64,000 nucleotides of DNA from positions 1 through 64,000 of the forward strand of contig WFMF01000424.1 in assembly GCA_011033025.1 (NCBI GenBank), read 5' to 3'. A model generated the notes under the pieces. The model did no database searches. It saw nothing but the letters and a program-made list of their open reading frames with translations, and was not told the origin of the DNA. The position numbers and the translations under genes are program-made. This DNA comes from Beroe forskalii (Eukaryota > Ctenophora > Nuda > Beroida > Beroidae). Shown here one piece after another: positions 1 through 64,000 of this stretch (position 1 is its first letter; each line of letters starts with the position of its first letter).

Positions 1-3000
1 CAAAAAAAAGTGCTCTTTTGTTAAACAACCATAAAACCAAATGCTGGCGTGTCTCGGCCCCCTAAACCAAATGCTGAGATGTGTACTCTGTTCCCAAAAT
101 TTAAATGCGGCCCTTACTTAACCCTAAATGCCTGTATTAAAACCCCGGTCACCCAAATTGAGGCCTGGTATTCTACCATCCCAACCAAGGGAGGGACTTT
201 TTTTACACATAAACAAACCGGGTTGGACTTTACACCAAATGTTTGAAATACTTGTTCCCATAAAACCCAAATGAGAAATTTTTACAACAACTAAAATGTA
301 AGTGTTTTGTGTACTAAACCAAACAAATCTGTGTACTTTTGTAATCCAAATACAAAGTGGTAACTTGTATCACCAAATACAATTTACATTAACAAATTAA
401 CTTTCCCACGTCACAACCTAAAAACTATTACCGTGACCATACCCCCAAATGTTCCTTTCCATACAATACAACGGGCCCCAAACTTCCACAAATAAAATTA
501 ACTGGGGATTTAACCTAATGTGAGCCCTTTTCCCTCAAACAACCACTACCATACACACCAAATGCTGAGACTGTGTACTACTGTACTGACCTACTACCAT
601 ACACAAAATGCTGAAACCGTGTACTCTGTGTACTACCATACACACCAAATGCTGAGACCGTGTACTCTGTGTACTACCATACACACCAAATGCTGAGACT
701 GTGTACTCTGTGTACTACCATACACACCAAATGCTGAGACTGTGTACTCTGTGTACCACTACACACCAAATGCTGAGACCGTGTACTCTGTGTACCATAC
801 ACACAAATGTGAGACCGTGTACCATACACACCAAATGCTGAGACCGTGTACTCTGTGTACTACCTTACACACCAAATGCTGAGACTGTGTACTCTGTGTA
901 TTACCATACTCACCAAATGCTGAGACCGTGTACTCTGCGTACTACTATACACACCAAATGCTGAGACTGTGTACTCTGTGTACTACCTTACACACCAAAT
1001 ACTGAGACCGTGTACTCTGTATACTACCATACACATTAAATGCTGAGACCGTGTACCCTGTGTACTACCATACATACTAAATGCTGAGACCGTGTACTAC
1101 CATACACACCAAATGCTGAGACTGTGTACTACACACTAAATGTACTACCATACACACCAAATGATGAGACCGTGTACTCTGTGTACTACCATACACAGTA
1201 CACACCAAATGCTGAGACCGTGTACTCTGTGTACTACCATACACACCAAATGCTGAGACTGTGTACTCTGTGTACTACCATACACACTAAATGCTGAGAC
1301 CGTGTGCTCTGTGTACTACTATACACACCAAATGCTGAGACCGTGTACTCTGTGTACTACCATACACACCAAATGCTGAGACTGTGTACTGTGTACTACC
1401 ATACACACCAAATGCTGAGACCGTGTACTCTGTGTACTACCAAATACACACCAAATGCTGAGACCAAATACTGAGACTATTCTGTGTACTACCATACACA
1501 AATGCTGAGACTGTGTACTCTGTGTACTATACATACCAAATGCTGAGACTGTGTACTCTGTACTACCATACACACTAAAATACTGAGACCAGGTACTACT
1601 ACACACCAAATGCTGGGACCGTGTACTCTTTGTACTACCATACACACCAAATACTGAGACCGTGTACTCCGTGTACTACCATACACACCAAATGCTGAGA
1701 CCATGTACTCTGTGTACTACCATACATACCAAATGCTGAGAGCGTGTACTCTGTGTAATAACGTAATACCATACACACTAAATGCTGAGACCGTGCGCTC
1801 TGTGTACTACCATACACACTAAATGCTGAGACGGTGTACTCTGTGTACTACCATACACACCAAATGCTGAGACCGTGTACTCTGTGTACTACCATACACA
1901 CCAAATGCTGAGACCGTGTACTCTGTGTACTACCATACACACTAAATGCTGAGACCGTGTACTCTGTGTACTACCATACACACCAAATGCTGAGACCGTG
2001 TACTCTGTGTGTACCACATACACACCATAGACTGTGTACTCTGTGTACTACCATACACACTAAATGCTGAGACTGTGTACTCTGTGTACTACCATACACA
2101 CCAAATGCTGAGACCGTGTACTCTGTGTACTACCATACACACTAAATGCTGAGACCGTGTACTCTGTGTACTACCATACACACTAAATGCTGAGACCGTG
2201 TACTCTGTGTACTACCATACACACTAAATGCTGAGACCGTGTACTCTGTGTACTACCATACACACCAAATGCTGAGACCGTGTACTCTGTGTACTACCAT
2301 ACACACTAAATGCTGAGACCGTGTACTCTGTGTACTACCATACACACTAAATGCTGAGACGGTGTACTCTGTGTACTACCATACACACCAAATGCTGAGA
2401 CCGTGTACTCTGTGTACTACCATACACACCAAATGCTGAGACCGTGTACTCTGTGTACTACCATACACACCAAATGCTGAGACCGTGTACTCTGTGTACT
2501 ACCATACACACCAAATGCTGAGACCGTGTACTCTGTGTACTACCATACATACCAAATACTGAGACCGTGTACTCTGTGTAATACCATACACGCCAAATGC
2601 TGAGACCGTGTACTCTGTGTACTATCATACACACCAAATACTGAGACCGTGTACTCTGTGTACTACCATACACTAAATGCTGAGACCGTGTACTCTGTGT
2701 GTGTACTACCATACGACTGCTGAGACCTCTGTGTACTACCATACACACCAAATGCTGAGACCGTGTACTCTGTGTACTACTACCAAATGCTGACACTAAA
2801 TGCTGAGACCGTGTACTCTGTGTACTACCATACACACCAAATGCTGAGACCGTGTACTCTGTGTACTACCATACACACCAAATGCTGAGACCGTGTACTC
2901 TGTGTACTACCATACACACACAAATGCTGAGACCGTGTACTCTGTGTGTACTACCATACACACCAAATGCTGAGACCGTGTACTCCCTGTGTACTACCGT

Positions 3001-4437
3001 ACACACTAAATGCTGAGACTGTGTACTCTGTGTACTACCATACACACTAAATACTGAGACCGTGTACTCTGTGTACTACCATACACACTAAATGCTGAGA
3101 CCGTGTACTCTGTGTACTACCAAATGCTGAGACCGTGTACTCTGTGTACTACCATACACACTAAATGCTGAGACCGTGTACTCTGTGTACTACTATACAC
3201 ACCAAATGCTGAGACCGTGTACTCTGTGTACTACACACTAAATGCTGAGACTGTGTAATCTGTGTACTACCGTACACACTAAATGCTCAGACCGTGTACT
3301 CTGCGTACTACCATACACACCAAATGCTGAGACCGTGTACTCTGCGTACTACCATACACACCAAATGCTGAGACCGTGTACTCTGTGTACTACCACACAC
3401 ACTAAATGCTGAGGCTGTGTACTCTGTGTACTACCATACACACCAAATGCTGAGACCGTGTACTCTGTGTACTACCATACACACCAAATGCTGAGACCGT
3501 GTACTCTGTGTACTACCATACACACTAAATGCTGAGACCGTGTACTCTGTGTACTACCATACACACCAAATGCTGAGACCGTGTACTCTGTGTACTACCA
3601 TACACACCAAATGCTGAGACCGTGTACTCTGTGTACTACCATACACACCAAATACTGAGACTGTGTACTCTGTGTACTACCATACACACCAAATGCTGAG
3701 ACCGTGTACTCTGTGTACTACCATACACACCAAATGCTGAGACCGTGTACTCTGTGTACTACCATACACACCAAATGCTGAGACCGTGTACTCTGTGTAC
3801 TACCATACACACTAAATGCTGAGACCGTGTACTCTGTGTACTACCATACACACCAAATGCTGAGACCGTGTACTCTGTGTACTACCATACACACCAAATG
3901 CTGAGACCGTGTACTCTGTGTACTACCATACACACTAAATGCTGAGACCGTGTACTCTGTGTACTACCATACACACTAAATGCTGAGACTGTGTACTCTG
4001 TGTACTACCATACACACTAAATGCTGAGACCGTGTACTCTGTGTACTACCATACACACCAAATGCTGAGACCGTGTACTCTGTGTACTACCATACACACC
4101 AAATGCTGAGACTGTGTACTCTGTGTACTACCATACACACCAAATGCTGAGACCGTGTACTCTGTGTACTACCATACACACCAAATGCTGAGACCGTGTA
4201 CTCTGTGTACTACCATACACACCAAATGCTGAGACTGTGTACTCTGTATACTACCATACACATTAAATGCTGAGACCGTGTACCCTGTGTACTACCATAC
4301 ATACTAAATGCTGAGACCGTGTACTCTGTGTACTACCATACACACCAAATGCTGAGACCGTGTACTCTGTGTACTACCATACACACCAAATGCTGAGACC
4401 GTGTACTCTGTGTACTACTGTACACACTAAATACCAA
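1..4437. repeat. 41-bp tandem satellite array
   Basis: About 90 head-to-tail copies of a 41-bp unit whose core reads ACCAAATGCTGAGACCGTG followed by TACTCTGTGTACTACCATAC. From about 541 to 4437 the copies are nearly identical, with a few truncated or indel-bearing units. From 1 to 540 the same motifs (ACCAAATG, GTGTACT) are recognisable but heavily scrambled, which looks like either an old satellite edge or poor base calling at a contig end. Translations across it are repeats in all frames and not genes. It lies on the 3' side of the minus-strand ARFGEF3-like gene, whose remaining exons must be further left, so it is probably intronic. Confidence 0.95.
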
Positions 4438-4992
4438 ATGGCTAACCAATTATACCCGATCCTCCGGTCACACATGCTATTATTGCTGTGCACAGTAGTA
4501 CCGACATGATAACTTCATCCCGTATTCACAACCATGTGTGCGTGCAATATTTCAAAATATACCCAAATACTTGTAAATACCCAAATAGTTGTAGATAATG
4601 TTTCGTAAAACAGCTTAGCTGGGTGTGTGCTGCCACCCTATTGGCTAATTAGAAGTCTCACGGCTGCTCTGATTGGATGATTTGGAATCACACGGACGCT
4701 CTTATTGGATGATTAGAAGTCACACGGCTGTTCTCATTGGATGACCAATTTGAGCGTGTTTACTGTGCAGCAGCTGTGAAGTGTATGTGTGTGTGACGTG
4801 TGGCATGTGCTCAGTACGAGTGACGAGAACTTGCGGTATGTTTGAGCGGACTACTCTTAGTCTTAATCTCGGTGAGATACGTAAATAATTCTCAAGAATC
4901 ACTTCTGGACCTAACGAGGGCCGCGTAGCACAAAAGTACGTTTATCAATGTCACTCAAGATTTACTAGATTCTCGCAGCTAGATAAAAATAC
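4438..4992. other. gap between satellite and gene; triple CCAAT-type repeat
   Basis: No coding exon is visible here. Positions about 4636-4742 hold three diverged copies of a ~46-bp unit built on ATTGGATGATTAGAAGTCAC (ATTGG is the reverse complement of CCAAT). The spacing suggests a local tandem duplication; a regulatory role is only conceivable. Confidence 0.5.
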
Positions 4993-7900
4993 CTGTAAGA
5001 CTTGCAGGACTTGTTCCCAAGTCCCTGAAAGGAGGAAACGAGCGAATCTCTGACAAGGGGTCAGGGGACTTGTTGGCTGTGCGGTCTTCTGTACCTGAAA
5101 ATGTGTAAGGTGAGAAAAGGGGAAGGTCAGCGTTAGGTCTTCGAGTTTATAACTTTCTAAGGTCTTGATTTCAAATTTACCATAGAAAATGTTTAATTCT
5201 GAGGATGGAAAAACTCCAGATCTAACAGGCGGTGCTAAAAGCCTGGAATTTCCAACATGCAGAGGTACAATTAATATTCTGATACCCTGTTCAAAACATA
5301 CAATTAATATTTAAGTACAGAATAATGCTGCTTGGATACACTCTACTACAGCATTATCTTATTTGTTGAAACCTGTGAGAACTTCTGAAGAAGAGATAGG
5401 AGACTAGAGGGTTTTGAAAGGTCGAATTCGGAGAGTTCCAACATGTCCACGTCGAGAACAGTCTTATACACCTGTAACGGATAAATAGTTAAATACCGAG
5501 TTTTCAGAGTCAGGAAGTTCCAGAATTCAGGGTGTTGTGAGGGAGGTTTTCCTTTATTACAAAATAATTCGAACAATTCGTATAGTACCTACTATGAATG
5601 CTACTATGAAAATAACGACTTCCTCAAAATTCTATAATGAAAAGAAAATCTATTCCATTATTGCCGACCAGGTAAGATCATCCATATGCGGTAAAAATAT
5701 CTCAGGTCTTAACCAAGTCACATTTATAATGTTACCTCCTGTAACCAGACTGGTGAAACAAGGATCATTCCTCCAGAGTCCTGGATCCAGTCCAGAAACT
5801 GTGACTCCGTGACGGGAGCAGTGCTGACACCACCACTGGAAGAAGGTATCAATGGAACTCACAATCTCATAATGTACACGCGACAAAATTCAATGAATTT
5901 ACATAAAATTTAAAAGCCTTCACTAGAGTCACTTCTATTGACAATATACCTGTAAAACCCGGATTGGTGCAGCCGTCTCGTGAGATCCAGAGCCATGTAG
6001 GTAGTCACATACATGCTATCCGCATTGAGCATGTGTGCTTGAACGCTCTCACGTCTCAGGGTCCCACACATGTCACTAGCGAACTGCTGTATGGAGAGGT
6101 CCAGAGTGTGCGGGTCACTGCAGTAGGATGGTGTCATGAAACGTTCTGCAAACCTCAGGAAACCTCATGAAACCTCATAAAACCTTATAAAACCTCATAA
6201 AACTTATCATTATTAGAATGCCATGCTCGGAGTAGTCGTGTAGCACTAACTCAATATCAAGGAGATGGTTGAGGGCTTGGAGTAGAGATTTCACGAAAGT
6301 CTTGGCACTCTCTCGCTCCTCCTCGTCATTCAGCGGGAGCGTAGGGATGTTTAGAGGGGATGAAACGGTCCCTTCCGTCCCTCCTAACTCTTCACACATC
6401 CCTTCACCTATGGTATTATGCAATGAGGATTTAGAAAAGTACCCATCATCATGTCTTACTTTTATAATACTGTCTGAAGTTCAGAAACACAAAATACCAG
6501 CTTGAGTTCACAATGAATAAAGTAGGTACTTAGATAGATTACTACGCGTATTCCTGTATTCTTTTCATCATATCAATTTGCATCCCACCCCCTCACATAT
6601 CGTGCCATATGCCCTATGATTTGCATCTACCCCCTTACATATCGTAAGACATGCCCTGAGCCCATCCCATCCCCTGACATATTGTACCACATGCCCTGAG
6701 AATTGCATCCCACCCAATTACATATCGTGAGACATGCCCTGAGTCCCCCACCTTCATGAATAGTGCCGTTTGTGTGGGGGTCATCAGACAGCACTGAGAG
6801 TGTGACATCTTCCTCCTCTTCCTCTTGCTCCTTTTCATCCTCCACAGTAGCATTAGTAGAAGCAGTGTCTCCGGGACTAGCTCCCTGCTGGACTTTAGGA
6901 GCAGCTTCCTCACTGCTTAGTTGGTGGTCTCCAGCACTCTGCTCACTAGGTTCCTTCCTCTCACTACTTGGTTTAGGGTGCGTAATCGCATCATTGTCTT
7001 CTTGGTCTGAGTCGTCTCGCTCTGATGACAAAGGCATGTAGTGAATGTATTTGAGTTGTTATAGGGATTTATTAACACATAAATAAAGTTTATGAATTGG
7101 GGATGGATTGATAATACGAATGTATTTAATATTCAAAGAACTGTTCCAGCAATAGCAGAAGCTATCAAACCCTGAATGGAAGTGTAACCTGTGCGGACGA
7201 GGTCTGTCTGTTGGTGCTCCAACTCCCCAGGGGTGGCCGTAGTGAAGTAGGTTTGGATGGGAGGGCACGCGGGGAACACTTCGTCAGTTTCACTCACAGT
7301 CTCGCTCTCATCCCCTGCTCCTGCTTCCTCTGCCGGCTGGGAATTAACAAGATGTGTAATGATTGGGAAATGGGCTGCTGACGTTGGCTATGCTGTAAAG
7401 CTGTAATTTGATCGCAGGGGGAGAAAGATACCAGTTTTCCTGATAAGCAGATAGTAAATTTATGAACGGTTCAATCATTAGCACAAGATATTCCCTTTGA
7501 TAGGTACATCCCGTAAAGTTTCTGTGCACTACAATCAATATTATAAAAGTACATAGCATACATTACAGTATTTCACTATTTCCTTAGAGAACCTACTACC
7601 TGCATGTGGGAGTCCATGTCCTCTATTGCCCCACTGATCCTCTCCTTGTGTTCCAGCGTCACTCCCGAGCTGTTAGACAGCTGCTCTATAGAGTCGAGGA
7701 GGGCTACGATGACACTGGCACTCATTCCCAGCATGGTGCTGTCACCGCAGAGGGAGGACTGTGTCACCCCGTCAATCAGCATCTGATTGGGCATCAGGAG
7801 CAGGGTTAGGGAATCAGAGAATACTCTCAACTCGTGATACATAAATCTATAAATTATATGAAGTTTAATTTCTACTTTTCTAGCATCATGAACCAATGAA

Positions 7901-10900
7901 TAATTTAGTTCAAACCTTGAGAAGAGCGAAGTCTATCCTGGCAACCTCGTTTTCTTGCACTACACACAAATCGGTTAGGAGTTGGGGGTTCTTGAAAACT
8001 TCCTAAAACGTTTCTATCATACATGTATCAAATTATGTTCATTGAAATCTGTTTAACATAGATATTAGGTATTGATAGTGCACGATTCCTGATTTTAACA
8101 ATAGGCAGATTCCCCTCACCCCTTTCCATTCAAGATTACAGGCTAGAAGGCAGAGACATGAAGTAAGATAGGAGTACAAATAATTAGCTACTTGGTGATA
8201 GCAGACGTACCTTGACACCCTCAAGAGCGTGTTTCCGGAGGTGAGGGGGCGGGAACATGATGATCCTGTGGAAGAGGGACGCCAGGACAGGTCGCAGGAA
8301 GGCCTGGTGGCCCACCAGCCGGACTAGCTGAGTGGCGATGGAGTGGCAGCTTCTAGTGGAGGAGTTCGTCATCTCCGTGTTGAGGGAGTGGAGGTGCAGG
8401 AGGTCCTTGATGGTGTGAGGCTGCGCAGGCTGCACCTGAGTCAGATACTACCTTATTACGATGGTGTGGGGCTGCGCAGGCTGCAACTACAATTTGCAGG
8501 TTCTCTACTTCTTTACAGCAAAATATGTCTTAAATATAATGATACCTTTCCCCTCTGAGCAGCTTTGTCCACCATGGGGTTGCCAAGTAACTGAATCAGG
8601 GCAGGGCACAGTTGTTGCCAGATGATGTCAGTGAATTCAGAATGTTGAACAAGGAGGGAGGTGTGCTTGCCAGGAGAGTAACTAGCCCATCTAGATAGTG
8701 CCTAGAAAGGGCACACAATCAAAACAATACTACGAGTAGTTTTTAAGAATGTGAAATTAATTTAATGAATAACCTCAATCTACACAAATTATTATAGAGG
8801 TAATTGCAAATCTTTATTGCTTACTAAACAGTAAGCAGTATGGAGAATTTTCTAGTAGCCAGATTATAACCACTGTGACTTACTTCAGATAAACCTCCAC
8901 AACTGCAGTCTGCTGTCTTAAAGCATTCGTTCTGTTAGGAACCTTATCCACCAACCACTTGACAATAGTTATCAAATCATTCACCTGTCAGTTTTTCATT
9001 GATAACTTTTCTCCCAGGAACCGAACACAATCTTTGTTCAACAAAATGTAGAATATAATGAAATGACATGATAAAATATTGGCATACTAGCATTTGAGGT
9101 TGTCATTGAATTACAATGACATAAATTTTATGGATAACTAATGACATAAAACAAACATCAAATTAAGTTAAAGTTAAAAAACGAAGCTTTGAAAAAAAGT
9201 TAAAGTTAAACCTCAGGAGACTTGGGAAGAATTCCATCCACAGGCAAATTCCTTGGAAGCTGGGACAACATCTGCAGGAAGGTAGAATGTGCTAGTGCTT
9301 TTTGAGATGTTTCTTTGTGCCTAACAGCCTGGTCCAGACAAAGCTCAAGCATCTTGATGATAAGTTCATGATGTACCTCCCGAAGATCAGTACAGATGAT
9401 AGTCAAGCAAAGCTTATAGATCTCATGAAGATGCTCATCATTTGATCCAGGATATCTCAGGATCAACTCCACTATCTTTACAGCAAGTGGTTTCTGTTAT
9501 AAAGAGAAGTTATGTTATGAAAAAATAGAATATGAAATCCTACCTAATTCATACATTATTGTCTCAAACACTAAGTTCAATTTTTGGGCAATGAACATAA
9601 CGGGTCACAACTAATTATTTGGACAAATTCCAATCGCTCTTTTCGGGTGGTAAGTATGTTATTATAGGAGTTTGATATAAATATTCTGGACGTTTAAAGC
9701 ACGCAGATAAAGAATAAATTGATCTATGAGGACCGTAGATCGATTTTTGGCTTTATAACAGGCAGTTTACATATTGGTCGAAAAAATCCTGTACAACTTA
9801 AAAATCAGAAATATCAATTTAGAAATTCCAGGGTTGGTTTAAGAGTTTCATGACCAATCAATTTTTGGCTGATTTTACTGTTGGTACCTCGAATCAGACC
9901 CCTCAACAAATCCTAAATCCTGCAACAGGAAGAAAAAATATCCCAAAAAACCCGTTTTTGCATTTTTGCAAATTTTGGCATTTTTTATAACTTTGGCAAC
10001 TTTCTGCAGGTTAGACTGAGCACGTGAAAAACAGAGGAAGGATGTACCTTGGACCATTTTTAACCGTAGAATGAGTTGCAAGGCAAAGATTTGTGATTTG
10101 GACCTTGCAAATTTCTTAAAAACGCAATTGAAATTTAATAGGGTGAAAAAACTCCATGTTGTTTCAGAGAGAATCGCAATTCTGTGTCCCTAAAAGCACG
10201 AAATTACCCAATATGCAACAGTTCAGGCCAATGGAAGACTTCTTTGGGGTGTGAGTGACGAGGTTCCATGAAAATTTTTTGGTTGAAAGTGATTTTAGTG
10301 GCCCAGTAAGCAGGATAAAAACATCAATTAAAAGGCATTCTATCAAAGTTGTACAGGATTTTTTTCGACCAACTGCTGTAAACTGCCTGTTATAAAACCA
10401 AAAATCGATCTACGGTCCTCCGCATCAATTTATTCTTTATCTGCATGCTTTAAACGTCCAGAATATTTATATCCAACTCCTATAATAACATACTTACCAC
10501 CTGAGAAGAGCGATTGGAATTTGTCCAAATAATTAGTTGTGACCCGTTATGTCCAATTCCCAAGCATTTTGGTACCCTGATAAGAGAACTAAGTTCACAA
10601 CAGGAGCATTGTGCCTCATCTATGTACTAAAAACTCCCACAAATGGCCAAAACAAAATAAATGATGAATGAAGTTAGAGAAACATTTTTTTTTTGCAAAA
10701 TTGGACTTGCCAAATTTGAAAGTATTTTCAAACCTTATTAGGATTTAATGATGTAGCTTTTAACAAGGGATCACTTAGCAAATGCCTGAAGCCTGTGACA
10801 GCCAGAATACAAAACCTTGGGAGTTTTGTATCATATGCCAATTTAAGTGGCAGAAAGCAATAACTTCTGACAGTTAAGACTTCTTTCTGATTTGAAGCAA

Positions 10901-11480
10901 GCTCCTCTAGGGCATCATTGCATGTTTCCTGAAAATTGGGATGATACTTGATTCATGGCAAACTTTTACATTCAAGATGAAGAGAGAATTTTGGAAATAC
11001 AAAAAAATACTAGATCATGAGCATTCTAAAACAATTTTATGGAACTTATACCTGAATATTTCTATATTTTGTTGCTTCTTTCTGTAGTGTTAATAATACT
11101 TCTCTAATCGGAGAAGCACAATGTGGTTCAGGTAATGAATTAGAAGATTCATGGACTATTTTTGTATGCTGCATGAGCTTAAAAGAATTTTTTGTTTCAA
11201 TGACTTCCTCCTCTGAAATCTCATCATATTGATTAGCTTGCATTTGTGAAGGTTGACTTTTTTCTTCTAAAGATTCATGAGGTTGATATATTGAATCATT
11301 ATTACAATCAGCAGCTGATCCAGCTTTTCCAGATGTGAGAGGAAGATATAATGATGGATCAATATCAGAATTAGCTAATTCTCCTTGGTCAACATTAGTG
11401 ATAGGTTTAGGTCTTATATCATTTCTCTGTACTCCAACAGCATCACTTTCACCTTGGTGTTGATGCTCAGATTCATGCAT
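4993..11480 (-). CDS. ARFGEF3: ARFGEF3/BIG3-like protein, N-terminal exons (partial)
   Basis: Fifteen minus-strand exons, with in-phase junctions: 11480-11052, 10928-10734, 9493-9212, 8984-8895, 8701-8546, 8435-8211, 8002-7916, 7782-7600, 7336-7189, 7021-6752, 6407-6204, 6145-5950, 5835-5736, 5471-5373, 5094-4993 (about 920 residues). The peptide follows vertebrate ARFGEF3 (BIG3) in order: IREVLLTLQKEATKYRNIQ near the usual N-terminus, a HEAT-like stretch with ATQLVRLVGHQAFLRPVL and RIIMFPPPHLRKHALEG, an acidic Ser/Glu-rich linker (exon 10), the MLNADSMYVTTYMAL segment, TESQFLDWIQDSGGMILVSP, then RFARFLLSGTW. BIG3 belongs to the large Arf-GEF family but is regarded as catalytically atypical; in vertebrates it acts in secretory-granule control. 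Here the N-terminus carries about 115 extra residues. The C-terminal half is not in the window. Exon 4 and exon 11-12 junctions are my best canonical choice. Confidence 0.88.
6146..6203 (-). repeat. 58-nt ARFGEF3 intron made of a 10-bp repeat
   Basis: Between exons 11 and 12 the whole intron reads, on the minus strand, as consecutive units GTTTTATGAG, GTTTTATAAG, GTTTTATGAG, GTTTCATGAG, GTTTCCTGAG, then GTTTGCAG. Every unit begins with a GT and ends with AG, and the following exon itself starts with a similar GTTTCATGA. The donor choice (A|GTTTTATG) and acceptor (TTTGCAG|AACG) keep the frame. Confidence 0.75.
6585..6751 (-). repeat. minisatellite abutting the ARFGEF3 exon 10 donor
   Basis: Four diverged units of about 45-50 bp, each with CTCAGGGCATGT, a CGATATGTAA-like core and GGGGTGGGATGC, begin right at the donor of exon 10 (CATGAAG|GTGGGGGACTCAGG). 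The GGTGGG at each unit boundary matches the donor sequence, so the array seems seeded at the splice junction. Confidence 0.7.
8409..8490 (-). repeat. duplicated acceptor of ARFGEF3 exon 6
   Basis: The start of exon 6 (CAG|GTGCAGCCTGCGCAGCC, on to CACACCATCAAGG) occurs a second time about 50 bp upstream in the intron as TTGCAGCCTGCGCAGCC followed by CCACACCATC. It is a two-copy tandem duplication spanning the acceptor and the first ~25 coding bases. The true exon is the copy nearer the coding sequence, because it alone continues in frame. Confidence 0.7.
9580..10588. mobile_element. foldback DNA transposon with ~210-bp inverted ends (Mutator-like?)
   Basis: Sequence from about 9584 to 9800 returns as its reverse complement at about 10345 to 10566 (for example ACATAACGGGTCACAACTAA, and TGTACAGGATTTTTTTCGAC in the other arm). 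CTAAGTTCA lies just outside both ends (9571-9579 and 10589-10597), a possible 9-bp target-site duplication as in Mutator-type elements, although about 20 extra bases separate the right arm from it. The ~540-bp interior has no transposase. It sits in the ARFGEF3 intron between exons 2 and 3. Confidence 0.7.
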
Positions 11481-13884
11481 CTCATCTTGTTCTTATGTTC
11501 ATAGTTGATCCAACTAATTATATGTTATAGGTATTAGGTAAATAGCTTGAACAATGAATATAACAATGAATATAAAGGGTTTTTTCAGGAATTTTAAATA
11601 TAATTCACAACATAAGTATTATGAAAATCTCACATACGATTCAGCAGCATACTAATGACAGTGATGTGGTGAGTACAAAATAATATGAGCTTATGGTGAG
11701 TTGATGATCAGTTGATAGAGGTCTAATAAGTATGGTTACCTTAGATAAGATTTTTTTTTGAGTAAGTCTTATCAAACAAAATATGTGAAACACAATAATA
11801 AAACCTTAGAAAAGATAAGATAACATTTTTGTCAAATGACAACACAACTGGATACAATTCCTCGCCACACTTATTCTTTCATCATGCAAAAGTCTAACAA
11901 GGTACTCTTGAAATACAACAATTTAGTTCAAAAATGACATGAACATTGATGATAATATGAGCTAATGGTGATTGATAACATACAGGCAGGCTCATTACAT
12001 CATTAAAGAAACTGATGAAGCTGACTGCTGATACTAAAATGTGATTTGACCAGTGTGTTGACGGGGAGTGGGGACAGGAAGGAAGGACTAGGGAGTCATG
12101 GAATGAGGAAGGGGCAGGGGAGCAAACTTCGAACAGGCAAAAGGTGATATGCAATGGTGGAACAGGGAAGGTCAAAGAGTGCACAGAAGTAAGGTGGGTA
12201 AGCAAATATTTTTTTGGTCCTTGTAAGTAGTTCAGATCAAACCTTTGTACTTACACAAACCCTTGGCAATTCCAAACCTTTGGCAATTTCACAAACACGT
12301 TACTAAGGTGCATGTATGGTCCACAGACGTGTGGTCTATGGATTTTGCACCAAACAAAAACAAAACAAAAGGTGCATGTATAGAACAGCAGTGGATCAAA
12401 TAGAATTGGTTGATCAATCAAATTTATTTGATCAACTGATGTGTTTTAAATAAGAAATCTTTGAGCTAGTAGGGAAACAACTGAATAGTGTTCATTTAAA
12501 CACGATTCAAGACCAGTAAAACACATCATTCGTTTAAATGGAGTTGATTGATCGATCAATTCCATTTGATCGACCGATGCAACGAACGTTACGGGCACCT
12601 TGCGAGACGTTGTCTGTCCCATAATTTGCGCGCGTAGGGGGCCAGGGCGCCAGGCAACGCCTGCGCCTGGCGAAGGTGGCTGTACGCGCCGCGCGCTTTT
12701 CTACGCGATACACTGCATGTGTTGGAGAAGCGCGCTGCGCGCGAAATAAACAGGGATATACGTTCCCCTAACCAGACGCTTGCCGCGCCGCGCGCACTCT
12801 GTGCGCGGAACCAGGGCCCTAGTTAGGGCAAGGATATACGTGTTTAGCAACCTTATTCCTAACTCTTACCAAAATTAAAACCTTATTCTGTTCATGTTTT
12901 AACAATTTATTACTGCTTAAAGGATCTCGATTGAGATCACTAAAGGTCATTCCTAGCATCACCTATGATAATTCCTGGTAAATTGTAAATAAACCAAACT
13001 CTTCTATCGAAGAATTAACGATGATTTTGTCAGGCGTTGTCTGACCCCCTCACGACGTCAGACAACGCGCGCGACGATGATTATCATGATTTGTCTGCCT
13101 GAAATTTTTGGTCCCACATCGCGTCGCACTATCGCAGGACCTTCTTTGCAGCTTTGTGCATACAAGTGCACTTGTTCCAAACTTTTCGGCCAAGGATTTT
13201 ATAATTGTGTGATCAATTTTTGCTTCAGTGTGGATTGAAGAAGTTTTGTTGTTGCAAATTGCAATGTATCAGTAGTGTTGAGTGTTGACATGTGGGATTA
13301 GTGGTTAACGAGAAAACTGAGTGTTAAGTTGCCCAAGTACTGAGTGACTGTTAACCACTGTGAACCAATTGCAAAGGATAAACTTACTGCAATGCTAAAT
13401 TGGCTCATTTTTGACATTGTATCTTTGAGTTTAGATCTATTATAGCTTTAGAGCAATTGGGTAATAACTAATAAGTATCTTTTATTTATTTAATTTTGAT
13501 GTTCTATTTTATGTCAGAATTTCTTAATTTTGACTTGAAGCTCCTAGATAGGGGTGTTAATTGATATTGAAGTATTTTATGTTGCATTTAATTTATGAAA
13601 CCAAGAACATATTATAACATGTGTTGAAATGAAAAATTTAGTTTTGTGAAGAGTTTGTTGTGGAACTGTGTTGCTGAAAAGCATAAGTTTTTATACTTAA
13701 ATAACACAAAATCTATATTTTCTTATCTTATCCTACCTTATCTTACCCTATGTTTGATATGATAGATCATTGCAGTGAAACACAGAAATCTCAACAATGA
13801 AATCAAACCCTAATTTATCCTATCTTATCTTATCTTATCTCATCTGAATAGATGGTGAGAATGTGATAAACTGGAAAATCTAAC
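11481..13884. other. divergent intergenic region with GC-rich hairpins
   Basis: This separates the minus-strand ARFGEF3 start from the plus-strand SAM-like gene, so promoters for both may be here. Positions 12400-12560 have repeated TTGATCGATCAATT-type palindromes. Positions 12620-12850 are strongly GC-rich with stem-loops: GCGCCAGGC/GCCTGGCG, CCGCGCGCAC/GTGCGCGG, and CCCTAAC paired with GTTAGGG. GGATATACGT occurs at about 12752 and 12831, bracketing the last hairpin. Around 13030-13080 TGTCAGGCGTTGTCTGAC and GTCAGACAACGCGCG form another inverted pair. TTATC-rich runs lie near 13720-13850. No further gene is seen. Confidence 0.55.
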
Positions 13885-16800
13885 ATGGTTGCTGGAATGT
13901 CCAGTACAGGCAATACTATCAAGAAAACAATAGTCAATGGGAAAAGTGTTATTCTTCTAGAAGGTCCACCCCAGGTAAATTTTGATGCCTTTTGTCTGAT
14001 AATACAAAATTATTGATTTTCTTTCAATACTTATAAACTTCACTGATCATTTGAAGTTGTTCCATTTATTAATCCTTCAAATACTTTGTTCCTGAGAAGA
14101 ATTCTGCAAAATCTGCATACCTACTAACAATTATAGCTTATATTATGATGGTCTGCTGATTGTCACCTTGTTCATAAGCAGTGATATTTTCTACTCTCTA
14201 TGATATGGTATCATGCAGGTATAAAGTGCAGACTTCCATAGGTATAGGTACCATTCTTAGCCATTTGAGTATATGGGAATAAACCATGTAGCATTGTACA
14301 GTTCACTGAGATCAGTTCCATACAAAAGTTCTTGAAATAGGACAATAGGAAGTCCATTTCCATTGACTTTGAAGTGCAATGCAATTCAACAGAGTACTAT
14401 TCAGTTCAACATACAAAATTTCATAGACATAGGCACATGATATAAGGTATATTCTTTACTCTCAAAACTATAAGGTGCATGAGAATAAGGTTTATATATT
14501 TTAGAGGTGACTTTGGGAAAGGACTTTCAGAATCCTGATGAGTCTATATTCAGAATACTGAATATTTAGAATATCTGGTGTGTGACTTTCACAAAGAGAC
14601 TGGGTTTGTTCTACAAAAAAGATATCTGAATACTCAGTGGCCAAAGATATCTAAATACTAAATGGCCAATGTCATCTAAAAAACTTTATTTTATTTTCAA
14701 TTCAATTCAATTCAATTTCGATGAAAGGTAGATTAGGATATCTTATTTTCAGATATTATCATGGAATGAATTCTCAAGCATATGCAAACTTTTTGATGAT
14801 GTTGAGTGGTTTGACATAGCTGAGATGACTGGAGCAGATTTCATGAATGCAATGCAGGTAAGACCAACTGGCAACTGTCAACTTTGGACTAGTCTATAAT
14901 TACCCTCACCTTTACCCTATACAGCTATAGTACACAACCCTGAATAACTTGATAAATAGTAATCTGCATGGAGATTTAATGCAGGTCCATCACTCCTTCA
15001 GATAGGCCAACCAAATTTTTGTTTCGTTATGAGGATTTCTTCAGCTAAAGTTAAGGGTTAGGGTCTGGGTAAGAGTCAAGGCTTTGGGATGGTTAAGGTT
15101 TGGGTCAGGGCAGAGAGATTAAGTACCATGATATGAATGTTGTGAAATATCGAACAGCCCAAAATGTAGCACAATCAGCCCAATAGGCCCAGTGCAATGC
15201 GGAGTAAATGACCATAAATTGCTAACTTTGGTGATATGGTTATCCATATTTTCATCATTGTACAAAGTGGTAAACAGCCAAGTAGGGCTACCAGAGTAAG
15301 ATAGGTACAAAACGAGATCTGCCATTGCTCCAAATTAAAGTATCAGGAATGAGTCAGATCTAACATTGTACTGGGATTAAGTAAAAATGGACCTCTTTTT
15401 GCAGGTGCAATGTGAAGGTACATGAGATTTGAGATATTGCTGCAACTATAATACTTACTGAATTTTCTGGGCCACAGCTTGTGCATAACTTTAAGGCAAT
15501 GCAGTGATTTACCGATTGTAAGACTTGCCTTATAAGCTTATAGTTCAGTGCCATTATCTTATTATTTAGCTATTACATACTTATATAAGCATATGAGTAT
15601 GTTTTATATTCTTCTATCATGTCAGAAAGGGGGACGAGGGTGGAATGAAAAGTATTTTGATTTTTCTCATTTTATGGGGGTGGAATGAAAAGTATTTTGA
15701 TTTTTCTCATTTTATTATTTGTTTAATCTGGTTATTTACTATCCCCTGGGAGTCTTATATTATCTGAATTTTCAAAATGACAGCAATTAGGTATCACCGT
15801 GCTGGACTCTAATCGAGGGGGTTTTTGAGTATTTTCATAAAAGTATAAGATAAGATATCAAAACCTTATTTAACTGTCTATTTTCCACCAGAAAGTAATT
15901 TCTGGGTAAACGAAAGTCACCCTCAGCAAACCTGTAGTGTTTAAGCCAGCAGTTACTGGCCCCATTCATTTTTTTAACTTCATCTGAGTTAAAATTGCAG
16001 TTAAATTACAAAAAAACATGAGTTAGAAGCCTGTCAACAGGTATACGTTTAAACGTCGTTTTACGTCGTTTTTACTAGGTGTTATTTACTAATTCAACCC
16101 ATTTCATATAATTATAATAGTTGGCAGGCAAGACGTCTTCTGCAATGCGTGTGTTTAAATGACAAGATATTTGCAGTAGGTATTCGTGGAAAAGATAAGA
16201 AATGATGTTTATGAAAATGATGTGATAATCTGTTGGACTAAGAAAATACTAAGTAATCGCCATGCAAACTCAAAGACTTGAATCCTGATTGGTCATTAGT
16301 GGTTAAGATAGATAATATCACTGGGTTTGATTTCTGGCCCCCCCTCCATTTCTCTATGACTATATCATTGATTTTTCTATGTACCTACTCAGAGATGAAT
16401 TCAATGACTAACGCTTAATCATCATTTGTGGCCATCTATCAGTCTACTATGTTAATTATTTTGGATGTATGCAAGCATGTATGCAAGTCAGCGGTCAGGT
16501 TGGTTTGATTAATCACGTCCCGAGCCTTTACTTAGTTATACCCGAACTAAACTGCTGTCTGCATAAAATTTTGTCTGCACAGCATTTCGATGATAATGAG
16601 CTCCACCATTTATAATACTATCGATGTATCACTGTAATGAAGGAAAGAAATGCATAATGACTTTTTGGATTGACGAACCTTTCTGAAGGCTTAAAATCGG
16701 GTAGAATCATTCCCCCAGTTCCCTCCGCGAAGTTTGTAAATTCTTCACACACACATTGAATGATTGTTGAGGTTATTAGGAAGGTAGTTTACAATGATGA

Positions 16801-19230
16801 ATTGGTGATTACTACTTGCTATTTCCCTGCCGACAGATTGCTGAATGCTTTGTAATTATGCATATGATCGGGGTAATGAGTGATTATGTATGCATGTAAT
16901 TGCCAACCAGTCCGTGCACGTGCAGAGCATTTTACTCCTGACCGTTGCCAGAGTTACACTTGAAATGCTGGCGAGGTATCCCTGAAATAGAGATCCGGGA
17001 GAGGTTTACAAATTACCAAATTACTTGCTGTAAAGGTGGAGTCGGAAAAGAGAGGGTGATGTCATTATCACAGTTTAAAGTCAGTTATAATCTACACCCC
17101 TGGGATTCTCAGAATTTACAGTTTTTGGCTCAACATCCATAGACCACACCGTTAGGCAGTGGCAGTCCTGGACCAACTTTCCTTATAGTTTATCTCAGCA
17201 AGCCCGATGGATATATATACATATACCCGCAGCCTCTAGGGCTGAATTTCATATCGCACGCGCATGCGCGTGCGATATGAAAATATATCCCTCGAGGGCG
17301 CTAGCCCGAGTGGGATATATAGCGTATAGCACGCAGGGCTCGAAGAGCCCGAGTGCTATACGAAATTCAGCCCATGAGGCGAGGAGTATATGGTATATAT
17401 CCACTCGCGTGAGCTTTTTGGGAGAATGGCATATCTATGATGAAAAAAGTTGAATGTTCAAGTAAATCCTCGAAGATTTGAACACACAGGAAGGTTTTGC
17501 AACAATAATATTGAGTTTTTCTCTAATTAACAAAAATTTAATTTTTTCACAAATGCAATACAAACACGATTAAGCACCGTAAGTATTTGATCGAAGGGGT
17601 TGGTAAAGCTTATGTAGAAGTTATGAGCCCGAGGGCCCGAAGGGCCTGAGGGCGAAAATTTTAAAGGCGAATCGAATCAAAGCATGGATCAATCTCAAAG
17701 GTCTTGCAATCGAAGGATTATTGGCTAAAAATGTGGTTAGATGCTGTTAATTAAACTTAAAGCAATCGTGGAAAAACAAACAATAATTGGAAAAACAAAC
17801 AAAGGGGAAAATGGTAGCATGTCACTTTGTGAAACGCATCAGTTACAGCAGAACTTGAAAAGAGATACAAAACGATGAAAAAATGGGTTAAAATGAGCGT
17901 ATTTACATTTGGTGAAACTCTGCAGCACTGTTATAATAGACAAATGAGAATGACGTAATTACCATGGTTGAATTTGGTAAGTCAATAGAATAAGGTGTCC
18001 CTCAAAATTTTTCTCATGAGAAGTTGCACTATGTATCAGAGTGTCGCGGTAATTAGGCGGCATTTATTTTACATCGTATCCGCTGTGTGTGAGAAAAATA
18101 ATGCACCATTGTTACTAATGATAATGACGTATTGCTCTCACTCACCTCTTGCTATTTCCGAAGAATGTGTAACCATGACAACATGGCAATGCAATTAATG
18201 ATCAATACAAATGCAAGTTCCTTTATTTCATGATATTGTATTTCATTCTCTCGTTTTTGATTTTGTATCTTTTTACTTCTCTTTCTCGAAATGATTGCTT
18301 TTACAGAATTTTACAGAATTGCTGCTATCACTGCTATCACTGCTATCGCTGCTATCACTGCTATCACTACAGTTCACTGTTTTCTCTGCTATTTGACTCG
18401 ACTTTTGTCTACTGTTGGCCACATATTTTGCTGAATATTTATTAATTATCGATACCTATGTTGTTTTGCTGTCAATTTTTAATCCAATTCTATTTCGAAG
18501 TTGAACTACTTCTCATAATTTCATGATTCAGTAAGCTGCTGAACAATGATGAATATCAGTTTCAGTGTTTTGACTCTTAACTTTCCATCGCCTCGATGTT
18601 TTTGTCGATAATGAACTCCACAAAAATCCTTCTATTTGCCAGTTTTTTGCCTCATGATCGATATTTTGCTGCTAAAATTGTTGTTGTGGACACTTTCAAT
18701 GATCTCAGCCAGTTTAGCACCAAAAAATATTTTCTTCCAAGAGGCGGGCTATATTGCAACCAGCGTAGAACTGCTCTCGCGGGCCGGGCTATATCCGGTG
18801 GGTATATCAAATTTAGCGTGCAGATATTTTACCGGGCCGCGCGCGCCCGCTACCTAAAATGTCTTCAAAAAGCGCACGCGAGTGGATATAATATCTAGTG
18901 TGAATTATTACATAGCCTTACACCGATATCTAAGTATCCACTATTCAGTGTACCCTAACCACATTAACTAAGCCCAGTGACTGACTCTTTACTCCTATTT
19001 CAGAAGGAAGATATGCCCACGTTGAGAGAGCTAGCGATCCAGCACTCCCTTTCCAAAGAAACCCTGGGAGTCTTCACGGGTCTGGGTATCACCTCCTCGG
19101 ACCAGCTGGCTCTTCTGGCCCAGGAGGAGATCCAGCACCTCAAGATACCCACCAGTCAGAAGCGGAAGGTGACTATTGTGGTGGCGCAGCTCCAGGGCAA
19201 GCCACCGCCACCCGATCTCACTCCCAACAG
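13885..19230 (+). CDS. small SAM-like domain protein (3 exons seen, 3' end uncertain)
   Basis: Exons 13885-13974 (from MVAGMSSTGNTIKKTIV), 14753-14857 and 19004-19230 join in phase with canonical sites (CCCAG|GTAAAT, TTTTCAG|ATATTA, ATGCAG|GTAAGA, TTTCAG|AAGGAAG). The third exon has the look of a SAM/helical bundle: LGVFTGLGITSSDQLALLAQ, EEIQHLKIPT and QKRKVTIVVAQL mirror the LGI...L..L..E.L..L.I....R.K.I pattern, followed by a Pro-rich KPPPPDL. It ends at a phase-2 donor (CCCAACAG|GTACTG). A possible last exon starts near 20033 or 20041 but soon enters a transposon. Without splicing the frame stops at about 19267. SAM domains usually mediate protein oligomerisation; no named orthologue is recognised. 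Confidence 0.6.
17213..17402. repeat. cloverleaf DNA element 1
   Basis: An outer inverted repeat of about 40 bp (from GGATATATATACATATAC to GGGCTGAATTTC on the left, GAAATTCAGCCC to GGTATATATCC on the right) encloses three separate hairpins. These are a perfect 30-bp palindrome around CACGCGCATGCGCGTG (about 17250-17279), ATATATCCC/GGGATATAT (17283-17320), and GTATAGCAC/GTGCTATAC with inner GGGCTC/GAGCCC (17324-17361). It lies in the last intron of the SAM-like gene. Confidence 0.8.
17394..18897. mobile_element. 1.5-kb segment with 25-bp inverted ends
   Basis: TATATCCACTCGCGTG followed by a near-identical GCTTTTTG at about 17396 recurs as its reverse complement at about 18870-18894, with one mismatch in 25. 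The left end overlaps the right stem of cloverleaf element 1. The interior has no transposase. It includes the microsatellite at 18320-18370 and a GC-rich patch at 18740-18860. Probably a non-autonomous DNA element; no target duplication could be fixed. Confidence 0.5.
18318..18372 (+). repeat. (TGCTATCAC)n microsatellite
   Basis: Six near-perfect 9-bp units of CTGCTATCA. Confidence 0.9.
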
Positions 19231-20089
19231 GTACTGTGTGCTGATACCGGTTATTCTAGTTTATTAGCTGATATTCCGGTTATTTTAGTTTACTGTACAT
19301 GTCTACCGTTTATTTTAGTGCGGCGCTGGAGCTACATTTTTTGTTACTTTTTGTAGCATGTCGTCCATATTCTGTAGATGTGTAGATGTAGCTTCTGGCA
19401 AGCTGTTCTTAGAGTAACATATTAATCTGCCACTAAGATGTTGTTTTACTAACCTGACCCTCAGCTTAAACCCTCGTGGGATTGCAAAGCTTTAAAAAGT
19501 AGAAAGGTAATCTGTGTCATTAGAGTCAGGCATATGCGTCATGCATAGTTGCATACATTGTAATGCAATTCGCATAATGTACATTGTACAATGTACATTC
19601 ACATTGAACATTGTACAGTTGTACATTGTTTTACTACGTGCATTGCATAAAGCAGGGTAACATATAAGTTATAGCAGGGTATAACAGGTCACTGCGGAAA
19701 TAAAATGGGATTCTTTATTTTTATCATTCATTTTTCCACGATTTCCAGGATTTATGATTAAAATTTCATCCCTAATTACGGGTATATATGGGTTTCATTT
19801 CCATTCGGGATAAATAATTTCATTAATCGACCGAAGTTACTGCATTCATCTTAGACTAAATTAGCAATTATATTCGCTTTAAGCCTGATTGTTAATTGTA
19901 CTGATCAATGCATACACTCCGGACAATAAACCCTATTATAATTTAAAACAGTCAACTGATATATAGGGCTAACGACAGCGGTAGTATAAGTGGTGATCGA
20001 TTGCTAACTGTACTTACTACCTTACTATCTAGGAATTTAGGACCAGTTTGCCACGTTTTAACAGAAGCACTTCAATTCATACACCTTTG

Positions 20090-21137
20090 CCCATATCCAA
20101 AAAGCCGCGAACCAGCAAACCTGGTTCGGAGGAAATTTTGAGACGGAGAAAATTTTTGGGGAAAACGGAGGAAATTCTCGGCGGAAAGCTAGACAGAAAA
20201 TTTAATTTTCTGTACTGTGTTTTACCCGAATTGCATTCGGATAAATTTAATAAATGAAATTTCAAATCATTCCTGTACTAACTTACAGTTTCCAGTGATA
20301 AAGTGATAAGAATTACGATGTATAAACTGTCTCAGAAAGATATTCAATGTACAATGTACAAAAACGTGCCTGCATGCACACAATCTGAATCGGCATCATC
20401 CTTCCATGTGAGCACCTTCCCAGGAAGAACAAATTGAAATGATTCAGATGCGAAAAACCTTGAAAATTTTTGCCTTCGACAGGCTGTTTTGATGTTACTT
20501 AATTCATCAGAAATAGTTTCAGAAACAGTTTCAGATGAAAGACTTTCAAAAATTTTGCATGCGGCCGGATATTGTACTTGTAATCCAATCATAACTAATA
20601 TTACGGTTACCAAATTCATAGGTAGTCAATGAAACTTAAAAATTTTCGCCTGCGGCGGGCTGGTATGATCAAATTATGTTGCTGGAATGATCCTAGAGAG
20701 TCTCAGAGGTAAAACACGTTCCAAATTTTCGCCTGTGGCGGGCTGTTATGATCAAATTATGTTGCTGGAATGATCCTAGACCGTCTCAGAGGTAAAACAG
20801 GTTCCAAATTTTCGCCTGCGGCGCTCTGTTGTGATCAAATTATGTTGCTGAATTGATCCTAGACAGTTTCAGAGGTAAAACAGGTTCCAAATTTTCGCCT
20901 GCGGCGGGCTGTTATGATCAAATTATGTTGCTGAATTGATCCTAGACAGTCTCAGAGGTAAAACAGGTTCAAAATTTTCGCCTGTGGCGGGCTGTTGTCA
21001 TTAAATTATGTTAATAAATTGGCCCAAGACACACTGAGACAGCAAAATAGACAAAAGTTTTGTGAGCGAAGCGAGTAGGCAGCGAAATGGGTAAAAATTT
21101 CTGGTTCGGAGGAAATTCTTTATTTTTTGGATATGGG
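20090..21137. mobile_element. non-autonomous DNA transposon with 8-bp target duplication
   Basis: The element starts CCCATATCCAAAAA and ends TTTTTTGGATATGGG, a 14-bp terminal inverted repeat, and is flanked on both sides by CACCTTTG (20082-20089 and 21138-21145). An 8-bp duplication fits the hAT or P superfamilies, but the termini match neither consensus that I know. Inside are five ~110-bp repeats (about 20634-21020) containing TTTTCGCCTGCGGCGGGCTG and TGATCAAATTATGTTGCTG, plus an older diverged copy near 20460. CTGGTTCGGAGGAAATT is directly repeated just inside both ends. No transposase is encoded. Confidence 0.9.
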
Positions 21138-23421
21138 CACCTTTGTGCTGATGAATAATGAATATATGCATACTGTCCTCAGATTTATCATACTATATCC
21201 CAAAGTCAATTACTACACTGCAGAGGATTAATTAAACCCTAAATTCATGATTTCTAAAAATTATCAATGATTATTAACAACCAGCTGACGGTTAATTCCC
21301 TCGTCAGAGCCAGTTGCGTGAGAAGTAACAGCAACATTGACGGTGTCTTGGCGGAACACCCGAAGTTCTGGGCAGACCACATGAGCAACTCAAAACTCAT
21401 CAAAATGCTGTGATGCATCATGGCTGACCCATATGTTTGCACATGCATTGATTGATGAAGAGATTGGTAAATACGTGCATTTTAAAGTGCGCGAAATGAA
21501 CTTTCACAGACTTTCTGTCGTATTATCGATCGATCCATGTGCACACACTATATGACTGACATACTATGCAAATGTCGTGAATCGTTCGTTTTATTCATTA
21601 CTGAAATCGTGTGAAATGTAAGCGGTTCATAAATAAAAAAGATATATTTTTAATTGGCTCATGAAATTGAATCGTTAATTTTTGATAAAGAAGCTCCTAT
21701 AGATTATTGACAAAGTGAAAATACCTGATATTTTATTATGAGTTTTATTAAACTTTTAAATTTAGTCACGTAAAAGAATCTATTTAATGGAAGATTTTAA
21801 TTGTACCTACTGATGATATATTGTAAATTAATTGAAGTATGTATATCTAGATACTGTAAAAAGGAGTGATTTTCTTTATCCGATAATAATTTGTCTCAAG
21901 ACTGGGATTATTTCCTGTAATATAAATGATTTAGATATATCAATTAATAATAATAATCTTAACACTTTACTTCTGATAGTGTATACTGTATAATGTTAAA
22001 TTTCTTGATTAAGTTATTAGTAAATCTTGTCATCATTTTCATAATAATCTTAAATTTCAATTTATTTGCAAATGTTTGGTGAAAGTAGGTCGATTTCCTA
22101 TTAATTCAGGGGGAGGTAGCAAAAAGGGGACATGGGTCCATTGAATTGGAATATTTAAAATCAAGGGAGATTTCCGAAAGGATGATGCAGCTGAAGGGGT
22201 GTTTACTAAATCTAAACTTACTAAAGAATTGAGAAGTGGTGTTTACTATTCCCTCGAAGTACACACTAACAGAAACTTGTGGTTTTGGTTCATCTAAGCG
22301 TATTCGACCGAAGTTAATGCATTAATCGTGAATTATATAACGATCGTTATATAATTTTTGCTCCGTTAATTTTTGTTATATAACGGCTTTAAAAATGGAG
22401 TTTAGGGGTCAATTAATAATTTTCATAAGATTTTAAAATTTTCGAAATTTTGGGGTGTGATAATTTTTCCAGGTGTGTGATAACTGTACAGTTACCACAC
22501 CCCTAAAAGAACAGTTATCACACCTTTGAAAAATTATCACACCCCAAAAATTAAAACTTTTGAATTTTGTGATTAGTATTTATCTACTATGTAAAATCAT
22601 TTAAATCTGACTTTTTAGAGTTTTAGTTAATGCTCTCACTCCCTTGCGATACACCGGTGTATACATATTACGTTATCTTGTTTTCGTTTCATGCGTCCAC
22701 TTTAGTCGTTATATGAGCCGCGCACGCACGTGCCAGTTAAACTTGAAGACCACTTGCTCACTCATTACAATACATCAGTGTATACATTATCATGTTATCT
22801 TGTTTTGATTTAATGAGTATGTATACTCAGTAGTCGTTATATGAGCCGCGCACGCACGTGCCACAAGGACCACTTACCCTCACTACTTGAGTAATTGTAT
22901 GAATAACGATACACGAGCTATACAAATTTATCCTCTTGCTTTGGCGTAAAGGTTTCTTGTTTTGGTGTTTTGTATACTTGTTGTACTCGTTGGTGAAATT
23001 TCGCTTGTTTGAATCATGTTTCCCTTCTTACATCTTTACATTTTAAACAAATGCCACCGACCGCAATTTGCCGATACATTTGCGTCCGTTACGATGTTGC
23101 ACACTTACACGGAAATGTCCTTTCTATTTTGTTGTTGTACATTTCAATCGACAATCACTTTATAGTACCTTGTTGAATCAAAAGATACGATCAAAGTTTA
23201 TGAATACTCCGGACTTGCGTTTTTATTCATACTTTCTTAGGGCAAATTCAAATATACATAGCCACTCTTCACCATCTAATGTAAAATTCCCGGCCACTTC
23301 GAAGCTTGATATTTTCAAGATTCAATTTCAGGCCCTGTAGTTTGAAGGATTTTATATCTAAAGGCTTCTAAATTTGCTTTCTTATTGGAAAACCAGTGTA
23401 AATATCCGCCCGTTTCTCACG

Positions 23422-23618
23422 TTATATAATAGATTAATCAAACACCCTTAGGATACGTTTATATCAATTATCACACTCGCCTTCGGCTCGAGTGATAATT
23501 GGAATTATTGCACTCGCCTTCGGCTCGTGCAATAATTCGAATTATCACACTCGCTTCGCTCGTGTGATAATTCATATAAACGTATCCTAAGGGTGTTTGA
23601 TTATCCTATATTATATAA
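23422..23618. repeat. cloverleaf DNA element 2 (end of unit 1)
   Basis: The outer ~43-bp stem contains AATCAAACACCCTTAGGATA on the left and its reverse complement (TATCCTAAGGGTGTTTGATT) on the right, with three hairpins between. Hairpin 1 is ATTATCAC...GTGATAAT (about 23466-23500), hairpin 2 GAATTATTGCAC/GTGCAATAATTC (23502-23538), and hairpin 3 GAATTATCACAC/GTGTGATAATTC (23539-23573). The hairpin tips share CTCGCCTTCGGCTCG or CTCGCTTCGCTCG. Confidence 0.85.
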
Positions 23619-24694
23619 CGATCGTTGTATAATTCTTGCTCCGATAATTTTTGTTATACAACGGCTTCAAAAATGGAGTTTAGGGGTCAATTAATAATTT
23701 TCATAAGATTTTAAAATTTTCGAAATTTTGGGGTGTGATAATTTTTCCAGGTGTGTGATAACTGTACAGTTATCACACCCCTCAAAGAACAGTTATCACA
23801 CCTTTGAAAAATTATCACACCCCAAAAATCGAAACTTTTGAATTTTGTGATAAGTATTTATCTACTATTTAAATCTGACTTTTTATAGTTTTAGTTAATG
23901 CTCTCACTCCCTTGCGATACACCGGTGTATTCATATTACGCTATCTTGTTTTCGTATCATGTGTCCACTTTAGTCGTTATATGAGCCGCGCACGCACGTG
24001 CCAGTAAAACCTGAAGACCACTTGCTCTCACCCCATTACAATACATCAGTGTATACATTATCATGTTATCTTGTTTTCATTTAATGAGTCTATGTATACT
24101 CTGCAGTCGTTATATGAGCCGCGCACGCACGTGCCTCAAGGACCACTTACCCTCACTACTTGTATAAATAACGATACACGAGCATATACAAATTTATTCT
24201 CTTGCTTTGGCGTTAAGGTTTCTTATTTTGGTGTTTTGTATACTTGTTGTACACGTTGGCCGTTGGCGAAATTTCGCTTGTCTGAATCATGTTTCCCTTC
24301 TTACATCTTTACATTTTAAACAAATATCGCCGCCCGCAATTTGCCGAAACATTTGCGTCCATTACGGCGTTACACACTTACACGGAAATGTCCTTTCTAT
24401 TTTGTTTTTGTACATTTCAATCGACAATCACTTTATAGTACCTTGTTGAATCAAACGATACGATCAAAGTTTATGAATATTCCGGACTTGCGTTTCTATT
24501 CATACTTTCTTTGGCAAATTTAAATATACATAGCCACTCTTCACCATCTAATCTAAAGTTCCCGGCCACTCCAAAGCTTGATATTTTCAAGATTCAATTT
24601 CTCAGGCGCTCTAGTTTAAAGGATTTTTATATCCATAAAGGCTTCTAAATTTGCTTTCTTATTGGAAAACCAGTAAATATTCGACCGTTTCACG

Positions 24695-24880
24695 TTATAT
24701 AATAGATTAAACACACTTTTGGATACGTTTATATCAATTATCACACTCGCCTTCGGCTCGAGTGATATTGAATTATTACACTCGCCTTCGGCTCGAGCAT
24801 ACCCGATTATCACACTTCCGCTTCGCTCGTGTGATAATTCATATAAACGTATCCTAAGGGTGTTTGATTATCCTATATTA
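24695..24880. repeat. cloverleaf DNA element 3 (end of unit 2)
   Basis: Same plan as element 2: an outer stem (GGATACGTTTATAT/ATATAAACGTATCC and beyond), and three hairpins with CTCGCCTTCGGCTCG tips, the middle one degraded (GAATTATTACAC against a damaged partner). Confidence 0.75.
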
Positions 24881-25745
24881 ACAATTCGGCCTTATTGTTA
24901 ATTGTACTAATTAATGCATATGCTCCAGACGAAGAACCCTATATTTTAGGTACTCACTTCTTTAAACTTTTACAGGCAAGAGCGAGTACTTTGTAGTAAA
25001 TACTTGAGCATTTAAAGACCAACCAGCTTCCTTGCAATAGTTTATGAGTAGTTATATATAAGTAAGTCAGTAAGTACAAGGTCACGTGTTTATATGTGAA
25101 GGAAATACGAGTTAGTACAGTTAACCAATTCACTAACCAAGTAATAAAGTGATAATGTAGGATGTTACTGCTCCCCTGTGAATTGAAGGAGTTTGAACAT
25201 TGTTATAGGTGAAATATGGGTGTTAGAACAAGTCCAGAATCAAGGGGTATTATATTTAACCATTTTGGAGTGAAAGGGCTTTAAACTACCATGCTTACCC
25301 CGTGGTTATAAAGTGAGCTTTTTGGCAGTAAAGCCCAAAGTGCCCAAGATGATAGGGGGAGGGCTTCGAGAATTTAGAATTATTGTACCTCTTATGAATC
25401 GTATTTATCTGTATTTCGGATGATTTATACCCTTGATGATATTTTAATATGAGTATATTTCACTTTCTTTATCATGCAAGCTTACATATGGCAGGCTTTC
25501 ACATAAGTATCTATACCAGCTTTATGTTTTATTTTTCCTTATCAGTTCGTGCTAGCATGTACTACTGTTATATTTGAAATTCTATCTCACCACTTTCAGC
25601 TGCATAGCAGCACTGTATTTCATGTGAAAACATTTGAGGGTGTAGATTAACAGTTCACTAAAAACTCACTAAACCCAATTCCTCTCTGAGCTAAAGGGTG
25701 TTGCGGAGTACTCAACTTATGTCAAAAGGATTCGAGTGATTAATA

Positions 25746-25803
25746 TCGCGTGACTTCCATCGCGTGACATCAACCCACGCGTTACATCAACTCACACGTG
25801 TGG
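25746..25803 (+). promoter_or_regulatory. possible UGGT promoter repeats
   Basis: Upstream of the UGGT start are TCGCGTGACTTCC, TCGCGTGACATCAACCCACG and TACATCAACTCACACGTGTGG, short related motifs with ACGTG-type cores. UGGT is an unfolded-protein-response target in other animals, whose factors bind ACGTG/CCACG-like sites. This is a guess from motif content. Confidence 0.2.
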
Positions 25804-25863
25804 AGGGAAGCAGAAATCCTCACTTCAAAACAACACTTCTCCTAGTTTGTCCCCTCTTCGGCC

Positions 25864-28800
25864 ATGTTCTGCGCAGTGACTTTCCTGATTCTAACATCGC
25901 TTATCAAAGTTTCTCACGCAAAGTTCGTGACTTCAGTGTTAAACGCTAACTGGGTCCCAACTCCCATACTCATAGAGACCAGGTAAATTTGGTGTTTTCG
26001 TTCATATTATTTTCCGATTTATGGAACCTCGATTTTGTGGTCATAACGAATTCTCTCCCTTCTCTACGAACTTATAAATAGTTTTCCTTTAACATCCTCT
26101 TTATTTCAGCGAGTTTTTAGCAGAAGAAGACAGTGCTCTGTTCTTCAAATTCCTTGACAAATTCGGAGGAGTTCAGTTCGATACAGAACAAGGTAAAGTG
26201 ATATGCTCAGGGGCGGTCACACAAATCAAGTTTATTTTTCGTAGCGCGCGGTTCGAAATAGATTTCACAAGGGCGTTTTCCATCACTTGCTGCGCGCGGC
26301 TTTGCGCGCGCGCCGTTTCACATTTACCGATGAATCTTGATACGTAACCTCACCGTGTTTTCGAGAATCAACACTTGTCACTTGTGCCAAAATGAAAGTT
26401 AGAGTTGAGAGTTCTATGCCCTTACCAATAAAAGTGTTTTTATTTTATTTAATCACGATCCGATGCAATACTAAAATGTTAGAAGGCGATGTAAAGCAAT
26501 TTAGGTATGGATTTAGCGGAGAGGTTGATTCAGAATTTATGCCTTTAGTTCGGATATCACATAATCTCACAATATTAACATTTCACATTCCCCCACTTTT
26601 CAGCTGAGTATGAGGCAGCAACATCAGGAGCCGCATCAATGCTGCCAGACGTGACAGTCACCCTGCTCAAGTTATCTCTTTCGCTACGCCAGTACTCTCC
26701 TCGGGCTGTCATGTTCAATAACGTTAGATCCTTTCTGTGAAGTTTTATTACTAGCACCATCAATTATCGTATTTAGGGATCATTCACGATATTTGAACAC
26801 TTTTTACTTCCACCTAATTACGTTACAGTGGTTATATTTGTTACAATTATAATAACTTGTAGCATAATAATTTGAAAACCCCATCTCTGATTACGTGATA
26901 GGTGAACGATCCCTGAGTAAGCTGGCCACTCTTAATACCTGTTAATTTGTTTATTCCATTACAAAGTTGTTAAAACCACAGTATCTTTCCTCGTGTTCTT
27001 TCCTTACATAACCTGCCGTGAAACCCGATGAATTTCGTTTGTTATTTTGTTGAGTTATTCTGCTAAGTTCACGGTTGAGAAATCATAAGGTTTTTGCTTT
27101 CAGGTAGCAGCAAGTGTTCGGGGCTCCCTGACCTGCGACGTGTTCCTTGAAATAAACTCTCATTCGCAATGTTACGTGCCTGACATAGAGACGTTGATAT
27201 CAGAGTCCGTGGGGCGCGATCCTGCTGGTTTAATCAAATACGATCATATATACCGCGAAAACGAGGGTAAACCTCAAGTAATTCTGTATTGTGACATACG
27301 GACTAGTCAGTGTCACGGAGCTCACCGCGCTCTGGCCGCCCTCGCGGACAGGAGCGCTATAAGTTACGTGTTCCGGCACTATTTCACGCCGGGACGAGGC
27401 AAGGTTCAGCTGTCTGGGTACGGGGTGGAGTTGGCGATTAAGAGCACTGAGTACACGGCCGTGGACGACACCACGGTCTCGGAGGGGGAGAAGGCCGACA
27501 TCTTGAAGACGCGCGAAGAGGAGGAGGTCGAGGGGTTCAGGTTCGCGTTTCTGAAGGAAAAGTACCCCGATAAAGTGGAGGAGTTGAATCGCTTCAAAGA
27601 CTTCCTGATCGATAATAAGGACGATATGAAACCCCTCAAAGCCTGGGAGATCTCCGATATTGGTAAGTTGTCGTTCGTTTTGCAATAAGTCTTCGAATTT
27701 TTATCGGTGATGGATTTATTATTGTTTGCTGGGACATGATGACACTTTGAGTGTACATCTAGTCACACTGCAATGGACTCTTAATACTGGGCTGAATTGG
27801 GAATTGCTTTTAAATCAGATCTCACCCAGGTTTCCAGGCATCCCAGAAAGTTTTTTCTGCGAGTACCGAGGAAAGTTTGGAAATTCTAGCCAGATATTCT
27901 CAGAATCTGCCGTCTCTGGCTCGATCACTGAGCAGAACCAAAGTGAAACCCGAGTTACGGAGGGAAATTAAAATGGTAAAGTTTATCATCAACATTTTCA
28001 CTTATTTTGGCTGAATGTTATTATCCATTCATTACATTGCCGGCTTAAATTGCATAGATTTACAGTTTACTCCATGTCGCGTTTTCCCTCAGAACCAGGA
28101 GATTTTGCACCGATACAACGTGCACCCAGGCTCCAGCGTGCTGCTTCTAAACGGCATGCTGATCGACCTGGAGAGCGCAGACCCGCTGTCCCTGCTCAAG
28201 AAACTGAGATCCGAGGCATCCACCGTCGGGGGACTGTCATCCCTGGGCATACCCTTCTCTGCAGTTAACAAGCTCCTCAAGTCAGACCTCTACAAACAAA
28301 GTGCGAAGTACGGCATCGACATGCGCGACGATGGTAGGTTCGGAAAAAGTTTGGGATTTTTTGTTCAGTTCAACAAGAGAGATTGACGTAATCATATCAA
28401 TTTGCACCTGTAGCTGTAATATGTTTGATCATGGGTTGTATGATTCTGATTTCTTATCGTTAAGTCGACTTATCGAGGTCTTCTTTATCAGCTGTGATGT
28501 ACATTAACGACCTCGAGAAAGATAAGAAATACCGGAACTGGCCGAGCGACATTCAGGAGCTGCTCCGACCCTCATACCCCGGGATGTTGAAGCACCTTCG
28601 GAAGAACTTGTACAACCTCGTTTTCATCTTGAGACCGAGCGACGCGGGTTCTGAAACCCTCATGAACCTATTCATTAATCTGGTCGAAAATAATACTCCA
28701 ATTCGCATAGGTAGGATATATTCAATTAGTTTCATCAATTATTTGACTCCATCACTAATCACTAATTGTATTGTGATTTATACCTTTCATAGGAATATTT

Positions 28801-31800
28801 GTCGATATCATCCATAATAACCCGTCATTTCAAGAGGAGACATATAGTCCATATTCGTTAAGTGGAATTCTAATTCCCCGTAACTTGGTGCTTCACTGCA
28901 CGGGGAATTTCTTCTAATCTCGCTCCATGAGCGCTAGAAACTGAATTCTTCCACTTATACTACCGGAATAATCCCCACGATTCATAATTATCATCTCTGA
29001 TAGTTGTGATTCTATCAAAGTATAGTTTTTCATCAAAATAAAATTTCATCATTTTCCCCACCGGCGGACTAAAATACCATTCGCATAGGCTTCGTCTTCA
29101 CTTCTGCCTCTGAAGATCCCGATACAGAGAACCTTGACGTTGTGCTGCCAGCCACCGTCAACTACATCCTCAACACCAAGGGCAGGGAGTCCGTGGAGGA
29201 TTTCCTGAGCCAGTTGACTGTAGAACTGTTTGTTTTATGTAACTTGTAGGTTCCGACTAAGGTCCAACAAGGTCCCGACTTAGTTCCGACAAGGTTCCGA
29301 CTAGGTGTAATTTAATAACTGTTTGTTTTGATGTTACTTATACAACATGTGTAATTTAAATGTTTATTTTTTGTTACTTATACAACATGTGTGTAGAAAA
29401 TGTGTAATTTAACTGTTTATTTCATGTAACTTGTAGAACATGTGTAATTCAACCGTCTTCTTCAATATATTTTGTCGACAATGTGTAAATTCACTGTTAC
29501 ATCTAATCTATTTTTAAGGGTTTTATTTGAAATTAGAAAATGAGTGTCACGTCGTGAAGAATTGTTTGCATCAGACCACGTCAGCGCGATGGTTGATAAG
29601 AAGTAAAAACATCAGGTTAATTTTTGAGCATTGGAAGAATAATGAAAGAAAAAACCTTCCATCAGATACTTCTGACACAAAATACAGTGATTACCTTCCG
29701 AAACTTGAAACTGATCACTATTCGAGTTTATGAAAGTATGAAATCAAAATTGATCCAAAAAATTGATCAATAATAATAAATGTGCCTCATTATCCCCTTT
29801 TAACGTTTCAGTTCAAGGAAAAATATTTTCCACATCTATCCAAAATATGAAATGAAAATGAAATCAGACAGTTTTAAATAAGTAGAATATTGCCAATTTG
29901 ATTTTTGAAGCCACTATCAGTTAACTCTACATATGAAAATTAAAAAATTAGTTTCATTTACCATTTATCTCTTTTCCACGGTCTCATATTAGCATAATAT
30001 TGTCCTAGATCATCAATTCACACATATGTCACAAAACTAACAGTGTCCGAGGACCCATACCCGATTCTGGAAATTGTTCGTCCATCATGCCGCCTTACCG
30101 CCATTGTGGATTGGAACGAGTCCCCTACCTCCTCAGTGGCCGGTTTACTGAAGTAATCCGGCGAGTGCCAACTGCCAGTGAACGGTTCCATCCATTCCTG
30201 AGTGCCCTCTGGAAGTTAGTACGAAACAACCTAGCTGTATCTGCACAGGACAGCTGCAACAGACTGGTTCATGAGTACCTGGGGAAAACGTTTTTAAATT
30301 GATAATTGTAGGAAGATTTTATACGAAGTTTCCACGAAATCATTATAATATTATGCAGAGATCGAAAATTCCGAGATAAAGCAGTTTTCATTGAAAAGAT
30401 AAATCAGATATAATTAATTATTGAAGACAGCTTTCTGTAAATCGTTGAAAAGATAGTTTTGCAAGAATTACCTCAAGTTTTGAAGACCTCCAGCCAAGCT
30501 GTATATTTCACTAACTAATTCTGTTCATCTCATTGTGGCGCTCGAAGGGTAAGAAAATAGAGAAAGAAATGGTGAGTTAAGTTGAGATAATGAATTAAAA
30601 TGCAATACATCACCTGTCACGTAACTCTCGTAGGATTTATCATTGAAATGTGGATCACAATTTGATTATAACGGTGGGTTATGGTGACATATTATCAACC
30701 ATATTTTTTGAAAACGCCCTTAGAGTTTTACAAAGAATAAGAATATCATACAAAGAGGATAATGAACGGGAAGAAGAAATATTGTATGATTAGAAGGCAT
30801 GATTTGTTCAGCATGTGCTCGAGAAGAAACAATGAAGATTATCTGTCCAAACTAGATAAGAAGATGGTTAACCCATATCTGTGCAGGGTGTGCGCATGGA
30901 TCGATCGACAAAACGATCGATCGCACACTGCACACTTATGGGTTAAATTCCTTAAACAGAACTAATCTCTACGGTATTCAGATAATTGTCTAAATCAGCT
31001 TCAGCCACTACCAATTCATTTTCTGACATGCCAGCGCTGAATACTGTTGAACTTGCGGTATACAAACCTCCCGAACCTGTCTTACCCTTAGGAATAGTAA
31101 GTATACAAATGGCAGACAGAGTTACTTGAACATGATTACATATCCTCCTAGTACAAATCCCCAAACTGCAGGAATCACCACCCTTCACATCAACAGTCCC
31201 ATTATCATTAAATCCTGGGATTTTCAGTGATGTCAAAATTATCATCAGCCATAAAAGCAACGCAGGCCACCATGGTAGAGGAGGCTGTTCTACAGCTCAA
31301 TGTTATTGGATATACGTTGAGGTTGTGCGATGATGCAGTGACAACTTCATTTCTCAGCTGTTTACTCCTCTTTCGACACACTGCCTTGCTCTGAACAAAT
31401 TAACTTTTATAATAAAGGTCATGCAAGATAGAAACTTATTAGAAAATGTGGAGGTGGATCAATTCGGACGGACATAACAAAAGTTCATCTCATATTTGAG
31501 ATAATTGCTTGCGCATTGTTAGTAAGGCAATGTGATTTAGTTACAACAGTGATAACCTTGACACTGATGAAGAAGCCGTGCGAATACACGATGCATGAGT
31601 TAGCATCAATTAAAAGCCCTTTTAAGTGTGAAGTGAAGGACGGATGATCTCCTTCAGCTGCGCAGCCCACAATAACGTGGGTCTCTATGGGGCATGTAGC
31701 CGTCGCTGAGCCTCCATCTGCAAAACAAAATCCTGGTTAATAATCTGGCTTCCATACTGCATATCGTTTTTAGCGTTATAATTATCATAGTAAGTAAATG

Positions 31801-34800
31801 CTTATTTTTGGTTGTAACTTTGAGGTAATTTTTTGTCAGAGTTCTGCATCTTACAAATATAAGTATGGAATCTGCCAGGGAGGGACTTACGAGAAGCATC
31901 ATCACTGAACACTTCTGATTCTGCCTGTGTAGAACCTATAGTGCAGGTGGAACTGATAAACATGCTGACTAGGGTTAACAATCCCAGGATATGGTGGATT
32001 GCCATTGCCGACCGGTTCGATGGTTCAGAGATCTTAACGTATTCCCTGATGCTTTACATGTCCTTATTGTCAATACTACTCTAGAATTGAAATATTGATT
32101 AACGAAGAAATCAGAATGAGTTTAAATGGAAAATCACGATAATATAGAAAATCAAATGAGAATTGCTATCAATACTCATATATTTAGCCTCAAAATGTAG
32201 GACCAAATTTCGTTGAAAAGAGAATTTGAACCCATTAATAAAACGTCCCCAAGTTCATAGCTCAAATAGGTCGACTCTCCCCATTACGATTAGTACAGGG
32301 CCGAAATCAGCAAGACATGAATTGAACAGCCCGGTGTTTCGTCCACAAAAAGCATCCGCTTTTAGTCCTTGGGATATTACTTCAAAACGCTGCGATAAAA
32401 TCAACGGGGAGAAAAATTAGATGGTTTAAATCATTTGTCCTTTTATTAATATCGCCTCGAAGCTACTGAACCCACTAAGGATTTAATTACATTAACCATT
32501 CACTGGAGGCAGACAAATTCTGCGATTTTGGATTTGCTATGGAGGACTGCTCACAATGCCATGTGAGCTGTGCCATTGTGGAGGGGGGCAGTTCAATATT
32601 CCTACTGAGAACAAAGACTGGTATCTCCCATACCATGAAAAGGTGTTCTGTGCTTACTGCTCAAAAATGGTAAAGAATTAGCAGCATTAGAATCGGTGGA
32701 TTTTAAAAACAGCTATTGAGCAATTAAAAGCAAGTTTTTGATCAAGGAATTTTATTTCTTTAATCATCAATAATCTTAATAACTTGTTGTCATACATAAT
32801 CTCAAATTTGATAGTGTTTTAAAGTCTAATTATCGGTAATGATTACATATAACTTAGTATGGGGTTTATTCGGTAAATTGAGCGATCCGTCGAGGCCATT
32901 ATCACGCCAGTTTTGCGCCAGTATCAGGCCAGTAACACGCCAGTATCACGCCAGTATCAGGCTTAACTCACGCCGTTATCGCACCAGTATCACGTCAGTA
33001 TCGTGCCAGTATCACGCCAGTAGCGCGCCAGTACCACGCCAGTACCACGCCAGTATCACGCCAGTCGACACTAACTTAAGGCCAGGACGCCAGTAACACG
33101 CCAGTATATGATCTGGCGTGCTACTGGCGTGCTACTGGCGTCCTGGCTTTAAGTTAGTGTCGACTGGCGTGATACTGGCGTGCTACTGGCGCGCTACTGG
33201 CGTGATACTGGCGCGATACTGGCGTGATACTGGCGTGATACTGGCGTGATACTGGCGTGATACTTGCGCGATAACGGCGTGAGGTAGGCCTGCTACTGGC
33301 GTGATACTGGCGCGATACTGGCGTGATACTGGCGCGATAACGGCGTGAGGTAGGCCTGCTACTGGCACGATACTGGCGCGATACTGGCGTGTTACTGGCG
33401 GGGTACTGGCGTGATACTGGCGCGATACTGGCCTAGACGGATCGCTCAATTTACCGAAGAAATATACGTTGCTCACACAGGGGCATTATAATCTAGATAG
33501 GAGGTTAATCTACAGTAGATTTAAGAGGGACAGAATGAACCTTCACGCTCCTGAAGTAACGCTGATTTTTAGCCTACCGACAAGTTTAAGTGCGCACATA
33601 AGCATCTATTTCCCACGGTCTAACAGGGTGGCCCACGCTACCCGGTGAATTATTGAGCTCCGATGTGCGCACTTGTCCGGCAGCCTGATTTTTAATTGCG
33701 AATGTGCATTGTACAACAAGCATGTAATTTGAATATCATTCATGTGGGTCATTCCCCAAAATATGTAAAATTTTCGCAGTATGGCAATTCCTTCTTTTAT
33801 TTGGCAAATCATTTGAGGAAATGGTTTAAAAACACTGAACTGGTTGGGTTGTATAATAAAACTATAATTGACAAAAGTTTGGATTTCTGGTAGATTTCAA
33901 ATAGCTTGTATTAACTTAGAAAAACATATTTCAAAAGAAAATTACCGAATAAAGAAAATTCAAAATTATGAGTATAAATTTAAAACCACACAACCATGAA
34001 AAACCTTACTTTGCTTCTTTCCTCCATTTCACTGCCCATGTCTTACAAGACCTGCTTATGTAAAAATTACTTTACTACTTTAGAAAGGAAAACCATAAAC
34101 AAGGTAATGGATAACATGGGCTGATAATATAGAAATTTCCGTGAAGGCAGTACATAGTTATACATTATAATAATAATTTGTCCTTTATCATTGATGTAAA
34201 TTATTAGACACTTCGTGAATTCCCAATCTAAACAATTTGACCAGAAAACAATCAAAAGTCTAAAATCAAAACTCCTGGGAACCATTCCCTTTCAATGCTT
34301 CTCAGTTCACTATACTTTTTTAAGTATCTATCTTGGGCTATATAAAACATGCACAGGACTGCCTTGTAACTGTGTAGTTATTGGACACTGGAGCTGCAAA
34401 CATGCCAAAAGAGTGCAGTGTGGAGTCCCGAAATTCCACATCAGCTAGATTCACTCGAGTCACCAAAGTGGCCTGCAGAGATAAGTATCACGATGATTAT
34501 GAGGTCAAAATTTCAATAAACCCTCGACAACTGAAAAATTAACAGTTTATCTTTTATGTTTTACTTGCATATATATACTGACCAGACTATTTGTTATTTT
34601 TATTTGAGAATACATTGCAAGCCAATCAAATTAAATTAAATCTTGACTGAAAGCTTCCGATAAATTTAATAAAGACGGCTCTAGCTTTGGACTCATATTT
34701 CGAAGATCACTCTATCCGATCCATGAGAAATCAAATCTTTTATCTTTTATCTTTTAAGACCATTGATTTTTTCCCAGGGATGTGATGAAAAATGTGAAAT

Positions 34801-37800
34801 CATTCAATACGTGACTACTTACTGTATTACAGCTGGAAATGAGCAATTCTCTTGTCGCATGGTTATACATCTAAATATCGCAGTATGTTCAATGTTCACA
34901 CGATAGAACCACGGCTAATTTACTGCATGTAGGGACATATCTTTGTTAAGCTGTTAAGGAACGTGAACTTAGGAAAACAGTATTTAATTTTAGTTTCTGA
35001 GTAAAGTTACAGATGATTTCCCGTCATCGTTCGATTAGAAATTATCAAACTCCATTAAATGGTTGGTCAATGGTCCGGTACTTGTTTTCTTATGAATATA
35101 CATAGCCATAGGTCAAAAGATCATGAATTGTGTATCGAATTTCAAAAATACCCATCATGACAAAGGTGACACATCATCTGAAAATAAATCTGAAGTTTCC
35201 ACATGTACGAAATTTTTTCATACGTGTGATTGGTGCTGATTTAACAGTATAATCATGTGTACGAACTAGGAAGTGCTATGCGGTGTAAAATTAGTCATTC
35301 ATGCTAAGTGTTCCAGCCACATATCGATAAGGGATCGTTCACATATTACGTAATCAATTTTTGGCTGATTTCAACCCCCCCTCCCCCTTGTAATCAAGTT
35401 TACAGTAGTTGTATTTGTTACAATAACAATATGTAACGTAATCATTCGGAAACCCCCTCCCCCTCTAGGTGATTACGTAATATGTGAACGATCCATAATG
35501 CACCGTGATCAGGTCCATAAGTACATATGAACATTTCCCAGTGGTGTGGTGTTTCAGCCCTACCCCTTGCAAACGATCTTGTCTGCAAACAAACCTGTCT
35601 GCAAACAAACCTGTCTGCAAACAAACCTGTGTGCAAACAAACCTGTGTGCAAACAAACCTGTCTGCAAACAAACCTGTGTGCAAACAAACATTTCTGCAA
35701 ACGAACATTTCTGCAAACCAACCTCACTGGACACAAACCTGTCGAAATCATTCTGCACACCGCTGACAGAATGAAGTTGCTCGTACAGATATGATTTGCT
35801 GCCTCGCAAGTACCGAGACTGCAGGATTTGCCGCCCTGGATGTCCACAGTTCCATCTGCATTTACTCCAGGAATGCCAGTAACATGCTTGGCAAGTTCAG
35901 TCCAAGCAACGCAAGCAACCATATTATGCGAGACCGTCGGACACTTCAGAGTAATGGGTGTAAAATTGGCGGCAAATGTCATAATCGAGCTCTGTAGCCG
36001 GGGAAGTCTCCTCTGGCATCGGGCCACGCTCTAAATGGAATTGTGGTAACGTGACAGAAGTTTAAACTTTACAACACTATATAATAATGAATAAGATTTT
36101 AGAACTGATGACGATATATGTTTGCACCATCGAAACGTTATGAGACCTCCTTATAGAATTAGAATTTAGAATTTAGAATTTAGAATTTAGAATTACAGTC
36201 TAATTACATTTAAAAATACTGTAATGTCAGACCGCCTGACCGCAGTTTACTTTTGTCACAAAAAATATCGATTGAACAATGGTTCAAAAATACATAAATC
36301 AATGCAAACTAACTTAAAAAGCTCCCCGAATGAAGCCGAAACGATCCAAAACAATCCGAAACGAGTGAATCAAATCAAAACCAGCGAATCAACCCGAAAC
36401 AAGCGAATCAACCCAAAACAAGCAAATCAGCCCCAACCCTAACCCGGGTTGATTCTGGCTGATTTGCTTGTTTCGGGTTGTTTCGGGTTGTTTCGGGTTG
36501 ATTCGCTTGTTTTGGCTCGTTTCGGCTTGATTCAGGGAAGTATTTGGGTTGGTTCGGAGTGATTTCGGGTTCTCCCGCTAGCTTGTTCCTGCTTGTAGTA
36601 TCGAAGGTACAATATCTCCATTTTCATTACCTGACTCCAAGGGTGTACTTTTGATATACCCCCAAGTGAACCATGACATATGCTATATCAAGTAGGTCTG
36701 GCTCGAAGAAGGCCATGGTAACTCTAACTTCTGAACAGCGCATACATTACGAAATAAATTTACGTGGAACAATAATTCCGGGGATCGAAATTTTGGGGGT
36801 ACGAAATTTGGGGATATTTTTGGGAATATAACGCATGTTAATGTATGATGATGACGTCATCTTAAAATTTTGTGGGGAACGAAAATATGGGGATTTTTTT
36901 CGAAAAATCCCCAATTTTCGTACCTTATAAATTTGTCTCGTAAGGTAGTTCACAGAATGAAATGTGAAACAGATCAGTGACGTCACTCACCCTCACGCCA
37001 TCTCTATAGCTAGTCACGCGGCAAGAGTTGTCTTTGATGATGAGTCCTCGAAACGGGACTGATCCGTCTTGTGCACAGCCCACGATATCGTGGGTTTGCA
37101 CAGGACAATCTGCACTTGCTTCAGATCCTTCCCCTGCACACAGAACTCTGTGTTAGAAAGTTAGCGCGGTGTGTTCTATTATTGTAATTGTCGAAACATT
37201 CATTTTGCCTTTTTAGATAAAGAAATTGATTTGATAAAGTTGCTAAAGTTCTTTAGATAAAGAAATTGATTTGATAAAGTTGCTAACTAATTACACAAGT
37301 GCTTCATAATCTCAGGAAAGCGATTTATGATATACCTTAACCTCCAATATTTTAGTTGGGTAAAAATATAGTCGGAATTATTATAGTCGTAAAATGTTAG
37401 TCATAGAGGGTCTGGGCGTATGGTCGGCTGAAATTTTAGTCGGCATTTTTGGTAATTTTAGCCTCAAATTTCGATTTTCAAGCGTTTTTCTTTACATTTC
37501 TTTGATTTCCGATTATCGAAAATCATAAATTTTAGTATGGCTGACTGAGTCAATCCCTAAAACCGTCTTAATTCTTACAAAATTCATCTCAGATGCTAGA
37601 ATGACGTCATAACAATCCATTTTCAGACCAGATTGCACTCTCATAATATGCTGAATTGCAAAAACCTACAAAAATTATGCTTGGAAAGCTAAAGTCTGCT
37701 GTTTCTATAGTCGGTAATAATTATGGTTTGCCGAATTTATAGTCGAAATTCGAATTTTGACTAAAAATAGGCCGACTATATTTTCGGAGGTTAAGGTAAA

Positions 37801-40800
37801 TCAACAGAATAGACTTTGCATACCCTCTATTACGTTGCTTTGTACTAAGATGTTGTCTTCTGTACTGTTTCCATCTCCAATAAGCACGATTATCACTGTA
37901 CACAGCCAAAGGATAAACATGACCTAACTCCTAAGAGACATATATATGAATTCTGTGAATTGGGGAACAAAATTGTTGGATTCGTGGGGAAAATCGTCTT
38001 ATTTTCTCTCCTTATGAAATTTCGATTTTGTCTCATTGGTAAGCATTGTTCCTTTATTCGTTAGCATGGGTAATATTAGAAAAACCTGAAAAATCTCCAT
38101 ACTTTAGAATCCTTGGAGCCTTGTAAGGTTCATCAAAAGGACATAACTATATAGAATCAAAGCACTACCTTATTGGCCTTTATTTAACCGGCCCTTAAGG
38201 ACAAAAACGACTTTGAGATTTTTGTCCAAAAGGCCGGTTAAAAAAATGGCCGGTTAAAATGGGGCCGATTAAATTAAAGGCCAATTAATTTAGGCCAAAT
38301 GAAACTTTTATTACTTGGCTTATGCACTGTTAAATTCATTTTACCGTCATCATATAACACAGATAGTGACCTTAATCATGATAATAGACCGGGATTTAGG
38401 TTTTTGATGCAATTTGCTCAGTATAAATTGGTTTTCGTGGCTCTTTTTGAGCGAAAATTTTTTGGTTTGGCAACTGCTTGAAAATTTTTTGTCCAAGGGG
38501 CCGGTTAAAATGGCTCAAAAATGGTTCGATTTTTGTCCATAGGGCCGGTTAAAAAAAGGACCGGTTAAAAAAAGGCCGGCGAAATAAAGGCCAATAAGGT
38601 ATGTAGATTGTAGATAGTACATACACAAGATAATTGGTCAAAAATTAGGCTCTCAAAATTGTTACATACTTGGCCTTTTTTGTGTATATTCTACCTTGTT
38701 CTTGCGCGACCAAGTATTTGATATTGCAGGCGGCAATCATAGTTTAATTATAAGTTCCCGGGGTCCGGGGAGCAAAATTAATGCACTGGAAAACGAGTGC
38801 AGGTCAAATGCAATTTAACGCTTGGAAAAATCAAAGTATAACTGCGTCTTCGAGCACTGAAACCTATGGACAGCCTACGCACCCTTTTATTGATTTCATA
38901 TAAATAGGGCGCCTGAAATCCTTTTTATACCATATAGAAAAAGGGAGGGTCTTGAAAGCCACAAGACGATAATCCTACTCTTCTACCTATTACTTGCATC
39001 TTTCGTCCTACGAATATTGCTCTGATGCTACTGAGAAATTAATGGTTTTTGATTGGTCATTAGTTCGAGTGCAGTAAAAAAATAGGGGAGCTTCTTAATA
39101 ATAATACTGTTCGGGCTACTGCGTAGGACAGGTGACGGCTGTTCAACGCAAAGACTATGACTTGCATCTCCTATATAGGAAAAGATAGCCGGTGCTCACA
39201 GTTCACTGATGACATTAACGGCTATGATTTAACACCAAGATCCAGGAGGAAGTTTATTCCCTTTATTAGTCACCATATTTCATTTAAAACATAATGGCGC
39301 TCTCACTGGATTCACTGATTCCGGAGTCAATGATCTCTCGGTTTGAAATCAAGAAGACGCCAGTATCTGCTCATTTTGGGGCTCACTATAATGAGAATCA
39401 CTGTTCTTGATCTCCAATAATGCAGCAGTATAAAACTTTGGGGCTGAGAGGATCACGATTCTACTATCTGCAAGGATAAATTAATTTTGGGGCATTGCGG
39501 GAATTCTTGTTTTTCATTGTGAAGGTTTTACAATTTACTTCCATAATATGTTCCAAAAGCGGTACAGCAAGTAACAGGAATGGAAGGATTTGAGTATAAT
39601 CAAGCCTGCGACTGTTAGTAAGGAAGTGTAATCCATGCTTTACTCGCCCGAAATTTCGCTGCATTGGGCAGCTTTTCTCTTGTAATTCCTCCTTCACAGT
39701 TTTCTGTACACTCGGTTGAGTGAACCATATGGCTTTTACTGTTCTAAGGTTTGAGATAAATCTCTAACCCTCTGCACAGTGGGAATGGTACGGGAATCGA
39801 ATCCCGGAACTTTTAACTTAGACCCCAGCAGAAGCACCACTTCACTCTCAAATACCACCACCCAGCGAGAAGTTTATTTCACCTTAATAATTTCACGCTC
39901 GTAAAAAATGCGCAACATTTCATAATTTCATGTTACATCACACTATATAGTGATATAACATAATATCTGAGTTCGGTTTGATGATCAAGTGCAACTATAC
40001 CCTTATTCTGTGACTAAGTTAGCAATTTTAAAACGTTTAAAATATGTGGTTTGTAGATTGAAATATCCTCTAATGCCCCTCAGTTGACTGGAGATGATCT
40101 GGCCATTGAGAACGTGAGGTCTGAGTTCAGTGACATGGTCGGAGTGGACATAACCCCGGACTTCCTCTCAGAGAACACGGCCTTGCTCTCAGCTGGAAAC
40201 AACTTCCTGGAGTCTTCAGGTACTGAGATACGAGGATGGGTCGACTATATTTTTTTTCTGTTTAAGTCAAATTATTTTTTTGAAAAAACAAAAATAACAA
40301 AAAAGTGAAACTTATTTCAAAAAAGTTCAGAACTCCTATTTACTGGTCACCTAAAGTGATGACAATGATCCTAGATGCTTATAATCTTAATTAAAAGGAT
40401 AGTGATTTCTGTGATAGAAGCAATGGCGTCTTGTATGGCATCAGGTAATCAAGACGCAGAAAAAAAATCATGTTATATTTCGAAATTACAGCACTTCGAA
40501 AAGAATTCACTCTGCTAACAGTAAACCTTGATTCATGAAGTGACACCAACCTTATTCAGGGGTGAGTGTTTCGTCCCTGATAATCAACGGGGTGGTTGTG
40601 AGTGATCTGAGCATGTTGGAGGAAAGCCTGTTGGAAACCATCCAGGCTCAAACACCCAAGCTACAGAGAGCAGTCTATTTGGGAGAAGTTAACGATAAGA
40701 CTAATATCCTGGGTAAGAGTTGTTGTGTTACGGAGGGTTGTCATTGTTGAATATTAGTTCAGTGATAGAATAACCAATGATTAATTCATCAAGTGAGCCT

Positions 40801-43800
40801 GGTGATTTTAATGACGGAAGGTTGAGTATTCGTCCTCGATATGTAGAAGTAGAAATTAAGTCAAATTACTGAATGTTGTGTCAGACTTCCCTGATCCGGC
40901 CTTTGAACATTCCCCATACATTTTCCATACATATCCCATACATTCCCCATACCATCATGTGACCTGGTTTCACCCATCACCCTCAGATTGGTACATGACC
41001 GACAGCAACATCCTCCCTAGACACAGTCAGCAGATCATGGACCCCTCCTCGCTAACTGTACCCCTCACCGACCTCGATAAATCAGGTTAGAACCTCGCTA
41101 ACTGTACCCAGTTGTCTCGACCTTTTGAGGCGCGGCGTATTGCGCCGTGCCTGGGTGCTTTTTGGCTGCGTGTGACCGCGCGCAAATTATTTTCATTGCA
41201 ACGCGTATTGAAAAAGCATCCAAGCGTAGCGAAATACGCCGCGCCTGAATGGTCGAGACACCACGGTACCCATCACCGACCCTGATAAATCAGGTGAAAT
41301 CCTCAATAACTGTCCCCCTCACTGACAGTCAAATAGACATAAGAATGGATTCAGTAAAATATCAGAACACATTTGGATAGCAAGTTTTCCTTTTTAAGGC
41401 CTTATTTCAAGGCTCAAATCATTGCGAAAGATATAACATACTTGTCAGCATTTCCAACCCTCAGTTTTGGCATAACTCCAACTGTCAGGCGTTCACCAGA
41501 AGGAGTTGGATGCTATCCTGCTAGACTCGCCCTGGTTCGGTAGTGACGAAGCTGTGGTTTCCATGGTAACAGTTGGGGACTACAGCAGCGAGGCTGGAAG
41601 GGGTGTTTTATCCTCAGTGTTGAGGGCAGCTGATAAGGTACATACGAATGGAGCAATAAGATATTTTCTTCCAATTGATCATTTTTCGTTGGATTGGGCG
41701 TAATGTTGGTGATGTTGGTGCTGTTGGTGTTGTACTTGGTGCAATATATACGTTATGTTTTCATGATAATATCCTCTTGCACCATCTGATGAAACCTTGG
41801 ATTTTAACGTAAAATGTATTGCAGTATTACGATCACGTACAAACTTTAATCTTTCATGAATTTTAAGCGCTCGCCGGAGAAAAAGAGTACAATTCGTGCT
41901 TTTAATAGCCTCTTCCTCGACCAGTTGGAGCGGACGCGTGTCTCTGTCATGTTCACGGCAGATACCGACCTTAACTTCGCTCTGTGGAGGACCTTCAGTG
42001 AGCAGGGGTCAGCAGTGGTCAGCAACCTGCTGGGAGTCCTGGAGAAGGGGAGTTCAGAGCCCGGGGACGGTGACAGAGAGGCTTTCAGAGAAGTCGTAAG
42101 GTTTGTTATGGAAACCCCTGACGTTTTCAGCAATGTCTATAATACATAGAAATTTGCAACTGTTGACATCATTGGGGGCATAATTTCCATGATTCTGATC
42201 AGTGGATTGATACAACAACTCCTTGACAGGCAGCATTCTGACATAGCGCGTGTTGTGTTCCAAGTCCCAAGTGGTTCTGCTGCAGTAGTGTGTAATGGCC
42301 GGGTGGTGGGTCCGCTCACCAGTGTGCATCCTCAAGACATAATCCTCCTGGAGCTACTAGAACTCAAGAGTGGAGCAGGTGGGTGGATTTAGAGTGGATT
42401 AGGTGGGTGGATTTAGAGTGGATTAGGTGGGTGGATTTAGAGTGGAGCAGGTGGGTGGATTTAGAGTGGATTAGGTGGGTGGATTTAGAGTGGATTAGGT
42501 GGGTGGATTTAGATTGGATTAGTTGGGTGGATTTAGAGTGGAGCAGGTGGGTGGATAAGAGGATAAAAGGAGGGGTTCCAGGAATCAGAGGTTCACATTT
42601 GGGATTTTAATTTCTATTCAATGAAATCAATAACATCTTTCAAAATTGGAGCAGGTGGGTGAGGTTGTGTTATCGTCACTAGCCATGAGGAGGGCCAGCA
42701 GTTTGCATCAGTCGAGTTAAACTTCAGGACAGGAGTTTGAAGTCCAATTGACTGATTCTAATAAAGACTGCTTCTAATACAGACCGATACTAACAGATCG
42801 TATCACAGAGAAGGTGGGTGCCGTGTTGTCTGGAGAGAGCAGTGACCGGATCATGAGAGCGAGCAGTGTGTTACGCAGACAGGAGTCCACCAAGAGGATA
42901 TCCTTCCCGGAACTGAGTCTGGACCACTCCTGCGTCGTCCTGCCCGGCAAGGGACCCTTTGAGGTGAGGGAGGTGGCAGAATATTATACCTGGTGGACAG
43001 GGTGAAGGTGAAATCAAGAAGATTATCATGTGTGTGATTCTGGGTTTCATACCGATGCACGCACACAAAACGTATGGCTTGCCCCCCTCCCCCTATCATT
43101 TTCTCATTTTGGAATCTGCAGTAGTCTCCTTTATAATCCCGCCAGGTTGAAGCGGTGTTGGATCCCCTGAGTGCGGGGGCTCAGCAGATATCCCAGATCC
43201 TCCATGTTCTGTACACGGCTAACCTGATTACCCTGAGGATAGTCCTCAATCCAGTAGGTTAGTTCTGTGGTCTTCTGGGCGATGAGAGTGTCCGGGTGAC
43301 TCTTTGTTTGTTCACATTTCAATGATGAGAAGATCGATGATTTGGGTCCATTTTCATACTCTAAATTAGTAATAAAGTTAACAACGAATGATAACCAACG
43401 ATATTGCTCCTCAGAAAGGCTGTCGGAAATGCCAGTGAAACGGTTCTATCGGTACGTTCTGGAGCCAGAACTCTCCTTTACAGAGACGGGGGAGATAGCA
43501 GAGATAGGCAGCAGGTGGGAGCGTCAAAACACCGTAGATTTCTTAAAATCTTAATGAATTGATGATGAGAATATAATGTTCAGCAAACGTCTAGTATCTC
43601 AGCCTAAGCCGGCAATTGTGTAAAATCCTCTCTTTGCCCTTGATAACTTCAAGTTATGACGTAATGTCGATGATAATCCATTTCTCAGATTCACCAACTT
43701 ATTACCACACTTGCTGCTGACACTGACCCTCTCTACTCCCGTTAATTGGATGGTCGCCAGCACCCACAGCCCTTACGACCTCGACAATATCCGACTTAAC

Positions 43801-46800
43801 GATGTGGAACAGGGTAGGTTATGTTTTGTAGGCTTAACTTTTCTAACTGATCTATTTGCTGCCCATTGATCTGTTGATCTATTTACAGCTAATTGACCTG
43901 TTAGCTGCCTACTGATCTATTACTCTATTACCAGCTAATTGACTTAATAACAGCTGATTGACCTAATACCAGCTAATTGACCTATTGCCAGCTAACTGAC
44001 CTATTACCAGCTAATTGACCTAATAACTGCTAATTGACCTGTGTCCCAGGAGTGCACGCGGAGTACGGGTTGGAGTACCTGGTGATAGAGGGACACAGCC
44101 ACGACTCTGCTCAGTATAACACCCCCACTAAGGGGCTGCAGTATGACATCGTGTCAGGGGACACCTCATACGACACCATCGTCATGGCAAACCTGGTGAG
44201 GGAACAAACACAGTACACACCAGGGGGCCCGGGGCAGGGAAATATTCGAAGGGGCAAGGAACAATTAATGAAAAACTATATGGAGTTTTTTTTTGGGGGG
44301 TTGATCAATTTCCACTGAAATTGGTCATTTTGTTAATAGCTAGAATATGAAAGAGCTAGAGTATGAGCTTATGTCCGGCCCCCATCCATACATCATCGGA
44401 AACACCACGACCCCTTTTTCCCCTACTTCTGATTCCTGATATAATATGATCCCCTAAAATATCCCCTCTTTCACACCTACCCCCTCAGGGGTATTTCCAA
44501 CTGAAAGCTGGGCCGGGTATCTGGTCCTTGTCACTCAGGGAGGGTCCCAGTAGGGACATCTACCAGATATCTGATGTGGAGGGCCCCGGGGATCTCCAAC
44601 CTAACGGAGAGGTCACTGTCACAGTTGGGGATCTCACTAGCACCTTCATCACTGTCGACGTGAGTACCATATCATAATGTTGACCGTACTGATGATTATT
44701 GAAGAACAGACTGCATCATTTCACCTTTTTGATTTAAAAGTAAACTTTTAATTTCTGATCCACTGATTTTCGACGCTACCAAAAGACCGGGCATGTCGAA
44801 ACGTTCGATTTCCGAGGAAAACGCGATACAGGATCCCGGGCAACAAAAGGAAGGTGGAATTTGGGATTCTCTCAAGAGTTTAGATATTGACTTTAGAGAT
44901 ATGGCAAGGAGAATGCAAATCATTTGATCATTTTAAGTCTGCTTCATTAAGTCTGCTACATGCAGTTGTTCCTTACTGCCGGCCTCACGAGTCCTCGTCA
45001 AAAACATGACGATCTGTTTGAATTCATTTTCTCAAGCTCATTTTCCCAAATAAACCCTCCACAATGTCCCTAGCGTAGGGAGTAGGTATGTGGTGCATGA
45101 AACTGTATGCTGTTAGCTGGCCGAGATAATTCATTACATGTGGCAGCGATGAGATTATGAGAATATCATATTATGGTTTACCCCCGATTAGTTAGTCTCT
45201 GCCATTACTTGATCATTTAGTTCTTCTGCAACGATAATATATACCAGCACTCAGCAGATGGCATTTTGTTATCAATTGGACGCTATTTGCGCTCGTGCTT
45301 CATAATTATTGTTCAGCTTGTTTTTGGTAGCATGCTTGACAAACGTTGGCGGTCATCCATGTTTCTATAAAGTTTCGGACTAACACGAATGATCGATTGA
45401 ATCAAACTAAAACGTGATATGTACCCCCTCTGATTATTATGATACCCTGATTACTCTGCTCGTTACTCTGATTGTTCCTCAGTTTAGTTGGGAGTGACGG
45501 GGGGAATGGAGGGGCGTCCAGTGTCAATGATACCATCAATATCTTCTCCGTGGCGTCCGGACATCTCTACGAGCGAATGCTCGGGCCCTAACTTACTCGA
45601 GTTTTTTCTCATGTCCATGACCTAAAAATACTTGCTCGGAATAACTTGTATTTGTCCTCATGGGTGGATTCATAAAGCGCACAAAAATTGTATGAAAAGT
45701 AAATTGCACACACTGTAAAATGCGCGTCTTCATTAATCCCTCCATCGATCGATGCAAGTTTACAGTTGCACACACTAGGTGACACTTTTAACCTCAATTA
45801 TCTGCGAGATTTGATCTATATTCTTACCTACCTTCCCTCGTAATTTCTTGATTTTATTTTATCTCCCTCTCGGTATCATGATGCAGAGTGTTTTGGCGCA
45901 CACCAAGAACCCTGTCAAGTTCTGGTTTCTGAAGAACTACCTCTCCCCGAAGTTCATCAACTCGATCCCAACCATCGCTAAGGAACTCGGATGCGAGGTA
46001 CTTAAGAGCACTCTGACTGTGTTGCTGCCCATTGCCCTTCTTTTACCGTATCTGGGTTTAATCACACTGGTCCATTCTGCCATGGACACGAATCGAAGGA
46101 TCCAAAGATCCATGACATGGATATTTGGATCATTCGATTCTTGTCAAATTTGCCGCACGGCTGTTGGAATAGAACTATAACCTTGGAAATAGAGGTCTGC
46201 CCAGAAATCACATCCCTGCTGCCTGCAGGTAGAGTTTGTGCAGTACCAGTGGCCAAGTTGGCTGCAGGCTCAGACGGAGAAACAAAGGATTATCTGGGGC
46301 TATAAGATCCTCTTCCTGGATGTCCTCTTCCCCATGAACTTGAAGAAGATCATATTCGTAGGTGGGTGTGACAACAAAACAACCAACACTGTGTGTTGTT
46401 GTGCTTTGTTAACTTTTGACTGTTCTATCGAACCTCCTTTTCAGCCCCCTCCCTCCCGTGAATTGAATATTCTTTGAAAATATTGCCTTGATTTGGTGGA
46501 GGAGGATACTCATCACAAATTACAAAAGATGCCGTCATCAATTAATAATTGCATCACTCTTCCTTCCCTCGTTTCAGACGCTGATCAGATCGTGAGAGCT
46601 GATATGAAGGAACTGGTCGATCTCGATCTCAAGGGGGCACCTTACGGCTACACTCCCTTCTGCGATGATAGGCCCGAAATGGACGGATTCAGGTGAAGTG
46701 TTTTATAATTTAGCCTCGGTTAGTCATAAATAAATACTATTTAAGGAGCTGACGTTAAATATAGAAAAATTCAAGCGAGTCATTTTTGAAAAAAGCATGC

Positions 46801-49800
46801 TTTTAAACAAGTAAACAAATCAATTACAGTACATATGACAATATTCAATATTTTGCCTTGACAAAACAACTGCACCACCATCAATCTGTGTTAAACGTCG
46901 TGGTCTTCATTTGAACTTTGAGTTCGTGAAATGCTTGTATGTTACCAATTACAGTTCCTAAAGTCTTCTCGTGATTAGCGCGAACCTCATCCCCATTGCT
47001 TGAATCCACCGCACCACTCCTCTTGAGGAATACAGCAATGGGTGGTGATCGCTTAGACTGCTCCTTGACCTCTTGACACACCTGGTGTACTGGCTTCTTG
47101 CTCGTCTCTAGCATCATGACTGATATCGGGATCAGGAAGATGGTGAGGATCCCAGCAAACAGGAAGAAGGTGTGAGGGTTAAGGTGTTTGTCTATGGAAT
47201 TGAAGGTGAAGAGGACCAACACTTGGAGGCCCCAAGTTACAACCACGCATACCATGTTAGTCTTTGCCCGGGCTTTAGGTGCACTTATCTCATTGACATA
47301 GACCCATATCGTAGTCCCTAGACCCAGATCAAAGCCTGCTACGTAGACAAACATGGAAACCAAAGCAACCGGCCCCGTCCATCCTCCTCCTCCGCATGAT
47401 CCTATCTGAAGCTGCTCTGTAGCGTACCAAGTTTGGGATATCCCGATGCCCACAAGAGCGACTACCATCTTAGAAATCCCTGTTATCATGAGAAACCGCC
47501 TGCCCATCCTGTCGGAAAGGAAGACTGCCGTTGCTGCTGCGAACAAGGCAACAAGCCCCATCTCAGCTGTCCCGAGGACGGGATCTGAGACGTTTGCCGC
47601 TTCGAATATCTGGGGAGCGTAGTTGTAGACGGCACTCACGCCACTCAGCTGCCTGGCACAGTGTAGGAGCACCCCTATAACCAGCGCTAGACGGTGTCCG
47701 GAGTCCGATAAGATCTCCCTGAACGTCAACACGCGATCCGCTGCTCGACTGCAATCGTCATCACCATAGATACGATTCAAATCGTTCACTTCCTGGTCAG
47801 AAACGACCTTACGAAACTTTGACAAAGACATCACCGCTCCCTCGACGTCTTGCTTTATGCTCGCTAGATATTGAGGCGTGTCCGGACAATACATCAGCAC
47901 TGCAGCTTGAAAGAGCACTAAGAGGGTGGGGAAAGCAAAGGCCAGCCTCCAACCAATGTCGCTGTCTCCAATAACTTGAGGCATGCTGAGAAGAATCGAG
48001 ACAAGTATCCCCAAATTTCCGACAGTCCCGAAAAGGCTTCCTATGGAGCCTCTGATGGAGACGGGGGAAATCTCGGCGAGGAAGACATTAGCAACAACCG
48101 ACCCAGCTCCTACCCCAACGCCCACTGCCACTCTCCCCACCAAGAAGCAGTGTTGCGAGGGGGCAGCGGCCATCAAAATCCAGCCCACGTTGAGGAAGAC
48201 ACTGTTCAGAAGGAGGGCCTTCCTCCTGCCCAACAAGTCAGCAGCGTACCCCGCCATTACAGCTCCGAGAACAGCTCCTACCGGGTTGCCACTCGCTATC
48301 CCACTCATGTAGATGTCGGAGACATCGAACTTCTCCTTTAAAACGGGCAGGGTGTTGGCTAGGATGGCCAGGGCGTACCCGTATTGGAAGCTGCAACCCA
48401 GGACCAAACCTGCTGTGACCAGCCAAAAGAGAGCAGTGCAGTTGCGAAAGCTGTTGTCTGGTTCCTGCTTCTCACTAACCTCCATATCCTTCTTTCCTGA
48501 GGATATTCGTACAGTGCCTGGGACTAGACGCCCCTCCCCCCTTGAGGGGGCCAGCCCCCCTAGTTTTCAGAAGAATCCCCCATAGAATCTTAGGGGAAGG
48601 GAGGGGCTAGACCCTGACTAGGTTTTTCTTAAAAATTTTAATTTAGAAAGTAAATTAAAATTAAGTTCAGTTAGACAGAAATTTTTGTAGTTAGATCAAT
48701 CAATAAAACATGACAATTTTAGTCGTATATTTATGAGGAGGGGTGAAAATCAGGGCTATGAAAAATGAAAATTTGCTCATGTAAATTTTCGGGCCCCTTA
48801 GTTTTCAAAAGCACCGTGGAACCTCGTTCACACAAAGGGCGTTTTAATAAGTCCCAAGAAGCCAACAGTCTGGAGTATAGATAAATGACAGATCAAAAGT
48901 GTTTAGGTTTTTGATCTTATCAGCGCTATTGTTGCTGTCGTACGAAATCTCAAACTTAAAGAAAACTAGGAATATTAGCAATCAAAGAGGCAGCTAACGT
49001 CCGGGGGCAGCAGCCCCAGAAGGCATAAGTCAGGAGTACAAAGAAATTACAACTCAATATAGTAATTTATTGGTAGGTAATTCAAGCGTGCATAAGCAGG
49101 TGTATGGGGGTGGCAGCCCCTGAAGCCAGTCTGGGGAGGAGTATCTAATAACTTAATAACAAAATCGAGCCTCTATTTAAACTCCATAATTTTGTTTGGA
49201 GACGAGGAGGCTTGTATAAATTAATTTAAAACTTTTGCCGGGGTAAGGTAATTGGAAAACCAAATTCTATAACATGAATTATACTGAAGGAAACACACTA
49301 AACCTCTCAATAATATTACAAAATAATGAATATCCAAAACTTTTTATGATTAAATCACTGTGTTTTGAAACTTTTAAATACTGAAATCAAAGTCCCGAGC
49401 CATATGTGCTTGTTTGAGAAATTTGTACTCCCGGGTAGAATTCATGACAGAGACACAAGACTATTGAGTATTGACTACACCCTCCAAAAATCTATTTTAT
49501 GTTTGAAGTAAAATTTGGAATGTTTTCCAAGACCTCTTACGACTTTACCAATTCATGTTTTTTCTGCAAAAACAGGCTCCATCAAATCTAATATTGAGGA
49601 AATGCAAGGTGATCCCGGTGAATGGTAACATGGAAATTAGTTTGCCCCACAGTATCACCACTCACCAGTACTAAAACTTCTACCCTGGCGATATTGCAAA
49701 AAACTCGCAGCGATCATATGCCCACATATTATGCAAATTTATCTCCTTGTTACATTGGTAGGTACTTTGGTATGATTTTTGTCCAATATAAACTATGGCA

Positions 49801-52800
49801 ATGTATTATTAAAGCCAATTCATTCAACTGAAATTATGCTATTTATATGAAGGTAAGTTAAATGAAGGTAAATTAATATATGTTGAGAAAGTTTGATGTT
49901 ATTTTCTTATCACCAGTTCAAATGGCGATTGAACTGGCGATTCTGGTGAAAAACGAAAATGGGGTAATCTGAATTCGATCTTGGTCTGATCTTTGATTTT
50001 GGGGATATATTCAAATCATTGTTAACAATCAATGTGTGGATAATATTGCTATTAAGACGTTTATGAATCTTAAAAATTCATATCTAAAGACAATAAAGAT
50101 CACAAACGAACAAGCCAGGTTTGTTGGTCTTTATTTTAATGAAAAGGTCAACATGTTGCTTATTAAAGGATGGAAAGTTCTGTTCGGTAACAAAAACAGA
50201 ACCACGGTTTGTACTGGCTAATCAAGTTTAGCCACACTGAAAAGCGTCTGTCCGAAAGTCACTTGTACAACAGCACTTGTAGTCGGGTGCTTGAATTTTT
50301 AATTTTTTTCAATCTATAATCGTTGAAACTCCCAATTTAAATATATATGCTCCCGTATTCTTATCTGATTTTGTGGTTCTAATGTTTCTCCCAACTTATG
50401 AAAGTAAAAGGTGAAGCTTCTTTACTCCCTCAACGAAACTTGCCGCAGAACCGACCTTAATCATCCCACCACTGCATCTTCAGTCCATTGCAGTACGGGC
50501 TAGTTTGTATTGAGGGGAAAGAACATCAAATCACCGTCCAAAGTACTAAAGTAGGAACTTTGTGCGCGCAATGCCAACGAGAAACAACTAAGTAGTTAAT
50601 TTTAGTCAACTAAATAGGATCAAGTCAAACAAAATTTCTATGGGAAAATGGAAATCAGCTGTACAGCTGGTGTATCTTCGAATCATTTGATATGGGAACT
50701 CTTCCAAACCGCAGGTTTTGGAAGCAGGGCTACTGGAGAAACCACTTGATGGGTCGGTCCTACCACATCAGTGCCCTCTACGTAGTGGACCTACAGAAGT
50801 TCAGACTGATCAGCGCCGGAGACAGACTCCGAGGACAATACCAGGTCTGTCTTTCTGTCTGTTTGTTTTGTATGTCTGTGTGTTTGCCTGGTTGCCAGTC
50901 TGAGTGTATTTCTGTATATCTGCTAACATAGTTTTGTAATATGTATGGCCGTTCTGGCTGCTTTACTTGTTCCAATGTTACCCGTTCGTCCTGCAGGGTG
51001 TCTGAATTTGTCCATTCTGGAAAATGCTTCTGATTTACTGTTGATTTCCGGCGCAAATTTAGTCATATTATACTCATGAAAAGCTTTCCTCTCCAAGTAA
51101 CATTCCCTCTCTATTTCAGGGACTAAGTCAGGACCCCAACGGCCTGGCTAACTTAGATCAGACTCTCCTACTCCTCTAACATTCCCTCTCTATTTCAGGG
51201 ACTAAGTTAGGACCCCAACAGTCTGACTAACCTGGATCAGACCTTCCTACTCCTCTAACATTCCCTCTCTATTTCAGGGACTAAGTCAGGACCCCAACAG
51301 TCTGGCTATCCTGGATCAGACTCTCCTACTCCTCTAACATTCCCTCTCTATTTCAGGGACTGAGTCAGGACCCCAACAGTCTGGCTAACCTGGATCAGAC
51401 CATCCTACTCCTCTAACATTCCCCCTCTATTTCAGGGACTCAGTCAGGACCCCAACAGTCTGACTAACCTGGATCAGACCTTCCTACTCCCTAATATTCC
51501 CTCTCTTTTTCAGGGACTAAGTCAGGACCCCAACAGCCTGGCTAACCTGGATCAGACCTTCCTACTCCTCTAACATCCCCCCTCTATTTCAGGGACTCAG
51601 TCAGGACCCCAACAGCCTGGCTAACTTGGATCAGACTCTCCTATCCTCTAACATTCCCTCTCTATTTCAGGAACTAAGTCAGGGCCCCAACAGTCTGGCT
51701 AACTTGGATCAGACTCTCCTATCCTCTAATATTCCCCCTCTATTTCAGGGACTAAGTCAGGACCCCAACAGTCTGGCTAACCTGGATCAGACTCTCCCAT
51801 CCTCTAACATTCCTTCTCTATTTCAGGGACTAAGTCAGGACCCCAACAGCCTGGCTAACTTGGATCAGACCTTCCTACTCCCTAATATTCTATCTCTATT
51901 TCAGGGACTAAGTCAGGACCCCAACAGTCTGGCTAACCTGGATCAGGACCTGCCGAACAACATGATCCACCACGTTCCGATCCACTCCCTCCCTCAAGAG
52001 TGGTTGTGGTGTGAGACTTGGTGCTCCGACGCCAGCAAGGCCGCCGCCAAAACCATCGACTTGGTACGCCTTTCAAAGTTTGAAATGAGATTAATCTCTG
52101 AATAAAGTGAAGCTTAATGATATTGGCTATTTTCACATAACATTGTAAAACATCCAATAATATCCAACTTTATTTCGTACTTAACTCAAACCTAAATAGT
52201 AAATAAAAACACAATGGATATAAAATATCCAACAAAATGAGCCAAGAAAAATATACAAATATCGTTCATCTGGGATAGCGGGTGCCAACCCTTACGACAC
52301 AATTTCTTTCATACCCCGTGTGCCACTGTAAAGGTAATGTGACATGGGATCCTCCTTGCGAAATGTGACAACGAAACTGGTGTTGACAAAAATTGTACTT
52401 ATTTTGTGCTGAAAATGCGCATTTCATTTCGATCGACTTGTAATCTGAAAGTTTTTATATCAATATCTGCGTTATCATAGTTCTGTACAATTCAAAAAAG
52501 ACAGTTATAACTCACTGTCTCAATTGGATATCTCATCATAGGGGCATAGGGTATTAAGTTTTGATCATTGGAGAACAGCTATCAAAAGTGTAATTATTGC
52601 AATACGATCTATTATTTAACTCACGGCCCGTTGGTCGAGTTTGAAATCAAGTTTACGAAGCGGCCTCGTAACTTTTGCTCGAATCGTTAAATAATACTGT
52701 TACTACACACTATTTCGGTGTGGATTTCCCATATTCCACTCGGCCTCGCCTCGAGGAATATTCACCAATCCACACCTCAATAGTGTATTGTTTAGCGCAT

Positions 52801-55496
52801 TCCCATGCTGCAGGCGTACAGTCGAGACATATTCATAAACTCATCAAAAAGATAGAAAATAATGAATTTCAATAAATCCATTGTTTAATAATAAAAATTA
52901 TGCACAATTCATTCACTAATGCGTATTTGATATACTCACCTTGGCATTGGACGACGTAATTCCGATCATCACCATCTCTCAGAGGTCTTGCGGATAAAAC
53001 CTTTTTGTACAAGTCTGATCGAATCATTTCATCTCTGCCAATGGTGCTCCCCTCTAACGCAACCAAACACCGTCCCCGTTGAAAGTACATCAAATTAAAG
53101 ACAATCCAGTTGCCCTTGGTAGCTATAACTTTTATCACTTCTTTCACTCCTCCCAGTTGGTCCACTCGGCCTGCTGCACGTGTGATAAAATACGGACCTG
53201 TAATGTACCTGTTGTCAGACACCTTAACTCTATCGGATGGACGGGAAATGGGGGGGGGGGGGCTTGAACCCACAACCGCCGCTTGCCGCGACGGCTGCTC
53301 TACCGATTGCGCTGTCTTCCCGCTACTTTCACTTTTCAGTCATTTCAAGATCGGTTATACACGTGGCTAGCAGTGCTATGTTATATATTAAAACCATTAA
53401 CATATAGAATTAACTCAAATATACGAACCCTCCTCCCCCTCGACCCTCATCTCCAATGTTCCCGGGTAGCACTCCTCAGTTCGGGGAGAGTAGGAGTAGA
53501 TGGAGGTGTACAGGTCATTATCGTATACCGCACAATAGTTGTGAAACTCGCATACCACCATCTTCTTTCCTTTGCCATTCGCATCTGTGTACATAACCCA
53601 GCTGCCTTTTGCTGCTCTAACGCTGCCTATGTTGTCGTCGTAAGTCGGGATAGTGGAAACCTCCAAGTCGTCAATGTCATGGTTGACTGCCTCAATCTTG
53701 CCATGATATCCAAACTCAGTGTGAATCACGAGTCTTCCTGTTTCTGGTGAGGTGATCTGAATTATTTATTTAAAAAGCAAAATCGTTTCTGAATCCTGAT
53801 CATAATTTAGGACCTATGAAAATTTTACGAGGAAAATTTAATTAATCGAACATTTAATATGAATGTTCTACAAAACTTGATTGTGTGAAATTATGATGTT
53901 CTTCTGTCAATTAGGCTTTCAATTAATGAGCATTTAACTTATTTTCTTTTGACTCAATGGTACAGGTACAAATGGAAACGATGTGGTTCTTTAATAGTTT
54001 AATGAGAACCAATTTCGTCGTTCTACGACATCTTTACTCATTAATTGCAATCATGCGACTCTCATTCAACGACCCGATCCGTGAAATCAATTAGGCATTC
54101 GATCTTAATAAGATCTCATTACCGCTTACCTTCAAGGGACTCTATTGTAAGCGGCAAAAGAACACTTGTGATCACCAACACATGTCGTAAAGCCATTCGA
54201 GTTTGCATCCTGAGCTGTAAGTTACTATGTTACCGTATGTAGATATCACAAGTTCTGAGAATGTTTTATGAAATTTCTACATGGCCGCAATTTTAAAGTG
54301 TGTGATACTTTTAACTGATTTAATAAGTGAATAGTATGTCCACGTACGTACCAACATGGCTCCGAGCGATTCGTAAATTTCAGAATGATTTGCTCATTCC
54401 TTGAACTCGCGACACCTGAATATCAGAAAGGTTGCAAGAGATTGTGAACTGGACTCCAAAACAGTGGTGCTACTAACTTTAAATACTAGTTTACAGGGGT
54501 GATCTGTGCTTGAGAAATATCACGACAGACAAACGAAAACCTCAATTCTACCCAAGACAACAAAAGAAAATTTGCAGGAAAGAGGATTTACTAGGATATT
54601 TAGGAAATTAGGAGGTAGTAATAGGTACCCGCAATTGTACACAGTATGGATGGCTCTGAATTGACTCGGAATAAGTCTGAAAGTTGCACTGAATGCGGCC
54701 CACAAAAGCAATGGAGACACCAATCTTGCTTAAAACTATGTTTAATGCTAATGAGGGGGTTGGAAATATTGAGATGAGATCAGTGTCAGCTCAATAATCT
54801 CTCTTCGCAGGGAATAAGCTGGGTTTTTACCCCTGACCTATGAAAATGTCACAATTCAGAAAGAACGACATAAAGAAGTCTCTATTTGTGTTCATTTGGA
54901 ATTCTGATATTCTTTGACCTTACTGGATGTGAGACCGAAATCTCATTATTTTTTTTCTAAATTGTGAAAAATGGCATTTTAAGAACGGAGATAAAAATCT
55001 TTCAAACCGGCTTGATGATTATTTACAACTGGTGAACCATTCTTTCTTTCCTCGCATTTGCATTCACCTTCTTTACCCCACTTTTAACCTCTCTTTTTAG
55101 TTTTAACGTCACTTTTTATTTCTGATCTCACTTTTTAGTTTTCACCTACTTATTAGTTTTTATCTCCCTTCTTACCGCAGTGTAACAACCCGGAGACCAA
55201 GGAACCTAAACTAGATCGTGCTATGAGGATCATACCCGAGTGGAAGGACTACGATGTCAGACTCAAACAAATAATCGAGAAAGTGGACTTAAACAAAGGT
55301 AGGTAATTTAGGAGAAATAATTTACTTTTCAATAGTCAATTTGATGCTAGGACTGAGTGAGTAGGGGAAGGAAATTTAGGCACAAACGAACTATGAAACT
55401 TAAAAAACGAACTTAATGTTTTATTATCGCATTTCAGGACGAGCCCCTGAGCCACCAACGCCAGATAATCAGCCGAAGCCACACTCAGAACTATAG
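25864..55496 (+). CDS. UGGT: UDP-glucose:glycoprotein glucosyltransferase
   Basis: ER-lumenal folding sensor that re-glucosylates misfolded N-glycoproteins for the calnexin cycle. Exons: 25864-25982, 26110-26192, 26604-26722, 27104-27662, 27830-27975, 28093-28333, 28492-28710, 29089-29219, 40084-40219, 40560-40712, 40987-41085, 41489-41637, 41925-42095, 42234-42378, 42809-42963, 43146-43257, 43415-43514, 43689-43813, 44050-44195, 44489-44659, 44817-44877, 45488-45584, 45874-45997, 46229-46361, 46578-46692, 50715-50844, 51905-52063, 55181-55298, 55438-55496; about 1424 residues (human UGGT1 1555). The start gives signal peptide [19 protein letters not shown]; exon 2 continues [20 protein letters not shown]. 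Thioredoxin-like domains follow ([38 protein letters not shown]). The C-terminus is HSEL, an ER-retrieval-like tetrapeptide. The exon 21 acceptor and the intron 22 borders are uncertain. Intron 8 is 10.9 kb. Confidence 0.95.
26776..26913. mobile_element. MITE, GGGATC-family copy 1
   Basis: Inverted ends GGGATCATTCAC and GTGAACGATCCC, about 138 bp, in UGGT intron 3. The interior (GTTATATTTGTTACAAT) matches the copy at 35331-35494. A/T-rich trinucleotides flank it (TTA left, TGA right), as in Harbinger-like insertions, but imperfectly. Confidence 0.75.
28845..28962. repeat. inverted-repeat element in UGGT intron 7
   Basis: GTGGAATTCTAATTCCCCGT near 28860 is partly mirrored by ACGGGGAATTTC and GAATTCTTCCAC, making a short stem-loop of about 110 bp. 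Nothing else is seen in this intron except its boundary repeat. Confidence 0.45.
29209..29480 (+). repeat. tandem repeat starting at the UGGT exon 8 donor
   Basis: The donor context TTGACT|GTAGAACTGTTTG, TTTTATGTAACTTG is followed by at least four diverged repeats of TGTTACTTATACAACATGTG plus TAATTTAACTGTTTATTT, and by a short run of AGGTTCCGACTA units (29248-29310). The first unit coincides with the donor itself. Confidence 0.6.
29481..30951. other. intronic stretch with one open frame and one hairpin
   Basis: Positions 30043-30302 hold an open plus-strand frame after an acceptor-like ACTAACAG ([20 protein letters not shown] to [10 protein letters not shown], about 86 codons). It has no recognised family and may be an unspliced relic. 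Positions 30867-30948 fold into a hairpin with arms TTAACCCATA/TATGGGTTAA and GATCGATCG/CGATCGATC. The rest is AT-rich with nothing recognised. Confidence 0.4.
30952..32005 (-). pseudogene. Cys-rich secreted protein, paralogue A (apparently frameshifted)
   Basis: Exon 1 (32005-31891) encodes a signal peptide ([20 protein letters not shown]). Exon 2 (31717-31557) gives [20 protein letters not shown] and ends SVK|. Exon 3 (from 31390) gives [10 protein letters not shown], then STMVACVAF. The continuation [20 protein letters not shown] is in another frame, one base out relative to paralogue B, so this copy looks broken unless an unseen small intron or a base-call error restores it. The same exon structure and phases (1, then 0) are shared with the gene at 35739-37920. 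The family is not recognised; about eight conserved cysteines suggest a small disulfide-bonded secreted protein. It lies antisense in UGGT intron 8. Confidence 0.6.
32558..32683 (+). CDS. 41-residue CxxCxC...CxxC small open frame
   Basis: ATG at 32558 opens a 41-codon frame starting [13 protein letters not shown] and ending [10 protein letters not shown]. The paired CxxCxC and CxxC look like a zinc ribbon, but the frame is short, has no homologue I know, and may be a fragment of a larger exon or a transposon protein. It lies in UGGT intron 8. Confidence 0.25.
32871..33456. mobile_element. 586-bp foldback element with inverted ~10-bp arrays
   Basis: The ends CGGTAAATTGAGCGATCCGT and ACGGATCGCTCAATTTACCG are perfect inverted repeats. 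Each arm is filled with CGCCAGTATCA-type 10-bp repeats in opposite orientation, and the centre (about 33065-33165) is a long near-perfect palindrome with GTCGACACTAACTTAA and its complement. The open frames across it (SRQYHAS repeats on both strands) are by-products of the repeat. Confidence 0.9.
33457..35330. other. intronic AT-rich stretch, no gene seen
   Basis: Within UGGT intron 8. AAGTGCGCACAT/ATGTGCGCACTT inverted arms lie around 33588-33672. The remainder is AT-rich without recognised features. Confidence 0.4.
35331..35494. mobile_element. MITE, GGGATC-family copy 2
   Basis: Inverted ends GATCGTTCACATATTACGTA and TACGTAATATGTGAACGATC; 164 bp. The interior GTTGTATTTGTTACAATAAC matches the copy at 26776-26913. 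ATAA flanks both ends. Confidence 0.85.
35575..35745 (-). repeat. 16-bp minisatellite at the donor of a nested gene
   Basis: About ten units of CTGTCTGCAAACAAAC (plus strand). On the minus strand each unit contains ACAG|GTTTGT, identical to the exon 3 donor of the secreted-protein gene at 35739, the first member of the series. Because 16 is not a multiple of three, all frames stay open for long stretches on both strands. Confidence 0.85.
35739..37920 (-). CDS. Cys-rich secreted protein, paralogue B
   Basis: Exon 1 (37920-37824) encodes a signal peptide, [20 protein letters not shown]. Exon 2 (37133-36991) gives [20 protein letters not shown] and [12 protein letters not shown]. Exon 3 (36030-35739) gives [61 protein letters not shown]. 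Junctions are canonical and in phase (1, 0). The open part is about 177 residues; exon 3 ends at a donor inside a 16-bp minisatellite and a downstream exon was not found, so the C-terminus is open. If unspliced, it would continue into a [12 protein letters not shown]-type repeat. Same family and layout as the copy at 30952-32005; function unknown, probably extracellular. It is antisense in UGGT intron 8. Confidence 0.7.
36330..36600. repeat. inverted repeat built from GAATCAACCCGAAACAAGC units
   Basis: The left arm has tandem CGAATCAACCCGAAACAAG-type units, the right arm the reverse complement (TTGTTTCGGGTTGATTCGC type). They meet at about 36430-36455, where CCCTAACCCGGG lies at the centre. 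Overall it is a foldback of a short tandem array; no coding content. Confidence 0.75.
36740..36930. repeat. short inverted GGGGAT/ACGAAA repeat patch
   Basis: CGAAATTTGGGGATATTTTT and GGGGATTTTTTTCGAAAAAT with CCCCAATTTTCG form overlapping direct and inverted repeats between exons 2 and 3 of the antisense secreted-protein gene. Probably a small non-autonomous element; borders unclear. Confidence 0.4.
37335..37796. mobile_element. TA-flanked MITE 1
   Basis: 462 bp; ends CCTTAACCTCCAATATTTTA and (inverted) CCTTAACCTCCGAAAATATA, with TA on each side. It fits a Tc1/mariner-type non-autonomous element. Inside, ATAGTCGG-type motifs are repeated. It lies in intron 1 of the antisense secreted-protein gene. 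Confidence 0.85.
38168..38599. mobile_element. TA-flanked MITE 2
   Basis: 432 bp; ends CCTTATTGGCCTTTATTT and AAATAAAGGCCAATAAGG, flanked by TA on both sides. Subterminal GGCCGGTTAAAA motifs recur five times. It differs in sequence from the element at 37335 but shares the CCTTA start and TA target. Confidence 0.9.
38600..40083. other. 3' part of UGGT intron 8
   Basis: At about 39770-39870 the minus strand has a tRNA-like T arm (CCGGGATTCGATTCCCG) after a GTGAAGTGGTGCTTCTG segment, suggesting a tRNA-derived SINE or tRNA relic. Nothing else is recognised. Confidence 0.35.
41048..41330 (+). repeat. duplicated donor of UGGT exon 11, split by a MITE
   Basis: The exon 11 end (CTCGCTAACTGTACCC, CTCACCGACC, GATAAATCAG|GTTAG) is followed by another copy starting CTCGCTAACTGTACCC and resuming after an insertion as GTACCCATCACCGACC, GATAAATCAG|GTGAAA, and then a partial third copy (AATAACTGTCCCCCTCACTG). 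Confidence 0.85.
41110..41265. mobile_element. 156-bp MITE with 6-bp target duplication
   Basis: GTACCC flanks both ends (41104-41109 and 41266-41271). The ends pair as TGTCTCGACC...GGCGCGGCGTATT against AATACGCCGCGCC...GGTCGAGACA, and inner TGCTTTTT/AAAAAGCA also pairs, so the whole element is one hairpin. It interrupts the duplicated exon 11 donor. Confidence 0.9.
42367..42560 (+). repeat. 24-bp minisatellite growing from the UGGT exon 14 donor
   Basis: Eight units of GAGTGGATTAGGTGGGTGG plus ATTTA. The first unit is the exon end itself (AAGAGTGGAGCAG|GTGGGTGG), so every unit repeats a potential donor (GCAG or TTAG|GTGGGT). The unit is a multiple of three and stays open. Confidence 0.9.
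43840..44049 (+). repeat. ~20-bp repeat ending at the UGGT exon 19 acceptor
   Basis: About nine diverged units of CAGCTAATTGACCTATTAC fill almost all of intron 18 up to the acceptor CCTGTGTCCCAG|GAGTG; most carry a CAG that could act as a decoy acceptor. Confidence 0.75.
45488..55496 (+). CDS. UGGT: UGGT catalytic (GT24) domain exons 22-29
   Basis: This is the most conserved part of UGGT, described separately because it is oddly arranged. [16 protein letters not shown] (exon 22) joins [19 protein letters not shown] (exon 23). Then come the [18 protein letters not shown] helix (exon 24) and the metal/UDP-glucose-binding DAD of [11 protein letters not shown], split across exons 24-25. [20 protein letters not shown] and GDRLRGQYQ (exon 26) follow, and then [20 protein letters not shown] and [20 protein letters not shown] (exon 27). 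All catalytic landmarks I know are present, so the enzyme should be active if the transcript is spliced as proposed. Exons 25 and 26 are split by a 4-kb intron containing a transporter gene, and exons 27 and 28 by a 3.1-kb intron containing a crystallin-like gene. Confidence 0.93.
46085..46145. repeat. hairpin in UGGT intron 23
   Basis: GAATCGAAGGATCCAAA and a partner TTTGGATCATTCGATTC form a stem around ATCCATGACATGGAT. Confidence 0.6.
46881..48485 (-). CDS. GLUT-type (SLC2A-like) sugar transporter, intronless
   Basis: A single uninterrupted 534-codon frame with about 12 hydrophobic segments, typical of the major facilitator sugar-porter family. Markers: [20 protein letters not shown] before helix 2, [12 protein letters not shown] in the 2-3 loop, [20 protein letters not shown] (helices 4-5), the GLUT-like [20 protein letters not shown] in helix 7, SDRMGRR in the 8-9 loop, and [13 protein letters not shown] (helix 10). 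It probably moves a hexose or polyol across a membrane; the substrate cannot be read from sequence. No introns, while its surroundings are intron-rich, suggests a retroposed copy. It lies wholly inside UGGT intron 25 on the opposite strand, flanked by AT-rich DNA. An alternative start is not obvious; the upstream sequence has no in-frame extension that I trust. Confidence 0.9.
   Translation of the reverse strand: MEVSEKQEPDNSFRNCTALFWLVTAGLVLGCSFQYGYALAILANTLPVLKEKFDVSDIYMSGIASGNPVGAVLGAVMAGYAADLLGRRKALLLNSVFLNVGWILMAAAPSQHCFLVGRVAVGVGVGAGSVVANVFLAEISPVSIRGSIGSLFGTVGNLGILVSILLSMPQVIGDSDIGWRLAFAFPTLLVLFQAAVLMYCPDTPQYLASIKQDVEGAVMSLSKFRKVVSDQEVNDLNRIYGDDDCSRAADRVLTFREILSDSGHRLALVIGVLLHCARQLSGVSAVYNYAPQIFEAANVSDPVLGTAEMGLVALFAAATAVFLSDRMGRRFLMITGISKMVVALVGIGISQTWYATEQLQIGSCGGGGWTGPVALVSMFVYVAGFDLGLGTTIWVYVNEISAPKARAKTNMVCVVVTWGLQVLVLFTFNSIDKHLNPHTFFLFAGILTIFLIPISVMMLETSKKPVHQVCQEVKEQSKRSPPIAVFLKRSGAVDSSNGDEVRANHEKTLGTVIGNIQAFHELKVQMKTTTFNTD
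48486..50714. other. rest of UGGT intron 25, no gene seen
   Basis: AT-rich. A CCCCTAGTTTTCAGAAG-like phrase recurs around 48558 and 48796 with GGGGGCAGCAGCCCC-type hairpins near 49000-49140. No coding region is supported. Confidence 0.4.
51117..51945 (+). repeat. 11-copy array of acceptor plus exon 27 start in UGGT
   Basis: Eleven units of 78-79 bp, each with a pyrimidine tract, TTTCAG and the first ~45 bases of exon 27 ([14 protein letters not shown]). Exon-like starts: 51120, 51199, 51278, 51357, 51436, 51514, 51593, 51671, 51749, 51827 and 51905 (the true exon). The last five are 78 bp apart, a multiple of three, and the frame is open through them (26-residue period). Most earlier units are 79 bp, which breaks the frame, and the extra base exposes a TAA. 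No unit contains a donor, so the copies are alternative acceptors and not separate exons. Confidence 0.95.
52266..54208 (-). CDS. secreted beta/gamma-crystallin-like protein
   Basis: Four exons: 54208-54130, 53743-53429, 53197-52940, 52444-52266 (phase 1 at each junction, canonical sites; 276 residues). Exon 1 encodes a signal peptide ([20 protein letters not shown]). Exon 2 has a crystallin-type double Greek-key pattern: [49 protein letters not shown]. Exon 3 repeats it: [30 protein letters not shown]. Exon 4 adds a Cys-rich tail ([20 protein letters not shown] to VGTRYPR) of unknown type. Secreted, often calcium-binding, single beta/gamma-crystallin proteins occur in sponges, cnidarians, tunicates and other invertebrates; an exact role cannot be given. 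It sits antisense in UGGT intron 27. Intron 2 contains a tRNA-like sequence. Confidence 0.75.
52600..52795. repeat. paired hairpins in intron 3 of the crystallin-like gene
   Basis: TATTATTTAAC/GTTAAATAATA (about 52607-52694), and next to it ACACTATT...GTGTGGATT paired with AATCCACACC...AATAGTGT (52706-52793), with inner ATATTCC/GGAATAT. The style resembles the cloverleaf elements but has two arms and no clear outer stem. Confidence 0.65.
53244..53329 (-). tRNA. tRNA-like sequence or tRNA-derived relic
   Basis: The minus strand reads GCGGGAAGACAGCGCAATCG then GTAGAGC (D arm, A-box like), an anticodon-type arm GCCGT...GCGGC with an 8-nt loop, then GTGGGTTCAAGCCC (B-box like) followed by a long run of C and TTTCCCGT, which pairs with the 5' GCGGGAA. 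The oversized loop and the C run make a functional tRNA doubtful; amino-acid identity cannot be assigned. Confidence 0.4.
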
Positions 55497-58029
55497 CGGT
55501 GCCGAGCAACTCCTAGTTTTAATTAAAATTTATTATTACCCATAATCATTCTCTGCCATACCCCTAGTTTTAATTGAAATTTATTATTACCCATTATCAT
55601 TCTCTGCCATACTCCTAGTTTCAATCGGAATATATTATAATCCATTATAATCCCCTACCATACCCCGAGTTTTAATCGGAATTTATAACCCTCAACTGTA
55701 CAGTTCACATCAAAGGGCTATCATGCTCCTTAATATTAGACCGTGTTCCATTCATAGTGATGCTAATAATAACCGGCCATGTGGCATCTTCTGTAATTAG
55801 GCTAGATCAGGGGCGTAGCCAGAATGGGGTCGGCGAGTTGCATTCAAAACCTGTTGAGTGTTGAATATTTTATTTTTCCTGGCTTCCATGGCACTAACAC
55901 TTGAAGTTATAGCACTAGCAATAGCTCTAGCACTAGCACAAGCACTAACAATAGCACTAGGATAATTGCATTACAAATAAAATTCGGCTATTATAGTTCG
56001 TAGTTAATGAAACTATAGGCATGATCGTTTGTGATAGTTTTAAATGAGGGCGATTAGTTTGAATTTGATGTGTCAATAATTTTGTGCAGATAGATATTAT
56101 TCTAGAAATGTTAAATGATCAATCAACAGTAGTGTGCCAGTATTGTACCGGTTTGACTCCAACGGGTGGCTTAAGAAAGGTGCACGAATTGATCATGGGT
56201 TAACGGCTATGGGGTTAGATATTTGTCATTTGATAATTTTATTGTTGTTTTCAATTTAATTGTTTGGTGTTTCAGATTCATTTTCATTCATTTCAGCCTT
56301 GACATCTTATGGCTTTATATACGGTAAATACACACTTGGGTGTGTAATTACCACATTAATTCCACGAGCTTGCGAGTGGAATTCATGCAATAAATGCACG
56401 AGCTTGCGAGTGCATTTATTGGAGTAATTATACGAGCTTGCGAGTGCAATTACGATGGTAATTTACACACCCAAGTGTGTATTTACTGTATTATTACCCT
56501 GCCATATACGCATCAATCAAAGTAGACGGTTTGAAACTTAGGTATTCGTACTCAATGTTTTATGAATAATGGGTACTCTATTTCATAATTGAAACAGGCA
56601 AGAATTTTGGACAAATTTGCCAGTGATTTGTAAAAGTCAGAATCACATCATCATCGAATCGGGGTCAATTCAGCGAATAAGTTCAAAAGTCCAAATGATA
56701 CAACCAGCGCCCAGCATTGATACATACTGTTAGTGTATGACGTAGTGTATGTATATGTATTTAACAATTTTTTTGATCTTTCATTGCCATAAACAAATGA
56801 ACCATGAAAGTTAAGTACTCAATCGAAAACAAAACAATTCACACCACAAACATTAATAACAACTGACTCGAGAGCTACAATCTTATGCGGTTCTCGTATA
56901 GAATCTGCCCTTAAAGAAAAACACGATCACATGTGAATGTAGTCAGCTAAATCTTTAGAGTGCATCAAAATGTATGTATGTACTCCTCAGTTGAACAATA
57001 AGTTTTGTGCCATAATCATTATCTTCATCCCGATCTATTATAAGTAACGAAGACTGACAGATAGAAATGACGGCGCACAGAAATAATGTAGTTGAATTTG
57101 ATAAAACGGAGCAATACACCCTATTGGCGCCACAAGTCTGCGTTATATCTCTAAGACTAGATTAATAAACATTGAAACACAGATGGAGTTATCAAGCCCG
57201 TCTGGGTGGCGCCATTTAGGTGTATACGATAGTGTTCCTTCTATCTATTTTATCTTTATCTTGTGTTGCCCTAAAATATCGTTTAGATATATCGTATTTT
57301 ATCTATTGTGCTCCTTATTTACTTTATCTTGTGCTACCGAATGTACCATTAAGAATATAACATATATCGTACCGAACATATTGTGCTCCTTATCGCTATT
57401 TTATCTTGTTTTACAGTATATATACGGTTAAGAATAAATTATATCGAATCGTTTTTATATGAAAAGTGCGATAACAGATATCATGGGAGCTTATTATTCT
57501 CCTATTTACATCCGCACAGAGATAGCAAATAGGTTAGAATCGTGCGAATGGCCGTTTCAGAAAATTGGTAGTAATTCAACAGTAGTAATTCAACAGCTGG
57601 GAATAGTAATTCAACACTTGAATAGTAATTCAACAGTTGAGGTATAGTAATTACACACTTGACAGTAATTCAACTGCTGGGTACGGTGATATTACATGAT
57701 TAATATTGCTCAAAAATTCGAAAAGTAATTACACTGCAGGGTAATAATGGGATTTATTGCATATTAAAACTCTAAAAGTTATTTTAATTTCCTACTTGTC
57801 TGTCAACTCACTGCATAAAACATAATACTTTTCTACTATTTCACTTGGCCCTTCCAAATGCACTTTTCAATTCAGGTCCTTATAGAGTTACAATAAGATC
57901 GGTTAAAAGTCGGGTAAAATTGTAGCCAGTTAAATTCAAAGTTAGATAATTAATTAAATGGACAATTAACCAACAGTTCCATCACGTAAGTTAATCCCTT
58001 GTAACGTTTCTACTTCCCGGGTAGGACCC
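55497..58029. other. intergenic region between UGGT and EIPR1
   Basis: Positions 55510-55700 hold three ~65-bp repeats (CCTAGTTTTAATTGAAATTT, then CATTATCATTCTCTGCCATAC), probably in the UGGT 3' UTR. 55905-55965 is an AGCACTAGCAATAG simple repeat. 57245-57430 has diverged repeats of TATTTTATCTT/TGTGCTCCTTAT; 57565-57740 has GTAATTCAACAG repeats. A cloverleaf element is listed separately. No other gene is supported. Confidence 0.55.
56318..56492. repeat. cloverleaf DNA element 4
   Basis: The outer stem (GGTAAATACACACTTGGGTG plus TGTAATTACCA, paired with TGGTAATTTACACACCC plus AAGTGTGTATTTACTGTA) encloses three hairpins: AATTCCAC/GTGGAATT (about 56358-56382), AATAAATGCAC/GTGCATTTATT (56389-56420) and GTAATTATAC/GTGCAATTAC (56424-56453). 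All three tips are GAGCTTGCGAG. Confidence 0.85.
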
Positions 58030-61000
58030 ATGGATAACCTGCTACCTCGGATACACGGCATTGAGCATCGCTGCAGGTCTCTCTGTGCTCTGGAGGGGGA
58101 ACCCGATACAGTCTCATTCCTGGTGGGAACCCAGTCAATGATGAACGATAACGTGGTGAGTTAGTGGGAACTGGGAGTGGATGGGAACTGGGAGTTGGTG
58201 GGAGCGGAAGGTGAGTGGGAACCCGATACAGTCTCATTACTGGTGGGAACCCAGTCAATGATGAACGATAACGTGGTGAGTTAGTGGGAACTGGGAGTTG
58301 GTGGGAGCGGAAGGTGAGTGGGAACCCGATACAGTCTCATTACTGGTGGGAACCCAGTCAATGATGAACGATAACGTGGTGAGTTAGTGGAATCTGGGAG
58401 TAAGTGGGAAGGTGAGTGGGAACCCGATACAGTCTCATTCCTGGTGGGAACCCAGTCAATGATGAACGATAACGTGGTGAGTTAGTGGGAACTGGGAGTA
58501 AGTGGGAATGTGAGTGGGAGTAGCTGGGAACGTGGACTTGTCAATGTAGTTCCCGGGCCAACTCATAATTATATGTATGTATGTGCGTACTGTGTAAAAT
58601 ACTGATTTTGAGCGCAGAAACAATTTTTTAAATTCAGCAACCCTGCAAATTATTTCCCTCCTTTTCATGGCACGAAATGTAAGCACTGAACCTACTTTCT
58701 GGCTAAACAATCAAAATTTAAAGCAGATAAATTGAAACAAGGTTATTTTGAGTTTCAGCGTCAAATAAGCACAAGACACTCTAAGAGAAATGTCAAATTA
58801 AATTATCTGTTGTCTTATTAAAGATTCAAGGCAGCACAGCTGTCCTTCACAAGTCACAAGTGAAAGTTCATTCGCCGGTAACTATTCCTTCGTCGGGGAA
58901 TGTTCATTCCCTGGGGAATGTTCATTCTCTGGTGAATGTTCAATCTCGGGTGATCGTTCATTTGTTGAAACGGGTTCTTCATCAAGAGAGGATATCTTGT
59001 TTGCTAAAATTATGACATTTTTTTCTGCTGCAGAAGTTGCAGAAGTTTCGTCTGCCTGAAAGGTACCGACCGTCGAAAACTCTCTTTCCAATCGACTGAG
59101 CTCATAAGTTCGAGCAGATTTGGTTGCTAAAGAAGAATCTCCAGTACGATGTGCTTCGTTTTGATAGCCGATTATTTGATTTTTCCACTTGCAAAGAGTG
59201 GGCCACAATAAACAGATAGCACAGAGCATGACTAGCACACAAAGAATCACGATGATAAGGAGGAGAAGACCGGCCAGCCGGAATTTGAATGATGATCCCA
59301 GTTTGACTTGCTCCCTGGCCTTGCCTTCAACGCATGGTTTGGGGTTCATGTGGACAGAACATGCCACTTCCTGGTCGGTGAGGCTGTGCTGTACAGCTCC
59401 TTTCAGGAAGTAGCCTTCCTTGCAACGGTATGTGAAAACCTCTCCTTCAATGAAGTACGGAACATTGTTCTCATTCAGGAGGTCCCCGTTAGGGATTATT
59501 AACTGCGCTAAAGGACATTTTAAACTTGGTAGTCCATGCTTCACAAAGCGAATGGGTGACAGTAGCTCACTGAAGTATCCATCGTCGCCAATGGTTGTGA
59601 AGACCATCCCGCTGTACCCAGAGGCATTGTCTCGAACTTCCATGGAATGTGTACAGTCATATTCTAAATCTTCTTTTAAAATGACGAATTCTCTTGATTC
59701 TTCTGATCTCGCTAAGTAGGCCACTGGATAATACTCTTCCTCTCCTGAATGCATCCTAAACGTCAGGCTCCATTTGGGGTTGTCGTTAAGAAATACCCGC
59801 ATCAAATTTCCTGTTTCTTCAACCCTCGTAAAAACCCAAGAGTTGGCGTTGGAGCATGGCTTCCAGCTCAAAGCGTAGGCCAAATAATCACTGAATTCAC
59901 TGTCCATCTTGGTACTGTTATTAACAGCCAGGCACTTAGCTCTGGAGCTGTGACCATCCCCCTGTTTGATCATGACAGCTGTACCCTGCATAGCCAGTAA
60001 TTGCTTCACGTTGAAACCCAGGCAATCCAAACAGTCGGAATACCCCATGGGCTGGTTCATGCTGTACTGAGCTGAAGGGTTCATCGTGAGCAGGGCCTCT
60101 CGGTAGAAAGTGCAGTTGGAGGTCAAAAAGTAAAAGGTGAAGATGTCGCACATCTTCGTCAGCCTGCAGTGGTACCAACATTGCCGGAACCCGGGGACTT
60201 TGAGGGAGAAGGAGGGCTTTGTGGACGGGATGAAGAACTGTTTCGTATCCAAGCAGGACGGGAACTTGAAGAGGAGGTACGGCTCGACCCCTGTCGGGGG
60301 CTTAGGTACTGCAGGCGGTACGGTGGTCTTTTGCAGTGAATTACTAGGCTCGTTTGGTCGGAGTGTCCATGTTCTTTGAGCTGTGGCCAGACTGAGATAA
60401 CTGCTCCATATCATCAGGTATTTCATCATGAAAAACTGTGAGGCTGTTGTGCGACAGGGAATCATGTTAAAAAGGCAAATGAACAGAGGGACCTTTGATT
60501 TTATAACTATCATTACAGGGCATAATGGGTTCTGTCATTCATGCATAAAAACATAAAATTTAGCTTTTATTTGAGCATGTTAAAAGTTTGGGGTGCATAT
60601 TATATTGATTGCATATATGCTACATGAATATGTACTTCTTGTTTGAACTTCAGGTTTTAAGTGGCTCAAAAGATTTGGCCCAAAAACATGTAAAAATTTA
60701 TAATGATTTAAGGAACTACAATACGTCTACGGGCCATACCGTCTCACTGATTTGCCTAAAATCTCACTGAGGCTTGCCACCCAAGTCCTTCTCTAACCAC
60801 CCAGGTTCACCCTCGAACCAAGGCCCAGGTTCTGAAATTTCCGAACGCCCCAGGTTTACCTCACCCACCCCAGGTTCACCTCTATCCAAATAAGGTTCAT
60901 GTACCACCCCAGGTTTTGTGAAATTCAGGTTCACCTCACCACCCCAGGTTCACCTCTAACCACCCCAGGTTTACCTCTAACCACCCCATGTTCTGTTGTG

Positions 61001-64000
61001 AAGATTTTCACTGATGTTAACCATTTAGGTTCCAAAAATAACAACCCAGGTTCATTAAAAATCTAATTTCACCTGTTCCCCAGGTTTACCTTCTATTTTA
61101 CCCCAGGTTCACCTGTAACCCCCAGGTTCACCTCTAACCACCCCAGGTTCACCTCTTTGGTTCACCTCTACCACCCCAGGTTCACCTCATACCCCAGGTT
61201 CACCTCTGACCACCCCAGTTCACCTCTAACCACCCCAGGTTCACCTCAACGACCCCAGGTTCACCTCGCCACCCCACGTTCACCTGTAAAAATCTTACCA
61301 CTCCAGGTTCACCTCTACCACCCCAGGTTCACCTCTACCTCCCCAGGTTCACCTTTAACCACCCCAAGTTCACCTCTTACCACCCCAGGTCCACCTCTTA
61401 CCACCCCAGGTTCACCTCTAACCACCTCAGGTTCACCTCTAACCACCCCAGGTTTACCTCTAACCACCCCAGGTTCACCTCTACCACCCCAGGTTCACCT
61501 GCCCCCCAGGTTCACCTGTATGAGGTTCACCCCTACGAGGAGGTTCACCTCTAACCACCCCAGGTTCACCTCTAACCACCCCAGGTTCACCTCTTACCAC
61601 CCCAGGTTCACCTCTAACCACCCCAGGTTCACCTCTAACCACCCCAGGTTCACCTCTAACCACCCCAGGTTCACCTCCACCCCAGGTTCACCTGCTAACC
61701 CCAGGTCTCCCCAGGTTCACCTCTCTAACCAGGTTCGCCTCTTACCACCCCCGGTTCACCTCTAACCACCCCAGGTTCACCTGTATGAGTTGGACGAGGA
61801 GGGTGGGGAGCTGAATGACACGGCCTACCCTCACCCAGCGGGGGAGGTGTGGCATGTCGCTTCCTCGCCTCATCACAGGGAACTCCTGGCTACCTGCCAC
61901 TCCCACGTCCATAACGAGGTAGGAGGACACGCTCAATCCAGGTTTTTGGTTACGTTGTGAGTTCAATTTGATTAAAGGGGAAACAAGGGGTATTTTCAAG
62001 AAGTCAATTGAATGTTGTATCCTCATTGCAGACTGAGGATTTAATTTGAATGATGCCTTTACACCTTGATCATCATGTTTTTTATCACTGCATTCCCCTT
62101 TGTCAGGTGAACCTGGTGACGGGTGCGACAGTTTGGAAGCTGGCTGGTTCCGCTGAAGAGCCGCAGTTGGAGAACGTAGGGGAGCTACTGAAGGAAGGGT
62201 CGACTGAGACGGTGAGCATGTTAAACTACATTTTGGGGTTAAACAATTTTCATATTCGTATCATTAATTCTCTCAGGCTTTATATAAGTGAACATGTGTT
62301 CAATTCACATTAGGAACCGAGGGATATGTCATAAAACTACCTTTAATTTTAAATGCAGTCTTGGTCCCTTTTGGATCATTTCATGGAGCCTCACTTCAGT
62401 ATTTCATTCCAAGATGACTAGATAGTTTGATGCATCACTCGGCTTCCCAGATACTCACATTATCTGCATTCTAAGAACCCTCCCTCAGATTCGCATGACG
62501 GACTGGGGCCCGGAGGGGTGCGAGGGGTCTATCTGCTCTCTGGGCGACTCCTCCCTGGTAAAGTGGGACATTGACAGCAACGTGAGGGAGCACAGCTCCT
62601 GCGAGCTGCCTAAGAGGAGTAACCCTGCCTCCCTAAGGTGGAACCCTCATTCTAATGGTAGGTTATGTCCTGATGCTATTCCTGAGATCCTGGGGTGAGA
62701 ACGAGACTTATTCCCAACCGCCGGGCTCCGACCCATCCCCTCCTAGAAGAAGGTAGACTTTACCACAAGTCGCATTGCAGGAAATACTTCCTTAAATCAA
62801 GACAATTTTACTTGAGATGGAATCATGAACACACCTGTCTGATTTTAATAACTTTATGAGGCTGAATGAGTGAATAAAAGGCTTGGAATTCATGGTTATT
62901 GGTAAAAATTCATACGCATTAATGAATATTCTGACAGGTAATCAAGTGGGTATAGCGTCAGATCAGCATATCCGACTACACGACCTTAGGACTATGAAGT
63001 GCACGACAGTAATTGACAACGCTCATACCCAGACCGCCAGAGATCTGGTATGTATATTCAGTCTACTGCAGAGTAAATGAGTGAGTTGTGCTCATATTCC
63101 AGTGTACAATATGAGTAATGGGAAATAAGAATCTTCTTAATTTCCATTTGATTGCTCGAATGATATCTACCTTGCTACGAAGTTTCTGGCTTTCTAATAA
63201 AGGATTGAAATGAAGGCGAATTGATCCATGCACTTGAGGAAGAATTTGATTTCCATTCCTCCAGGACTTCAACCCGAACAGACAGTACTTCCTTGCGACG
63301 TGTGGTGACGACTGCTCCACCAAGTTTTGGGATGCAAGAAACTGCACTCAACCGCTCCTTTCCTTCGCCAACCATTCACACTGGGTATGTGAGACGGTTG
63401 AATATCATGAAACCAGTACAGATTATTATATGCTTTTACAAATCTTAGAATATCCCTGGCACCCTCTTATTATTGACAGCACTCTAATTTGCACACCTCT
63501 TTCTACACCAAGAATTGACGCCACATTTGACTCCACATTTGACACCACATTTGACACCGCATTTGACACCACATTTGACACCACAGGTGTGGCGTGTCCG
63601 GTATAACCTGAGAGATCAGCTCCTGTTGACTGGAGGGAGTGATAGTAAGGTGGTCCTGCTCAACATCCCATCCCTAGCCAGTGACTCCATGTCTGAGCCT
63701 GAAGAGGGAGGGGACGAGGGGGAGGAGGCGAAGGTTACTGAGATGCAAAGAAAAACTTTTAGAAATAAAATGAAATCTGTTCTCTGTTAGGTTGATTTTA
63801 GCTTTGCTTCCCACAATGTTTTTAAGCACTGCTCCATTTTACTGATATATCGCTAATGCAATCATTACGATGTTTCAAACTGGACATTATGGTCATTGAT
63901 CAACTTCCCGCTTCTTTCCCAGGAGTCCCTGAGAGAAGGAGTTTTGGAGGAGTATGACAAGCACGAGGATTCAGTATACTCTGTGGCCTGGTCCACGGTG
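58030..64000 (+). CDS. EIPR1: EIPR1 (TSSC1), WD40 adaptor of EARP/GARP (partial, 3' end outside)
   Basis: Exons 58030-58155, 61775-61918, 62107-62211, 62489-62657, 62938-63047, 63265-63384, 63587-63733 and 63923 to the window edge, all in phase. The peptide follows vertebrate EIPR1: [15 protein letters not shown] and [17 protein letters not shown] (exon 1), [12 protein letters not shown] and [20 protein letters not shown] (exon 2), then WD repeats [60 protein letters not shown], an acidic loop ([12 protein letters not shown]) and [18 protein letters not shown]1 binds the EARP and GARP tethering complexes and supports endosomal recycling and dense-core-vesicle biogenesis. Both sides of intron 1 are expanded into repeats copied from the splice sites, and the intron houses an antisense gene. 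The last blade lies beyond 64000. Notably ARFGEF3, in the same window, is also a secretory-granule factor. Confidence 0.92.
58099..58530 (+). repeat. 4-copy repeat of the EIPR1 exon 1 end plus donor
   Basis: Units of about 100-120 bp begin at about 58099, 58219, 58321 and 58419. Each repeats the last ~57 coding bases of exon 1 (GAACCCGATACAGTCTCATT to AACGATAACGTG), the donor GTGAGT and TAGTGGGAACTGGGAG. A stop (TAG) follows each donor in frame, so only the first copy extends the protein. Confidence 0.92.
58882..60513 (-). CDS. type I membrane protein with PAN-like and sushi-like domains, intronless
   Basis: One 543-codon frame. The likely start is the inner methionine near 60429 or 60426, giving signal peptide [17 protein letters not shown]. 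Next comes a PAN/apple-like Cys pattern ([30 protein letters not shown]). A middle region with [20 protein letters not shown] and [12 protein letters not shown] resembles a ricin-type trefoil only loosely. A sushi/CCP-like module runs from [20 protein letters not shown] through [13 protein letters not shown] to EVACSV. A strong membrane helix [20 protein letters not shown] and a ~110-residue cytoplasmic tail end in four 7-residue EHSPENE repeats. It probably serves as a surface receptor or adhesion protein; the ligand is unknown. Lack of introns in an intron-rich neighbourhood suggests retroposition. It lies antisense within EIPR1 intron 1. Confidence 0.8.
   Translation of the reverse strand: MIVIKSKVPLFICLFNMIPCRTTASQFFMMKYLMIWSSYLSLATAQRTWTLRPNEPSNSLQKTTVPPAVPKPPTGVEPYLLFKFPSCLDTKQFFIPSTKPSFSLKVPGFRQCWYHCRLTKMCDIFTFYFLTSNCTFYREALLTMNPSAQYSMNQPMGYSDCLDCLGFNVKQLLAMQGTAVMIKQGDGHSSRAKCLAVNNSTKMDSEFSDYLAYALSWKPCSNANSWVFTRVEETGNLMRVFLNDNPKWSLTFRMHSGEEEYYPVAYLARSEESREFVILKEDLEYDCTHSMEVRDNASGYSGMVFTTIGDDGYFSELLSPIRFVKHGLPSLKCPLAQLIIPNGDLLNENNVPYFIEGEVFTYRCKEGYFLKGAVQHSLTDQEVACSVHMNPKPCVEGKAREQVKLGSSFKFRLAGLLLLIIVILCVLVMLCAICLLWPTLCKWKNQIIGYQNEAHRTGDSSLATKSARTYELSRLEREFSTVGTFQADETSATSAAEKNVIILANKISSLDEEPVSTNERSPEIEHSPENEHSPGNEHSPTKE
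60514..60770. promoter_or_regulatory. probable promoter side of the antisense membrane-protein gene
   Basis: Upstream of the minus-strand start the DNA is AT-rich with no TATA box I would commit to; nothing else is seen before the minisatellite begins. Confidence 0.2.
60775..61774 (+). repeat. ~1-kb minisatellite copied from the EIPR1 exon 2 acceptor
   Basis: About 45 units of 18-21 bp with consensus ACCACCCCAGGTTCACCTCTA run directly into the real acceptor ACCACCCCAG|GTTCACCTGTATG. Each unit therefore contains a CCCAG acceptor followed by the first exon codons (VHL). Most copies are closed by TAA two codons later. The array is tidier near the exon and ragged at its far end. Confidence 0.95.
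63505..63586 (+). repeat. 12-bp repeat abutting the EIPR1 exon 7 acceptor
   Basis: Six units of ACACCACATTTG lead straight into ACACCACAG|GTGTGGCG, so the intron end is replaced by a repeat that provides the acceptor. Confidence 0.85.

What the first reader, a model, noticed from the sequence alone, without database searches (positions are those of the whole stretch)
6146..63733. Tandem repeats seeded exactly on splice junctions in three large genes and one nested gene
At least eleven arrays start or end at an exon-intron border and copy the splice site: ARFGEF3 exon 6 acceptor (8409-8490), exon 10 donor (6585-6751) and intron 11 (6146-6203); UGGT exon 8 donor (29209), exon 11 donor (41048), exon 14 donor (42367), exon 19 acceptor (43840) and exon 27 acceptor (51117); a nested gene donor (35575); EIPR1 exon 1 donor (58099), exon 2 acceptor (60775) and exon 7 acceptor (63505). 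Ordinary minisatellites have no reason to prefer junctions. A process acting at exon-intron borders, or selection tolerating duplications only where a spare splice site stays usable, would explain it.
Basis: partly seen in the sequence, partly recalled or inferred. Interest (0 to 1): 0.88.

Follow-up and report, generated by a model that had tools for sequence, protein, structure and literature searches.

The report
Repeat arrays seeded at exon ends
In this comb-jelly (ctenophore) genome, short tandem repeats often begin where coding sequence ends and copy the splice site or stop codon, a structure I found described only in lancelet genes, and they seem commoner there than an even scatter of duplications would give.

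Summary
Partly confirmed, and probably real. The window is from a ctenophore (UGGT model 63% identical to Bolinopsis, at most 41% to any other listed hit). In 42 homology-supported introns of six genes elsewhere in the genome, 7 of 26 duplication families span a junction against 1.9 expected (P=0.001; 0.07-0.085 if founders were longer), and 13 of 26 span or end within 15 bp of one (2.9 expected). The habit is not specific to splicing: 5 of 10 stop codons are spanned (2 of the 7 backed by homology), none of 5 start regions. Spare splice sites decay like neighbouring bases (61 of 76 kept, 60.4 expected). Best reading: tandem duplications arise or persist preferentially at coding-exon ends, and selection keeps those leaving one intact copy in reading order (donor, acceptor, stop). 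The structure is the known amphioxus 'mirage'; another phylum, stop codons and a measured excess are the new parts. The sample is small and not blind, and there are no RNA data.

The parts
51098..51946 (+). UGGT acceptor array: 11 copies, 78-79 bp, of a whole 3' splice site plus 42 bp of exon; last copy (exon from 51905) runs into the catalytic exon
42367..42556 (+). UGGT donor array: 24-bp unit, about 8 copies, AGAGTGGAGCAG|gtgggtggattt; first copy is the real exon end (42378)
41055..41317 (+). UGGT donor (41085) duplicated once: 55-bp copy 208 bp downstream, the two copies separated by an inverted-repeat stretch (41104-41269)
58093..58534 (+). EIPR1 exon 1 donor array, about 98-120 bp per unit; the donor 22-mer occurs at 58143, 58263, 58366, 58464; first copy is the real exon end (58155)
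60848..61789 (+). EIPR1 exon 2 acceptor array: 21-bp unit ctaaccaccccag|GTTCACCT; last copy joins the exon (61775)
8409..8488 (-). ARFGEF3-like exon 6 acceptor (8429/8430) duplicated once: 29 bp at 51-bp offset
63515..63585 (+). EIPR1 exon 7: 12-bp array ending 1 bp before the acceptor (63586); not shown to span it
43843..44040 (+). UGGT intron 17: 19-bp array (CTAAT..AG units) ending 9 bp before the acceptor (44049/44050)
6578..6746 (-). ARFGEF3-like intron 10: array starting 5 bp inside the donor (6752)
29225..29498 (+). UGGT intron 7: about 40-bp repeats starting roughly 5 bp inside the donor (29219, itself not fixed by homology)
   Evidence: by eye; TRF rows
6150..6203 (-). 10-bp array inside ARFGEF3-like intron 11 (6250-6118), not at its borders
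35568..35743 (-). 16-bp array at a proposed donor of a small nested gene; junction not verified
58867..58960 (-). 18-bp in-frame array spanning the stop codon (58882) of the single-exon gene nested in EIPR1
26110..55273 (+). UGGT gene model (part), 23 introns used in the counts
58030..63997 (+). EIPR1 gene model (runs on beyond the window), 7 introns used
4993..11480 (-). ARFGEF3/BIG3-like gene model (part), 14 introns used

Best explanation
These are minisatellites that grew from tandem duplications overlapping the end of a coding segment. A duplication across a donor or a stop codon leaves the first copy intact; one across an acceptor leaves the last copy intact; the surplus copies fall into the intron or 3' flank, where they multiply and drift. 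Duplications wholly inside an exon, or across a start codon, damage the protein and are removed. Beyond this filter there is an excess over an even scatter, so in this ctenophore duplications either start more often at coding-exon ends or last longer there. Shown here: the arrays and their intact copy, an excess in the window and in a second sample, the stop-codon cases, neutral decay of the spare splice sites. Inferred: that births, rather than survival, are biased; what breaks or copies the DNA is unknown.
For: Independent 42 introns: 7 of 26 families span a junction vs 1.90 (P=0.001), 13 of 26 span or end within 15 bp vs 2.88 (0 of 100,000 simulations). Family edges peak at the border: 15 of 47 reach 5 bp or more into the exon, 8 lie between -4 and 15 bp, density then 0-0.39 per kb from 15 to 1000 bp and 0.58 beyond. 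Stop codons: 5 of 10 spanned; 5 of 8 families in the 3' flanks vs 0.56 expected (P=0.00006); 0 of 5 start regions. No family wholly exonic within the 130-bp exon flanks searched. Spare GT/AG kept in 61 of 76 copies vs 60.4 expected. Some units are nearly all exon: 31 of 34 bp in a helicase acceptor array; 49 exonic bp matched with a 52-bp period at an RGS donor.
Against: With longer founders the independent excess falls to P=0.07 (HSP length up to 100) or 0.085 (double unit); without HECTD1 it is 2 of 7 vs 0.39, P=0.052. PHB2, PPP3CA and NPC2 show 0 of 12 spanned introns. TRF arrays against gene-finder junctions gave no significant excess outside the window (6 of 68 vs 4.2; 0 of 14 vs 0.6-0.9). 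Base by base there is no excess. Arrays inside exons gave no sign that exons are hotter than introns (12 families in 28.9 kb of predicted exons, several of them arrays miscalled as exons). Three of the five spanned stops rest on an open frame alone. Genes were not modelled blind. No RNA, no population data, one individual assembly.
Confidence: 0.55

Rival explanations
1. Pure tolerance: duplications arise evenly over genes, exonic ones are purged, and the junction cases are just those that happened to overlap a coding end. Nothing prefers junctions.
For: Introns here are short (many 120-400 bp), so an even scatter already puts some families across junctions. In the independent sample the excess is only P=0.07-0.085 with longer founders, and TRF against predicted junctions shows none.
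Against: Unit-length null exceeded in window and independent sets (P=0.0004 and 0.001); 13 of 26 families span or end within 15 bp vs 4.74 expected even with the longer founder (P=0.0002); stop codons 5 of 8 families vs 0.56. Halved divergence against a conserved copy could give up to about twofold, but high-scoring families show the excess too (10 of 30 vs 2.19 at T=32, HECTD1 intron 22 included).
Confidence: 0.27
2. A process tied to splicing or to exon-intron borders as such (for example spliceosome- or R-loop-linked breaks) seeds the duplications.
For: Donors and acceptors are both hit (8 donor and 7 acceptor ends among the 15 spanned ends listed).
Against: Stop codons, two of them in genes with homology-backed ends (HECTD1, SF3B5), are spanned as well, with no splice site in the unit.
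Confidence: 0.1
3. The extra splice sites are functional: kept for alternative or regulated splicing.
For: All 11 UGGT acceptor copies keep TTTCAG; the last copies are 78 bp apart and lie in one open frame.
Against: Splice dinucleotides decay like the 18 flanking sites (61 of 76 vs 60.4); in the UGGT array changes are as dense in the intronic part (11 in 22 columns) as in the exonic part (19 in 42); most unit lengths are not multiples of three.
Confidence: 0.04
4. The introns themselves were born from the tandem duplications (Rogers model: AG|GT in a duplicated exon piece becomes the two ends of a new intron).
For: Proposed for amphioxus mirages (PMC3087553, passages); a potato case is known (PMC4974935, search listing only).
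Against: The two ends of such an intron should match each other; one family of all those in 87 introns reached both ends (HECTD1 intron 16) and its two ends differ in sequence. The best-looking case, ARFGEF3 intron 11 as a pure GT..AG repeat, fell with the Bolinopsis protein.
Confidence: 0.04

Closest known systems
Amphioxus 'mirage' minisatellites (Adh3, globins BflGb6 and BflGb9, troponin C, PGBD5); PMC3087553 and PMC3902484, passages read
   Different: Here a ctenophore, not a lancelet; stop codons are spanned too; frequency compared with a null. Splicing and length instability, shown for some lancelet loci, are untested here
IFI6 (6-16) minisatellite with repeated splice donors in man (recalled, from no call)
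   Same: A minisatellite that starts in an exon and repeats the donor
   Different: A single human locus; here many loci in one genome
Intron gain by tandem duplication (Rogers model; potato RdRp case, PMC4974935, listing only)
   Same: Short duplications carrying AG and GT
   Different: There the duplication makes a new intron; here it decorates introns and 3' ends that exist already

Membership tests
Mirage minisatellite (as described in amphioxus) | Tandem repeats span an exon-intron boundary | tested here: met
   6 families in 44 window introns, 7 in 42 others
Mirage minisatellite (as described in amphioxus) | Both donor and acceptor boundaries can be affected | tested here: met
   8 donor and 7 acceptor ends (HECTD1 intron 22 included)
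Mirage minisatellite (as described in amphioxus) | Many but not all copies carry the AG/GT signal | tested here: met
   61 of 76 copies at 13 ends (two arrays left out because copies could not be registered)
Mirage minisatellite (as described in amphioxus) | Regular splicing is not disturbed | not testable with these tools
   no RNA; frames only show that the exon-proximal copy gives the expected protein
Mirage minisatellite (as described in amphioxus) | Length instability between haplotypes or tissues | not testable with these tools
   one assembly only
Mirage minisatellite (as described in amphioxus) | Found in cephalochordates | tested here: not met
   proteins point to a ctenophore; occurrence outside cephalochordates widens the kind and does not define it
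Splice-border-specific process | Excess at splice borders but not at other coding ends | tested here: not met
   5 of 10 stop codons spanned
Intron gain by tandem duplication | Donor and acceptor regions of the intron are copies of each other | tested here: not met
   one family in 87 introns reached both ends and the ends differ

The most novel reading that the evidence does not exclude
Ctenophores have an exon-targeted tandem-duplication process: duplications start in or at the ends of coding exons across the genome, and selection leaves them visible only at donors, acceptors and stop codons, where they keep lengthening introns and 3' ends.
Probability: 0.28. Interest if true: 0.82.

Novelty: new variant of a known kind. 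Interest (0 to 1): 0.56.

Why it matters
Mirages were an oddity of a few lancelet genes with no frequency estimate that I found. Seeing them in a ctenophore, a distant branch of the animal tree, at stop codons too and above a null, turns the oddity into a testable question: where do tandem duplications begin, and what keeps them? It also warns annotators, since arrays of copied splice sites were called as exons by the gene finder used here.

Tried and rejected
Rejected: that ARFGEF3 intron 11 is wholly a GT..AG repeat (moved its borders). Rejected: enrichment at the level of single bases. Set aside: TRF arrays against gene-finder junctions (no significant excess outside the window), because the finder recovered 35 of 45 window introns and called arrays as exons. 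Rejected: a first gene finder with too low an intron cost and versions allowing near-empty exons. Rejected: blastn self-comparison for families, which missed short-period arrays such as 63515-63585. Dropped before the final counts: HECTD1 intron 22 (array 110535-111261, CAG|GTGAGG repeated about 20 times), since its donor is not fixed by homology; with it the independent set stood at 8 of 27. Corrected before counting: ARFGEF3 introns 11, 14 and 15 and UGGT intron 13. The independent set grew from 21 introns (3 of 10 families vs 0.97, P=0.057) to 43 after I had seen the first result. It holds introns with both ends fixed in the multi-exon genes of the 190 kb that I could tie to a homologue; not modelled were the cathepsins, an F8A-like gene, a CH-domain gene and the unresolved parts of HECTD1 and PPP3CA. 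I had seen repeats in the RGS, HECTD1 and helicase models before modelling them. A higher duplication rate inside exons could not be shown. Paper searches on ctenophore repeats and introns listed nothing on junction arrays in ctenophores.

Full report
WHAT THE WINDOW IS. The 64 kb are the start of a 157,836-base contig (C497) of a 216-Mb genome. The spliced UGGT model (1306 aa) matches a Bolinopsis microptera protein at 63% identity and every other listed hit at 41% or less (120 listed of 614). The ARFGEF3-like model hits two proteins, one of Bolinopsis (47% over 45% of the query) and one of EukProt (88% over 11%), whose identifier style I recall as Pleurobrachia. The animal is a ctenophore; the species is not identified. 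Genes: ARFGEF3/BIG3-like (minus), UGGT and EIPR1 (plus), single-exon genes nested in UGGT and EIPR1 introns (a sugar transporter, Pfam Sugar_tr E=7.6e-80; a membrane protein without a Pfam match), and two small cysteine-rich genes seen by eye in UGGT intron 7.

JUNCTIONS. I wrote a protein-to-genome spliced aligner with recalled human UGGT1 and EIPR1 as guides, corrected phases by hand and then used ctenophore proteins P0001 and P0122. They confirmed UGGT donors 41085 and 42378 and ARFGEF3 donor 6752, moved the UGGT exon 14 start to 42809, removed one false ARFGEF3 exon and moved ARFGEF3 intron 11 to 6250-6118. P0122 does not reach ARFGEF3 exon 6, and P0001 ends before the UGGT catalytic exons, whose junctions rest on the human guide, the PDB match and the frame. 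The result is 44 window introns, all GT-AG. The EIPR1 model matches the EIPR1 propeller family over residues 8-282.

Six span a junction, four abut one, one is misplaced and one is unverified (see the observation check). In the spanning cases the copy that continues into the exon is the first at donors and the last at acceptors. The 51098-51946 array is the showpiece: 11 copies of a complete 3' splice site followed by 42 bp of exon, of which only the last continues into the rest of the catalytic exon.

MORE THAN CHANCE? Base by base, no: 6 of 90 junctions carry a recurring 20-mer, against 478 of 3919 intron-interior positions, 12 of 850 exonic positions, 34 of 205 decoy donors and 49 of 194 decoy acceptors. 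But a long array covers hundreds of interior bases, while it covers a junction only if its founding unit did. The fair unit is the duplication family. I collected gapless self-matches at offsets of 6-1200 bp, clustered them, and compared the number spanning a junction (5 bp on each side) with a null in which a founder of unit length falls evenly wherever it touches an intron. Window: 6 of 20 vs 1.12 (P=0.0004), but the window was chosen for this. With TRF arrays the window gave 4 of 29 vs 1.42 or 2.19 (P=0.045 or 0.14).

INDEPENDENT SAMPLE. I took 40 kb further along C497 and 150 kb of contig C1, predicted genes with a self-trained gene finder (35 of 45 window introns recovered), recognised genes by Pfam or by eye, and aligned homologues: HECTD1 (24 introns kept; one of them, 99332-99832, has its exact donor from the gene finder), a DEAD_2 helicase (4; gene-finder junctions inside one Pfam match), RGS (2), PHB2 (5) and PPP3CA (4), NPC2 (3). 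Of 26 families in these 42 introns, 7 span a junction vs 1.90 (P=0.0013) and 13 span or end within 15 bp vs 2.88 (0 of 100,000 simulations). With longer founders the spanning count falls to P=0.070 or 0.085 while the 15-bp count stays at P=0.0002. Both sets together: 13 of 46 vs 3.03, or vs 6.75 with the longer founder (P=0.011). Without HECTD1: 2 of 7 vs 0.39, P=0.052. Introns with a spanning family: UGGT 3 of 23, EIPR1 1 of 7, ARFGEF3 1 of 14, HECTD1 4 of 24, helicase 1 of 4, RGS 1 of 2, PHB2 0 of 5, PPP3CA 0 of 4, NPC2 0 of 3. The unselected check, all 137 gene-finder introns outside the window, gives 17 of 92 vs 7.18 (P=0.0006; P=0.029 with the longer founder); counted by hand these are 14 distinct arrays, 12 without the SF3B5 stop and an array called as exons, which is weak. 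TRF arrays there gave 6 of 68 vs 4.2 and 0 of 14. I had noticed repeats in the RGS, HECTD1 and helicase models before modelling them, and I enlarged the set after a first result of 3 of 10, P=0.057, so the sample is not blind.

SHAPE OF THE SIGNAL. Of 47 families (HECTD1 intron 22 included), 15 reach 5 bp or more into an exon and 8 have their edge between -4 and 15 bp; from 15 to 1000 bp the density is 0-0.39 per kb and beyond that 0.58. GC explains little: family density runs 14.6, 13.7, 18.1 and 21.7 per 1000 windows across GC classes, and junction windows have 46.7% GC against 40.2% inside introns. Outside the window (C1 positions counted from 200,000): a helicase acceptor is repeated over 2 kb with a 34-bp unit of which 31 bp are exon (63862-65947); an RGS donor (C497:72501, minus) recurs with a 52-bp period, 49 exonic bp matched; HECTD1 intron 99332-99832 carries copies of both its donor and its acceptor.

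NOT ONLY SPLICE SITES. Five of ten stop codons examined are spanned: HECTD1, SF3B5, the gene nested in EIPR1, an F8A-like gene and a cathepsin; not NPC2, the sugar transporter, EIPR1, PHB2 or PPP3CA. The last three spanned ones rest on an open frame, so it is 2 of 7 for genes whose identity a homologue backs. In ten 600-bp 3' flanks, 5 of 8 families span the stop vs 0.56 expected (P=0.00006). None of five start regions is spanned; two of these are only approximate starts and a sixth was not located. This is what selection on coding sequence predicts: a duplication across a donor, acceptor or stop leaves one intact copy in reading order; one across a start does not.

ARE THE SPARE SITES KEPT? 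At 13 spanned ends, 61 of 76 copies keep the splice dinucleotide against 60.4 expected from 18 flanking sites (HECTD1 intron 22 included; the EIPR1 acceptor and helicase arrays were left out because the script could not register their copies; with them it is 113 of 228). In the UGGT array changes are as dense in the intronic part (11 in 22 columns) as in the exonic part (19 in 42; counted). So there is no sign that spare sites are maintained or purged. Whether they are ever used needs RNA.

HOW IT MOST LIKELY WORKS. Step 1 (inferred): a tandem duplication of roughly 10-120 bp forms, often in or at the end of a coding exon. Step 2 (consistent with the pattern): duplications that damage the reading frame are lost; those across a tolerant coding end survive. 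Step 3 (seen): surplus copies lie in the intron or 3' flank, multiply and drift. Why births or survival favour coding ends is open. Slower divergence from a constrained copy could give perhaps twofold, but high-scoring families show the excess too (10 of 30 vs 2.19 at T=32). Families inside predicted exons (12 in 28.9 kb, several of them miscalled arrays) do not tell whether exons are hotter.

WHAT IS KNOWN. The same structures were named mirages in amphioxus: Adh3, globins BflGb6 and BflGb9, troponin C and PGBD5 (PMC3087553 and PMC3902484, passages read). The first calls them possibly general in cephalochordates, with unclear mechanism. My searches listed no report from ctenophores and none of mirages at stop codons; I did not search for stop-codon repeats by name, and the library lacks most subscription journals. 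So this is a known kind in a far-off phylum, apparently extended to stop codons and given a first frequency estimate.

Noticed in passing
45585-45887: The UGGT intron between the YERMLG and [10 protein letters not shown] parts shows no GT-AG borders that fit the Bolinopsis protein; CTCGG occurs at both ends. A non-canonical intron, an insertion or an assembly error; left out of the counts.
   Followed up: partly
29210-29219 and 40084-40090: Both ends of UGGT intron 7 (10.9 kb) carry CAGTTGACTG, giving two residues (LT) more than in Bolinopsis.
   Followed up: no
32865-33462: A foldback element: two arrays of the same 11-bp unit in opposite orientation, arms of about 200 nt, inside UGGT intron 7.
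   Followed up: partly
41104-41269: An inverted-repeat stretch (possibly a small DNA transposon) separates the two copies of the UGGT 41085 donor.
   Followed up: partly
592-4432: A 3.8-kb array of about 94 copies of a 41-bp unit near the contig end.
   Followed up: no
8546-8701: The ARFGEF3-like exon here changes frame between GNNC and ALIQLL; sequencing error or an unseen small intron.
   Followed up: no
51521-52105: The last UGGT acceptor copies are 78 bp apart and share one open frame, so using an earlier one would insert multiples of about 26 residues into the catalytic domain.
   Followed up: no
C1:280,000-291,500 (L014, L015): Cathepsin-like genes lie within the span of the HECTD1 gene model, one of them on the opposite strand.
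   Followed up: no
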